Positions 1 through 64,000 of a stretch of DNA of 64,000 nt are shown here, one piece after another. The stretch comes from Allodiplogaster sudhausi (lineage: Eukaryota > Nematoda > Chromadorea > Rhabditida > Diplogasteridae), in the NCBI GenBank assembly GCA_945643635.1, contig CALZFC010000067.1, positions 1,247,001 to 1,311,000 on the forward strand. Reading direction: 5' to 3'. Position 1 is the first letter of the stretch; each line of letters begins with the position of its first letter. The notes beneath the pieces were generated by a model. The model saw only the letters and a list, made by a program, of their open reading frames with translations, did not search any database and was not told where the DNA came from. The translations under genes and the position numbers were made by a program.

Positions 1-2380
1 AGCGTATCAAAATAGAAGGGTTGCGAGATCTGAATGACCGAAGGATATATGCGCATCTTGCGGAGGCTTTTCTAACTATGGATTGAATATGCTCACCAAA
101 AGAGAGCTCACTATCATATGTAATACCGAGGTCCTTAAACGATGAAACTGTTGGGAGGGATACGCCACGCAGAGAGAATGACGGCGAAATAGGGAATCTA
201 CCAATTGACATAACGACAGATTTATCCAGAGAAATAATTAGGCCCCACTGATTGGCCCATGAATCTATGGCGTTAAGTGCACATTGCAGGAGGGAAGGGT
301 CATTATAAGTATCGAGCTTAACATCATCCGCATAAATTGTGAAATGACAGCCTGGAGGGATACATTCAACAATGTCATTAATGTAAATCAAAAAGAGCAG
401 AGGTCCTAGACAAGTTCCATGATTGACGCCATTATTAATAGAGTACGTGAGAGAAGTAGAGTCACTGATGATAACAGACTGAGTTCTATTTGCTAGAAAA
501 GAGTCAAAGAATCGCAAAAGGCTACCAGAGATACCTATTTTGGAAAGCTTATAGAGGAGATGAGGTCGGGGAACTGAATCGAAGGCCTTGGTAAAGTCAA
601 CATATGCAGTGGTTATAAACTGATTCGAGTCTAAGGCACTGTCCCATGCATTGAGGGTGGATACAATGGCAGTGGAGACTGAATGACGGGGGCGAAAACC
701 GTATTGATAAGGGGTAAGAATGGAATGTTCTTCAAGAAAATTAAAAATTCGACGGGAGACAATGCGTTCCATTACCTTAGACAGAGAACAAGTAAGAGAT
801 ATAGGACGATAATTCACACAATCTTCGCGAGATCCTTTTCGTTTGTAAACAGGACGAATGAGTGCATGGGAAGAAATTTTGGGGATTTTACCATACATCA
901 TTATTCGGCTAAACATAATAGTGATCGGAGTAGCAATAGAATTAGCAGTCTTTTTGAGAAAAATATATGGAACTCTATCAGGAGATGTGGAGTTTCTATT
1001 AGGAAGCTTAGACAAGGCACGAGAAATTTCTTCTGAGGTGAATTCGATGTAATCTAATCGGCGAGGAAAACACGGGGTAGAATCGGTCGGTGGAGGCGGA
1101 GGGGATACAGAGGTGAAATCAAAACATTGCTCAAAATAATCGGCAAATGCTTGGGCCTTTGAAGAGGCATCTCTACATATTTTAGACGAAGTCTTAATAG
1201 GACCAATACTAGTGTTATCTTTGATACAACCATTAGCATAACGATAAAACAACCGAATATTACCTTTGGACGATATTCTACTCTCTAATTGTCTCCTATG
1301 GTGATAAAGGGCCTTCTTAAGCTTACGGGACGCATGCAGGAACGGTGAGAAACCAAGAGTTGATCGGGACTGATATAGTGAGTCACAAGTGCGAGCCAAC
1401 TTTTGGACTCGGGTGGGAAACTGCGGATGGGTTCGGGTAATCGAGCGAAGAGGAACGAAAGTATCAATCACAAAATGGATCCTTTCTAAGAAGGCAGAAT
1501 ACATATAATCGACATCATCTGTTGAGCTAAGCAGAGCGGTCCAGTTAGTAGATGACAAGAAAGAGTTGATTTGGGGCCAATTAGCACGTTTAAAATCTCT
1601 AGTGGCGAAAGATGACTGCGGTGGAAGAGAGGGAAAAGAGATAGAGAAGGTGACAGTGGAGTGGTCCAGGGAAGGGAGAGGGGGAAGAACGGCACACGAA
1701 TGAACTAGCGAGGCATCGGAGGAGAAAACCAGGTCAAGCAACGATTGATTACGAGTGGGTTCAGTGACGTGTTGAGTAAGAGAGTGTGTATGACAGAGAG
1801 ACAGGAGAGATGCACAAGAAGGGGGGAGAGTGGATGAAGCAGACGAAGAGAGCGGGTCATAGGAACTCCAATCTATTTCAGGACAATTAAATTCACCGAC
1901 AATGATATGACTAAATCTATGAGGTTCTATAACGGTTTCATGTATTTTATCTAGAAAAACAGTGAAATCAGCGGAAGGGCAGGATGGGCTTCTGTAGATA
2001 CAGTGCAGGACTATAGTAGCTGAGTCAAATGTAATCGCAACAGAAACTAACTGACAGAATTTCCCAAACGAGACAGAATGTACTAGATATGAAGGAAGAA
2101 AACTCTCTATTAAAATGCAGACACCGCCGCCAAGGCTATCACTAAAACGGTCTGATCTAAAAACATTAAATTCGGCACTAAATGAAAGCATCGCGTCGGA
2201 TACAGATTCAGAAGTGGCCCATGTCTCAGTAAGAAGAAAGATACTAGTTGTATGGCGGGAGCGGAAATGTTCTAAAATTGGGAGCTTTCTACCAATAGAT
2301 CTGATATTTATGAGAGCACAAGGTAAAGAGGAGGAGGGTGAGCAGTTTGAGACAAGAGAGGGGGCTAAATTGGGAAATTT
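1..2380 (-). CDS. retrotransposon ORF2: endonuclease-reverse transcriptase (partial)
   Basis: One frame is open on the minus strand from 2380 to the left edge, about 793 codons with no stop. N to C it shows an exonuclease-endonuclease-phosphatase domain: INIRS near the start, TETW at 2219-2230, GGGVCIL near 2120, GEFNCPEIDW with GEFN at 1886-1897, and SLDHS at 1658-1672. A linker follows, then a reverse transcriptase with NYRPISL, QYGFRPRHS, AFDSVP (about 570-606), GPLLFLIYINDI and the catalytic YADD at 323-334. It would nick target DNA and copy the element RNA. No in-frame ATG precedes the endonuclease. The frame follows ORF1 directly after a TAG at 2381-2383, so translation probably depends on readthrough, reinitiation or coupling. 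Confidence 0.93.
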
Positions 2381-3413
2381 CTATTGGGAATGCTGGGCAA
2401 ACGGCTGACTGATAGATGGAGAAGCTGCTACAGGATGCGTCTGCTTGGCTGTCTGCTCCACCGGCGACGCATCAATCGTCGCGAGCGCATCGAACCGGCC
2501 CGTCTTCGGCCGCACGTAGTCGACCCGGCCGTCGTGGCCCCGCTTGCCGGTGCTCGTGCTGCTACCGCCTCGGCCACGCGTCGACGTGCGGCGGCCATGA
2601 GAAGACGCGAGAGGGCGGCTCGACCGGTCTGCTTCCTGCTGCTGGCGCCGCTCGAGAGAGGCTCGGCTGCGTGGCGGGAGCTCGCGCGGGTTGCGTAGAC
2701 GGCAGACTTTGAGATCTCGCACCACCCACCCCAGGCGGCCGGCGGCAGCGTTACGGCGGCCACAGTCGCGGCGGAGATCGGCGTCGTACTCGAGCTGCTG
2801 CTGCGTGTAGTCGGGGCGGCAGAAGACGTGGGGGGAGTGTGCCAAGTTGGGAAGGCAGCGGGACTCCTTGGCGTGGGCGAGGAAATGGTCGCGAGTGGCC
2901 TGGTCGGCAAACTGGACTTTTAGCGGACGCGGACGAGTGGAGTTGGGGTGTCGAATGGGGGGATGCCGATGGCAGCTCACACCGACGAGAGAGCCGTCTC
3001 AGGAGAGGGCGGAGAGCATCGGAGGAGGCGAGTTTGAGCATTGAGACGAGAAGAGCGTTGTCATGCTCCGCTGTCTCGGCGTCCGTGCTCTTCTCGTCGA
3101 CGCCAACGATGACAGCTCGAGTGGCCTTCTCCTGGATGAGCGGTTGAGCCTCCAGAGTGCGAGTGACGGCGGAGGCGACAGCGGCGTAAGAGAGAGGGCC
3201 GCCAGATGTGGGAAATGTCCGCTGGGGGGTGACGATGTCGAGGATAGACTGGGTAAAACGCTCGAAGGCCTCCGTGTGCTTGGCCAGAAGAGTGTCGATC
3301 CGCTTGTCGATGAGGGTGAAGAGGGATTCAGAAACTTTGCTGACGATAGCGGAGATGAGTTCGGGGTCAAGGGATGAAGAAGGGTTCTTCTTGCCCCCGC
3401 CCATATCGATCAC
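2381..3413 (-). pseudogene. retrotransposon ORF1 (RNA-binding protein), one frameshift
   Basis: Starts at the ATG at 3413 (MIDMGGGKKN). Residues 15-60 look helical/coiled-coil, and a TRAVIVGV segment follows. The reading then shifts frame near 3000, where an upstream stop lies in the second frame. The C-terminal half in the new frame reads RPRPLKVQFADQATRDHF, then FCRPDYTQQQLEYD and WVVRDLKVCRLRNP, which resembles the L1/CR1-like ORF1 nucleic-acid-binding C-terminal region. The protein ends in an arginine/serine-rich tail at the TAG at 2381. Composition is much more GC-rich than the flanks. It would coat element RNA. The shift may be a real mutation or a programmed frameshift; with one copy I cannot tell which. 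Confidence 0.75.
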
Positions 3414-3450
3414 AAGTCAGAGAGGGCTGAGAGAGCTGCCGCACCTCACT

Positions 3451-3571
3451 TGACCGAGAAGCGAGAATGACCGAGAAGCGAGAATGACCGAGAAGCGAGA
3501 ATGACCGAGAAGCGAGAATGACCGAGAAGCGAGAATGACCGAGAAGCGAGAATGACCGAGAAGCGAGAATG
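3451..3571 (-). repeat. 17-bp tandem array at the retrotransposon 5' end
   Basis: About seven head-to-tail copies of a 17-bp unit (plus-strand TGACCGAGAAGCGAGAA), nearly identical, ending about 40 bp upstream of the ORF1 start codon. Tandem monomers at the 5' end act as promoter in some LINEs (for example mouse L1), so a promoter role is plausible. The unit is too short and uninterrupted to be a CRISPR array. Confidence 0.85.
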
Positions 3572-3709
3572 AATTTCTTCAAAGTACTCATCTATATGAA
3601 TTATGGAAGCGACGGTGTCTTTTGTTGAAGGCGATGCGCTTCCGTGTATCAAAACAATTTTTTTTTAAATCTAATTTACTTTCACCTGATGCAGTCTTCT
3701 GTTTAGATG

Positions 3710-3790
3710 ACCCTGTGGTTTGCACCCGTTGGATTGCTATTTATTCGATGAGTCGGCAAGTTTGCTTGATTGAAATGTGGAGCTTGTTGG
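3710..3790 (+). promoter_or_regulatory. PSE-like/TATA small-RNA promoter unit L1
   Basis: ACCCTGTGGTTTGCACCC at 3710, TATTTA at 3738-3743, and TGAT puts a predicted 5' U at 3770, 32 nt from the TATA start. Family C (CTGTGGTTTGCACCCGTT type). Confidence 0.5.
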
Positions 3791-4150
3791 GTAGATGAAA
3801 CAATTATATACATACATATATACTGTTCACTTTGGATCGGAAAGGAATTAATGTTTACACCACACGAATTTATTTATTTTCCCTTTATTTAATAATCACA
3901 ATTGGCTTGGTTTACAATTGGGTCTATTTAGAACCTTGAAAAATTTATTAGCAGTACTCTTGCCAACCGACAGATTCCAGATCCCGATGGTCTGAGTTAT
4001 GGAATATAGAAAGTGTGAATAGTGCTCTACTTCACTGAGATTGATCTGCGGCTGTTGTCTGCCATTAGATTACAACTTCTACCATTCTTCTGTCTTATCT
4101 AATCACTCTGAGGCATCTTCCTCCATGCCCGTCACCTCCTTGACATCACA

Positions 4151-4166
4151 GCTCTCTCTCACTCTC

Positions 4167-4200
<34 letters not shown>

Positions 4201-4203
4201 TTC
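4151..4203. repeat. (CT)n microsatellite
   Basis: Near-perfect CT dinucleotide tract. It is one of more than 25 such tracts in the window and lies about 170 bp upstream of unit L2. Confidence 0.95.
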
Positions 4204-4373
4204 TCTCTTCTCTCACTCTATGCTCTCTCTCCACTCCACTTTTGCAGAAAGCAATAAAACCTCAATCAACACTTACAATCGAAATAAACGTGTTCTTTGT
4301 CCAATTCTTTGTCTCGTCTAATGCTTTTCTTTTTTTCTCAATTTACGTTTCTTGAAAGCGATCGATCGAGCGA

Positions 4374-4454
4374 ACCCGGTGTTTTTCCTCGCGCTGGCTC
4401 GTATAATTTCGAGTGGCCGCTCAAGTAATTCGCTGAATTAACTCGGTCGTAGAG
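4374..4454 (+). promoter_or_regulatory. PSE-like/TATA small-RNA promoter unit L2
   Basis: AACCCGGTGTTTTTCCTCGC at 4374, TATAAT at 4402-4407, and CGCT places a predicted 5' U at 4434, 32 nt from the TATA start. Family B. The sequence matches L3 and L8 up to AATTCGCT and then diverges from both. Confidence 0.6.
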
Positions 4455-4972
4455 AATAATATATTTAAATAATATTATATTGATCCATATATTTCAAATA
4501 AAGAATTAGGAATTTAAAAAAAAACATTTACAATTGTAGTTTTGTTAGAAGTCATTCAGATAAATAGCTGTTAATTCCATGCCCTCACTATCAGGACGGG
4601 TTTCATCTGAAAATGCAAGAATAAGCATTGGCACTTTTCTTTTTTCTTTGCTCGGAGAGCTCATTTGAAATTTTCTCCGTCGCTTTAACATTTATAATCG
4701 TTAGGTAGCATATTAAACGGTTTTTCTATTATTATTTTCAAATGTACAATTCCGTGTTGCTGCTTGTTATTTATGAATTGAGTTTTTTTTCTCTCATTTG
4801 AACTCGCTTGATCACTGTTCGTGAGCAATCACTCTAATCTCTTATCATTGGCAGCAATTCGAACTTTTAGGCGATATAATCGAATTTGAAGCAGAATTCT
4901 ATAGTTGAAACCGTGTTCTTTGCGAAATTCCTTTTTTACTTCTATTTGTATTACCTGGAAGTGATTCGACGA

Positions 4973-5053
4973 ACCCGGTGGTTTTCCTCGCACTCGCTCG
5001 TATTATTGCGAGTGGCTTCTCACGTAATTCGCTTCCATCTCCTTTTTGGAGAG
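4973..5053 (+). promoter_or_regulatory. PSE-like/TATA small-RNA promoter unit L3
   Basis: AACCCGGTGGTTTTCCTCGC at 4973, TATTAT at 5001-5006, and CGCT gives a predicted 5' U at 5033. Family B. A short palindrome, CACTCGC...GCGAGTG, straddles the TATA box. Confidence 0.6.
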
Positions 5054-5493
5054 TAATATTATCATAAAAAAGTATTAATAAAAAAATAATTTAATATAAT
5101 ATTTTTGTCATTGGTAATTCAGCGAAATGAGGGTGGATTCATCAGGAATAACGCGCATCGAGCAGGCGTGTTTTTTTTGCTCGGTCAGAACAACTGAAAA
5201 TTGCGCAGCGTTAACATTTATAATCGTTAAGTGCTATAGTAAATTCTGTTGTTGTTATTTTTGTTGCAAATATAGATTTCATATTGCAGATAGTTGTTTA
5301 TGAATGGCCTGGTTTTGCTTTTTTTTTTCATTGTAAATCGCATGATCTTTGATAATCAGCAGTTTTACAACGAAACGGTTGTAATCCACCGAGAACGTTA
5401 GAATTTTAATTACTAGTTGTGATATTTAAGAAAAAAGGAAAATAGTTCGTACGACACAACATGAAATGTTATTTCTATATTCTTTCCTTCTTA

Positions 5494-5574
5494 TGTTAGT
5501 AACCCAAATCGACATCAAGAGAAGAAGAGGACTCATCGAACATATAATGGTGCAGCGGGCGGAAGCTACAGGGT
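5494..5574 (-). promoter_or_regulatory. PSE-like/TATA small-RNA promoter unit L4
   Basis: Minus strand: ACCCTGTAGC starting at 5574, TATATG at 5546-5541, and TGAT gives a predicted 5' U at 5514. Identical to L12 through TTCTCTTGAT, then unrelated to it. Family C. Confidence 0.6.
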
Positions 5575-5782
5575 AAACAAATCACCACCATATAATAATA
5601 CTAATTTCTGTACGCATATAAATTATCGCCTCATCATATTCAGAAACAATTTTTCTAAAACTTACTCTTACTGAACAAAAAGCGAACTGTCTTTATCTGC
5701 TTTGTAACTGCTTTTGCTCCTCCTGAATACTAAATAGTGCCGATCAGCAGAAAAGATTCACGAGCTTCATCAGGCTGGCCAT

Positions 5783-5784
<2 letters not shown>

Positions 5785-5817
<33 letters not shown>
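5785..5817. repeat. (GA)n microsatellite
   Basis: GA dinucleotide tract lying just downstream of L5 on the minus strand, that is at lower coordinates. Confidence 0.95.
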
Positions 5818-5819
<2 letters not shown>

Positions 5820-5860
5820 CGAAGGAAGAGACGCAATACACATGTTTGAATACTATTTTT

Positions 5861-5941
5861 TCAGTGTACGCAGATGATGAATCGAATTGCATGAGAATGC
5901 AGTCACAATTATGCAAGCCAGCGCGAGGAAAAGCACCGGGT
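5861..5941 (-). promoter_or_regulatory. PSE-like/TATA small-RNA promoter unit L5
   Basis: Minus strand: ACCCGGTGCTTTTCCTCGCG from 5941, CATAAT (weak TATA) at 5913-5908, and CGAT gives a predicted 5' U at 5881. Family B. Confidence 0.5.
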
Positions 5942-6395
5942 CTGTCGATGGATCACTAACAGGAAATAAAAAGAGAAAAAAAAGGAATTTCGCAATGAAC
6001 ACAGTTTCAACTGTAGAATTTCGCTTCATGTTCGATTGTTTTGCCTAAAGCTCTCGAACTTGAGCTGATCGACCAGAGATCTAAATGAAAAAAAATCTTA
6101 AAACAGGCAATTTTAATAAACAACGATCAGTGATATGGATATCGCGATATCTTCAACAACAAAGAATAATTTAATATCTCAGGTAATCATCGTATATATG
6201 AAGAAAGACAGAATAAATGGCCGCTATTCCAATTGAGGTTTTCGAGCAAAAATTGGAGCAAAAAAAACGAACGTGCTTTTTCCCGATTCCTCTGAAGAAT
6301 CGGACCGGCTAATGGTGAGTATGGACAGCTTGGATAAATTATTGGTGGCTAATATTATGTTAATAAAATTTGATATCTGTATATGTACATATGAA

Positions 6396-6475
6396 AAGGG
6401 AAAGGCGCCTTCATGAGCGTGCTAATGTAGCGACCACACGATGTTATGCAAGCCAGCGCGAGGAAAACCAACGGT
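6396..6475 (-). promoter_or_regulatory. PSE-like/TATA small-RNA promoter unit L6 (weak TATA)
   Basis: Minus strand: ACCGTTGGTTTTCCTCGCGC from 6475, CATAAC at 6448-6443, and CGCT gives a predicted 5' U at 6416. A degenerate family B copy. Confidence 0.4.
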
Positions 6476-6849
6476 GTTTGCCTCGATAATCTCCATGAAA
6501 TACAAATAGAGGAGAAAACGAGAATGAATTGCGTTAAAAAAACAAGTTTCTTTTTCAATTCTTCTATGGTTTGATCGAGGTTTTATAATCGCCGGTTTGT
6601 TTGGATAATACCTGCTCAACTGTTTATTCGCTTATCAGGCCAGTGGGCTGATGTAAAGCACCTGGGATCTATCCCACGAGGAGGAGTGTTTTCTATTACA
6701 ATGCCATTTACTTGAATATTTTCATTCATTTATTTATCGTACATGAAATATGGTGTTTCAGTGGATGTTCTCACATCTTTAATGATTTAGGAATAAATAA
6801 ATAAATAAATAAATGAACAAATTAATTCTGGATATGTCTGGCTTTTCTC

Positions 6850-6880
<31 letters not shown>

Positions 6881-7410
6881 ATGAGAATGCGCTAGAATTT
6901 ACTTGAGCGAGCGTGAGGAATAGCAATGGGTTCGTCGCTCGATCATTTCCAGGAAGGAAAAAAGGAATTGCGGAAAGAACATGGTTTCAACTGTAGAATT
7001 TCGCTTCCAGTTCGATTGTATTGCCTAAAAGTTCGAACAATTGCCAATGATTAAATATTAGAACTATTGCTGATGAACAGAGATCAATCGATTTCAAATG
7101 AGAAAAAAACTCAATTCATGAAAAAATAAGCAATATGGAATCGTACCTGTGCAAACATAAAATGATTTAAAATGTAACCTAACGATTATAAATGTTAAAA
7201 GCGACGGAGAAACATGTCAAATGAGCTCTCCGAGCAAAGAAGAAAAGAAATGTGCCAATGCTTATTCTTGCCTTTTCACATGAAACCCGTCCTGATGGCG
7301 AGGACATGAAATTAACAACTATTAGATAACAGCTCTGAATTACTGCTGACAAAAATATTATAGCAAATAATTTTTTTCTATTCCTAATTCTTGTTTTAAT
7401 ATATTGGTGT

Positions 7411-7492
7411 GTGACAGGGAATCACCAATAAGCGAATTAGTTCATCGGCCACTCGCAATTATACGAGCAAGCGCGAGGAAAAGCACCGGGTT
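7411..7492 (-). promoter_or_regulatory. PSE-like/TATA small-RNA promoter unit L8
   Basis: Minus strand: AACCCGGTGCTTTTCCTCGC from 7492, TATAAT at 7463-7458, and CGCT gives a predicted 5' U at 7431. One of the best family B copies. The downstream 20 nt are unrelated to those of L2 or L3. A further decayed family B copy without TATA lies at about 6900-6945. Confidence 0.62.
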
Positions 7493-7936
7493 CGGTCGAT
7501 TGACCGCTTCCAAGGAAAATAATAAATTGGGGAAAAAAGAAAAGCAATAGACGAGACAAAGAATTGGGCGCAAAGAACACGTTTAAAAGTGTTGATTGAA
7601 GTTTCATTGCTTTCGCAAAAGTGGATTGGAGAGAGAGAGCATAGATGAAAAACATTTATGAGAATTTCATTTTGCAAATTATACGGATACTTTTGACGGC
7701 TTCTTCCAGCGGAAAGCTATCCATCGAGTCAGCCGAATTTAGAGTGTCGAGGTTTCAAAAGCCACCAAATAATGTAAATAGATAGTATTCAAAGAAAATA
7801 GGACATAATGATGATAGTGGACGTCGTGGCAAGCACTTTTTGAACCTTTAAGCTCTCCCTACCGTAGATTTTGAATGAATTTGCAAAATCAGTTCATTGG
7901 GAATAGCATCCCATAGCTCAAGGATAGATTCCGGGT

Positions 7937-8004
7937 ACGTCTCTATTTGACAATTAGGGGGGGGGGCACTATTGGGGGGGGGTCCAAATAGAGCGAAAAT
8001 ACGG
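7937..8004. repeat. short G-rich copy of the CCGTATTTT-type MITE end
   Basis: Two G runs of about 10 flank CACTATT, and the right edge reads AAAATACGGTA, matching the terminal repeat of the element at 27120-27516. It may be a severely deleted copy. Confidence 0.4.
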
Positions 8005-8328
8005 TATGCATTTTGCAAATGATAATAAATGACTAACTTACTAAATTAAATTTCATTTTATTGTTTCCTTTTTCATGTCCAGTGCATTGCTCACTTCGCG
8101 TAACGATAGATGTACGTGTATTGGACGCAATTCTGTTGATTCTTTCTCGGCCTACCAAAAACATTTATATTACTTGTTAATGTTAATTTCCCTCGGTGAT
8201 GGAAATAAGTTCCTTCCATTCTTTATTTGTGATGACAGCCAGAGAATTTATTACTCGTGTGAAACGCGTTAATCTATTTTTTTCTAATTTGTTCATACCT
8301 GATACAATTTTTTGTTTAATTTTCAGAC

Positions 8329-8411
8329 ACTGTGGTTTTACACCCGCTAGATTGCTATATGTTCGATGAGTCGTTCTCTTCCTTTTTTAATCTTGGTAAA
8401 GGATGGAAAAG
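8329..8411 (+). promoter_or_regulatory. PSE-like/TATA unit L9 (weak initiation site)
   Basis: ACTGTGGTTTTACACCCGCT at 8329 and TATATG at 8356-8361 with normal spacing. No Y-R-N-T occurs at 31-33 nt; the nearest is TAAT, at 35 nt. Family C, possibly decayed. Confidence 0.35.
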
Positions 8412-8560
8412 AAGAAAGAATGATATATGTACATATATACTGTTCACTTTTGATCTGAAAAAAAGATTAATGCGTACACCATAAAGCTTTTTTTATCCTT
8501 CTTTATCTCTCGTTTCCCTATTTCTCTCTCTTCTCTCTCTCACTTTTCCTCTTTGTTTTC

Positions 8561-8591
<31 letters not shown>

Positions 8592-8833
8592 CGGTCTCTC
8601 TGTCGCGAGTTTCGCTCTAACACAGGCTCTGCACCTTTTTCTCTAATCAATATTTTGTCTTCCAAAAGTACCCCTCTAGGGGAGCCATTGAAGCGACGGT
8701 GTTCTTATTCGAGGATATACGGTGTATTTATCATGTTTTTAATACTCCTCCCGAATGCATTGCGTAGGTAAGTTTCTACACGTTCACATATAACACGTAT
8801 TGTTAGGTAAACGACAAGTCAATTATATTGTTG

Positions 8834-8917
8834 ACCTCGTAGTTTGCGCCCGTTACATTACTATATGCTCAGAATGTGATACAAAAGGGTTTTCGTTCGA
8901 TGGGAATTAAAAGACCC
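8834..8917 (+). promoter_or_regulatory. PSE-like/TATA unit L10 (weak initiation site)
   Basis: ACCTCGTAGTTTGCGCCCGT at 8834 and TATATG at 8862-8867. The nearest Y-R-N-T is CGTT, with its T at 8897 (35 nt). Family C, probably decayed. Confidence 0.35.
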
Positions 8918-9498
8918 CCGTGGGGAGCTGAGCCTTCATGGATAGTGGGTTATCGGTGAGAGCACTGCCAAACACTGGAGGCCAGGGCGGCCGCCCATTA
9001 GGGTTCGGCCTACTTCTCCCTACCATGTCCGTGCTTACCACGGCGGCACACCATGTACATATACGTGAATGGCACATGGCAGCCACCATGTCCACAAGGA
9101 CATTGCAGTAGTAAATGTGCATGAAAGCCCAAATATGATAACCTTTTCGTCAGTACTGTATGTTACCTTTGAATAATGTAGAATAATAAAAAAACAATAC
9201 AATTCGGCTTTTCTTTATTTTACAATACGATAAAAGTGTAGAAGAATTAACAAGTATGCTTTGAATAAAAGATGCAATAACTTATAAAGTCAGTGCATGC
9301 AGTTGGCATCAAAGACACACACGCAGAAGTGGGCGTCGTATTCTAGTTTTGTTTATTATCACAATTTTTTTATCAAAATTGATCAGAGTCGAAGAATACT
9401 CTGACAAATGCGGTATCCTAAATAAATTGGCAGCAAAACGTGTGATTTGAAAAAAAATGTCGTCAAAAAAATTCAAATTCGAAAAATGGCGGTAAAAT

Positions 9499-9757
9499 TT
9501 AAACTGAAAAATGAAATGGTGCAAAACTATTCAAAGATATGAAGATGGCCATGGATGACGTCAGGACGAGGAGAAAGCAGCTTATGAGGAAGGAGCTGTC
9601 CACGAGAATCTGCGACCGTTGCAGTGTCTCCTCCATGCGTTTAATCTGGAAAGGGGGAGAGCTTGTGAGGAAAGAGAGGGAAAGAAAGCGATAGGGCGAG
9701 GGAAGGAAGAATAGAAGAAGAAAGAAGAGACAGATGAAGCAGAAAGGTAAGAGACAT

Positions 9758-9788
<31 letters not shown>

Positions 9789-10920
9789 TTGAGAAGTGAA
9801 AGGGAGAGAGAGTGCACAGAGAAAGAGAGAAGCGGAGCAAGGCGCCGAACCGTCTTGAGCACTTCATCGATTGCGTATAGCATCTCGCGCACGTCGCGCT
9901 TGACCTTTTGCTTCTCCTGAAGATAAGAAAAATTTCTGTCTGTAGACCGTACGCCGTCACCGTGGTTTTGGTCCGAAAAATATTAAATTGCTGTTATTTT
10001 TCATTATAATTCATATTCTTTCTTTAACATTTAAACTTTTGTTAAGGTCAAAAAATTAATTTTTTTTGTTGTTAAATTGCTTTACTAAAAAAAAATTTTT
10101 TTCCGAAATCCACGTGCCGCAAAAATGAGATAGTCGTCGGCGGCGGCCCGTTGAGCGTTGCGTGTTGCCGTGTCTAAAGTCAGAGCCGGATCGGAGCGGA
10201 GTTCCGAAGTTAGTCTTTTACTGAGTCATGTAGTATGTATGTAATATTGTTTGATTCATGATATTGTATAATTAGAATACTAGCCTACGTGAGTCTCGCC
10301 CATTCCATAATGTATATACATATAAGTTTACAAACGGTGAGCTCACATCACTTTGTTCCTTTTTCCCTCGGAAGCGGTCGTCTACCTATATCTCTCTCTC
10401 TCTCTCTGCTCTAATAAACGTCTCCCGCTTCTCACCGCTACCCACACGCACACCTTCCTCTCCGTGTCTGGCGGGACACAACAGCGCAATAAATATGCAA
10501 ATTTAATTAGCTAGCTAAACAATTAAACTAGTAGCCTTTATATAAATCGTACCTGTCGTCCGAGGACATCGGGCGATCGCCATGAGCGGTATGGAAAGCA
10601 GAAGCGAGAATAAGAGCACGGCGGAGATAACTACAAATAATTGATGCGTTGTGGTCTTGTCACGCGTCGCGCGATGAAGGCTGTTGTCTTCTTCTTCATG
10701 TGGCTGGAACAAGCATAAAAAAGCACGATATCTCATGTGTCGAAATTGCATTGATTTTGTTTATAATTTAAAGAAGAAATGCATATGCTCGATTTTAAGG
10801 GATAATCTTGTGTCTAACGTTTGAAAAGGAGCGATTGGAGATTGTCTCGTTCAACTCCGCGCCTCGCCTGATCACTTCAACATCGCTGTCTTCACTACTG
10901 CAGCTTGTCTGGTCGGACAT
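9499..10920 (-). CDS. predicted two-transmembrane coiled-coil protein, multi-exon
   Basis: I do not recognise the family. Exon 1 (10920-10819, 34 codons) begins MSDQTSCSSEDSDVEVIRR. Exon 2 (10703-10553) follows a TTCCAG acceptor and encodes PHEEEDN... then a membrane helix around HQLFVVISAVLLFSLLLSI. Exon 3 (9916-9851, 22 codons) encodes EKQKVKRDVREMLYAIDEVL, a charged amphipathic helix. Exon 4 (9645-9499, 48 residues plus TAA) continues IKRMEETLQRSQILVDSS in the same heptad register, then a second membrane helix (FLISCFLLVLTSSMAIFISL). Exons 1-2 and 3-4 join in phase 0. Exon 2 ends in phase 1 while exon 3 needs phase 0, so a small exon between 9917 and 10552 is probably missing. A topology with two membrane passes flanking a coiled coil is an inference. 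Confidence 0.65.
10163..10483 (+). mobile_element. possible solo LTR inside an intron
   Basis: A 321-bp block opens TGTTGCCGTGTC and closes GGGACACAACA, giving TG...CA ends with a TGTTG/CAACA inverted terminus. It contains an AATAAA signal (about 10412) after a CT tract and has more GC than its surroundings. It sits in the exon 2-3 intron of the two-transmembrane gene. No clean target-site duplication is visible, so the LTR call is tentative. Confidence 0.4.
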
Positions 10921-10948
10921 TCTGGAAGGAATACAGATTTTTATGAGC

Positions 10949-11035
10949 AAAGATATTAATATATATATATATATATATGTATATGTATACATTAAATATA
11001 TGAAATATGTATACATAAATATACATACATACATG
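10949..11035. repeat. (AT)n / ATAC-rich microsatellite
   Basis: AT dinucleotide run followed by imperfect TATGTATAC-type repeats, just upstream of the two-transmembrane gene start. Confidence 0.9.
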
Positions 11036-11458
11036 TTCAGCATCAAAATCACTACTGCAATTTGATAATTAATCGAACCGATCTACCTATGTAATTATAC
11101 ATCTATTAGAATGAGTATTATATTGAAATAGTATAGAAAAAAGTCTGGTATGGAATGAAAGAAACAGTCCGATGAGACGACTGAATTATTGAATGAATGA
11201 GGAAGTGGGGCGGGCATTGCTGGCTGTGATGAGGCGTTCTGCCATAGAGAAAGCGAACTCTTATTTTGGACAAGAGTGAGCATGGAAGAGAGGGTCGATG
11301 AGAGATAGTGTAGGAAGCAGTGGAAGAGAAGAAGAGTGAGAGAGGAGACGCGAGGCGAAGCGTTGTATGATAGAGAGAGAGATTAGGAAAGAGAGGAGGA
11401 GAGGCTAGAGGGGTGAAGAGGTAGAGAAGTTAGAAAAGAGAAAGTGGGAGAGGGACAA

Positions 11459-11463
<5 letters not shown>

Positions 11464-11502
<39 letters not shown>
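11464..11502. repeat. (GA)n microsatellite
   Basis: Perfect GA tract of about 38 bp, with looser GA-rich sequence from 11280 to 11460. Confidence 0.95.
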
Positions 11503-11504
<2 letters not shown>

Positions 11505-12145
11505 ACTGAAGAGGGGGATGACAGGGAGAATTTATCCGAGATGTGGGGCAGGTGAAGGGTCTCAAGGTTGCATTGCTCCCGGCAAACAATTAATGCATGC
11601 TCAAATTACCGACGTTTTCAAGTATGTTGGGCACTCTCATTCTCGAGTGGAAACACAAGCCAACTGCGATGAGAGTGCGAAGGGCAGCAGAAATTGCGAA
11701 ATTTCACATAATATTTTGGTAATCGCACTCTTTTAGTAATATTTCGTACTATGCGGAACTAAAAAAGAAGAAATTGCAAACCATAAGCATGTTGAAAATC
11801 AAGTAGAGTAAAAGTGGATAATGGTGTTATAGGCAGGATGGGGAGAGAGCAAGAGGGAGAGAGAGAGATAGGAAGAGAGCAAGAGGGAGAGAGGTTAGAA
11901 AAGAGCAAGAGGGAGAGAGAGAGAGAGAGAGTGAGTGAAAGAGGGGGAGACTTTTATGGCGGCTATGATATGAAAGTTGAACGATTGCAGCAGGATATAT
12001 TCGACGATGTAAATGGCTATTGTATAAGTAAAAAGAATTTTGTACCAATTAGTTGTGAAATTTAAAAAGGAAAATAATTCATATGTTGAAAATAATAACC
12101 TGTCCATGGTGAAACCATTATTCTTAATGTTTATTTTTCATTTTT

Positions 12146-12226
12146 TTGGAGCGATTCATCGGATGATCGAGCGAAGAAACGGACACAACGTTTATATTGC
12201 GGTGTGAAGTTCGCAAACCATCGGGT
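12146..12226 (-). promoter_or_regulatory. PSE-like/TATA small-RNA promoter unit L11
   Basis: Minus strand: ACCCGATGGTTTGCGAAC from 12226, TATAAA at 12196-12191, and CGAT gives a predicted 5' U at 12166 (30 nt). Confidence 0.5.
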
Positions 12227-13621
12227 CAACAAATCGGCTTTTAATTAATTGATTCGACGACAGTGATATACTTATTTATGCTCCTCTCTGCAATGCATGA
12301 TCATATTTGAGAAGGTATTCTAAAGAATAATATAGTTGCATAATTTTCACGTGAATTTAACACATCAACGCTTCAATATCTTCTACATAGGGGTCAACGT
12401 TGAATTAAGAAATATAAAGTAACGCATGGAGCAAGAAAAGAAGGGAGTTTAAAAACTGTGTAGAAGTGAGACATACAGCAGAGAGATAGAGGGAGAGAGA
12501 GAGAGCGGGAAGGAGAAAGAGTGAAGACAGAGGCAGACAGTTGATTAAATTAATACTGATTGTTACGCATACCTAATATGAAGGCCTGTTCAGGTGAGGA
12601 CAAAGTAGAAAACAAATTAATTAACGAATAAGCCCCAACTGTAATTTCTATAGCTGATATCAAAAACGATGGATGGAGGGAACTTATGGCCACCACCGAA
12701 TAAGGGAAGCTAATTTAAAACTAACAAGTGATATAACATTTGTCATCATTAAGATTTATTCGAATCCCCCCGCAGGTCAAAATCTATCAACAGAAATGCC
12801 TCCAATGCCGTTTTAAGACTACGCGCAGTGTGCAATCCACCGGTCGCAAAAAAAACATTATTAAATTTTCATCATTTGCAAAATTTATTGAAAATTAAAA
12901 ATATAAAAGAAATGTATCAGTTAAAAACGAATGCGCACGCATGCAAATTTTATCGTGGTAAAGAATTATGAGATCGAGCTGCTGGCTCTCCATTTTCCCA
13001 CGGTGCCTTTTGAGTATTTACGAGTAGCGTGCGATTGTTGATATTGGAGGAAGCAAATTCAACTTGTATGCTCTTTCGAAAGGAAGTAGGAGAAATATTT
13101 CTTTGATCATCTTTTTAAAGTATCTATGTGTGTAGCTGCAAACTTCTCAGCAATAGTATTTTTAAAAGTTCATAAATCCACCGTATTTTCTTGAGAATAA
13201 AAATACTGTCGCTTCAAAAAGACATATACATTTAAGAAAAAAAAACATTGATTTTTTTTTAAAGCGAGAGAGAAAGAAAGAGAGAGAGAGAGCGAGTAAT
13301 AGAAAGAGAGAGAGAAAGAGTCTGACTTTGGAAAGCTAAATTATCATAAATAAGTGACGTGAAACCAGATTTACAATAAACCACTCAAGATCCGTTTGGA
13401 ATCAAGAAATTAGTACATTGTTAATGAGTAAAATTAACTGGTCGCGAAAAAACTTGCAAATTAATCAATTTAACAATTTAAAAATTGTTTTTTTTTAATG
13501 AGAGAAATCAGAGATATAACAGAAATCCATAAAACGGTTGTAATCCACCGAGGTTACAAATCGCTACTATATAATTCCATTCGGCTTAATTCGTACGACG
13601 AAACATTAAATGTTATTTCAT

Positions 13622-13702
13622 TTTCGTTCCTTCTTTCAGTTATCAAGAGAAGAAAAGGACTCATCGAATACATAATGGTGTAACGGGCACAAACCACAGG
13701 GT
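13622..13702 (-). promoter_or_regulatory. PSE-like/TATA small-RNA promoter unit L12
   Basis: Minus strand: ACCCTGTGGTTTGTGCCCGT from 13702, TATGTA at 13674-13669, and TGAT gives a predicted 5' U at 13642. Shares TTCTCTTGAT with L4, then diverges. Confidence 0.6.
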
Positions 13703-13930
13703 CAACAACTCACTTCCATATCATAATACTAATTTCTGTACGAATATAAACTTATCGCCTGATCATATTTCAGAGTATTTCAAAAACTTGATATCTTAGC
13801 GTATTTTCTCGAGAAAAAACAGTAAACACATCAGTAACTCATATGGAGGTGTGCTTTCTAGGAAAAATAAACTAATGCCTTGAGATTTAAAAAAAAAGTG
13901 GAGTTTAGCGATTATATGGAAGAGAGAGAC

Positions 13931-13968
<38 letters not shown>

Positions 13969-14059
13969 AGAAAATAGTACAAACAGTAAAATATCTGGTG
14001 TTATTTTTTTCCGAATGAGAAGCTTACATAATTATTCTTTTCCTTCTTACGTTCAGCAA

Positions 14060-14140
14060 ATGGTCGACTGCGGGCAGAAATCAAAAATGGGGGATGACTT
14101 ATCGATTATACTTCAATGTAACTGTCGCAACCCACGGGGT
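14060..14140 (-). promoter_or_regulatory. PSE-like/TATA small-RNA promoter unit L13
   Basis: Minus strand: ACCCCGTGGGTTGCGAC from 14140, TATAAT at 14110-14105, and TGAT gives a predicted 5' U at 14080 (30 nt). Confidence 0.5.
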
Positions 14141-14163
14141 AAAAAATAGACTGAAGTATTGCA

Positions 14164-14446
14164 TTAAAGGAGGTATCCGGGGAATAATTAACATGTCTTT
14201 TTTTGTGTGGATAAGCTCATCTTGGCTTAAAACATAAATACAGAAAGTTTGAGCGATTTTCACCCATTACTTTCTGAGCAATAGTAACGTGAAAACTGGC
14301 GGGTAGAGAATTGGTTATGGTAGGTCATGGGCGCCCTCCTATTTCACATGCTCTCTCGACCGATCGACAGGCAACTTTATGAGCGCGCGCATTCAAACCT
14401 GCTCTCTAGCGTTACTGTATAATTATTCGCCGGATACTTATTTTAA
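14164..14446. mobile_element. MITE with TTAA-type ends and 25-bp terminal inverted repeats
   Basis: Left end TTAAAGGAGGTATCCGG and right end CGGATACTTATTTTAA form imperfect terminal inverted repeats that continue inward as GAATAATTA/TAATTATTC. Both ends carry TTAA, as in piggyBac-type insertions. It is 283 bp with no coding capacity. A partner copy with a better right end is at 58945-59180. Confidence 0.7.
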
Positions 14447-14487
14447 GATAAAAAAAAAAGTTTAGCGACAGTATGGAAGTGAGACTT

Positions 14488-14525
<38 letters not shown>

Positions 14526-15283
14526 CAGGTAGAGACCGAGACTGAGAGAAGAAAGAGATAAAAAGGAGAGAGAAGGTAAGAAAAGTTGAACCTTGGATTG
14601 CAATAGAACAAGCTTGAGAAAAGATAAACACAATTACTCTTACTGACATACTTTTTCTTTGAGACGAACAAAATAAATCCAAATACAATTACTGTTCGCA
14701 TTCACCATGTATTTAATGTAATCGAAAACACTCCACATTCCCGTGTTTTACATCAACACACTTGAAAGATAAGCGAATAGACAGTTCGACAATAAATTAT
14801 AACTCGTTTGCCGGTAGCTGTAAAGCCTCAATCAAACTATATATGTAGAATAAAAACACGTGTTCTTTGCACAATTCTTTGCAGTTTGTTGCTTTTTTCT
14901 ATTTGTATTTCTTGGAATGCATTTTTAATCATGTTTGATAGATGAATATTCTGGCCAGGACTGCGGAATTTCGGTCGCGTTCTCATTTTTAACCGTTGGG
15001 CGTTATATTAAATTTTTTTTTCTTGTTTCAAATGTACAATTCAGTATTCTTGATCGTTGCATGTATGAATAGGGTTTTTTCTTCTTCTTTTAAATTGCTT
15101 GGCCATTAATCATCAGCTAGAGTGCAAATCTCGATTTGTTTCAATTCGACTCTCGTCGCTCTCAGGGATGCTTCAGAAATTGTGCGCTCAATTCATCCAT
15201 CATTCAGATCTACATTAATAGATCTGTCTCCATGTCCGTATAATGCCCCTTTTGCTTCTTGTCTTCTCATCCTCTTTTGCTGA

Positions 15284-15289
<6 letters not shown>

Positions 15290-15318
<29 letters not shown>

Positions 15319-15358
15319 TTTCTCTCTCTCTCTCACTCTCTCTCTCTCTCTCTTATCT
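15290..15358. repeat. (CT)n microsatellite
   Basis: CT dinucleotide tract with a few interruptions. Confidence 0.95.
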
Positions 15359-15654
15359 CCCCTTCTTCTGATTGCGCTAATTCATATGAAGATGACAGAT
15401 TCGTCTTGCTCTTTCTCGCTCTCTCTCTCTCTCCGCCTATCTTGCTCCCTCCCTCTGTCTCTGCCTCTCTCTCAATCTCCAATTTTCCTTTGTTGTTATT
15501 TTCATGACTAATTCATAATTTTTTTCTGAAGTATAAAATATCCTCACTATACTGTATATGTAGTAGCCATTGAATTTACGGTTCAGGAGAAATTCATTAA
15601 TCTATTTTTTTTAGTTTGTACACATGTCAAATCAAATATATAAATGCAATCGAT

Positions 15655-15728
15655 TTGATCGGCGATTTACATCGCTATATATTTGATGAGGCCTCGTTCC
15701 AGTTTGCTGGTGAGAAGGTGATCTGTTG
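15655..15728 (+). promoter_or_regulatory. TATA/initiation unit L14 (PSE degenerate)
   Basis: TATATA at 15676-15681 and TGCT gives a T at 15708 (32 nt). Identical to L16 over CCTCGTTCCAGTTTGCT and different after it. The GGTGGTT box itself is lost. Confidence 0.4.
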
Positions 15729-16547
15729 TTGTGAAGAAAGAAGAAAATTATGAATAGTTCACTTTTCGTTCAACAAGAACATGTATTCATATTAGAAATT
15801 ATTGTTTGAAAAAAAATTTTTTTTTTACTCTTTTACTTGTAAGTTGGTCTCTGGCCATTGCAATCTTCCGCTCAGTGTCCACGACCATGCTGGCCGTCCA
15901 GATCAACAATACTATTATTTTGTTCAGGTGTTGCTCTATATATTTTATTTCATTTTTATTCTTTCAATGAACATCACGAAAAGCGGACCCGCCGGTTTAG
16001 CTTGCAGCGTAAGCAATAAAAGGTTGGGCAGCTCGTTCGAAAGCGATTCTGCAATATCCGTGACTTCCATTAAAAAAAAAATATTTCAACGAAACAATAT
16101 TTCACTGCATATGTATGTATTTCACTGAAAACATCCTGTAACATTAACACGTTATTGTAAGAAATTAGAGAAGCAGAACATCTTAATTTTGAGATTTAAG
16201 AAAATAATGTATTTTAGTTTCGAACACGATTTCATCAAGTTTCCTTCCAGAATGGGCGCTCATTTGGCCAACCCCGTGAAGCTGCCAATCATCATAGATG
16301 GTTTTACAACAAGAACAAAAAACAAAAAAAAACATTTAAATGTCGCACCTAACGATAATAAATATGAACACGGCTGAAGTGGTCGCATTTAAATTGAGCC
16401 CTCCGAGCAATATCGGAGATCTCGCTAAAAAAAAACAACACGACTTCACTTATTCTAAATTCTTCTAATGAAAACCGTCCTGATGGCGGGCAAAGAGAGC
16501 GTTTGCTCCGAATTTACAGTAGTATTATATTAAGTAATTTTCATTGT

Positions 16548-16628
16548 ATACATTATCTTTTGCGAAAATCAATATCTCAGCGATTTTCATGGAATTATAC
16601 GAGCGGGGGTGACAAAAAGCACCGGGTT
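16548..16628 (-). promoter_or_regulatory. PSE-like/TATA small-RNA promoter unit L15
   Basis: Minus strand: AACCCGGTGCTTTTTGTCAC from 16628, TATAAT at 16599-16594, and TGAT gives a predicted 5' U at 16568. Family B. Confidence 0.52.
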
Positions 16629-17054
16629 CGTCTCGATCGATCATTTCTCAGAAATATAAGTTGGAAAATACAAAAGCAATAAAAGTCAAAGAATTACGCA
16701 AAGAACAGGTTTTTTTCTGCTTCTTCATCAACGTTTTGATTGAAGTTTCATTGTTTCCGGAAAAAAAAGGAATTCATTAACAGTTTAACTGTTTCTTCGT
16801 TTATCAGGCCACTTTGAAGATGGATCAGATCACATGTGAGTATGATCGCTTACATTTGTTCATTCTGGATATGTATGTGTGTCTTAATCTACTCTCAACA
16901 ACGCGGAGATCAGGAGGGCCAAAGAAAAACGGTTGCGTCAAAAAAATTACGAAAAGTAGTTTGACAAACTGACAAAAAAGAAAGGAACCGTGTGCTGCTC
17001 TCAAATGCTTCATCTGGCTGAAAGAGTTTAGTCATAAGGTCTGAGAGAGTGATC

Positions 17055-17057
<3 letters not shown>

Positions 17058-17087
<30 letters not shown>

Positions 17088-17115
17088 GGAGAGGGAGAGG
17101 GAGAGAGGGAGGGAG
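17058..17115. repeat. (GA)n microsatellite
   Basis: GA/GGA tract. A second tract lies at 17251-17272. Confidence 0.9.
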
Positions 17116-17897
17116 AGAAAGATAGAAACATAGAGAAAGGTGGACCATGACTTCCTCCTTGTGCCTTTTCAGACTTGTTTCAACTCGTAGATGAAGCGGG
17201 CAAGAGAGAGTATCAGAGGAATTGATGATGAATAGGGAGAAGTTTGAAGAGAGAGAGAGAGAGAGAGAGAGAAGAAAGATAGATAGCGAGCGGGAAAGGG
17301 AGTGTTAGAGAACAAGTTGATGAAGACAAGGAGGATATAATAATGAAGAGGTACCTGAATCAGAAAGCCCGTTGTCCATATCTGTCTCGCATCGCTCAAC
17401 ATTTTCTTTCACACTCTCCATCACTGCCTCTCTCTCTCTCGCGCCCCTCCATCTTTCTTTCTCTCTTTCTTTCTCTCTCTCTACCTTTCCTTCTATCCCT
17501 CTCTCTCACGAAGTGTGCCAAACTCATCAGGCAACTCTTACTTTTGCCAACCGAGAGATTCCAGATTTGGCTGTCCCGATGGTCTGCGTAATGGAATATA
17601 GAAAGTGTGAATAGTGCTCTACTTTACTGAGATTGATCTGCGGCTGTTGTCTGCCATTAGATTACAAGGTATTCGGCATCTTTTTATTCCCTATCAATTC
17701 TTTTCTCTGCTCTCTCTCTCTCTCTCTTCTCTCTTTCCTTGTTCTTCCCGTGTCATGTTTCACTCTCTCCCTCTTGTCTCCCTATCCTATTCTCTCCCTC
17801 TTTCTGATGTCTTCCCCATTCTACCATTCCTCTGTCTTCTCATCTAATCAGTCTGAGGCATCTTCCTCCATGCCCGTCTCCTCCTTAACATCACAGC

Positions 17898-17898
<1 letters not shown>

Positions 17899-17942
<44 letters not shown>
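17899..17942. repeat. (CT)n microsatellite
   Basis: CT tract ending about 25 bp before unit L16. Confidence 0.9.
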
Positions 17943-17945
<3 letters not shown>

Positions 17946-17965
17946 TTCTCTCTTCTCTATGGTAA

Positions 17966-18045
17966 GCGGTGGTTTTCGCCCGTTACATCGCTTTATACTC
18001 AAATGAGACCTCGTTCCAGTTTGCTGAAATGGTGGTCCGATCTAG
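17966..18045 (+). promoter_or_regulatory. PSE-like/TATA small-RNA promoter unit L16
   Basis: GCGGTGGTTTTCGCCCGTT at 17966, TATACT at 17994-17999, and TGCT gives a predicted 5' U at 18025 (31 nt). Shares the 5' leader of L14 but not the sequence after the T. Confidence 0.58.
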
Positions 18046-18195
18046 TAAAGAAAGAATGAATTTATGAAGAGTTAACTTTTCGGGTAAAGAAATGAGCGTA
18101 ATTCAATTGGACGCTTCTAGCAAAAATCAGAGATCTCTGAGCAAAGTAAAAAAATATGCGTGCGCATTAGCGAATTTCGTAAGGAGACACTTGAA

Positions 18196-18281
18196 CAAAT
18201 TTGAGGGGGCGCTCTATCAAATTACATACATGAAGAGGCACTCGAGATATTACAAGCGGGCGTGAGGAAGAGCACCTGGTT
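18196..18281 (-). promoter_or_regulatory. PSE-like/TATA small-RNA promoter unit L17
   Basis: Minus strand: AACCAGGTGCTCTTCCTCAC from 18281, TAATAT at 18252-18247, and TGAT gives a T at 18216 (36 nt; 4-nt insertion relative to L18). Shares AATTTGATAG with L18, then diverges. Confidence 0.42.
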
Positions 18282-18526
18282 CGTATCGATCGATCATTGC
18301 CGAGAAATTAAATAGATAAAAGAAAAGCAATAAACTACAAAGAATTACGCAAACAACACCTTTTTTCTTCTTCATCAAAGTTTTGATTGTGGTTTCATGT
18401 CAGCCGAAAAACGGAATTCATTAACAGTTTAACAGTTTCATCGTTTATCGGGTCACTGTGTCTTTGGATCGGATCATATTTGAGTGGTTTCGCTCCTTGG
18501 ATGAAAAATTTTATACTGATAATATG

Positions 18527-18606
18527 ACCTTGTGGTTTTTTCCGGCGAAAATGTGCTACATATTTTTTAATGCAATTGTCGATGATACAATGGCGCAATA
18601 GTTTTA
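18527..18606 (+). promoter_or_regulatory. PSE-like/TATA unit L19
   Basis: ACCTTGTGGTTTTTTCCGG at 18527, TACATA at 18557-18562, and TGAT with its T at 18586 (29 nt). Weaker copy. Confidence 0.35.
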
Positions 18607-18823
18607 CCTTTTTTGACATTTGTGACGTTCGCCATTCATCGTTTTTAAGCATTTTTACACTCTGTTTACATATGCAAATGACTCGGTGTAATATGAATGA
18701 CTTCGTTCTGTTTGCTAAAATAAAGCCGGCTTTATTTTTACTCCAAGAAAACTGCCTGCGTGTATCTCGATATATGTAACCAAGTAAACAACGAAGGAAG
18801 CACCTATGAGAGGCCCCCTAATT

Positions 18824-18877
18824 ATGCTCCCAATTAGGCTCCTAATTAGGCTCATGATTATGAGGGGGGGGGGGGGG
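18824..18877. repeat. CTAATTAGGCTC short tandem repeat and 14-nt poly(G)
   Basis: Three to four degenerate copies of CCTAATTAGGCT, followed by a run of 14 G at 18864-18877. It lies about 30 bp beyond the stop codon of the secreted-peptide gene, on its 3' side. Confidence 0.75.
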
Positions 18878-18907
18878 CGAGTAAAGCGGGCACTTTCCGG
18901 ATTCATG

Positions 18908-19117
18908 CTAACGGCCACTTCCTCCGGTTCCGGCGAAGGTCGCCGCTTGCTTGGCGTTCACGCCGTTGTCACCGTGGTCGGAGACACCCTGCATTTAGAA
19001 AATATAGAAAGAGAAAGAGAGAGAGATAGAGAGAGAGAATGGCAGACATAGATGAGACGAGAGAGAGAGAGGGACAGACAGACAGATATGACGAGAGAGC
19101 TTGAGAGATAGAGAATG

Positions 19118-19171
<54 letters not shown>

Positions 19172-19279
19172 CTAAGCTAAGATGAAGCTTACCCATCCCC
19201 ACCACTGCGCGTCGGTGTTGGCGATGAGCGCAGCCATGATAACGAAGAGAGCGAGGAAGAGCGAGAGGAGGGAAGACAT
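18908..19279 (-). CDS. small secreted peptide precursor, 55 residues, two exons
   Basis: Exon 1 (19279-19193, 29 codons) encodes a clean signal peptide: MSSLLSLFLALFVIMAALIA, then NTDA and QWWGW. The donor is GTAAGC. Exon 2 (18988-18908) follows a CCCTGCATTTAG/GCAG-type region on the opposite strand. It joins in phase 0 and encodes GVSDHGDNGVNAKQ, then AATFAGTGGSGR and TAG. A TATA box (TATAAAA, minus strand) lies at 19360-19354, about 75 bp upstream of the ATG. The mature peptide begins near QWW, reminiscent of nematode Trp/Gly-rich neuropeptide-like or antimicrobial (NLP/CNC) peptides, but the tail is not a run of Gly-Tyr repeats, so that family link is only a suggestion. The intron is filled with a GA repeat. 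Confidence 0.75.
18996..19171. repeat. GA-rich tracts in the secreted-peptide intron
   Basis: Interrupted GA repeats, longest at 19108-19171, fill most of the 204-bp intron. Confidence 0.9.
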
Positions 19280-19353
19280 GATTTTCGGTGCGGTTAAGAG
19301 TGCCGTTTAGTAAAGCTCGAACGAGGAGGCTTTCATCCGAAGGTCTGCCGTGT

Positions 19354-19360
19354 TTTTATA
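19354..19360 (-). promoter_or_regulatory. TATA box of the secreted-peptide gene
   Basis: TATAAAA on the minus strand about 75 bp before the ATG. It gives a 5' UTR of roughly 45 nt if initiation is about 30 bp downstream. Confidence 0.6.
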
Positions 19361-19476
19361 CTCGTCTTGTGGAGAAGTTGTCCTTTCAGTCTCAGACAGT
19401 TTTTTGTTGCAATAATTCTTTTCCACGTCTCAGAGTGAACTCGAAAGATTCGTTTACTCTATGTCAGTCTTAAGGC

Positions 19477-19560
19477 TTTTCTCACTCTCTCTCTCTCGCT
19501 CTCTCGCTCTCTCTCTCTCTTGCTCTTTCTCTCTCTTTCTCTTTCTCTCTTCCCCTTTTT
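19477..19560. repeat. (CT)n microsatellite
   Basis: CT-rich tract upstream of the secreted-peptide gene. Confidence 0.9.
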
Positions 19561-19798
19561 CCCCTTTCCATCACGCTTGTACCAACATTCACGCCTCATC
19601 TATTCCCGATTTTTGGACCTCTTACATTCGATGTACATACAAACATAGTAACTCCTTCGCGCTCACGAGTCGCGAAAACAAATTCAGCAAATGTTTACTC
19701 TCATTCACTGTCATTTTCTGTCCCGCACAAAATGGGCGCAGTCAAGTGCAAGTTTTGTTGAAACTTACACTGAATGTTTGTAATACCGTTTAATGCCT

Positions 19799-19888
19799 AT
19801 CTCTCTCTCTCTCTCGCTCTCTCTTACTCTCTCTCTCTCTCTTTCTCTCCCTCTCTTTCTCTCTCTCTGTCTCTCCCTCCCTCTCTTC

Positions 19889-19930
<42 letters not shown>

Positions 19931-20078
19931 CTCTCTCTCAGCAATAAAACATGAGATACGTACTTCACCGCCGCCGAGAAAAGGCGACTGTACTACTTCT
20001 CGAGCCAACTGTCCAAGCAACAGCCAGCAGACAATTATTCCCGAAGAATCTATCCGAGCATAAAGAGCAAAAAGTAGT

Positions 20079-20119
<41 letters not shown>

Positions 20120-20121
20120 CT
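19799..20121. repeat. two long (CT)n tracts
   Basis: Tracts at 19799-19940 and 20085-20121, separated by non-repetitive sequence. They generate Arg/Glu- and Ser/Leu-rich spurious ORFs. Confidence 0.95.
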
Positions 20122-20457
20122 CAATTTTTGCCTTACCTCTTATATGTAAATTCAGAATGTCTCAATCTCTCTGTTCTACTGTGTAAGGATTCCAATCGAA
20201 ATTTGCACTTTCGACCCGTTCTGGATACGAACAAAGACATATCTACGTTTTATTATGGTGATCATTGCTTTACTGTGATGTTTATCTTGCAGCAAATCAT
20301 TTCAGCATGCCTGTTTAAGAAGAAAGTTACGGCTATTTTGGTGCAAATTCCAATGAAGAGTTGCTAGCAGGGAATAGTTTTTTTTATTGTATATTAAATA
20401 ATTTTTTATATTAAATATCCTTTTTACAACTAATATTTTTTTAAATATGTATCATTG

Positions 20458-20543
20458 TATTTCGTTGCAAGCCGCCTATCAAATTATATGAGGAGGCACA
20501 TGAAATTATACGAGCGGGCGTGAGTGAGGAAAAGCACCGGATT
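20458..20543 (-). promoter_or_regulatory. PSE-like/TATA small-RNA promoter unit L18
   Basis: Minus strand: AATCCGGTGCTTTTCCTCAC from 20543, TATAAT at 20510-20505, and TGAT gives a predicted 5' U at 20478. Family B. Confidence 0.57.
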
Positions 20544-20960
20544 CGTCTCGATCGATAATTTTCGTGAAATAAAAATAGAAAAAAGGAAATGCAATAAACG
20601 ACAAAGAATTATGCAAAGAACACGTTTTTCACCTTCTTCTTCAAAGTTTTGATTGAGGCTTCATTGTTGCCGAAGAACAAAATTTATTAACAGTTTAACT
20701 GTGTCTTTGTTTATCGGGCCAATGCGCCGATGGATCATATCACGTCTGAATGGGTTCGGTTATTTACATTTTGGATATGTAAGTGTGTCTTTAATCTACG
20801 CTAATTGTAAGCAGGTTGAAATCATTTCTCGCCAGCTTTGATAAAGAGGGACAAAAAAAAACGGTTGTGTCAAAAAATTTACGAATCGTAGTTTGACGGA
20901 AAGACAAAAAAGGAACCATGTGCTACACTCATCCGGCTGAAAGATGTTTAGTCATAAGGG

Positions 20961-21110
20961 CTGAGAGAGAGAGAGAGAGAGAGGGAGAGAGGGTATAGGA
21001 GAGGCAGGGAGAGAGGGAGGGAGGGAGGGAGGGAGAGAGAGGGAGAGAGAGGGAGAGAGAGAGAAAGAAAAGAGAGGAGAGATATAGATAGAGAGAGAGA
21101 GAAAGAGAGT
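20961..21110. repeat. (GA)n/(GGGA)n tract
   Basis: GA tract with embedded GGGA repeats. Confidence 0.95.
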
Positions 21111-21602
21111 GATAGAAAACAAGTAGATAAAGACGACACGGATATAATAATGAAGAGGCACCTCAATCAGAAAGTCCCGCTAAATATCTGTCTCGCATCG
21201 GTTAACATTTTCTTTCACACTCTCCATCACTGCCTCTCTCTCTGTCTCGCCTCTCCATCTTACTTTCTCTCTTTCTTTCTCTCTCTATTTTTCTCTTCCT
21301 CTCTCTCACTACCTTTCTCTCTTTCCCTCTCTCTCACGAAGTGTACCAATCTCATTAGGCAACTCTTGCCTGCGGCGACAATTTCGAATAATAATAGTAA
21401 ACTGTCGGGAACAGAAGAGGGGACGCTTCTCATAGCACATTTTGGAGGTTTTTGATGATTTTAAAGTGCTCATAGAATTTAAAAGCGCCTGTCTGACGTG
21501 CCTTACGCAAATCTCTCGCATGGGACGATGTAAATTAAAAATCCGCGTTTTTCGCTTGATTGTCAGATTTGTGCATAGATGGACTGTACGTGCTGGGTGT
21601 CT

Positions 21603-21838
21603 CTATCTCTCTCTATCGGTCTACTTACCTCTCTCTCTCTGTCTCTCTCTGTCTGTCTGCCTCTCTGTCTCTCTGTCTCTCTCTCTCTCTGTCTCACTGT
21701 CTCACCATATCTATCTCTCTATCGGTCATCATGCTTCTCTCTCTCTCTGCCTCACTGTCACTATCTCTATCTCTCTCCATCGCTTTACTCACCTCTCTCT
21801 CCCTCTCTCCCTTTCTCTCTCTCTCTCTCTCTCTCTAG
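21603..21838. repeat. long imperfect (CT)n tract
   Basis: About 235 bp of CT/CTGT-rich sequence, the longest tract in the left half. Confidence 0.95.
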
Positions 21839-21904
21839 CAGCAAATTATTCCCAAAGAATATATCCGAGCTTTGTCACCAGGCTCGGCTCCATAAAAGAA
21901 TAAA

Positions 21905-22172
21905 AAACCCCCTGGGGGCCGGGGGCCGTGGATAATTGAATGAAGTTCACCCCCCAGTTGAAGAACATGAGCCAATTTATGTTGAAAAGTGCCCCGAATT
22001 ATTTCTTATACGTTTCAGACGAATTTTCTCAATTTTGGATGAATTTTTCCTCCGACGCAGAAATTTTTTGGAAAAATTTTAAGATTTGGGGCCGGGGCCT
22101 CCTTCGGGGCCGACCTCGGGGGCCGGGGCCGACCACGGGGGGGCCGGGGCCGGATATTTTCGGCCCCCGGCC
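21905..22172. repeat. GGGGCC-rich block next to tRNA
   Basis: Clusters of GGGGCC at 21908-21930 and 22090-22172, with an AT-rich centre. The outer blocks resemble loose inverted ends. They are similar in style to the MITE at 50155-50629 but lack its CAGAGGTGGG terminus, and I see no target-site duplication. Confidence 0.5.
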
Positions 22173-22202
22173 ACCCTTGAATACAAGCTGCCGCAAAAGT
22201 TT

Positions 22203-22275
22203 CGACCATGGCAGGATTCGAACCTGCAATCTTCTGCTCCGTAGGCAGACGCGTTATCCATTGCGCCACACGGCC
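22203..22275 (-). tRNA. tRNA-Arg (anticodon ACG)
   Basis: A 73-nt cloverleaf on the minus strand. The acceptor stem GGCCGTG pairs with CATGGTC, with two G-U pairs. The anticodon arm is TCTGC-CTACGGA-GCAGA, placing ACG at 34-36. The T arm is GCAGG-TTCGAAT-CCTGC, and the D arm carries GCGCAATGGATAACGC. Discriminator base is G. A34 would be deaminated to inosine to read CGU/CGC/CGA. There is no intron. A TTTT Pol III terminator follows 4 nt beyond the 3' end (22198-22195). Confidence 0.96.
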
Positions 22276-22517
22276 ATGAAACTGGCGATCAAGAACTATT
22301 CTTTCGAAGTAGTTCAGAAAGAGTGATCTTGCACTTGTGGAGGGAGGGAGGCTGTCACTGTAACTGTCCTAATGTCTGCTATGATGGAGCGAATGTTATC
22401 AGAGTTGAGGGAGGGGGGCAAGAGAATTCTGCAAGAGACCATACATAGAAGGTAACACATCTAATCAAAAGAGACCCCAACAAAAATGCCAGAAATCCTG
22501 AAAAGATACTCAAACAC

Positions 22518-22557
<40 letters not shown>

Positions 22558-23117
22558 TGTTATACAGAGAATGATAAGAAATCCCGAAAGAGAACCAACA
22601 TGGTCTGCATGAAATGTTTTCAAACACATTTCGGTGTGAGCAATGCTGTGTGATTTTAGAAACTTCAGAAAATTCATTTTTAGTGGGCGCGCTCTGCTTT
22701 TAAACTTATAGTTGTTTCGTTCTTTTTCACTTTTCCTCTGGCATTTGCTTGGCTTTTCGTTTCTGTTTCCTTTTTCGCTTCCTTTCCCTTCACGGCAACG
22801 CGAAATTCCGCCCAGTGATTCTTCAACAAAGTAGTTTCATGGTGCCGTTTTTTGTGTATTTATTATTTTGCCTTTTCTTAAAGATCTCTCTTTATGTGTT
22901 TTTGATGGTTTTAGAGCATTCTTTTTCTTTCTCGTTACAGACCCACTCTGATTTATAATTCCTTCTCAAAATCAGAGCCATGTTGACACTTACAAGTTCT
23001 CTTTTTTGCTTTTTCCGAACAGCTTTCCGCGGCTCAAGCCTACACTTCTTCATTCTGTATTGGAATTGATTCCCTCGTTTCAGCCGCTCTCATTCTTCCC
23101 TCTGCACTTGACGAAAA
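22276..23117. other. intergenic region between tRNA and enolase-phosphatase gene
   Basis: Contains a GA tract at 22520-22555 and T-rich sequence that is presumably the promoter/5' UTR of the following gene. No other gene seen. Confidence 0.6.
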
Positions 23118-24957
23118 ATGGTCGAGCCATACGATGCAGCCGTCTTCGATATCGAGGGCACGATTCTGCCCATTTCATTTGTTAAGGTTCGGCGAGAATT
23201 TTGAAAAAAATTCTTCAATGTTCTCGTAATTTTATTTCATTTTTATATTTAGCTTTAAAAAAACCATCTTGATTTCTTGAATCCAGCTGTTAACAATGGA
23301 AATAGGAGGGTTTTAGCAAGCTTTTTTAAAGATTCTTTTTATTGCACACGTAAAAAAATAAGTAAGCTCTTAAAAAAGCCATCTTGGTTTGCTGAATCCA
23401 GCTATCAATAATAAGGGAATAGGAGTGTTTTTAGAGAGTATTTTTTTTCGATTAGCATTCATGTTAGTGCGTGGAGCGAAAGGATGGAAGCCATCCTCAC
23501 GATTCTCGCTGACATGATGGGGATTGGTAGCCTTCTTACAATTAGTGTTTTAAAGGAAGGAATTTCCTTTCCTTATTAGTATTCTTAGCCAAATTACCAT
23601 TATTATTATGATTATTACTATTATGATTATTACTATTATGATTATTATAGGCCAATCTCTCTTTCTGTTGAGGATGTCCTCTTTCCGTACGCGTACAACC
23701 ACTACGAAGAGTACATCACGGCGCACTACAATGACGATGCGGTCAAGGAAGTAAATCTTTTTTTTTCCTCCTTCTCTTGCTATACCCCCCCCCTCCCTTG
23801 ACGAGAGAGAAAATATAAATGTATTTATTTTTGTTATCTACTTAATTCTTTTTTCCATACTATTACAGTTATATATTTTTTTCGAACTCATATATTTATT
23901 GCCTTTTTACACTAACAAAATGTGTATACTAGTTACTTGTTCAAAGGTTCTTGCTGTTATTTTTATTATCCAAAAGATAATTTAACTTGGGAGTTTCCTC
24001 TTTTTTATTATTCAAACTATAATTTGAGAGTTTCATATCTTTATTATCCAAAAGATAATTTGAGATTTTCATCTTTTATTTCAACCATGAACATAGATAA
24101 TGGACGGCATACGCTTGCTGGCCAAGGAGCATCATTCGACTGGCGACGCATCGGTTCGGGGTTTTTTTGTTTTATTATTTACTTGTTAAAATAAAAAAAA
24201 AGTTTATTATACATACTTTTTTTCTTTTCTATTAAAGAAAAAAAGGAGAGTAATATCTATCTAGCTGTCACATTTAAATATGTTCTTCAATTACCAAAAA
24301 AAAATTCTTTCGTATTTGTTATTTCTTTTTCTTCTTCTTTGATAATATATGTTTTATTTATTTAAAAAAATTTTTTTAATACTCAGATTCTTCTCGTTTC
24401 TGATGAGCAGCAGTCCGCCATCAGGGACGCCGTTCATAATCTCAAGTATTGGACCGAGCAGGACAAGAAGGTTTTTCTTTCGATTGCATCATATACCATA
24501 GCCGCCAAAAATGAAGGTGTACGGTATTCGTATTCAAGCCTTCGGTTACGGTATACGTGGCATATGGATTTTATTCGTCAAAAGTGCCACGTTATTTCCC
24601 CACTGTTTTCCATTCCATGAGACACGTTATTTTTTCCATTTTTATTTAAAGACTCCTTCTAGTCTTTATTGCTTATAAAAGTTTCAAGTATGCATGTAAG
24701 GCACGCACACACACCATTTCTTCAATAGTAATATGTTCTCAAAATACTCTTATGATTCGGTGTATGTGACTTTTCATATTCATCTTATTGACTCTACTCC
24801 TGTGCAGTTGTTCCCGCTGAAACGGCTTCAAGGCCTGATCTGGACGAGTGGCTTCGAGAAAGGCAGCTATAAAGCACCGTTAGCCGGCACATTTATTTCT
24901 ACTTTTTCAGTAATTAACAATAACGCAGTTAAATATATATATATATATATATATAAA

Positions 24958-24996
<39 letters not shown>

Positions 24997-26698
24997 CGGT
25001 ACGGTAGGAAATATGATTTTTCAAGCATTGAAGATAGTATTAGATAACGCAGAGATATCAGGCAAATCAATGCATAGCTCTTCAACGTCCATTGCTATTT
25101 TTCTTTAAAAAAAACTGGGTTCCGGCGAATAAAAGTTCGGAAAAAAACAGGGTGGGTGGGTTCTGATCGTTTCCCATTTTGACCTATTACTACTTGTTAG
25201 AAACTAATATGTATATGCATGTTTTTGTCGTCTAATCTTTTCTCGTCAGTGACTTCATTTGTTCGAATACTTTCTTCATTGCAGTAAGAATGTGGCCTGG
25301 TGGTTTTGCCGCTTGAACTAACTACTTTATCGTGCTTTACAAATGTTAATTGATTTAGCCCTCTGTTCTTTCGTTCTTATTCATATTCAGTATCGTAGGA
25401 AATGGCGGTTGAGGAAAGATAACAATGTAGCCGTAATTTGATCTGCCTAACATAATTATTCTTTTGCGTTTATATTAAATACTTGAAAAATCATATATCC
25501 TGCCGTATATTTGTAAAAAAAAAATTCTGCCTTATTGTTTAATATTTCTCTGTTCTTCCAGAAGTTACCGAATCTACCCTAACAGATTTTGCCCTTTCAG
25601 TTATCTGTTGTTGACGATTTTATCGTTACTAATTTTCCCTTACATAACCTGCCATGCATAATCTAACTTTACAGAATCTACCCCGATGTCATTCCTGCGA
25701 TGAAGCTGCTCGCTGCTGACATCTACACGTATTCGTCTGGATCGAGACAAGCCCAGACCGACTGCCTACAGTACTGTGAAGGGCCGACTAATGCTTATTT
25801 TGTTAGTTCTTTACTTTTGCATATATTTTATTAGATATATTTTTTTTAATTATTATAAATTTTATTTTGCTATTTTTTGGTGACTTTCTACATTATTATA
25901 TATAGCATCGTACCCAAAAAAAATTTTGTTGATCGTTACTATGGATATTGATTTTCTTTTACATAATCATATTACAGTATTGAATAGCTATTAGATTTTA
26001 TACTTTTTATGCAAAAAGCAAAAAAAAAAATTTTTCCCAGCTCGTCAAAGAGAAGTTCTCCCTAAACGACATTGGCCCGAAGCGAGAAAAGGCAAGCTAT
26101 GTCAAGTTGGCCGAAGCAATTAACCGGCCGGCCGGCAAGATACTCTTCGTCACGGATGTCATCGAAGGTACGGTGGTTATGGAACTGGTTTTAGTTTTAC
26201 TTTGAGAGTACGGTGGTTTTGTAACTGGTTTTGTTTCGCATTGATTCTACGGTGGTTTTGAAACTGGCTTTGTTTCGCATCGAGAGTACGGTGGGCTTCG
26301 ATCTGGTTTTTGTTGCGCAACTATAGTACACTAGTTTTCAAACGGTTTTTTGAGAGTTGCGAGAAATAGCAGCGGCCTTTGTAGTGTGCGTAGAATTTGA
26401 AAGTGTTCCCATTAACCTTGGGTAATGGAGAGAGCTTACTACAGTATCTAGTGCATGGTGACAACTTTATTGATTATCTAAAAGAATAGTATCACATTTA
26501 CCTGTGTCTTGTAAGCTTGATAAATAACTGAGAAGGGCTAATTGTGATACTAAACGCCGCGATCAAGGCATCATATCTGCAAGATATTTCATTTCCTTTA
26601 TCTATTATCCCGCCGTAAGAACTGCCGGTTCCTGTATGAATTTTTTTTATTCCTTTTTTATGACTCCTAAATCTATTTGGAAGAAAAAAACTAATATG

Positions 26699-26753
<55 letters not shown>

Positions 26754-27102
26754 GCGTAAAGTAGCTCGAAACTGAACCGTATTTTATTTAAAATAAAAAA
26801 TTTCCTGACCCTAAATCACACATGCTCTCTAGAACCTGTCTCAGGCAAAAAGGCGCGAATTCAAAAGTGAATAATATATTTGAGAAGCCGACGCTGCCAA
26901 GGAGGCGGGCATTCGAGCGGCGTTGATGGTTCGGCCCGGCAACGCACCCCTTCCAGCGAGAGCAGCTGCCGAGTACGACATCATCTACAACACGACCGGC
27001 ATCTTCACGGAGGACGAGATTGATCGGTTCGGGGGCTTCCTTTTTTTAATTTTCATATTATTTTATTTTTATTCTTTTTATTTTTTATGGAAGAAAATGT
27101 AA
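23118..27102 (+). CDS. ENOPH1: enolase-phosphatase E1 (methionine salvage), eight exons
   Basis: Bifunctional HAD-family enzyme of methionine salvage: enolisation then dephosphorylation of a 5-methylthio-2,3-diketopentyl phosphate. Exons: 23118-23186, 23673-23750, 24097-24153, 24387-24470, 24808-24878, 25675-25801, 26041-26167, 26888 to end. All junction phases agree. HAD motif I is FDIEGTILPISF, with Asp11 and Glu13. The cap region includes LFPLKRLQGLIW. Motif II is YTYSSGS. Motif III lysine is in KASYVKLAE. Motif IV is ILFVTDV, followed by MVRPGNAPLP, the family signature. Length is about 250 residues to the end of the conserved part, as in animal homologues. The C-terminus is uncertain. 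Reading through gives a hydrophobic tail to the TAA at 27100; alternatively a donor at 27026 (GATCG/GTTCGG) leads to an unseen last exon. Confidence 0.92.
24931..24991. repeat. (TA)n microsatellite in intron
   Basis: Two TA runs separated by AAATG, within enolase-phosphatase intron 5. Confidence 0.95.
25296..25374 (+). promoter_or_regulatory. weak PSE-like unit L20 inside an intron
   Basis: GCCTGGTGGTTTTGCCGC at 25296 followed by TTTATCG. TGAT has its T at 25354, only about 26 nt on. It is the only PSE-like hit in the housekeeping interval and may be chance. Confidence 0.2.
26168..26335. repeat. minisatellite, about 40-bp unit x4
   Basis: Four imperfect copies of a unit starting TACGGTGGTT and containing ACTGGTTTTGTTTCGCA, at about 26169, 26209, 26250 and 26287. 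It begins directly at the donor site of enolase-phosphatase intron 7, so the first unit overlaps the 5' splice site. Confidence 0.85.
26698..26750. repeat. (TA)n microsatellite in intron
   Basis: TA dinucleotide run in enolase-phosphatase intron 7. Confidence 0.95.
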
Positions 27103-27119
27103 ATAAAAAAATAAAACTT

Positions 27120-27516
27120 TACCGTATTTTCTCTATTAGCGCCCCTCCCTCTATTAGAACCCCCCCCCCCCCCCCCCCCCCCCGTCTAACATTACCCCCT
27201 CACTCTTGGAGAATGCCATTGAAAAATAGTACCCCTCCCTCTAATAGAATCCCCCCTCCAATAGTGCCCCCCCCCCGCAAAGCCAAATACCTCCGCTCGA
27301 GACGGACCTCGAATGGATCTTGAAGGAAGAAGGAATGGAATGCTCTTCCTAATTAAAAGATTGAAAATTCATTTTAAAAAATCTATTATAATACGGATAT
27401 TCCAGCGATGATTCCATTGAATCCGAGCAATAAATCTCTCTTTTTAAGAATAAAATGTTGTTAGCAACTTCATTGAAAAATAATACCCCCGGGGCACTAA
27501 TAGATAAAATACGGTA
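27120..27516. mobile_element. MITE with TA target sites and CCGTATTTT terminal inverted repeats
   Basis: Left end TACCGTATTTTCTCTATTAG and right end CTAATAGATAAAATACGGTA are inverted repeats of about 26 bp with few mismatches, bounded by TA (Tc1/mariner-type target site). The interior is C-rich, including 24 consecutive C at 27160-27183, and repeats CCCTCTATTAGA-type motifs. It is 397 bp and non-coding. It inserted about 95 bp beyond the last conserved enolase-phosphatase codon. Confidence 0.75.
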
Positions 27517-28210
27517 CTTCAATGAACATAATTCCTAGTTTTTTTTTTTAAATTGAGGCATGAATCTTGTGACACGCAATTAAAAATTGAATTAAAATCT
27601 TTCTATGCTGTATGTAATATATTTTTACGTGGATAGAAAAAGCGTAGATTTTTTTATTTACTGGAAAAATGTTCTCTTGGTCACTTTTTATAAGAATTTC
27701 AATTTGATATATTTGACCGGTGGTTTAGCTAACGCTGAATCTTGTTTAAATCCGAATGCACTTTGAGTTCCTTGATAGATGACGTGTAACTACCGAGAAC
27801 AAAAAATATATAGACTCATAATCAGTAAATGTATTCCTTAACATTTGCTGTATACGGAAAGATGTGCAATTTTTATATATATTTAAACTTACTCTTTTGC
27901 CATTGATACAACTCGAAATTCCGTGACGCATAGCTGCTTATGAAATTTAAGTTGTCGTTTTTTTTATAAAATAGGTGCGCTCCCGTAAATTTTTTTTAAC
28001 GATTACGTTTAAAATATACATAAATTCAATTAAGATATTATTATGAAATTAATGAGAATTACTTGAAGTCTCAACCGAACAAAAGAGTGCGCCGAGGTGA
28101 CTCTTCTCCAGCAGTTCCTCCAGACTTGCCGTCAGCCGACTGAATAGAGGAGAGACAGCGAGGTCATAAGCTCATTTTTTTATTCTCTTTCTCTCTCTCT
28201 CTCTCTCTCG

Positions 28211-28242
<32 letters not shown>

Positions 28243-28267
28243 GTCTCTGTCTCTCTCTGTTTCTCTC

Positions 28268-28315
<48 letters not shown>

Positions 28316-28980
28316 CACACACACACGTCCACGCTCACTCTCACTGTTTCAATGTGGTAGGCTCGTTAGAGTAGTTTTTTTTTAAATAGCTGTACAATTT
28401 AATATAATTGAAATGATATTTCGTTGCCGAAAGTTTTTTCTTCTTCTTCAATATTTCTTTACCGTAATCTCAATAGTTTTTTGTTATATTTTCAAAGCCA
28501 TTTTCATGATACGGCATTCTGTTTTGTCGCTTTGCAATATTTTGTTCAGTCTTCTGTTCTGACCGACCATGAGATAAGCATCCTTTGTTCTGTGATATCT
28601 TTCATTATTGGCATGCAGGTTTTTGAGATAAAATTCACTTTTCGAGCGAATTCGATTAACATTACCTTGTACATTTAAGAAGAAGAAAAAGGAATTAAAA
28701 ATGTAATGGATCACTTTTTGCTTTGCAATTACATGACATGATGTAGTGGACATGTATGTCAGCGTTGAAATTTATATTTTGTAACAAATAATTATAGAAA
28801 AAAATTTAAATGGCCTTATATTCTCTGCGATCTTTATAAGAAGAAGGAAAAGCATATGTTTTACAAAGAGCATTCTTCATTGTCAGCAACAGTGCACATC
28901 AGTAGAATAATGTGCTGATATGCACATATTTGAAGAACTGTGACTGTATCTGTTCCTCTCTCCCTTCCTCGCCCATGACA

Positions 28981-29034
<54 letters not shown>

Positions 29035-30789
29035 AACTTCTCTCTCTTACTCTCTCTGATCTTAAACTATCTCACTCCCGGTGTCTCATGGTCAGTCCTT
29101 CTCTTCTCTTCCCACTCTTACTCTCTACCCTCTCTTTCCTCTTAAGAACTCTTCAGTCTTTCTCTCTCTCCGTCTCCGTCTCTTTCTCTCTCTCTCTCAC
29201 TCTCTCTCTCTGACTCTCTATCCCTCTCTATCTCTGACTGCCTCTCGATATCACTCACTTGCTCAAACTCTATCCCGAACCCTCTCCATAGTTTTCATTT
29301 TGGCATTTCCTGATAATATCTCTGCTTCATAATTTGACTAGTTCTTGGTAATTTGCTAAGCGGAAATAGACAGATATTACCAAACATAATTTGGGAAATA
29401 CGCTCTCTCATCGGCTCCTTCCGTTGTTTTAATGTCACGCCGTCCAACCAATCTTTCTCCCTCCTTCTCACTCTCTCGCTATCTCACTCAGGAGCGCTTA
29501 TGTAAGTTTATATTGACTGGCTGATTTACAATATTAATACAATTAAACATTATAAAAAAGATCCACAAGCACAGACATTTCCTGTGAGAATAGAGCGGAG
29601 CAGCTCCGCCCTGCGCTGTCTAGACAAGAGAATATGCGATGCGAGTGCGACCAAAACTGCTTGTTGCAAAGAGCACTATTCAAAGCTCCCGCACAATCAA
29701 TTCAAAATCGATTAATGCTAAACTACTTTAGTTACATTCTACGTGGTCTGGGCTATCGAACAATACCAAATTTGCCTATGGTTTGACAGTTTAAAATGTT
29801 ATATGAGAGAATTTCCGCATAGGGTCATGTATCGTGTAGTCAGAAAGTTGGTCTGTAAAATGTGAACCCAACATTTATTGCTGTTTAAACTTGTGCCATT
29901 CGGTAAAACGGAGACTCTACTCTTTAGAATGCACATATAGTTTGCATTATAAAACTTCTTTCAATTGTAAGAAGACGATAATGAATGAAATCTTTGAGTT
30001 AGTCAGCATGAGTGGTGAAGAAAAGCTTGGCCCCAGTCACTAATAAGTAGTGCCTTCTTGTGACTTAGACGTTTTACTGGTAGCACAGGCTCTCAGCTCT
30101 CGAATGATGTACAATTTATAATTTTTCGTTGAGAAACTACCCGATTACACCTAATTTAAAGGGGCGCACCCAACCATCTTGTGGCTGGAAAAGAACTCGC
30201 GTGTGTGTCTGCACAACTCGTGTCCGCGCGTGGTCGCTCTCGCACACATAAATAGAACAGCCCAGGGACGCTGTCTCCCCATTCACAAGTGCACTGGGCT
30301 TAGGCTTTCGTCTGCTAGATAGCACTCCGCTTTCTTATGTTTTTTTTACGGCTTGGATCTCTTCCTCTAGCAATAAGCCTAGATTTGAAAATGTTGGAAT
30401 TAAGGAGTGAACACTTAAATATACGCTCGTTCTACTGTTAGCCCAATCGATCACGCATCTCTTATGTATTCGCTCCTTAATTGGTGACCTTAACGATTCA
30501 AAACATTCTTAGAACTAATCGGATCTTGCTGTCCCACTCAATTAGCGTCACTTTCCAATGTTTAATTGTCTGTTAAACATTCTGTTCTATCCTAGCTGGG
30601 GAGGGGCAATATTTTCCCATGATTCTAACGTCTTTTTTCTGCCTACTTGTCCTTAAAGGATGTCTATCAGAGCATATTTGTCAAGCAGAACGCGAATTTT
30701 ACATCTATTGCGACAATTATGCAACTCAACTTTTGCACAAATTTCTCAAATATTCCAGCTTCCTCATACAAACTCCTCTACCAATCATC
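27517..30789. other. intergenic region with long (CT)n tracts
   Basis: CT tracts at 28186-28325 (followed by CA repeats), 28981-29036 and 29158-29250. The rest to 30789 is AT-rich with a GC-richer patch at 30160-30310 that could belong to the histone H1 upstream region. No supported gene; ORFs here are short or tract-derived. Confidence 0.6.
28186..28325. repeat. (CT)n tract with terminal (CA)n
   Basis: About 130 bp of CT repeats with a few CTGT interruptions, ending in ACACACAC. Confidence 0.95.
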
Positions 30790-31700
30790 ATGTCTGCCGA
30801 AGTCGCTGCTACCGCTGCCCCAATTTCTCCCGCACCAAAGAAGGCGGCGACTCCGAAGAAGGCGAAGGCCGCAAAAGCAGCTGGTGCTGGCGCCAAAAAG
30901 GCGGCCCCGGCCTCGCATCCGCCGTATGCCAACATGGTGAAGGCGGCGATCAGCGCTCTTAAAGAGTCCAAGGGCTCGTCCCGCGCCGCGATCCTCAAGT
31001 ACATCGTCCAGCACTACAAAGTCGGCGACAACGCAGCCAAGGTTCGTGCCGTTTTTCTATCAGTCAATCGATACATTAAATTGGCTCAGATACTTGGACG
31101 TATTGATCGATGAGGTTTAGGCAGTCGGGCGTATTGATTGGTGAGGTTGAGGTAGTTGGGGTCTTGATTTGTGAGGATTATCTTTCTTTCTACAGGTGAA
31201 CGCAAATCTCCGTCGAGCACTGAACAATGGCACCACCAGCGGGCTCCTCAAGCAGACCAAGGGCACCGGCGCGTCCGGCTCGTTCCGGCTCGGCGAGTCG
31301 ACGAAAACGAAGACTGCCGAGAAGGCGAAGGTTGTCAAGAAGGCCGCGCCCAAGAAGCCCGTTGCGAAGAAGGCCTCTCCAGTCAAAAAGGCCAAGGTTG
31401 CCGCCAAGCCGAAGGTATGCACTACTGTTTCTTGAAGCAAACGCATTTTTCAGACTCTTTAAATAGAGGTACCTTTATATCTTTCGATCTTTTTAAGCAA
31501 TAATAAATGGATAGCAATACATGGAATGCTAATTGTAGGCAGCCAAGAAAGCAACGGCACCAAAGAAGGCGGTCAAGCCGAAGGCAGCCAAGCCGACAAA
31601 GGCACCTGCCGCCAAGAAGCCAAAGTCCCCAAAGAAGGCCAAATCGCCCAAGAAGGCGGCCAAGAAGCCCGCGACCAAGAAGGCAGCTACAAAGGCCTGA
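30790..31700 (+). CDS. histone H1 linker histone, three exons
   Basis: Exons 30790-31041, 31196-31414 and 31539-31700 give 210 residues, all introns phase 0. The N-terminal tail is Ala/Lys/Pro-rich (residues 1-42). The winged-helix globular domain runs from [20 protein letters not shown] through [32 protein letters not shown] and ending near ASGSFRL. The Lys-rich C-terminal tail contains SPKK and TPKK sites typical of CDK phosphorylation. It binds linker DNA at the nucleosome entry/exit and compacts chromatin. Introns argue for a replacement or polyadenylated H1 rather than a replication-dependent stem-loop gene, and I see no histone stem-loop downstream. The start is chosen because the preceding in-frame sequence lacks family similarity. 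HPPYxNM is the form seen in nematode H1s. Confidence 0.96.
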
Positions 31701-32869
31701 GCATTGCTCATCTATTATCAGTGGGTCTGTTCTCGACATGAACTTGAGCCGAAGAACGTTGTCTGTGTGTATTGAATAATTGCTTCCTTCAACTGCGTCG
31801 CCAATTCAATCAGATATTGCCACCGGTGTCTCAGTTACTGCATGCAATTTGGCCCTAACTACCTAAATAGTGGACTAGCATAGCAGAAGATCTCTCTCAC
31901 AATCAGTTAAGCGCAAAGTCATATGATCTCATTTTATGTACATAGCTTAATGATTCTATCCAGGGTGAATTGGAATTTAAATGAAAAATTTGTTATTCTG
32001 ATGCATCCCTGAATTACTTTTCAATTACGTTGTGCCTCAGAATTAGAGATTCTCACTTTTTTGTTGCCTTTTGTTCTCGTATTAAAAAAGGTACCTCTTG
32101 TGTTCGAAGAAAGATGGAAATTCTTTGTTGCAGTAATCTAAATTTTATAGATAAAAGAAAAGCTCAAAAGAATACTAGCGAGAAGATGATAACTTGGATG
32201 AATTAAAAATAAATTCACTAAGGTATGTTACATACATACATTTGAACTTCTTCCAACGCAAGAAAAATTCATCTAAAATGAAAAAAAAATGTGATCGAAG
32301 GCACATTGTTTTTCAGTTGTGCTTCTCATTAGGCTATTCAAACCAGTAGCTACCTACACACTACAGAAAGTACAATTCGCCAACTCTTACAGTACCCAAT
32401 TGGGATTACTGTAATTTGCATTCGTATTTCTATTCTTTTTATGTAAATTTGCATCAAGTTGTATTGCCTTATCATTAATTTCTGTTCGAATGCGATTTCG
32501 CAACTTCTGCCATAGCGTAAAGTGGGTCCGGCGAATCCAACCTGCTAACAACGTATCTAAATTTTAAAGAGGGAGTTGGGATTGCAGCTGACTTATTGGT
32601 GAGAAAAGAAATTAAAAATTTGAATTGAATGTTCCTTAAGTTTACCTTCAATTACATTGTGGGTTATATTAATGGAGTATAAGTGAAAGAATAAAAAAAC
32701 CGCCTAAATATTCTAGAATTGGCCTTGGCCTACCATAACTAGTCCTTTGAGATCCATAATCTGTTCTAATGCAAATTCTTAGTACTTATAAAAATTTACA
32801 AAGCAAACATTTATTCAAAAACAAACACACATAGTGTTCTTTCATTTTATAGCTTAAATAGTTTGCATA
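31701..32869. other. intergenic, nothing recognised
   Basis: AT-rich sequence between histone H1 and the inverted repeat. No ORF, RNA gene or clear repeat supported. Confidence 0.6.
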
Positions 32870-33410
32870 TTAATTATTTATTGAAATTATTATACTTGCA
32901 AATTATCTATTAAAATTAGTATACTTGCAAGTTGGGCAAAATTCTCATATTTTATTATTTATTGAAATCATTTTACTTGTAAATTGGGCGTCTCGACCCG
33001 GAGACTAATTTCCACTAGATCTTAGTAACAATCAGTAGTATCTCAACTCAAAAGCGAATGTTTTGGAGTTGAGATTCAAAAGTAAAGACAGGAAGGAACA
33101 TGTTAGTAGATGATCAGATGATCCTCAAACTACTGGGGACAAAATGATGTTTACATGCGCCAATTTGTCATTAGAAAGGGATTTTTTTTAATTACATTTA
33201 AAGGCGTTGACAGGCTTAAACTCATTTCCATGAAATGCATCGAAAATATTCGTAGCTTACGTGCTCATTTGTCACGTAAATGTTGTTATTGCTGGTGAAA
33301 AGTAAACAGGTTTACAAAAGCGAAAAGTTTATTCTTGGGAAAAGGGTAGAATGGGTCACGGCGGGGAACGGGGGGAGGGAAGGGTCTCGTGAATGGGGTC
33401 TTCAAGTGTC

Positions 33411-34009
33411 CTATTCACAGCGCTTCTTCAGTGCCTTGAAGCTGTAACCGCGAGAGAGAGCGATGGGAACCCCTTCGATGGTTTCCTCGATCGGGTAGTA
33501 TGACCAGGTTTTATTCGGGCACTCCGAACCGCAGTTGTGGATGACCTTCAGGAAGTAGTGCTGTAATAATAATATCTATCACAAGACAGTTGTCGCTTTA
33601 AGAAACCTGAAATTGAATCAATCAAACAAATTTACAGGACGGAAATTCCAAGAAGGGACGTCGCCCGAGATGGTGTACTTTGTCTTGCCATCCACGAGGA
33701 TGTCATCCAGGCGAGCCACGTAATAGTGACCTATAAGAATTATATCTTAAATTGTAATTTATTAAAAACTAAGTTATTATTTTTCGAAACAAGTGATTGA
33801 TTTTTAATTAATTTAATCACATGTGGCTGCACATTCGTCAAAGTCTGACCGCCGATGTAGTTGTATTTCCACAACTCAACGGTTGCCGTGGGTTTCTTGA
33901 GCCAAGCTTCAGGGCATTGGAGCGTGAAGCCCATGTTAATGGTGCTTCCGAAAGCCAGCGAAAACAGCGCAGACGCGCCAAACAAGCAGAGGAAGGAGAA
34001 GCGAAGCAT
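33411..34009 (-). CDS. transthyretin-like secreted protein A, intact
   Basis: Exons 34009-33850, 33730-33636 and 33560-33411 give 134 residues. Signal peptide: MLRFSFLCLFGASALFSLA. The mature part starts GSTINMGFTLQCPEAW, then TATVELWKYNYIG (first TTR strand block), LDDILVDGKTKYTISGD (the DG.F.LSGD-like turn), HYFLKVIHNC (the family YL.I.HNC) and ends FKALKKRCE. This is the domain order of nematode TTR-like (PF01060-type) proteins, which are secreted and mostly of unknown ligand. The first donor is GTCAGA, which joins GGC-G to GT-CAC correctly. TATA box on the minus strand at 34217-34210. The 5' UTR is interrupted: a TATTCCAG acceptor sits directly before the ATG, either a 5' UTR intron or a trans-splice site. 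Confidence 0.85.
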
Positions 34010-34209
34010 TTCTGGAATAGTAAACAAGTAAATAAAGTTGAACAGACAACAAGTTATTTGATCGCTTAAATTTGGCACATATTCCTACGAGGAAAATAGG
34101 TGTTCGAGAATGCAGAGTGGGTCAATTGAAAGAGAAGAGCGCACCCAGAGTCGACAGATCGCCAGAGGAGAAGGAAAGGAGAATGATGATGAGCACTGTG
34201 ACTTTCTCG

Positions 34210-34217
34210 CTTTTATA
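34210..34217 (-). promoter_or_regulatory. TATA box of TTR-like gene A
   Basis: TATAAAAG on the minus strand. The equivalent box is at 40320 for gene D, 35030 for gene B and 39752-39759 for gene C. Confidence 0.6.
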
Positions 34218-35029
34218 CGTTTTGCAAAGGACAAATGGTAGTACATTAATAGTATAAAAGAGGAATTTCGCAACAACTTCACACCAAATTTCTTCTTTCT
34301 CCTCGTATTCTCATTTTAATTTTGCAAATTTTTCATACAAGTCATTTGGTACTAGGTAGAATAAAAGGGAAAGAATTCAATTAATCAGTGGGGAAATAAT
34401 GAACTTGACTGAAAGAAAGGGAGGAATCGATTGAAATTACTCAAAGTCAATAGAGCGACAGAGGAGACGACGCGAAAATTGAATTGGCCTTTCTGGAACT
34501 TCGATCTTGTTTTTTTGCTTTTTGACATTTGAGAATTAGTCCTTTGAAATTAATTACTGCAAAACTTTTACAGTTACTTTCGTTCGTAATGAAAACTCAA
34601 ATGGTTATGATCGAAGAGACAAAAGCGAAACATTTATGTAAGAACTGCTTGGAAGAGGGGGGGGGGAGAGTTGAGATTTAAACTGAAAGTTGTTTTTTAA
34701 TGAAGCAAAAAAAAAATATAAAAAAATAAGATAACATAATTTGATGCTGGTGTCTAATTATCTATCGGAAACAAATTTTGCTTTGAGATATCTTTTATGC
34801 TTTAACTGCAATTAATTAATTAGTCCATTTCCGTTGTGTATGAAGTGCGTGCGTTTTAGTTGAACTGTTGTCGTGCAATTATTTAGAATTAATTGTATTT
34901 GCAAAATTATTGAAAGCGAAAAAAAGGTCCCAGAAGTGACATTACGAGGAAAATGAAGCGTTTTAGGTACGTGTTGCGAAATTCTTGTTTTGCACCTGTG
35001 CTGTATTTTAATTTGTCCTTTGAAATACG

Positions 35030-35037
35030 TATAAATG
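35030..35037 (+). promoter_or_regulatory. TATA box of TTR-like gene B
   Basis: TATAAATG about 52 bp upstream of the lost start context of gene B. Confidence 0.5.
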
Positions 35038-35088
35038 AGAGAAATTGGCAGAGCCCAGTGTCATTCTCTGCTCCTTCTCTTCTGGCGA

Positions 35089-35789
35089 ATGGTTCGCTTA
35101 GCGCGTGCTTGGCGCGTTTGCCCTGTTTTCGCTGGTTTCCGGCGGTCCGATGAGGGTGGCCTTCACGCTCTCCTGCTATGAAGATCCGCTCAAGAACCAC
35201 ACTTCCATGGTCGAGTTGTGGGACTACTCATACATCGGCGGTCAGAATTTAAGTATAAAAAGATTGAAATTAAGTAATGAGCTGCGGCAATAATTGCAAG
35301 AAGATAGTAATACATTAATATATTACAATTATCATTAAATATGAATCTTACAGATCACAAGTTTCTGACCCGCATCGTGAACGTTCCTGTGGATGGCAAG
35401 ACCGAGTCCGAGATGCATGGCGACGCCCACAACTTTTGGCTCCAGCGTGTAAGTTTGTTTTTGATTGATACAAAGTCTACTTTCATAGAGGGATTACTGT
35501 AGTTCTACGGATATATATTGACTGCACAAAGTACTAATCTGCTCGGAATCTACAAATAATATTACCCTTACAGGACTTGTACTTCCTGAAGATCGTCCAC
35601 AACTGCCATGCAAGCTGCAAGGAGGCGTGGTCATACTTCGCGATCAATCACAGCGAGAATGAATGGTATTTGATGAACAAGGGCGGCAGAGGAGAGGAGT
35701 GGCGCTACACGAGCAGTTACAACAAAGAGAGGACGCTGGATCTCTCTTACGGCCACAACTACAAAACCCTGACCAACCGCTGCTTGTAA
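35089..35789 (+). pseudogene. transthyretin-like gene B, signal peptide disrupted
   Basis: Exons 35089-35240, 35354-35448 and 35574-35789 keep perfect splice sites and an intact mature region: FTLSCYEDPLKNHTSMVELW, DHKFLTRIVNVPVDGKTESE, DLYFLKIVHNCHASC and a longer C-terminal part than gene A, ending YGHNYKTLTNRCL. Compared with gene C, exon 1 has lost 8 nt just after ATGGTTCGCTT. The signal-peptide frame is therefore broken, and an in-frame TAG lies directly upstream of GVLGAFALF-type codons. It could only be rescued by an alternative start or splice; otherwise it is a recent pseudogene. An intact version would be about 156 residues. Confidence 0.72.
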
Positions 35790-36890
35790 GCCATTCAGTG
35801 CTTCATTGGCTCCCCTGTCCCCAGCCCCCTCCCCTTCTCTAACTGTCTCCCAAGCAAATCCTGTATAAATGTTTCAGTTTTGTTTCATTGATTAAATTTC
35901 CATCACAACTGCGCCAAAGAGCACGCAAGAATGCAATTATTATGAAGCTCTCTTCTTCTGCCTTGAAAAGACACTTGAAATATGGAATTTAAGTCATCAA
36001 TCGATGGGTAATGAGAAAATAATGGTTAATGAAGACTAGCAAGAGTTCACCGAGTGCCAGCTTCAGATTTCGGCTTGTAAAAAGATTCGCATGATATATT
36101 TCCTTTTAAACTTTGAAATTGCGGCGTCAGTGCTAATGCATCGAGCAACGAACGCAATTTTGGTTTCGACCTGGGCACTGTGTGCTGAGCTTCCTAGTTC
36201 TTCTTATAAGTCATTCCCATGGAACCGAAACGTTTTTATTTGTGGACCCTACGTTCCATTCCTTGTCTCTTTTTTGGTTTTTAGTTGTCAGTTAAATGTA
36301 GAATACGATTAACCTGACGTCGAGCAATGAAGAGTAATAACAATGATTAATAAGAATGTTAAAAAAATCCACCGTTAGTAATCCTGGGATTTCGGCTGAT
36401 TTAACTTCCCTTAAGGGTTTGTGAGCTGGAAGATGTTTTTTCTTCTATTTGATTATTACAAAATGTATTTTCTGTTGATTTTTTTTAACATGGCATACGA
36501 AAACGTGTGATTATATCTGATTTCGTGAAATCCTATATCACTAAATCAGACGCAAATTTTTTAACTTTAATGTTCAGGTATGTGGGTAGAGATGACATAT
36601 TGTTTTGAATTGAAATTCTATTTTTAAATAAAAGCTTATAATTGCCTATTTGATGTTTATAAATTATTCATATTCAACATTTCAACTGACAGTTTAATGA
36701 AGGACAAAATAAAGATCAATATAAAAAATATCACAAAAACCATTACTCAATAGCGTAGGGTGCATTTGTTTATTTCTATGAATATGAAGTCCACATTTAA
36801 ATATTCATAGTAATTATGAAACATACAAAATTAGCGTCTTTACATGAATTTCGGAACAGGTTCTCACAAAATCCATATATTTTTTTTCTC

Positions 36891-37929
36891 CTGACCTCAG
36901 AACAAAAGACTCCGTCATCTAATTATGGTATCGAAATGTTTATTTTACTTTTGCCTCATTAAAATAGTAGATGAGAATGTCAGTTAAATTAAAACAAGTT
37001 TAAGTTTAAGCCTCAAATCTGCCCCTCTCCCAAGCATTTCCTGCATAAATATTCCATCATAGCCATTTAGGTTTTCGTTACAAACGAAACTATTGGTGAA
37101 AGCAAAAAAAATCGAATTTCCAGAAAGGCTAGCTCAATCTTCGCGTCGTGGCCAATCGATCCCTCCCGTTCTTTCAGTCACCAATAGTTCGTTATTTACC
37201 CACTGATTGATTGTCTTCTTCCCTTTTATTCTATTTATAATCTAGAAACAAATGACCGGAAGCAAGTTTGTGAAAACAATTTAATAATGCCCTTAAAGGA
37301 GGCCATAAGGGAAAAACTTCTACCACGAAGTCCCTGACGGATTTGGACGGAATGATAAAAAGAACGGAGTAAAGAATTAATAGAAATGGTGTTACTGCCC
37401 CATGCCTCTCTCCCCAGAAACTGGTGGTTTGCACCACAGCCAGGTGAGCCTACGTGTTACGAAAAACCCGGCCAACGTTGGTTGCGCGCACCATGTGTAT
37501 GCAATTGAAGGGCATGACATGGTTGGCCCCAGCGGCCGCGGTGTTTCCTCCTAAATTTTTTTGAAAAAATATTTGGGAATTCAAAGTAGAAAGCAGTGTT
37601 AATTTCCTCAGGGCATGAAGGTTTTCGTGACATCGGGACACTTGCAATCGAAGTTTCTAGCACAACCCGACCAAATCAGGCGAAAAAAACAAGACACTAT
37701 TTATTCGCCTCGGACCTCCTTTAAATGGTGTTTTTCCCAGAATTTATGATGCATGTACGTGGGTTGGAAATGATTTACTTGGCTCGTTAAACCATAATAT
37801 TTGGTCTTAATTTTTGATGAAAAATTGAACTGAGATTACGAGGAAAAGAAGAGACTTATTTATTTATTTATCTACATATGTACATCGATTAAAATGTGAC
37901 AACTCTGGCACAGGTGTAACGTGACAGGA
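36891..37929. other. spacer of the inverted repeat
   Basis: About 1 kb of unique sequence between the arms. It includes a GC-rich island (37430-37560) with a minus-strand reading frame, NHVMPFNCIHMVRATNVG, bracketed by acceptor-like TTTAG and donor-like GTTTTTC. A CTGGTGGTTTGCACCACAG hairpin-like element at 37421 resembles the PSE motif but lacks a TATA at the right distance. Function unknown. Confidence 0.5.
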
Positions 37930-39006
37930 GAAAAAAATATGGATTTTGTGAGCACCTGTTGCGAATTCATATAAAGACCCTAATTTTGCATGTTTCATAA
38001 TTACTATAAATATTTAAATGTGAACTTCATATTCATAGATATAAACAAATGCACCCTAAGTAATGGTTTTTGTGATATTTTATGTTGATCTTTATTTTGT
38101 CCTTCATGAAACTGTCAGTTGAAATGTTGAATATGAATAATTTATAAACATCAGATAGGCAATTATAAGCTTTTATTTAAAAATAGAATTTCAATTCAAA
38201 ACAATATGTCATCTCTACCCACATACCTGAACATTAAAGTTAAAAAATTTGCGTCTGATTTAGTGATATAGGATTTCACGAAATCAGATATAATCACATG
38301 TTTTCGTATGCCATGTTAAAAAAAAATCAACAGAAAATACATTTTGTAATAATCAAATAGAAGAAAAAACATCTTCCAGCTCACAAACCCTTAAGGGAAG
38401 TTAAATCAGCCGAAATCCCAGGATTACTCACGGTGGATTTTTTTAACATTCTTATTAATCATTGTTAATTACTCTTCATTGCTCGACGTCAGGTTAATCA
38501 TATTCTACATTTAACTGACAACTAAAAACCAAAAAAGAGACAAGGAATGGAACGTGGGTACACAAAGAAAAACGTTTCGGTTCAATGACTTATAAGAAGA
38601 ACTAGAAAAGTACCATCAACACACAGTGCCCAGGACGAAACCCAAATTGCGTTCGTTGCTTTAGCACTGACGCCGCAATTTCAAAGTTTAAAATAAATAT
38701 ATCATGCGAATCTTTTTATAAGCCGAATTCTGAAGCTGGCAGTCGGTGAACTCTTGCTAGTCTTCATTAACCATTATTTTCTCATTACCCATCGATTGAT
38801 GACTTAAATTCCATATTTCAAGTGCCTTTTCAAGGCAGAAGAAGAAAGCTTCATAATAATTGCATTCTTGCGTGCTCTTTGGCGCAGTTGTGATGGAAAT
38901 TTAATCAATGAAACAAAACTGAAACATTTATACAGGATTTGCTTGGGAGACAGGGAGAGAAGGGGAGGGGGCTGGGGACAGCGGAGCCAATGAAGCACTG
39001 AATGGC

Positions 39007-39700
39007 TTACAAGCAGCGGTTGGTCAGGGTTTTGTAGTTGTGGTAGTAAGAGAGATCCAGCGTCCTCTCTTTGTTGTAACTGCTCGTGTAGCGCCACTCC
39101 TCTCCTCTGCCGCCCTTTTTTCATCAAATACCATTCATTCTCGCTGTGATTGATCGCGAAGTATGACCACGCCCCCTTGCAGCCTGCATGGCAGTTGTGG
39201 ACGATCTTCAGGAAGTACAAGTCCTGTAAGGGTAATATTATTTGCAGATTAGTACTTTGTGCAGTCAATATATATCCGTTGAACTACAGTAATCCCTCTA
39301 TGAAAGTAGACTTTGTATCAATCAAAAACAAACTTACACGCTGGAGCCAAAAGTTGTGGGCGTCGCCATGCATCTCGGACTCGGTCTTGCCATCCACAGG
39401 GACGCTCACAATGCGGGTCAGAAACTTGTGATCTGTAAGATTCATATTTAATGATAATTGTAATATATTAATGAATTACTATCTTCTTGCAATTATTGCC
39501 GCAGCTCATTACTTAATTTCAATCTTTTTATATTTAAATTCTGACCGCCGATGTATGAGTAGTCCCACAACTCGACCATGACAGTGTGGTTCTTGAGCGG
39601 ATCTTCATAGCAGGAGAGCGTGAAGGCCACCCTCATCGCCGGAAACCAGCGAAAACAGGGCAAACGCGCCAAGCACGATGAGGAGGGAGAAGCGAACCAT
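39007..39700 (-). pseudogene. transthyretin-like pseudogene C
   Basis: Exons 39700-39546, 39432-39338 and 39223-39007 correspond one to one with gene B. The signal peptide is intact: MVRFSLLIVLGAFALFSLVS. Two lesions break the frame: a 5-nt deletion right after the signal peptide (GGCGATGAGG where B has GGCGGTCCGATGAGG), and one extra A in exon 3 (ATGAAAAAAGGG against ATGAACAAGGG). Splice sites are preserved, so decay is recent. Confidence 0.85.
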
Positions 39701-40319
39701 TCGCCAGAAGAGAAGGAGCAGAGAATGACACTGGGCTCTGCCAATTTTTCTCTTTTATACGCATTTCAAATGACAAATTAAAATACAGCACGGGTGCAAA
39801 ACAAGAATTTCGCAACACGTACCTAAAAACGCTTCATTTTCCTCGTAATCTCACTTCAGGGACCACATTAAGCTTTCATTAATTTTGCAAATACAATCAA
39901 TACTAAATAATTGCACGGCAGCAGTTCAACTAACAAAAGAAACATCTAAAACGCAAAACACTTCATACACAACTGAATTGACTAAATAATTAATTTCATT
40001 TAAAGCCTAAAAGATATGTTCCAGAAAGACCAAATCAACCTTCTCGTCGCCTCCTTTGTCGGTTTATTGAGTTTGGGAAATGGTCAATCGAATCCTCCCT
40101 TTCTTTCAGTCACCAAAAGTTCATTATTTACCCCACTGATAAATTGAATTCTTTCCCTTTTATTCTACAAATCTATATTCTGGCCCCAAATGACTTGTAA
40201 GAAAAATTTGTGAAAATTAAAATGAGAATACGAGGAAAAAAGAAGAGATCTAACGCGAACTTGTTGCGAAATTCCTATTTTGTACTATTAATGCACTATC
40301 ATTTGCCCTCTTCAAAAAG

Positions 40320-40327
40320 TATAAAAG
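40320..40327 (+). promoter_or_regulatory. TATA box of TTR-like gene D
   Basis: TATAAAAG at the position matching gene A. Confidence 0.6.
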
Positions 40328-40527
40328 TGAGAAAGTGACTGAGCTCATTGTCATTCTTCGTTCCTTCTCGTCTGGCGATCTGCCGACTCCGGGTGTGCTC
40401 TTCTCTTTCAATTGACCCCCTCTGCATTCTCGAACCCTTATTTTCCTCTTAGGAATATGTGCCAAATTTAAGCGATCAAATAGCTTGTTGTCTGTTGATC
40501 TTTATTTACTTGTTTCCTATTCCAGAA

Positions 40528-41129
40528 ATGCTTCGCTTCTCCCTCCTTTTCTTGATTGGTGCTTCTGCGCTGTTTTCGCTGGCTTTCGGAAGCACCATTA
40601 ACATGGGCTTCACGCTCCACTGCCCTGAAGCTTCGCTCAAGAAACCCACGTCCACCGTTGAGTTGTGGAAATACAACTTCATCGGCTGTCAGACTTTGAC
40701 GAATAAATGTGTTGTCGCGTGTGATTAAATTCATTAAAATCAATCACTTATTTTGAGAAATAATAATTTAGATTTTAATAAGTTACAATTTAAGATATAA
40801 TTCTTATAGATCACGATTATGTGACCCGCCTGGATGACATCTTCGTGGATGGAAAGACAAAGTACACCATCTCGGGCGACGCCCCCAGCTCGTTTTTCCA
40901 TCCTGTAAGTTTGTTTGATTGATTCAATTTCAGGTTTCTTAAAGCGACAACTGTCTTGTGATAGATATTATTATTACAGCACTACTTCCTGAAGGTCATC
41001 CACAACTGCGGTTCGAAATGCCCGAATAAAACCTGGTCATACTACCCGATCGAGGAAACCATCGAAGGGGTTCCCATCGCTCTCTCTCGCGGCCACAGCT
41101 ACAAGAAACTGAAGAACCGCTGTGAATAG
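40528..41129 (+). CDS. transthyretin-like secreted protein D, intact
   Basis: Exons 40528-40687, 40810-40904 and 40980-41129 have exactly the sizes of gene A (160, 95 and 150 nt) and give 134 residues. Signal peptide: MLRFSLLFLIGASALFSLA. Then MGFTLHCPEASLKKP, STVELWKYNFIGYHDYV, LDDIFVDGKTKYTISGD, HYFLKVIHNCGSKCPNKT, ending HSYKKLKNRCE. The first donor is GTCAGA, as in A. It is the inverted partner of gene A across the palindrome and differs by scattered residues. A TTTCCTATTCCAG acceptor lies 3 nt before the ATG, consistent with a 5' UTR intron or trans-splicing. Secreted; ligand unknown. Confidence 0.86.
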
Positions 41130-41756
41130 GGGACTTGAAGACCACATTCACGAGACCCCATCCCTCCCCCCCCCGTTCCCCGCTGTCACCAATTCTACCC
41201 CTTTCCCAAGCATAAACGTTTCGCTATTGTAACTGCTTTTGCTTTACATCAGCATTAGCAACATTTCCGAAGAAAATGAACTTTATGCACGTATAGGCTG
41301 CGAAAATTTTCGATGCAAATCTTAAAAATGCATTTAATCCTTTTCTTATATGCATTTCGTCTTTAAATGAAATTTTAAATAAGATATCCCTTTATAGTGT
41401 TTTGTCCCCAGTAGTTTGAGAAGCATTTGATCATCCACTGATATATTCCTTACATTCTTTCCTTTTTTAATCAAGCATTTTTGTCTTATCCATTAAAATT
41501 CGCTCTTGAGTTGAGACACTACTAATTGTTGCTAACAATAAGATCTAATGCGAAATTAGTCTCCGCATCGAGACGCCCAATTTGCAAGTATAATAATAAT
41601 TGCAATAAATATTAAAATCCGAGCATTTTGCACAACTTGCAACTATACTACATATGTAATTTCCATAAATAATTTCAGGTATAATAATTGCAATAAATAT
41701 TAAAATCCGAGCATTTTGCCCAACTTGCAAGTATTAATGATAAATCAGAATGAGAA

Positions 41757-42160
41757 ATGAAATCCACAGAAAGCAAGCCTCTGATTTCATCTGAAGCAAA
41801 GATGCGCTCTATTTGTTTTCTTCTATTTGTTTTCTTCTATTTGTTTTATTTATTTGTTTTCTTCTATTTCTCAATTTGTTTTCTCAATTTGTTTTCTCAA
41901 TTTTTCAATTTGTTTTCTTCTCAATTTGTTTTCTTTGTTTTCTTCTAAAATTTGCAAAATATTCATTTTGCCACGAGCACTACGGCCGCCGTAGTAAAGC
42001 GTCGTTTTCCTGTGTGGCTAAATATGTATAAGGATGAAGAAATAAGGCTGGAATCTTTACCACCAGTTTTGCCTCAGAATTTCAACCTATTCCTGTCTTC
42101 CTGTCGCCTACGGAAATATGGTCATTCTGAATCTTTCATTCAATTAATATTTTAATAGTT
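41757..42160 (+). repeat. shared segment following TTR gene D
   Basis: Contains AAATCAGAATGAGAAATGAA and CTGATTTCATCTGAAGCAAA, then TTTGTTTTCTTCTA repeats. Diverged copies lie near 45880-46030, 49290-49570 and 62390-62660, and inverted near 55400-55640. It links the TTR locus to the array. Confidence 0.7.
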
Positions 42161-42258
42161 TTTTTATTTACATAGTTACTACATATGTATATCTCACGAA
42201 TATTAAAAGTAGCCTAATAAATGTTTGCATCGCAATGAATACAAAGAATTTGACTGCG

Positions 42259-42338
42259 ACCTGGTGGTTCTCCCAGTAAGTCTGCCTAGAAAAGGAACGA
42301 GCGAAAAGCAATAGCGGTAGTTTTTTTCCCACGTATGG
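42259..42338 (+). promoter_or_regulatory. PSE-like/TATA small-RNA promoter unit R1
   Basis: ACCTGGTGGTTCTCCCAGT at 42259, weak TATA (TAGAAA) at 42287, and CGGT gives a predicted 5' U at 42318 (31 nt). Confidence 0.5.
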
Positions 42339-42530
42339 CTATTAATTCTATGATTTTTTCAGACAAATGTTGTATTTTATTCTCTTTCTCAATCAACTAT
42401 GATAGACACCAGTTTTTAACTCTACTCTTTTCCCTCTTATAACTGATTACATTTCTTCTGTATTTTTCGCTTTTGATCTCTGTTGTCCGCTCTCTCTCCC
42501 TCTCTTACTCTCCGTCCCTCTCTCCCTCGC

Positions 42531-42533
<3 letters not shown>

Positions 42534-42573
<40 letters not shown>
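42534..42573. repeat. (CT)n tract of unit R1
   Basis: CT tract about 215 nt downstream of the predicted RNA start, the same place as in most array units. Confidence 0.95.
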
Positions 42574-42783
42574 TTTTCTCTCTTTCTAATCCTGTAGGTC
42601 TGAATAGTATAAAAATACTTTGGATATTCTGATATTATTTTATTTTGCTTTCAAGGGCCCTCAAAATGTATCACTAAAACGGGTCTGCAGAAGCAAAGTT
42701 ATCATTGGACGAGCCTTATCATTGATAAGTAATCAGCGGCTGTGATACATTATGTATATTACATTCCTATGAGTATGACTGCA

Positions 42784-42866
42784 GCCTGGTTGTTCTTCTA
42801 CCGGTAAGCCTGCCTATTAAGGTAGAGTGCGAAAAGCGGCAGTGATCAGAGATTAGACTGTCGATG
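42784..42866 (+). promoter_or_regulatory. PSE-like/TATA small-RNA promoter unit R2
   Basis: GCCTGGTTGTTCTTCTACCG at 42784, TATTAA at 42815-42820, and TGAT gives a predicted 5' U at 42846 (31 nt). Confidence 0.52.
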
Positions 42867-43312
42867 GAGTTTCTGTACCATTGTGCTCCAAGTAATTCCC
42901 ACTTTTTTTGGTGATAAATGAACGTATTTTCCTCTCTCTCAATCTCCTGTGATAAACACGACTCACTTTTTTATCTCTACTCTCTTAACGCTGATTTAAT
43001 CTCTCCTTTATCTTTAGCTCTTGATCTCTGCAGTCCGGTCTCTCTCTCTCTCTTATTCTTGTGAATCTGAAATAGAAAAAAAATAGCTTTTGATTCCATG
43101 CCAATATTTTCTTCTACTTTCGAAGGCCTACAACATTGCTGTTCAAATGTAACAGCATTGAATGTCCGTTTTAATTTAGTTAGTTTTTATTCAGTGATAT
43201 TCAATTTTGATTTTATATTATAATTTTATTATTTACATTTGTTTTACTTCACAATATATTACAAAGAATTAAACTTTTTTGTCGCATTTCCAATACTATG
43301 AATATGACTGCA

Positions 43313-43392
43313 ACTTGGTGGATCTTCCGGTCAGTCTGTTTATAAAAAGAGAGTGCGAAAATCAACAGCGGTGACAAAGCGATGATATCTCC
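43313..43392 (+). promoter_or_regulatory. PSE-like/TATA small-RNA promoter unit R3
   Basis: ACTTGGTGGATCTTCCGGTC at 43313, TATAAA at 43341-43346, and CGGT gives a predicted 5' U at 43372 (31 nt). Confidence 0.57.
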
Positions 43393-43870
43393 CATTGTTC
43401 TCCTCATTCCATGCAGTTTCCTGACGGAAGAATCTATTTTCCTCACTCTATCAATCTCCTTTGAAATGTACATACGAATCGCTTTTTTTATCTACTCTTT
43501 GGTCTCTTATAACTGATTTAATCTCTTTTGTATTTTTCGCACTTGATCTATTTAGTCCGCTCTCTCTCTCTCCTTTATTATTTTGCGTCTGAATTGTATT
43601 AAACACTCTAGATGCTCTTCCATTATTTTCTTCTACTTTCAAGGTGCCACAACGTTGCTGTATGTATCAACACCGCGGCGGTCTCCGTTTAAAGCGTATT
43701 TATCATTGGGCGAGTCTTATTAGTGATCAGTAATCAGATGCACATTATTACAACTAAATATTATTTTAGTTTCGTTTTATTTATTTAGTTTTTATATCTC
43801 ACGATATATGTATTAACAATGAACTACGAAATATTTGAATCGCATTGCCAATACCGAGAATTTGACCGCA

Positions 43871-43951
43871 ACATGGTGGTTCTATCCATTAAGTCTACAA
43901 ATAAAAGGAGAGAGCGAAAAGGAACTCCGTTCTGATCACCGTTCCGCTCGA
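43871..43951 (+). promoter_or_regulatory. PSE-like/TATA small-RNA promoter unit R4
   Basis: ACATGGTGGTTCTATCCATT at 43871, AATAAA at 43900-43905, and CGTT gives a predicted 5' U at 43931 (31 nt). The predicted RNA is identical to that of inverted unit R15. Confidence 0.5.
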
Positions 43952-43995
43952 TGAATTTTAATAAAATAGTAAACAGGGTGAAATAATAACAATCC

Positions 43996-44095
43996 GCCTT
44001 CATCGGACTGCCGGAAGCCAGCGAAAGCAGCCCAAACGCACCCCAATCAAGAAGAGAAAGGAGAAGCGAAGCCTTTCTAGAATAGTAATCAAGGA
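43996..44095 (-). pseudogene. TTR-like exon 1 fragment
   Basis: Minus strand matches the gene D signal-peptide exon (CTTCGCTTCTCC...TTCTTGATTGG...CTGCTTTCGCTGGCTTCCGG). The start codon is changed (AAAGGCTTCGC where D has AAATGCTTCGC) and the frame is lost. A matching promoter remnant lies at 44452-44545 (GATGAATTGAAAGAGACAGT...AGAGTATATAACA). Confidence 0.8.
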
Positions 44096-44242
44096 AACAA
44101 TTTGATTTAGAATCGCTATGAAATACCGGTAAGCATCCCAGTCATGCTCGATATTATGTTTTTATTTGAACAGTTATTATTCATTTTCAATTATTATGCT
44201 ATTATTTCGGTTTTATTTTTTGAGTTATTTTATCTGGCTGCA

Positions 44243-44322
44243 ACCTGGTGGTTCTAGCAGTAAGCCTGAATACAAATGGAAAGAGCAAAAATCAACATCG
44301 ATCAATTGTTGTTCGACTAGTT
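44243..44322 (+). promoter_or_regulatory. PSE-like/TATA small-RNA promoter unit R5
   Basis: ACCTGGTGGTTCTAGCAGT at 44243, TACAAA at 44271-44276, and CGAT gives a predicted 5' U at 44302 (31 nt). Same subfamily as R9 and R23 (TACAAATGGAAAGAGC). Confidence 0.55.
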
Positions 44323-44825
44323 TATTTCCTGATTCTATTTTTCTTCCTGATACATAGATGAATGCATTTTCCTCTCCCTCAACCGAGAATGAATCACTTT
44401 AATCTCTAATCTTTTCTCTCTTGTCACTGAATTTAATGCAAGACTTAAGAGCGATGAATTGAAAGAGACAGTCGGACCCAGAGTCGACGGATAGTCAGAA
44501 GGAATAATGATACCCTAATATGACTTGCAAAAGAGTATATAACATCGCTTAAAAAAATTCTCACATCAGCATTCTGAAGCTATCGCAGTCAGCTTGCATA
44601 TGCATATATATATTTTGGTTTCGTTCAGTGATGCTAAATTTATCTTTTAATTAGTATTTTATTATTCTTATTTCTCGAGAAATATTAAAAAGAATTTTGT
44701 ATGTATGAAAGATAAATATTATATTTTGTTCTTATTTGTTTATTTTCTTTCTTTTTTTTATTTTGTTTCTCAAGACAAATGAGACTACAAATGTTTGCAT
44801 CGCATTGCCAATGCCACGAATTTGC

Positions 44826-44906
44826 AACCTGGTGGTTTTGCCAGTAAGTCTGTCTATAAAGGGAGAAAGTGAAAACGAACAGCGAGGGAGTGAAAATCAG
44901 CACTGA
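44826..44906 (+). promoter_or_regulatory. PSE-like/TATA unit R6 (no T at expected start)
   Basis: ACCTGGTGGTTTTGCCAGT at 44826 and a perfect TATAAA at 44855-44860. The base at 31 nt is G (CGAG), an exception to the rule. Confidence 0.45.
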
Positions 44907-45332
44907 TGCATCCGCGTTGTTATTCACCCAATAATTACTAACTCCCATTTGGCTCCTTCTTCCATCTTTTTTTCCTGACAGATGAATGCATTTTCCACTC
45001 TCTTCCGCGATACAAACGAATAACTTTTAATCTCCACTCTTTTCTCTCTTATCACTGAGTTAATCTCATCTGCTTTTTTTCGATCTTGATCTCTGCATTC
45101 CGCTCTATCTCTCTCTTATTATTTTGAGTCTGAATTGTGTAAAACACTTTATTGTTAGAAACAGTTCTGCCATTATTTTCTTTAACTGTCAGAGGACCAC
45201 AACGTTGCAGTTTATATCAAAAATGCCGCGGTCTTCATTAAAATCATATTCCTCAGTGGGCAACTCTTATCATAGATTAGTAATCTTGATATTCATGGCA
45301 TTTTCACCTTTATTTACTACAGCTGTTACAGA

Positions 45333-45414
45333 AATCAGAATGTCAAAAAATCAGTGCTGAGGTGAGGTTGCCTCTCACTCTGTATAGGTAGACTTACTGC
45401 TAGAACCACCAGTT
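45333..45414 (-). promoter_or_regulatory. PSE-like/TATA small-RNA promoter unit R7 (inverted)
   Basis: Minus strand: AACTGGTGGTTCTAGCAGT from 45414, TATACA at 45386-45381, and CACT gives a predicted 5' U at 45353 (33 nt). Confidence 0.5.
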
Positions 45415-46429
45415 TCCAGTCATCTTCATATGTAGTATTGGCAATGAGATTCAAACATTTAATTCTTTTTAATATATCACTAGATATAATAAAATTTAAT
45501 ATTTCGCGAGATATAATAAAATAATTAATTAAAAAGTAATATTTTGCATCACTGAATGAAAACTAAATAAATAAAAAAGAAACTAATAACAATTATTAAA
45601 TAATAAAATTCAGCAAGATTGAACATCTCTTTTTATTTCTAGAATCCATGCATTCTAGATTCCATGCACTGTGACCTTCATTTAGTAAAGCTGTTTCGGA
45701 AATCAGAACTGCTGATACATAAAGTAGAGATCAAGTGCGATAGATACAGAGAAATTTAATCAGTGATAGGCGAGAAACGAATAGAGATTAAAGTGATTCA
45801 TATGTATCATAGGAGGTTGAGAAAGAAAATATAATTAATAGTGAGTTCTGTTGTGAACTCGCAGTTGCAAAGTATAATATGAATGCTCAACTGTCTACGA
45901 TCGACTACTTATGAGAAATTAATGATAAATCAAAATGAGGAGGAACATTCACAGAAAGCAAAGATTCTCTCGCCTTGTTTTCTTATAAAGATTAAGAACG
46001 TTTATTTTAGCTCGATCAAATCACTTCCGCAGCGAAATCAGTTTAGCGGAATTCTTAGAATATTAAAGCATGGATTTGAAGGGAAAACCACAAGCCTAGC
46101 GGTTCACACCTCATATATTTTCCATACATAATTAGTTCGAAAATTACTTTCTACCAGACAATTGTGTCTAGCTTTCCGAAATCAACTATTGGCATGTAAA
46201 AGGTAAGAGTTAACTTTACGCAATTTTTCAGTCAACATATAATTTACAAAGCTTAAAATGAATTCGCTTTATAAACTTATTAGTAGCATAACCTAAGTTT
46301 CGCCTTATGGTTAGCTCAATTAGACTCTTACAAACAAATTGTCAGAAACATTAGGTTATAAAAATTCTGGATTTTTGTGGGTGGATATATATTGATATAT
46401 GTATGTAGGTGCCTAATGTTAGCAAAATC

Positions 46430-46560
46430 GTGTGTCCAATCCACCCGATCAAAAGAAGAGCAGAGTGCCTGCGGCAGCGATGAGAGACTGCAGCATATTC
46501 CCGTCTGATTAGCTGCCCTACATGAATGTTCCAACGCCTCGGGGTCTAGAAATATCAATT
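46430..46560 (-). pseudogene. fragment of GC-rich membrane-segment module
   Basis: Minus strand reads LQSLIAAAGTLLFF, then a stop. It is related to SLFIAAGPLLMFIVGGDW in the better copy at 48193-48543. Confidence 0.55.
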
Positions 46561-46770
46561 TAAAAAAGAACTGTTCGGATATTGGGGATTTTCTCTGGTA
46601 GCCCCTCAGTCTTTTTTTATATTTCATTTTTATTTATCTAGTTATTATTCAATCAAGATGAATCTTACTATGCAATTATTATTTTATTTTTATTTAATTA
46701 CTTCATTTCTCAAGATCAATGTGACTACTAGATCTTTGTATTGCGTTGCCAATACCAAGGATATGACTGC

Positions 46771-46851
46771 AACCTGGTGGTTTTGCTAGTAACTCTGCTT
46801 ATAAAGGGAGAGAGGGAAAACCAGCCCTGTTCTCTTGTTGGCCCTTATCGG
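46771..46851 (+). promoter_or_regulatory. PSE-like/TATA small-RNA promoter unit R8
   Basis: AACCTGGTGGTTTTGCTAGT at 46771, TATAAA at 46800-46805, and TGTT gives a predicted 5' U at 46831 (31 nt). Confidence 0.57.
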
Positions 46852-48192
46852 CAGTTTACAATAATTATTAACTCAAATTTCGCTCAGACTTCCGTCCGTT
46901 TTAGAGACAGATGTGAATATTCATATTTTCATCTCTCTCAATCTCCTGAGATATATTCGAATTTTTATCTCTCTCTTTCTTTTATCACTAATTTAATCTC
47001 TTCTGCATCTGTAGATCTTGATCTCATTATAAAGCCTTCTCTCTTTCTCTCTCTATTTCTCTCATTTTCTCTCTCTCTTGCTCTCTCTTATTTTTTTGGG
47101 TCTAAATAGTAAAAAAAAAGCTTCAGATGCTCGGCCATTATTTTCTTTCACTTTCAAAGGCCCAAGGGCCCACAACATTGCTGTATGAAACAGCACTAAA
47201 GTGGTACAGGTAATAAAAAAGAACAGGGCAAAATTGTTTGATAAACCGGGGATAGCAGATAAAATAATAAAATAGGAAGGATGCGAGAAAATGGCAGCTC
47301 TCTAATGACAGATGAATATTTTTAAACTTCGAGCATATAAAATCATTGATAATTAGTTTTTGTGATTTTTTTTTTGCTAATTTTTTTTCGATTTCATCGA
47401 AACTATCACTGAAGAGGAGTTGTTAGAACATTAAAGCATGGATCAGCAAGGAACACTGCCTGCCTAGTGGTTAACTTCCAATAATGGCTTGTCTTAAAAA
47501 TTACATTATAACAGACAACAGAGTCTAGACTTCGATAATAAGTTACACTAATTGGTTGTTAGATTACGCACTAACTTAGCGCAATTTTTCAATCGACAAA
47601 AGTTTAACCAAGCTCAAAGTAACTTAGCGTTATGCACTTATTTTTAGCTAAGGTTCGCCTTAGTTTGTTAGGTCAATTACATTCTTTGCGACAGTGTTTA
47701 TGTCTCGCCTCGCCGTGGCCTGACAGCATTAAATATGTAAATGTACATTCGAAAAAGGCCGCCCGTTAAGACTGGGGAAATTTGCCGAATTTGTAACTGA
47801 GGAATGCTGTATGCTGAGTGCCTCATTGTCATATAATGCATATGCAAGATGACTGCGATAGCTTCGGAACGCTTATGTGAGAATTTTTTTAAATTTCAAG
47901 TTCCAGGTTCACACCTAATTTTGGAATTGGCTTTAAAAATTATTTTCTATTGTTTAGTTTAGCGCTAACTTACCATTAGCTCTATTTTCTAATTGTAAGG
48001 GATATAATGTAAATATAAAAGTGTGACCGAGCTCAAAGCGACATAGCGTTATTTACTTATGCATGTTGAGTTTAACCATGAGGTTCGCCTTATGGTTTGC
48101 GTAATTAGACTCTTTCAAGCGAATGTTCAGAAACCATAAATGATAAAGATTCTGGATTTTGCATGCATTTTCTTTGATGTAGATGTTTGATG

Positions 48193-48543
48193 TTAGCAAT
48201 CGTTTGTCCAATCTCCGCCCACTATAAACATGAGGAGAGGGCCCGCGGCAATGAAGAGAGAGGAAAGTACGCGAATTGCCGGCAGCGGAGTTCTCCCATC
48301 GGCCGAATTCTTCCTCGCTGCCTCCTCTTCTTCGGCCGCCGCTCTCTTCTTTGCCTCCATCACCGCGTCCGCCGTCGCCTTCTCGCGGTGTATCCAATCC
48401 GCCCGATCAAAAGAAGAGTAGAGTGCCTGAGGCAGCGATAAAAGAAGAAACTGCGCGAAATACCGCCCGCGGCATCTTCCAGCCGGGCAAAATTTTGTGT
48501 TTCTTCTCGCTGCTGCCTCCTCTTCGGCCGGTGCTTTCTTCAC
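48193..48543 (-). CDS. GC-rich open frame with charged helix and membrane segment, repeated module
   Basis: A 116-codon frame, far more GC-rich than its surroundings. It reads as two fused copies of one module: an Ala/Glu/Lys-rich helix (MEAKKRAAAEEEEAARKN), then a hydrophobic segment (LSSLFIAAGPLLMFIVGGDW). The first copy ends LPQALYSSFDRADWIH. Decayed copies lie at 46430-46560, 49970-50140, 54660-54740 and 61480-61580. I do not recognise the protein. It may be one exon of a small membrane protein gene that was duplicated into the array, so the start and gene status are uncertain. Confidence 0.4.
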   Translation of the reverse strand: MKKAPAEEEAAARRNTKFCPAGRCRGRYFAQFLLLSLPQALYSSFDRADWIHREKATADAVMEAKKRAAAEEEEAARKNSADGRTPLPAIRVLSSLFIAAGPLLMFIVGGDWTNDC

Positions 48544-48712
48544 TTTTTAATTATTATTTTATTATCTTTATTTATCTCCCGGTAAGCATCCCAGTCATGC
48601 TCGATATTACGTTTTTATTTGTACAGTTATTATTCAATCATGCCGAATCTTACATTTTCAATTATTATTATATTATTTCGGTTTTATTTTTTGAATTATT
48701 TTATCTGACTGC

Positions 48713-48793
48713 AACCTGGTGGTTCTATCAGTAAGCCTGCCTACAAATTGAAAGAGCGAAAATCAACAGCGATTGGTTCTTCTTTTGTCATTC
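48713..48793 (+). promoter_or_regulatory. PSE-like/TATA small-RNA promoter unit R9
   Basis: AACCTGGTGGTTCTATCAGT at 48713, TACAAA at 48742-48747, and CGAT gives a predicted 5' U at 48773 (31 nt). Confidence 0.56.
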
Positions 48794-48957
48794 GACACAT
48801 TTGTTTCCTGATTATATTTTTCTTCCTGATAGATGAATGCATTTTCCTCTCTCTCTCTCAACCGCCAATGAATCACTTTTATCTCTGATCTGTTCTCTCT
48901 TGTCACTGAATTAATCTCTTCTGTATCTTTGGCTCTTGATCTCTGTAGTCCGCTCTC

Positions 48958-49022
48958 TCTGAATTTCTCTCTCTTTTTCTCTCTTTTTCTCTCTCTCTCT
49001 CTCTCTCTCGCTCTCTGTCTTT
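48958..49022. repeat. (CT)n tract of unit R9
   Basis: CT tract about 190 nt downstream of the predicted RNA start. Confidence 0.95.
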
Positions 49023-49071
49023 CTTTGAAGTGCCCGACGAGATCTTGGTCATATAATACTCCCCCCCCCCT

Positions 49072-49230
49072 ATCAGTCCATACTGCAAATGTAAATATAA
49101 CGGAGAGACCAGACGTTACAAGTGCGTTTATTTATAACACAGACGTATCCATCGATTTCTATGGGGGCCACGACTACAGCCCAACAAAAGGAAGATCACA
49201 TAATCTAGTTCTTGTTATTAGTAGCGAGTT
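49072..49230 (+). pseudogene. TTR-like C-terminal exon remnant
   Basis: Reads VHTANVNITERPDVTSAFIY, then NTDVSIDFYGGHDYSPTKGR (GGHDYS at 49163-49180). The Y/FxGHxY core resembles LDLSYGHNYKTLTNRC of TTR gene B. The frame is conserved with the copy at 62160-62330 even though no complete gene surrounds either. Homology is inferred from a short motif. Confidence 0.45.
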
Positions 49231-49754
49231 CTGTTGTGAACTGGCAGTTACAATGTATTATATAATTGTCTACCATCGACTTGTGTTGAGAAATTAATGA
49301 AAAATCAGAATGACGAGGGAAATTCAAAGAAATCAAGCCCCTGATTTCATCTAAAGCAGAGATGCAGAGATGCGCTCTCCTAGTTTTCTTCTAAAATGTG
49401 AAAATGTTCAATTTGGCGCGATCAATTCAGCAGAAGTTGTAAAGTTTCGCTTTTCTGCGTGGCTAAACATGAGGATGATGACATGAAGCTAGAGCCCTTT
49501 ACCACCCATTTTCGCCTCAAAAATGTCAACCAATTGCTGTCCTCCTCTGCGGGTGCTTACCTGAAGTTGGTGCAAGTAAACCGAATACATTGGGGGCGCA
49601 TCTCGGGTAGCATCTCGGTCATGCTGAATATTACTATTTAATCTTTATTTTATTCCTTGTAAGTTCTTTATTTTTTTAATCGCACAGGATAAATTTTACT
49701 CGTGGACTACTAAATGTTCGTGTTGCGTTGCCAAATTCCAAGAATATGACTGCA

Positions 49755-49830
49755 GCCAGGTGGTTCTTCCAGTAAGTTTGCAAAAAAAGTAAGAGTGCGA
49801 AAAGCAACTTTTAACCAAGCTCCAAGTTAC
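49755..49830 (+). promoter_or_regulatory. decayed PSE-like unit R10
   Basis: AGCCAGGTGGTTCTTCCAGT at 49755, but the TATA position is A-rich (CAAAAAAAGT) and no Y-R-N-T is at 31 nt. Probably inactive. Confidence 0.3.
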
Positions 49831-50146
49831 TTTCTTTATTGTTATCGTTCCGCACTTATTCGCCTTACTTATGGTTAGCTGTCTTAGATTCTTACCAGGA
49901 AATGGTCAGAAACGCTAAAATTAAAAAAAAAAATCTTTATTTTTTGCATGTGATTCTAGCGAGTCCATTCTGGCCGCTCAAAACATGAGGAGAGTGCCCG
50001 CGGCGATGATGAGAGAGGAAAGTGCGCGAAGTGCCGGCCATGGCCTCTGCCCGTGGCCGATTTTTTTTTTGTTGCTGCCTCCTCTTCTTCGGCCGCCGCT
50101 CTCTTCTTTGCCTCCATTACCGCCTACTCCGTCGCCTACTCGCGCT

Positions 50147-50637
50147 GTTCAACCCAGAGGTGGGAATGGGCCGGCCCGGCCCGGCCCTCAGGGCCGGCCG
50201 GCCCAATTTCCCAAGGCCCCGGGCCGGGCCGGGCCGGGCTCAACAAAAGTTGGGCCGGCCCGTAGGCCCGATTGGGCCCTCAAGTCAGAAGTTCCTAGCA
50301 AATTGAAGGTAAAAACATAAACTTGAAATTTTCGGAAGTATTTGAAACTGGTTTATATAGTGGCATTTTACTTAGGGGTGGGGGAAACATATTTTTACTT
50401 TGGTAAACTCATGCAAACCCAAAAGAAACCCCCAATTAACATAGAAAAAAAACATTTTTGGAAAAAAAATTTTTTTTTGATTTTGAAAATCGGGCTCAAA
50501 CGGGCCCACGGGCCGGGCCGGGCCGGGCCCAAAATTACAAGGCCCGGAAATTTCCGGCCGGGCCGGGCCGATACTTTGGGCCCCCAGGGCCGAGCTGGCC
50601 CAAAAATTTTGGGCCCATTCCCACCTCTAGTTCAACC
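50147..50637. mobile_element. hAT-type MITE with 8-bp target-site duplication
   Basis: The element itself is 50155-50629 (475 bp). Terminal inverted repeats are CAGAGGTGGGAATGGGCC on the left and GGGCCCATTCCCACCTCTA on the right. They are flanked by a perfect 8-bp duplication, GTTCAACC, at 50147-50154 and 50630-50637. The subterminal regions are built of GGGCC/GGCCC repeats and the centre is AT-rich with no transposase. It is inserted in a copy of the membrane-segment module. TSD length and CAGAGGTGGG-type ends point to hAT. Confidence 0.92.
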
Positions 50638-50860
50638 TGAATAATTTACCATATCATAAATTTTTTCTTGCCATTCTGACTCATTCTAAATCTTACTAAT
50701 TAATTATAATTGTATTTCTTTTTTATTTATTTATTTTTTCTTCAGAGATGCTAAATATTCCTTGTTAATATTATATTACATTTTATTTATTAAATCTTAC
50801 GATATATTAAAAAAATAATTAAATGTTTGTTCGCATTGCCAATTCCAAGAAGATGACTGG

Positions 50861-50939
50861 AAGCTGGCTTCTTCCAGTAAGTCTGCCTATAAAGGGAGAG
50901 GGCGAAAAGCATCACCGGTAGACAAGGCCGTAGCATTTT
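50861..50939 (+). promoter_or_regulatory. PSE-like/TATA small-RNA promoter unit R11
   Basis: AAGCTGGCTTCTTCCAGT at 50861 (GGTGG box damaged), TATAAA at 50888-50893, and CGGT gives a predicted 5' U at 50919 (31 nt). Confidence 0.5.
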
Positions 50940-51038
50940 TGGAGAAATGATTATCTCTAATTATACTCATTCTTCTATGTTTTTTTCCTGACGGATGAAC
51001 GTATTTGACGGATCCCTCTCTCTCTCTCTCAAATTCTT

Positions 51039-51680
51039 ATGATACATACGAATTACTTTTTTATGTCTACTCTTTTCTTTTCTGTATCATTGACACTTGA
51101 TCTCTGTATACCGCATTCTCTTTCTCTCTCTCTCACACACACTCGCTCTCTATTTCTCTCTATATTTCTGACGCCTGCCTCTATCTCTCTATTTCGAGCT
51201 CTCTCTCTCTCTCTCTCTCCCTCTCTCTCTATTTCGAGCTCTCTCTCTCTTATTCTTTTCTGAATAGAATAAAAAGAATTAAGATGCTCTACCATTATAT
51301 TCATCTGTTTTCACGGATCTACAACGTTGCTGTATGTATCAACACTGCAGGTTCTCAGTGAAAGCGTATTTATCATTGGACGAGATTTATCAACTATTTC
51401 TTATCAGAAACTATGCTGGTTTCTATGATCGCGTACACAATATTTTCCTTCTGCATTATTGACTTGTCTTATTTGTAGCTGTGGCAAGTAAATGTCAGAT
51501 AGACCAATGTCTGATTCTATAAATAGCAATTAAAAAGAGCTGTTCGAAGATCGGCTTACAGACGGAACAATATATGAATTTTTACACGTAATAAACGAAG
51601 AAAAAAAATCGGTGCAAAATTGCTTGATAAACCGGGGAGAGCAGGTAAAATAGCAAGGATGCGTGAAAATGGCAGCTCAA
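51039..51680 (+). repeat. duplicated block, partner at 58150-58700
   Basis: About 600 bp shared at high identity, including ATTTCGAGCTCTCTCTCT, TTATCATTGGACGAGA, TATGATCGCGTACACAATAT and AACCGGGGAGAGCAGGTAAA. It includes the (CT)n tract 51116-51252. Confidence 0.8.
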
Positions 51681-52476
51681 TCTTGACAGTAGAAAATTTC
51701 TGATTTCTGCAATAGAAAACGAATTTATCAACGGGCGAGACTTATCATTTATTAGAAAACAGATGCTGTGCTAATTTATATATCAGCAATTCTGATTTCT
51801 GCAATAGTTGTAGTAAATAAATAACAAAATGCTTCGGATTCTAGAAATATCCACTAAAAAGAGCTGTTCGGAGATCGGCTTACAAACGGGACAAATATGC
51901 ATTAGCACACGTAACAAAAAAAAGGGCAAAATTGTTCAATGAACCGAGGAGAGCAGATAAAACAGAGAGGATGCGAGAAAATGGCCGCTCACATTTGGCA
52001 GATGAAAATTTTGAATACTTCAAGCATATAAAATAACACAAAATTGAAAATTCGAGAGATATTTAGGGGGGGCAATCATCTAAAATACCTACTGCACATT
52101 TTCTTAGCAAACACCGTGGTTTTGATAACCTTTGAACTCTTAAGATAAAGCATTTTCATCTGCCAAACTGCTGGGCTACATTATGTATCTGCATTCTGAT
52201 ATCTTCAATAGCTGTGCTAAGTGAAGATCGCGGTACCTTGGATTCTAGAAACCTTAATTAAAAAGAGCTGGAGATGGCTGTTTCTCGGGTTGTATCTCAG
52301 TCATGCTGAATATTGCTATTTAATCAGTATTTTATTTAGTTTTCTCTTATTCTTGTTTTAACTTATCGGTCGTGCTGAATATTACATTTTCAATTATTAT
52401 TTTATTATTATTTTTATATATTTAACACGAATTAAATGTTTTTTATCACATGGATTTACCAAGACGATGGCTGTGC

Positions 52477-52557
52477 AACCAGGTGGTTCTAACCATGAGT
52501 CTGTCTACGAAGGGAGAGAGGGAAAAGCAACAGAGATTCTCTACAGCTTGTGGCATT
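52477..52557 (+). promoter_or_regulatory. PSE-like/TATA unit R12
   Basis: AACCAGGTGGTTCTAACC at 52477, TACGAA at 52506-52511, and T at 52537 (31 nt) within AGAT. The expected Y is A. Confidence 0.42.
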
Positions 52558-53010
52558 ATAAATTTGGCTCGCTATGCTATTCGTTTTCAGACAGATATAC
52601 ATATTTTCTTTCTCACCATCAACTTCCTGTGATGCATGCGAATAGAAAGCGTCGTTATCATTGGGTGAGAATTATCATTGATTAACAATCAGATGCTGGG
52701 CAACATTATGTATCTGCATTCTGATTTCTCCAATTGCTGTGCAAAATGAAGGTCACATTACCTTGGATTCTAGAAACCTTAATTAAAAAGAGCTGTTCGG
52801 AGATGGCTGTTTCTCGGGTTGTATCTCAGTCATGCTGAATATTGCTATTTAATCAGTATTTTTTTCGTTTTCACTTTTTTTCGTTTCACTTATCGGTATT
52901 TGCTGAATATTACATTTTCAATTATCATTGTATTATTTTTATTTTTAAATATATTAAAAAAAAGAATTAAATGTTTTCATCGCATGGATTTACAAAGACA
53001 ATGGCTGTGC

Positions 53011-53441
53011 AACCAGGTGGTTCTAACCGTAAGTGTATGTGAGTATAAGAACCATTCTAGTGTATTTCTATTTCTAGTGTGCACATATGTATACTGTATC
53101 TATGTCTCTCATCGCTCTGTATAGTTCGTAGCTCGTTCCACTCGCTCCTCCCTCTCCTGCCCCTCCCCTTTCTCTCATGCACTTAAGTGTTCGATATAAC
53201 TCATCTAGAGGTCTAGCCCGGAGGCGGCCTGCCGACCGCCGCGTCCCCCCTTAGGTCTCCTGTCTCCTCTTCTCCCATCTCCCTCTCCCCGGTGTCTCCT
53301 CTTCTCAACGTATTGTTCCCACCATAAGCGATAAACCTGATCCTACCGTACGTGTAAGGCACCAGCATTGACTTAACCATGAGTCTGTGTACAAAGGGAG
53401 AGAGGGAAAAGCAACACAGATTCCCGGCAGTTAGTCGCTTC
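53011..53441 (+). promoter_or_regulatory. PSE-like unit R13, split by an insertion
   Basis: The PSE-like half AACCAGGTGGTTCTAACC is at 53011. The matching TATA half (GAGTCTGTGTACAAAGGGAG) resumes at 53381, with TACAAA at 53390 and T at 53421. The two halves join seamlessly when 53029-53378 is removed, by comparison with R12. Confidence 0.6.
53029..53373. mobile_element. 345-bp insertion with 5-bp TAACC duplication
   Basis: Flanked by TAACC at 53024-53028 and 53374-53378. Comparison with unit R12 shows the duplication plus insert are absent there. The interior is GC-richer with CTCCCTCTCC-type sequence. Ends (GTAAGTG...TTGACT) are not the usual TG...CA and have no terminal inverted repeats, so the class is unknown; solo LTR is one possibility. 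Confidence 0.65.
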
Positions 53442-53577
53442 ATACCCATTTTAAATTTGGCTCGTTACGATGTTCGTTTTCAGACAGATTTATTTTCTTT
53501 CTCAACTTCCTGTGATGCATGCGAATCACATTTATCTCTACACGTTTCTGATTAAATCTCTTTGTACCTCTGTTGTC

Positions 53578-53613
<36 letters not shown>

Positions 53614-54090
53614 CTTTCTCTCTCTCGCTCTCTCGTTTTTGGCTCTGAATAGTATAATTTTTTTTTATAAACACTGCCGATCCTCATTGTCAGCGAGAGA
53701 TTAGAGCTTTGTCATTGTAGATTAGTAATCATATGCTGTGCTACATTATGATTCAAAAATTCAGACTTCAGCAACAATATAGTAAGTAAATTTCAACATG
53801 CCTCGGATTCTAGAAATATCAATTAAAAAGAGCATCTGGGAGATCGGCTTAGTACACATAACAAAGATTAAAACAGGGCAGAATTGGTAGATAAACTGGG
53901 TAAAGCAGATAAAATAGGAAGGATGCGAAAAGAATGGTAGCTCACATTTCAGATGAAAATTTGGAATTCGGCGACCATGAAAAGCTCTAGTCTCTACCAA
54001 CAGGTTTCGCCTAAGAATTAAAACCTATTCCTGTGCTCCTGTCGCCAATGGTAATAATGGGTGTGTTCCAATACCTGGAATATTACTTAG

Positions 54091-54160
54091 CGCTGGTGGT
54101 TCTACCCAGTAAGTCTGCCTAGAGAGGGAAAGAGCTCCTAATTCTCTGCTTTTTCCAGAC
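54091..54160 (+). promoter_or_regulatory. decayed PSE-like unit R14
   Basis: CGCTGGTGGTTCTACCCAGT at 54091. The TATA site is TAGAGA and the leader is deleted, so initiation is not expected. Confidence 0.35.
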
Positions 54161-55074
54161 AGATAATGTAATATATTCTCTTTATCAATCAACTAGGATA
54201 CGCACGAATTACATTTTATCTCTACTCTACTGTCTCTTATCACTGATTAAATTTCTTCTGTATCTTTCGCTCTTGATCTCTACATTCCGCCCTCTCTCCC
54301 TCTCTTTCTCTCTCTCTCTCCTACTCTCTCTCTCTCTCTTATACCTTGGGTCTATATAGGAAAAAAAGCTTTTCATGTTCCGATATTATTATCTTTTGCT
54401 TTCAAGGGCCCTAAAAAAGGAACAAAACCCTGCCGTGGTCTTCAGAGAAAGCAAATTTATCATTCAACGAGCCTTATCATTGATTAGTAATCAGCTGCTG
54501 TGACTTTGCTCTATTTTTCAGTCGACATATATAATGTAAACCTAGTAATTTTACAGAGCTCAAAATGACTTATCTTTATGCACTTATCATTATTAATTTC
54601 TGGATTTTTGTTTGTGGATAGCCCTTGATGTATGTATGTACATACATACATAGGTGCTTGATGTTAGCAAAGCGCGCGTCCAATCCGTCCGATCAAAAGA
54701 AGAGCAGAGTGCCAGCGGCAGCGATGAGTTGTTGTTCTCTTAAAATAGTTGAAAATAATGGCAGAATATTATACTATGAGAGAGAGAGCGGACTACAGAG
54801 ATCAAGATACGGAAGATATTAAAGCGTTAATAAGACAGAAAAGAGAAGATATAAAAGTGATTCGAACGTTTCACAGGAAACTGACCATGAGAGAGAGAGT
54901 CTGTCAGAAAATATCTGTCAGAAAACAGCATAGAGGAACGAGGCAAATGATAGATAATAATTCTTCCTATAATCGATGAAGAAAACTGAATCGAAGATTG
55001 AGTGAAACATTAACTAACTAAAATTTAAAGTTCATGATAGTTTTATGCCTGTTGACTATATTTATTAAGATTCA

Positions 55075-55156
55075 TCGAGCGGAACGGTGATCAGAACGGA
55101 GTTCCTTTTCGCTCTCTCCTTTCATAGGTAGACTTGAAGGATAGAACCACCATGTT
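55075..55156 (-). promoter_or_regulatory. PSE-like/TATA small-RNA promoter unit R15 (inverted)
   Basis: Minus strand: ACATGGTGGTTCTATCC from 55155, TATGAA at 55126-55121, and CGTT gives a predicted 5' U at 55095. The inverted duplicate of R4, including the predicted RNA. Confidence 0.53.
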
Positions 55157-55914
55157 GCGGTCAAATTCTCGGTATTGGCAACGACATCTGCACGCAGTTA
55201 TGCATGTTGTGAAATACATACTACAGGAATGATCCTATGAAGTATGACAACGCGATTCAAATATTTTTTAGTTCATTGTTAATATATCGTGAGATATAAT
55301 AACTAAATAAATAAAACGGAACTAAAATAATATTTAGTTGTAATAATATTCGGCATGATTGAAGCTGCCCGAGATACACCCCATTTTTGATTGGCGACAG
55401 GATCAAAGCAATCGGTTGAAATTATGTATAAGGCGATACCTGGTGGCAAAGACTCCAGCATTATTTTTTCTTCCTCATATTCAACACAGAAAAGCGAAGT
55501 GCTCGAGTCAAAATTAGCCTTATTCATATTTTAGATTAAGAAAAAACAAGGCGAGCGCATCTTTGCTTTATTATTAGACGAAACGTGAATTTTCGTCTTC
55601 ACTCTGATTTATCGTTAAGTTCTCATTAGTAGTCGACGGTAGACAATTGATGATTCATATTCTAGACAACTGCCAGTTCATAAAAGAACTATTACGAGCA
55701 TGCTTACGTGCTTTTACAATTAGGAGAGCATTTGTAACGGAATTCTTTTTAATTAAAATGAAATTAGCCGATGAAACAAGTAACTCGGCCTTCATAACAT
55801 CTCTGTTAGCGTAATATGACCAGGAGCCCGTATCTCATTTCTTATTTTCAATATTTCACTTCGTTAAATTCTGACTGCCAAATACGCAGAAGTATCACAG
55901 CTTCGACGGCAGCC

Positions 55915-56015
55915 CTGGACATTGCAGACGAGTGTAAATGCCGCCTTCATCGGACTGCCGGAAGCCAGCGAAAGCAGCCCAAACTCACCCCACGCGAAGC
56001 CATTCTAGAATAATA
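55915..56015 (-). pseudogene. TTR-like exon 1 fragment, second copy
   Basis: Same gene D-like exon as at 43996-44095 (GCCTTCATCGGACTGCCGG on the plus strand), with a further internal deletion. A promoter remnant follows at 56100-56220. Confidence 0.75.
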
Positions 56016-56504
56016 CACAAGGAAACAAAGATGGACAGACAACTACATATGTACATAGCTATTTGATCGATATAATTTACGTTCGCGCTTTGTTAGCGGA
56101 AGTTATAATGCAAGACTTAAGAGGGATGAATTGAAAGAGACAGTCGGATCCAGAGTCGACAGATAGTCAGAAGGGCAGAATAGTGATACCCTAATTTGAC
56201 TTGCAAAAGAGTATAAAACATCGCTTTAAAAAAATTCTCTCATCAGCATTCTGAAGCTATCGCAGTCAGCTTGCATATGCAGCATCTATTTAGTTTTCAT
56301 TCAGTGATGCTAAATATCTTTTAATTAGTGTTTTATTATTTTTATTTCTCGCCATACATTAAAAAGAATTATGTATGCATGAAAAATAATTATTATATTT
56401 TGTTTTTATTTATTTATTTTATTTCTTTATTTTATTTTATTTCTCATGACAAATGAATAGTAGCCTACAAATTGTTGTATCGCATTGCCAATACAACAAT
56501 TTGC

Positions 56505-56584
56505 AACCTGGTGGTTTGCCAGTAAGTCTGTCTATAAAGGGAGAGAGTGAAAAGGAACAGCGGTATCTTTGTTACGATGGTCCA
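56505..56584 (+). promoter_or_regulatory. PSE-like/TATA small-RNA promoter unit R16
   Basis: AACCTGGTGGTTTGCCAGT at 56505, TATAAA at 56533-56538, and CGGT gives a predicted 5' U at 56564 (31 nt). Confidence 0.6.
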
Positions 56585-56747
56585 ATCGTGCAACTATTTT
56601 AACTCCCATTTGCCTCCTACTTCCATGATTTTCCTGACGGATCAGTGTATTTTCCATTCTCTCAATATCCTATGATGCATACGAGTCACTTTTTATCTAT
56701 ACACTTTTTTCTCTTCTTTATCTTTAACTCGTGATCTCCGTATTCCG

Positions 56748-56751
<4 letters not shown>

Positions 56752-56798
<47 letters not shown>

Positions 56799-56800
56799 AC
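56752..56800. repeat. (CT)n tract of unit R16
   Basis: CT tract about 190 nt downstream of the predicted RNA start. Confidence 0.95.
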
Positions 56801-56951
56801 TGTTATGCTTTTGGCTCCGAACAGTACAAAATACTTTATATTCTCTGCCACTATTTTCGTCCTCAGCGTTGCTGCATTAAACACTGGAGGTGCTTTGAAA
56901 GCGTATTTTCATTATCCTTATCATTGATTAGTAATCACATGCTGTCCGCCT

Positions 56952-56987
<36 letters not shown>

Positions 56988-57452
56988 TATTTTAATGGAG
57001 CTGAATTGTAAAAAAAAAAGACTTTAGATGTTCTCTGAATATTTTCTTCAATTTAAGGGGTAACGTTGCTCCATCAAACACTGCCAGCGTTTTTATCATT
57101 GGGCGAGCCATACCATTGATTAGTGATCAGATGCCGTGCTACATTCATTATGTGTCATCAATTCTGATTTCAGAAATAGTTTTCCTAATGAAGGTCACAG
57201 TGCCTCGGCTTCTAGACAGCTCAATTAAAAAGAGCAGTTCGGAGATGGGGGTGTTTCTCGGGGAGCAGCATCTCAGTCATGCTGAATATTGCAATTTAAT
57301 CATTATTTTTTTATTTTTTTATTCTTTCGTTTTAATTCAGTAATTCTAAATATTACTTTTTAATTAGTATTTCATTAACTTTATTTATTCTATCTAATAT
57401 TAAAAGTTATTGAATGCTTTAATCGCGTTGCCAATACCAAGAATATGACTAC

Positions 57453-57534
57453 AACCTGGTGGTTCTACCCAGTAAGTCTGCCTATGAAGGGAGAGGGCGA
57501 AAAGCAACACTAATCTCATGGTGATAAGCGCGCT
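57453..57534 (+). promoter_or_regulatory. PSE-like/TATA small-RNA promoter unit R17
   Basis: AACCTGGTGGTTCTACCCAG at 57453, TATGAA at 57483-57488, and TAAT gives a predicted 5' U at 57514 (31 nt). Confidence 0.57.
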
Positions 57535-58076
57535 ATATTTACTATCTCTTATTTTTTGGATCCCTCTTATCCTTTGAATCAGAATAGGATGAATATATTG
57601 TAATCTGTCAAAAAAAGCATACATACAAATCACTTTTTTTAAAACTTATACTCATTTTTCTCTTATCACTGATCTCATCTCTTCTCGTTCCGCCTTAGTT
57701 CTCCCTCTCTCTCTCCCTCTCCTTATTTTTTTGTGTCTAAATAGCATAAAACACTTTAGATTCTTTTCCTCTAGTTTCAAGGGCCGACAACGTTGTTGCT
57801 TCTGTGCCACATTACGTATTTGCAATTCTGATTACAGCAATAGCCGAAGTAAATGCATGTCACAGTGCCTGGGAAACCTCAACTAAAAAGAGTTTATCGG
57901 AGATGGGGTTTTCTCAGATAGCAGCTTCTCAGTCATGCTGAATATTGCTATTTAAACATTATTTTATTTCTTTTTATTTATTTTTTTATTCAGTGATGCT
58001 AAATATTAATTTTTAATTTAATTTTATTATTTTTATTTATTCTAACTCGCGATGTATACGTAAGAAGAAGACTGAC

Positions 58077-58156
58077 ACCTGGTGGTTCTAGCAGTGAGTC
58101 TGCTTATAAAGGGAGAGATGGAAGAGCAACACCGATCATCGGCCTTGATTGTATCT
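58077..58156 (+). promoter_or_regulatory. PSE-like/TATA small-RNA promoter unit R18
   Basis: ACCTGGTGGTTCTAGCAGT at 58077, TATAAA at 58105-58110, and CGAT gives a predicted 5' U at 58136 (31 nt). The best consensus match of the array. Confidence 0.62.
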
Positions 58157-58184
58157 TTTACTCTTGACCTCTGTATTCCGCATT

Positions 58185-58700
58185 CTCTTTCTCTCTTTCT
58201 CTCTCTCACTCTCTCTCTCTCTCTCTATTTCTCTCTCTATCTCTTACGCGTGCCTCTCTCTCTATTTCGAGCTCTCTCTCTCTCTCTCTTATTCTTTTCT
58301 GAATAGAATAAAAAGACTTAAGATGCTCTACAATTATACAACGTTTCTGCATGTATCAACACTGCAGGTCCTCAGTGAAAGCGTATTTATCATTGGACGA
58401 GACTTATCAACTATTTCTTATCAGAAACTATGCTGGATTCTATGATCGCGTACACAATATTTTCTGCATTATTGACTTGTGTTATTTGTAGCTGTGGCAA
58501 ATAAATGTTAGAAAGTCTCATGTCAGATTCTAGAAATAGCAATTAAAAAGAGCAAGAGCTGTTCGAAGATCGGTTTACAGACGGAACAAATATGAATTTG
58601 TACACGTAATAAACTTTAAAAAAATCGGTGCAAAATTGCTTGATAAACCGGGGAGAGCAGGTAAAATAGCAAGGACGCGAGAAAATGGCAGCTCACTCTT
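58185..58700 (+). repeat. duplicated block, partner at 51039-51680
   Basis: Includes the (CT)n tract 58185-58292 and the same downstream sequence as the partner block. Confidence 0.8.
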
Positions 58701-58944
58701 GACAGATGAAAATTTCGAATTTTTCGAACGTATTCAAGCTCTTGAGCTATCGGTGATGTGGAGTTGTAAAAACATTAAAGCATGGATCTGCAGGGAAAAC
58801 CACCGGCTAGCGGTTCATACCTATGTAATTTTGGAATTGAATCCGAAAATTACTTTTTTAACTGACAACTGTGTCCAGCTTTCGAGAATAAATTGTGCTA
58901 TTTGGTTGTTAAGTTATACGCTCACACGATGAACAGGCTGCCCG

Positions 58945-59180
58945 TGAGTTCATCTTGGCGTTAAACATATATCCAGAACGTTTGAGCGATTTTCTTTCAT
59001 TACATTCTGAGCAATAGTAACGTGAAAGCTGGCGGGTAGAGAATTAGCTACGGTAAGTCAGAGCCGCCCTCCTATTTCACAAGCTGTCTCGAACGAGCGT
59101 CAGGCAACTTTATGAGCGTGCGCATTCAACGTGGTTCTCTAGCGCTACTGTATAATTATTCGCCGGATACTTCCTTTAAG
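58945..59180. mobile_element. MITE copy, left end truncated
   Basis: About 235 bp matching the element at 14164-14446 (GAGCAATAGTAACGTGAAAG, CGGGTAGAGAATTAGCTACG). The right terminus CGGATACTTCCTTTAA is intact and the left terminal repeat is absent. Confidence 0.7.
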
Positions 59181-59615
59181 TCTGAATAGTAAAAAAACAC
59201 TTCAGATGCTATGACATTACTTTACTGTTCTTTCAAGGGCCCACAACGTGTTGTATAGGTATATCAGAAATCTTCGTTGAAAGCGTATTAATCAGTGGGC
59301 AAGTCTTATCATTGATTAGTAGTCAGATTCTGTGCTACATTATGTATCAGCAATTCTGATTTTTGCAATAGCTGAGGTAAGTTTTTTTTATACAATTGAG
59401 AATGAACAGTGACTCGGAAACCGCAATCTAAAAAAAGCTGAGGTGGGTGTGTATCTCGGGAAGCGTCTCACGCAGTCATGCTGAATCTTACTAATTAAAT
59501 GTTATTTTATTTCTTTTATATTCATTTAGTTTTTATTTATATTTATTATATCTCACGATATATTAAAAGAATTAAATGTTTTTATCGCATTGCCAATTCC
59601 AAGAAGATTTCTGCG

Positions 59616-59699
59616 ACCTGGTGGTTTGCCCAGTAAATATGCCTATGTATATAGGGAGAAAGGGGACAGCAACACCGATAGTCGAATTAGTCACCTTGG
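59616..59699 (+). promoter_or_regulatory. PSE-like/TATA small-RNA promoter unit R19
   Basis: ACCTGGTGGTTTGCCCAGT at 59616, TATATA at 59648-59653, and CGAT gives a predicted 5' U at 59679 (31 nt). Confidence 0.58.
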
Positions 59700-60444
59700 A
59701 AATATTTTTAACTATTATCGCTTCTAATCAAATGTTTTTTTCCAGACAGGTGAATGTATTTTATTATCTTTCTCAACCTCCTATGATATATTAGCCACTT
59801 TTTTATACTCATGTATCTCTTATCACTGATTTAATCTCTTCGGTATCTTATGCTCTTGATCTTTCTATTTCGCCTTCTTCCCCCCTCTCCCTCTCTCCCT
59901 CGCTGTCGCTCTCTCTCTCGCGCTCTCTCTCTCTCTTATTCTCTTGTTTCTGAATTGTGTAAAATCAGTATACATACCTAGATGCTCTGCCATTATTTTA
60001 TTCTACTTTCAAGGGCCCACAACGTTGCTGTATCAAACACTCTTCAGTGAAAGTGTATTTATCATTGGGCGAGCCTTATCGTGGATTAGAAATCAGAAAG
60101 AATGCTATATTATGTATCAGCAATTCTGCTTATTGAAATAACTGTATTAAATGAAGGCCATAGTGCTCCGGATTCTAGAAACCTCAATTAAGAAGAGCTC
60201 TTCTGAGATCGACTTAAAAATGGAATAAATATGTATAAGTACACATAACCGAAAAAAACGGGGCAAAAAAAAACCGATAAAAAGGGGGGTGTATCTCGGA
60301 TAGCATATCAGCCATGCTGAATATTACTATTTAATCATTATTTTCCTAACTTCTTGTTCTTGACTTATTGTATCTCATGATATTTTTTAATTGTAGACAA
60401 TTAAATGTTTGCATCGCATTGCCAATTCCAAGAAGATGACTGGA

Positions 60445-60525
60445 ACCTGGTGGTTCTACCCTGTAAGTCTACCTATAATAGGAGAGAGAAGAAATCAACA
60501 CCGATTTTGACAATTTATCTCGACA
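60445..60525 (+). promoter_or_regulatory. PSE-like/TATA small-RNA promoter unit R20
   Basis: ACCTGGTGGTTCTACCCTGT at 60445, TATAAT at 60474-60479, and CGAT gives a predicted 5' U at 60505 (31 nt). Confidence 0.6.
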
Positions 60526-60539
60526 GCCATCCATTCGCC

Positions 60540-60702
60540 CATGTCTCCCTCTCGCGTCCTTTCTCCTTTTTTCTCTCCCCTTTTCTCTCTCTCATTCATT
60601 CTCCCTCTCTCCTTCTCTCTTTCTCTCTCCCTCTCTCCATCTCTCTTTCTCTCTCTCTCTTTCTCTCCCTCTCTCTTTCCCTCTCCCTCTCTCCCTCTCT
60701 TT

Positions 60703-60733
<31 letters not shown>

Positions 60734-60740
60734 ATCCCTC
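60540..60740. repeat. long (CT)n tract
   Basis: About 200 bp of CT/CCCT-rich sequence. Confidence 0.95.
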
Positions 60741-60781
60741 CCTGGCCGGCACTTACAGTTGTATATGTTCTTCTGGCAGCA

Positions 60782-60833
60782 TATAAAAGGAGAGAGCGAA
60801 AAGCAACAACGATTTCGCTGATGTGAGATGGGT
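60782..60833 (+). promoter_or_regulatory. TATA/initiation half-unit R21
   Basis: TATAAA at 60782-60787, then the standard GGAGAGAGCGAAAAGCAACA leader. CGAT gives a T at 60813 (31 nt). The PSE-like box is missing upstream. Confidence 0.4.
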
Positions 60834-61039
60834 TGGCCATAATTATTATCTGCCATTTGGCTCTTCATTCTATGTTTTTTCCTGACAGATAAATATGTTT
60901 TCCTCTCCCTATCTCAACCTCCATCTGAATCACTTTTTATCTTTACTCTTTTCTCTCCTATTACTGATTTAATCTCTTCTGCATCTTTAGCCTAGCATTG
61001 ATTAAATCTCTTTGCATCTTAATCTCAGTAGTCCGCTCT

Positions 61040-61128
61040 GTCTCTCTCTCTCTCTCTCACTCTCTCTCTCTCTCACTCTCTCTCTCTCTTTCTCTCTCTC
61101 TCTTTCTCTCTCTCGCTCTCTCGTTTTT
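61040..61128. repeat. (CT)n tract
   Basis: CT dinucleotide tract of an array unit. Confidence 0.95.
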
Positions 61129-61672
61129 TTTGGGTCTGAATAGTATAAAAATTTTTTTTATTAAACACTGCCTCATTGTCAGTGAGAGAGGAGAGCCTTA
61201 TCATCGTAGATTAGTAATCAGATGATGCGCTACATTATGATTCAGAAATTCAGACTTCTAGATCAGTATAGTAAGTAAATGTCAAATTGAATTCTAAAAA
61301 ATTTCAATAAAAAGAGCTGCTGGGAGATCGGCTAACAAATTGAACAAATATGCATTAGAACACGTAACAAAAAAGAACAGGGCAAGATTGGTAGAAAAAC
61401 CGGGAAATGCAGATAAAATAGCAAGGAAGCGAAAAAATGGTGGGTCACATGGGAAATGAAAATTTGGAATAATTCGAATATGAAAGCGCGCGAATTGCCG
61501 GCTACGACATCTTCCCGTCGGCCGAGATTCTGTGTTTCCTCAAGTTGCCTCCTCCTACTTGGCGGCCGCTCTCTGCACCATCTAATTATTATTTTATTAG
61601 CTTTATTTATTACATCTCTTTAAAAAGGTTTCAATCTTTGTATGGCATTGCCTATACCAAGAAGATGACTGC

Positions 61673-61754
61673 AACCTGGAGGTTCTAAAAGTAAATCTGC
61701 CTATATATTGAGAGAGCGAAAAGCAATAGGTGATGCATACCGCTTTGGTGTCAA
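61673..61754 (+). promoter_or_regulatory. PSE-like/TATA small-RNA promoter unit R22
   Basis: AACCTGGAGGTTCTAAAAGT at 61673, TATATA at 61702-61707, and TGAT gives a predicted 5' U at 61734 (32 nt). Confidence 0.53.
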
Positions 61755-61991
61755 ATAATAACTAGATAGCTTTTCGCTCCTAGATGATCTCTATTTTTTT
61801 TCTCTTATCACTGATTTAGCGCATTTATCATCAGGCGAGAATTTTATCGTAGATTAGTTATCAGATACATATGTAATTCTGACTTCTGTTATAGATGTTG
61901 TAAATAAATGTCAAAATGTCTCGGATCAAAATGTCAAATCAATTATTAGTTGTTATTTCGGTTTAATTTTTGAGTTATTTTATCTGACTGC

Positions 61992-62072
61992 AAGCTGGTG
62001 GTTCTTGCAGTAAGATTGCCTACAAATGGAAAGAGCGAAAATCAGCAGCGATCCCACCTCCTTTAGAATTCG
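61992..62072 (+). promoter_or_regulatory. PSE-like/TATA small-RNA promoter unit R23
   Basis: AAGCTGGTGGTTCTTGCAGT at 61992, TACAAA at 62021-62026, and CGAT gives a predicted 5' U at 62052 (31 nt). Confidence 0.55.
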
Positions 62073-62159
62073 AGGCATTTATTTCCTGATTCTATTTTGC
62101 TTCCTGACTCTCTCTCCCTTTCTCTCTCACTCTCTCTCTTTCTTTGGTCATATCATACT

Positions 62160-62330
62160 TCCCCCTTATCAGTCCATACAGCGAATGGAAGGATATCGGA
62201 GAGACCAGACGCTACAAGTGCTTCTCTGTACAACACAGACGTACTCCTCGATTTCTATGGGGGCCATGACTACAGCTCAACAAAAGGAAGATCACATAAT
62301 CTAGTTCTTGTTATTAGTAGCGAGTTCTGT
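62160..62330 (+). pseudogene. TTR-like C-terminal exon remnant, second copy
   Basis: Reads SERPDATSASLYNTDVLLDF, then YGGHDYSSTKGRSHN (GGHDYS at 62259-62276), nearly the same as 49072-49230 and open in the same frame. Confidence 0.45.
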
Positions 62331-63031
62331 TGTGAACTGGCAGCTGTAACGTATAATATGAATGCTCAATTGTCTACCATCGAATCGACTTGTGTTGAGA
62401 AATTAATGATAAATCAGAATGAAGAGGGAAATTCCCAGAAAGCAAGCCTTTAATTTCATCTAAAGCAGAGGTTCGTTTTCTTCTAAAATGTGAAAATTTT
62501 CCATTTGGCGCGATCAATTCAGCCGAAGTAGTAAAGTGTCGCTTTTCTGTGTGGCTAAACATAGGATGATGACATGAAGTTAGAGCCCTTTACCACCCAT
62601 TTTGCCTCAGAATGTCAACAAATTGCTGTCCTTCCCTGTGGGTGCTTACCTGAAGTTGGTGTAATTAAACCGATATAAAATGGGGTGTATCTCGGGTTGC
62701 ATCTCAGTCATGCTGAATATTACAATTTAATCATTATTTCCTTGTATGTTCTTGATTACTTTATCTCAGTATATATTTTACTCGTAGACTATTAAATGTT
62801 CGTGTCGCGTTGCCAAATTTCACGAATATGACTGCAACTTATTTTGTTCTCTCTCTCTAATCGTTTTTGCCTGAATAGTATAAAAAAACACTCTTGATGC
62901 TCTGCCATTATTTTCATGTACCTTCAAAGTTCCACAACATTGCTGTATCAAACACTCTTCAGTAAAAACGTATTTATCAATAGGCGAGTCTAATCATTGA
63001 TTAGAAATCAGAACAGTTCAAAATAATGTAG

Positions 63032-63110
63032 CTTCAGTTTTTTTAAGGCCAATCGGTGTCGATTTCCGCTATCTGCATCTATATACAGACATACTGTTAG
63101 AACCCCCAGT
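63032..63110 (-). promoter_or_regulatory. PSE-like/TATA small-RNA promoter unit R24 (inverted)
   Basis: Minus strand: ACTGGGGGTTCTAACAGT from 63110, TATATA at 63085-63080, and CGAT gives a predicted 5' U at 63052 (33 nt). Confidence 0.5.
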
Positions 63111-63599
63111 GTGCTGTCGTATTCTTGGTAATGGCAACGCGAAACAAACATTTATAAGGCTACTTTTAGTAAATCGTGAGGTATAATAAGTATATAAATT
63201 AAAACGAAATAAAATAATAATCGAAAATTAAGATTCAGCATCATTGAATAAAAACTAAATAAATACAAACAAAACAGATTACAATTAAATAGTGATATGC
63301 AGCATGACTAATTGTAAAATGCTTCCCGATTCTCCCCCATCTCCGAAGAGCTCTTTTTATGTGAGGTTTCTTGAATCCGAGGCTCTGTGACATTCATTTC
63401 GCACAGCTATTTTAGATCAGTGATAAGAGACAAAATAAGTAAAAATAAAAAGTTGTTACTATGTATCACATGAGGTTGAGAGAGAGGAAAATACACACAT
63501 TCATCTATCACGAAAGAGCGAGGCATACAAGTTCCTTTTTTTATGCTAATCTTTTCTCTTATCACATACATATTTAATCACGATAACTCAATTCTGCAT

Positions 63600-63608
63600 T
63601 ATTTCTCT

Positions 63609-63643
<35 letters not shown>

Positions 63644-63680
63644 GCTCTTCCCCCTCTCTCTCTCTCCCACTCTCTTCTCT
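63600..63680. repeat. (CT)n tract
   Basis: CT dinucleotide tract of the next-to-last unit. Confidence 0.95.
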
Positions 63681-63842
63681 CTTTTTCTATTTCGCTGTCT
63701 ATCTTTTTTGTTCTTTTGGATCTGAATAGTATAAAAAGACTTTAGACGTTATTTTCTTTTGCTTTCAAAGGCCCTCAAAATATATCAAAACTGGTCTTCA
63801 CTAAACATTTGTATCGCATTGCCAAACAAGAATATGACTGCA

Positions 63843-63923
63843 ACCTTGTTGGTTTTACTAGTAAGTCTGCATATGAACGGAGCGAACGAAAAGCATCACC
63901 GATATCCTTACGAAAGATTCCTC
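63843..63923 (+). promoter_or_regulatory. PSE-like/TATA small-RNA promoter unit R25
   Basis: ACCTTGTTGGTTTTACTAGT at 63843, TATGAA at 63872-63877, and CGAT gives a predicted 5' U at 63903 (31 nt). Confidence 0.54.
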
Positions 63924-64000
63924 ATAATTATTATCTCACATTTCATTCTTCTATGCGCTTTCCTGTCAGATGAATGTATTGTTCTCTCTCTCTCAATCTC

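Follow-up and report, generated by a model that had tools for sequence, protein, structure and literature searches.

The window, that is, the whole 64-kb stretch of DNA analysed, carries many short units of one layout, in which an snRNA-like GGTGGTT box is often followed about 24-25 nt on by a TATA-like element, about 31 nt later by a YRNT motif, and then by a variable stretch of about 21 nt and an AT-rich dip. The units are unevenly distributed, almost none being found between about 28 and 42 kb, and some are decayed, several right-hand units being degenerate. The host is likely a nematode: the window also contains an H1 gene that is closest in identity to its ascarid counterparts (74-77%), although its best-scoring match is from a mussel. 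Two other genes, by eye nematode or of known families, matched no Pfam family. ORFs of 110-140 aa, such as 46732-47106, 60405-60818 and 62067-62450, overlap or follow units. The left-hand units and isolated sites are listed below with coordinates, strand, type, box where distinctive, TATA-like element with its position, start motif and predicted 5' U.

3714..3790, plus strand, family B unit: TGTGGTT box, TATTTA 3738, TGAT, predicted U 3770
4378..4454, plus strand, family A unit: GGTGTTT box, TATAAT 4402, CGCT, predicted U 4434
4977..5053, plus strand, family A unit: exact box, TATTAT 5001, CGCT, predicted U 5033
5494..5572, minus strand, family B unit: degenerate box, TATATG 5546, TGAT, predicted U 5514
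5861..5936, minus strand, family A unit: CATAAT 5913, CGAT, predicted U 5881
6396..6474, minus strand, family A unit: CATAAC 6448, CGCT, predicted U 6416
7411..7487, minus strand, family A unit: TATAAT 7463, CGCT, predicted U 7431
12146..12222, minus strand, left-hand unit: TATAAA 12196, CGAT, predicted U 12166
13622..13698, minus strand, family B unit: TATGTA 13674, TGAT, predicted U 13642
15650..15728, plus strand, left-hand unit: degenerate box, TATATA 15676, TGCT, predicted U 15708
16548..16623, minus strand, family A unit: TATAAT 16599, predicted U 16568
17968..18045, plus strand, family B unit: exact GGTGGTT, TATACT 17994, TGCT, predicted U 18025
18201..18277, minus strand, family A unit: TAATAT 18252, YRNT at 31 nt, predicted U 18221
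20458..20538, minus strand, family A unit: TATAAT 20510, TGAT, predicted U 20478
25299..25374, plus strand, isolated site: exact box, TTTATC 25326, TGAT, predicted U 25354; TATA-to-T 28 nt, outside the spacing rule
27719..27796, plus strand, isolated site: exact box, no clear TATA, TGAT, predicted U 27776

The right-hand units are the following.

42263..42338, plus strand, right-hand unit: predicted U 42318; T7 run inside the body
42788..42866, plus strand, right-hand unit: TGAT, predicted U 42846
43317..43392, plus strand, right-hand unit: TATAAA, CGGT, predicted U 43372
43875..43951, plus strand, right-hand unit: CGTT, predicted U 43931; same 21-mer as at 55095 (minus strand)
44247..44322, plus strand, right-hand unit: TACAAA, CGAT, predicted U 44302
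45333..45410, minus strand, right-hand unit: TATACA, YRNT at 33 nt, predicted U 45353
46776..46851, plus strand, right-hand unit: TATAAA, TGTT, predicted U 46831
48718..48793, plus strand, right-hand unit: TACAAA, CGAT, predicted U 48773
50862..50939, plus strand, right-hand unit: shortened box, TATAAA 50888, predicted U 50919
53016..53092, plus strand, right-hand unit: exact box, no clear TATA (TGAGTA 53040), YRNT at 32 nt, predicted U 53072
54095..54170, plus strand, right-hand unit: weak TATA (TAGAGA), predicted U 54150
55075..55151, minus strand, right-hand unit: TATGAA, CGTT, predicted U 55095
56510..56584, plus strand, right-hand unit: TATAAA, CGGT, predicted U 56564
57458..57534, plus strand, right-hand unit: TATGAA, TAAT, predicted U 57514
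58081..58156, plus strand, right-hand unit: TATAAA, CGAT, predicted U 58136
59620..59699, plus strand, right-hand unit: TATATA 59648, CGAT, predicted U 59679
60449..60525, plus strand, right-hand unit: TATAAT, CGAT, predicted U 60505
60782..60833, plus strand, orphan downstream half without box: TATAAA, CGAT, predicted U 60813
61678..61754, plus strand, right-hand unit: GGAGGTT box, TATATA, predicted U 61734
61997..62072, plus strand, right-hand unit: TACAAA, CGAT, predicted U 62052
63032..63107, minus strand, right-hand unit: TATAGA, CGAT, predicted U 63052
63848..63923, plus strand, right-hand unit: TATGAA, CGAT, predicted U 63903

Layout and spacing are real features of this DNA. In the right-hand alignment (n = 26; 24 units chosen by their box, the other two, at 53372 and 60790, being orphan downstream halves) the distance between the first base of the TATA-like element and the T of the YRNT is 30-33 nt in 22/26 units, those at 44831, 49759, 52482 and 53372 being the misses, and exactly 31 nt in 18; the chance of such a YRNT for any 4-nt window between 40 and 64 kb is 0.298. 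The 18 other units, anchored by eye (17 left-hand units and one at 25.3 kb), have a spacing of 30-33 nt in 14 cases, with misses at 6903, 8356, 8862 and 25326. These figures agree with those of the initial annotation (20/25 right-hand and 13/18 left-hand units, most right-hand units at exactly 31 nt). The distance from box to TATA, given there as 25-27 nt, is 23-28 nt in the right-hand units when counted from the box start, mostly 24-25 nt. The GGTGGTT box occurs 27 times in the window against a Markov mean of 2.9, and a strict three-part version of the rule was found 8 times in the window, never in 60 simulations and never in the reversed sequence. The right-hand units sit inside longer homologous repeats, and because units of a repeat family are homologous, the counts within the window are not by themselves proof.

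Support for the layout extends beyond the window, since the same spacing recurs on contig C4 and is in excess genome-wide. Among 98 unique GGTGGTT sites from the window and 200 kb of C4, CG[AT]T stands at offset 52-55 in 47, compared with 0.57 per offset elsewhere, and C4 alone gives 38/71 against a background of about 2%. A genome-wide motif search, which the initial annotation had suggested as a check, returned 1361 matches to GGTGGTT-N44-48-CGAT and 279 to a reversed-pattern control, that is, about 1000 copies of box and start motif at fixed spacing above the control count. The first 100 places listed are far denser on C4 (94 in 3.17 Mb) than on C1 (6 over 10 Mb). Many loci, clustered among the places listed, with a YRNT motif whose predicted U keeps a constant spacing to the box, are features of type I piRNA genes. 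For the box paired with an exact TATA (N20-30) the enrichment is weaker, about twofold (3299 vs 1703 in the control), in a count that includes some boxes more than once and is uneven by strand (759 vs 2540).

For comparisons of promoter and predicted transcript body, 61 loci were selected in which [CT]G[AT]T stands at the offset that the spacing rule predicts, and in 51 of them the GGTGGTT box lies 55-57 nt upstream of the predicted U. The predicted 21-mers are distinct in 59/61 cases, an identical one being shared by the units with U at 43931 (plus) and 55095 (minus). In the right-hand family (21 of the 26 rows used) the best conserved stretch runs between box and YRNT, and conservation drops at the predicted 5' U: mean pairwise identity is 0.67-0.82 over -70 to -1, then 0.36 and 0.32 over the 20 nt that follow. 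Across the mixed set, within-family identity is 0.55 in the body and 0.60 and 0.56 downstream, so that the body does not clearly vary more than what lies past it. The GC content falls from 0.444 at +4..+18 to 0.211 at +25..+39, a difference of 0.233 that exceeds the control maximum of 0.083 and was equalled in 0/5000 control draws. Judged by GC in place of Tm, this drop at about +25, aligned to the predicted U, resembles the high-to-low Tm signature of Pol II pausing described for nematode piRNA loci, loci that derive from SNAPc motifs and whose transcripts begin two nt upstream of the mature U (PMC6436959). The genome further contains a PIWI-clade Argonaute exon pair on contig C20 (93 bits to PIWIL1 vs 41.7 to the best eukaryotic AGO), with near-identical exons on C347 and C40.

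The promoters share their spacing and a GGTT core with the U6 genes of the same genome, while the PSE flanks differ. In U6, the distance from GGTT (or GGAT) to the start is 51 nt in 16/18 distinct copies, and to the TATA 21 nt in 14/18 and 23 nt in 2/18; at the loci 21 nt is likewise the commonest GGTT-to-TATA distance, and the predicted start lies 50-52 nt from GGTT in 51/61 (range 48-54). The U6 PSE core is GTAGGTTGC-like, whereas that of the loci is GGTGGTTT; TAGGTTG, the U6/U2 PSE, is found in 0/61, and only 34/61 have an exact TATA at a distance of 15-35 nt. The U2 genes have no TATA (0/8) and a GGTT-to-start distance of 43 nt in 6/8 (42 nt in one, none in one). The PSE-plus-TATA form that had been proposed is borne out in its spacing, and of the species' own snRNA promoters, a comparison likewise proposed, it is U6 and not U2 whose spacing the loci match. 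The Ruby motif CTGTTTC of type I piRNA genes was found in 0/61 loci (searched from -65 to -4), and GTTTC in 6/61 compared with 5/61 in a control stretch.

As a TATA-like element is frequent and nearly all units have a different short sequence after the start, they can be read as likely individually promoted piRNA genes, and with good confidence we predict them to be such genes, each likely transcribed by Pol II from a promoter of U6-like spacing. The piRNA-like cluster envisaged in the initial annotation gains support from the spacing on C4, the fall in conservation at the U, the GC drop at +25 and the PIWI-clade exons. The main alternative named there was a Pol III snRNA-type array, in which U6-type genes with PSE and TATA would give rise to small RNAs of another class, or in which Pol III would itself make the piRNAs. 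The plectid piRNA loci, whose promoters are the nearest described, lack a TATA, which there marks only Pol III snRNA loci (PMC6436959), so TATA alone points to Pol III, as does the spacing shared with U6. However, five or more terminal T are found in 17/18 U6 copies, whereas T-runs are not enriched at the loci: TTTT within 60 nt of the start has a frequency of 0.41 against 0.44 in the control, at +20..+60 of 0.34 against 0.31, and in the first 30 nt it is slightly rarer (0.21 vs 0.27). This weakens the Pol III reading, against which also stand the T7 within the body of unit 42263, the box unlike the U6/U2 PSE and a GC drop of the Pol II pausing type, and we regard it as improbable.

Decayed copies of a repeat family that inherited their spacing from an ancestral promoter and yield no small RNA are suggested by the longer repeats around the right-hand units, the degenerate units and the strand bias of the box-TATA count. 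They are also suggested by single linkage at a 68% cut, which joins 58/61 promoters in one group, so that the independence of subfamilies is not established. Yet equal offsets are kept by promoters with visibly different spacers, right-hand conservation is highest between box and YRNT and declines once the predicted U is reached, and the GC drop is aligned to that U, which makes mere inheritance similarly unlikely. That the units instead drive longer Pol II transcripts (mRNA or lncRNA) is very improbable. A YR start some 30 nt past the TATA would suit an ordinary Pol II promoter, and the few ORFs noted above overlap or follow units, but these ORFs resemble by eye read-through of CT repeats, and a PSE-like box upstream and an AT dip 25 nt past the start would be unexpected for mRNA promoters.

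The units are best read as type I-like piRNA genes with U6-type PSE+TATA promoters, probably transcribed by Pol II. In the pathway that we infer, from factor binding and the polymerase involved through transcription and processing to PIWI loading, the GGTGGTT box would recruit a SNAPc/USTC-like complex and the TATA-like element would recruit TBP, USTC being known to interact with TBP-1 in C. elegans (PMC11262695). Pol II would take the R of YRNT, two nt ahead of the mature U, as its start site, then pause and be released at the GC-to-AT boundary near +25; trimming of the short capped product would be followed by its loading into the PIWI-clade Argonaute. On balance we favour the broader proposal that in this lineage at least about a thousand piRNA genes use U6-type PSE+TATA promoters without Ruby, a Pol III-class snRNA layout having been taken over in a PSE variant of its own while the Pol II pausing terminator was kept, or even with Pol III acting at some loci. 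If true, piRNA transcription would have arisen from snRNA transcription by a second, independent route, and in a host outside the nematodes it would place single-promoter 21U-type genes beyond that phylum. Nematode piRNA promoters are believed to descend from snRNA promoters, and in the plectids, whose published promoters contain a full SNAPc motif, TATA is lacking; with a PSE+TATA species without Ruby, both the origin of such promoters and the choice of polymerase, Pol II or Pol III, could be tested directly.

Among known systems, the type I piRNA (21U-RNA) genes of C. elegans share with the units the clustering of many single-RNA units, the U, predicted here, two nt after the YRNT start, the GC-to-AT pausing signature and, putatively, the SNAPc-linked promoter (PMC6436959), with PIWI-clade exons being present here; they differ in that Ruby CTGTTTC is here replaced by the GGTGGTT box and often a TATA-like element. 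The loci of Plectus sambesii and P. murrayi (Beltran et al. 2019, PMC6436959) have a SNAPc-type 5' motif resembling that of their own snRNA promoters, of which the box here is a putative counterpart, but they carry Ruby and no TATA, whereas here Ruby is absent and TATA-like elements are common. The 21-22U RNAs of Strongyloides ratti (PMC9203780) resemble the predicted RNAs in being 5'-U, clustered and preceded by AT-rich sequence; they come from a species said to lack PIWI genes and have no Ruby motif, whereas the present genome combines PIWI-clade exons with a box at a fixed distance.

Each predicted unit consists of a GGTGGTT-type box, often a TATA-like element, a YRNT start motif whose T is the predicted 5' U, and a body of about 21 nt. 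Two sets of units are found within the window, a right-hand set sharing the core GACTGCAACCTGGTGGTTCT..CCAGTAAGTCTGCCTATAAAGGGAGAGAGCGAAAAGCAACANCGAT and a left-hand set that falls into two groups distinct from it. The regular distance between TATA and start proposed in the initial annotation was upheld: 22 of the 26 right-hand units (18 of the 26 at exactly 31 nt) and 14 of the 18 other units place the T of YRNT at 30-33 nt from the TATA-like element, the chance rate of YRNT being 0.298 per 4-nt window. The window (C67:1247001-1311000, from a genome of 351.8 Mb in 382 contigs) also contains the following features, in window positions:

2-3572 (-): LINE ORFs, with reverse transcriptases as relatives
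3451-3572: 17-nt tandem repeat, 7.2 copies, after the LINE ORFs
22100-22160 and 50150-50640: G+C-rich GGGGCCGGGGCC / GGGCCGGGCC tracts in AT-rich surroundings
26168-26319: tandem 39-nt repeats ACGGTGGTTTTGAAACTGGTTTTGTTTCGCAT, apparently intronic, whose GGTGGTT box plus GTTTC recalls the plectid SNAPc and Ruby arrangement
33743-34084 (-) and 40528-41129 (+): a pair of similar spliced genes, oppositely oriented
43931 (+) and 55095 (-): right-hand units with an identical predicted 21-mer

The product of the spliced gene pair, by eye a small predicted secreted protein, matched no Pfam family and no homologue. Two window genes read by eye as transthyretin-like and enolase-phosphatase-like lost these labels, after blank Pfam and homologue searches for the former and a blank Pfam search for the latter. 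A histone H1 gene with introns is closest in identity to the H1s of ascarid nematodes, at 74-77% across about 40% of the query; its top-scoring match comes from a mussel, so that the host is likely, rather than demonstrably, a nematode. In an Rfam scan of the window, tRNA-Arg was the sole match and the units corresponded to no known RNA family; a scan of 18 further loci (L019-L028 left out) gave no match.

For the anatomy of the units, 61 loci were selected for [CT]G[AT]T near the expected offset, 3 of 64 being discarded as near-identical. Among these selected loci, the box lies 55-57 nt from the T in 51, the start tetramers are CGAT (38), CGTT (13), TGAT (7) and TGTT (3), and 34 carry an exact TATA at a distance of 15-35 nt from the box. 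Mean pairwise identity in the right-hand family (5 of 26 rows left out) is 0.67-0.82 at positions -70 to -1 relative to the predicted U, falls to 0.36 and 0.32 over the first 20 nt, and partly recovers to 0.42-0.55 downstream. For the mixed set, identity between members of one family is 0.82 over the promoter, 0.55 over the body, and 0.60 and 0.56 farther downstream. Greater variability in the body than in the sequence past it is seen in the right-hand family, but not clearly in the mixed set. The existence of several independent promoter families received no support from single linkage. The predicted 21-mers are distinct in 59 of 61 cases; seven have an identical second copy in the 264 kb searched and, apart from these, near matches there did not exceed the shuffled control, so no targets could be named.

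Contig C4 was sampled because an earlier genome listing had shown it to be dense in sites. The window and three C4 stretches (200 kb) hold 98 unique GGTGGTT sites, 47 of which are followed by CG[AT]T starting at offset 52-55 (C4 stretches 26/45, 4/9 and 8/17; window 9/27), other offsets averaging 0.57 sites each; with duplicates retained, 43 such pairs were counted on C4 against a Markov-simulation mean of 0.37. The motif search of the whole genome found GGTGGTT-N44-48-CGAT more often than expected by chance, with 1361 matches and 279 for the reversed control. Among the matches listed, the first 100 places comprise 94 on C4 (0.06-3.17 Mb) and 6 on C1 (spread over 10 Mb), and in this part the loci are clustered, with a far higher density on C4. 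None of eight C1 sites sampled and judged by eye was a clear unit, one (L003) being doubtful. A weaker result was obtained for the box with an exact TATA (3299 vs 1703 in the control; by strand, 759 vs 2540).

The comparison with the snRNA promoters of the same genome, run for U6 and U2, indicates that the loci share U6 spacing. Of 18 distinct U6 upstream regions, 16 have GGTT (GGAT in two) 51 nt 5' of the RNA, with TATA following it by 21 nt (14 regions) or 23 nt (2); Rfam found only U6 in these neighbourhoods. Across the 61 loci, 21 nt is likewise the most frequent spacing between GGTT and TATA (mostly 21-26 in exact-TATA loci), and 51 of them have their predicted start at 50-52 nt from GGTT (range 48-54). 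Since both distances match U6 and the U6-type PSE core TAGGTTG occurs in none of the 61, the predicted loci pair the spacing of U6 with a PSE core unlike that of U6. The U2 promoter differs from them: in eight copies read upstream, out of 46 genome matches, GGTT is closer to the start (43 nt in six, 42 nt in one, absent in one) and TATA was found in none. Judged from U2 alone, Pol II snRNA promoters of this genome appear to be without TATA. U2 genes recur about every 1.58 kb along an array (C158:103883-189778) whose orientation flips midway, and U1 genes (42 genome matches) often form divergent pairs separated by a few hundred bases (C283, C287, C144, C27). As anticipated, the promoter form is other than the C. 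elegans motif: CTGTTTC, the Ruby motif, is found in 0/61 loci, with a PSE-like box at U6-type spacing instead, and GTTTC in 6/61 against 5/61 in a control stretch.

The TATA in the promoters of the predicted loci would suit Pol III and runs counter to a Pol II reading, since TATA marks Pol III genes in plectids, according to PMC6436959. GC content falls from 0.444 at +4..+18 to 0.211 at +25..+39; this difference (0.233) exceeds anything obtained in 5000 draws of control YRNT sites, where the maximum was 0.083. Pol II is favoured over Pol III because this drop resembles the shift from high to low Tm that the same paper (PMC6436959) reports at piRNA loci of nematodes, and because TTTT in the first 60 nt is not enriched (41% of loci, 44% of controls), unlike U6, where 17 of 18 distinct copies terminate in at least five T.

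In a published survey, PIWI proteins outside Clade V nematodes are reported in plectids only (PMC6436959). A Piwi-domain search of the present genome gave 109 matches. PIWI-clade exons lie at C20:4.56 Mb (PIWIL1 93 bits vs AGO 41.7), with near-identical ones at C347 and C40. One exon, on C116, is clearly of the AGO clade and, by reading, nearly identical to one at C6:6.15 Mb; four more come nearest to AGO10 and AGO4, Piwi-like 2 scoring above AGO3 in one of them. These three PIWI-clade exons (L057, C20:4564851; L058, C347:980520; L076, C40:23282) read GTVTPVCYNI where PIWIL1 has PTHYN; because its histidine, a catalytic residue, is replaced, these PIWIs may be without slicing activity.

On sequence grounds, the loci are quite likely piRNA genes on U6-like promoters, and the piRNA-cluster interpretation stands for them as predicted loci of a type I-like kind. 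They would work like type I piRNA genes, and outright membership is not claimed, in part because Ruby is absent. No TATA-bearing nematode piRNA promoter was found in print in the open-access literature searched. The predicted loci are best described as a new variety of piRNA gene, with a TATA-bearing promoter of U6 type.
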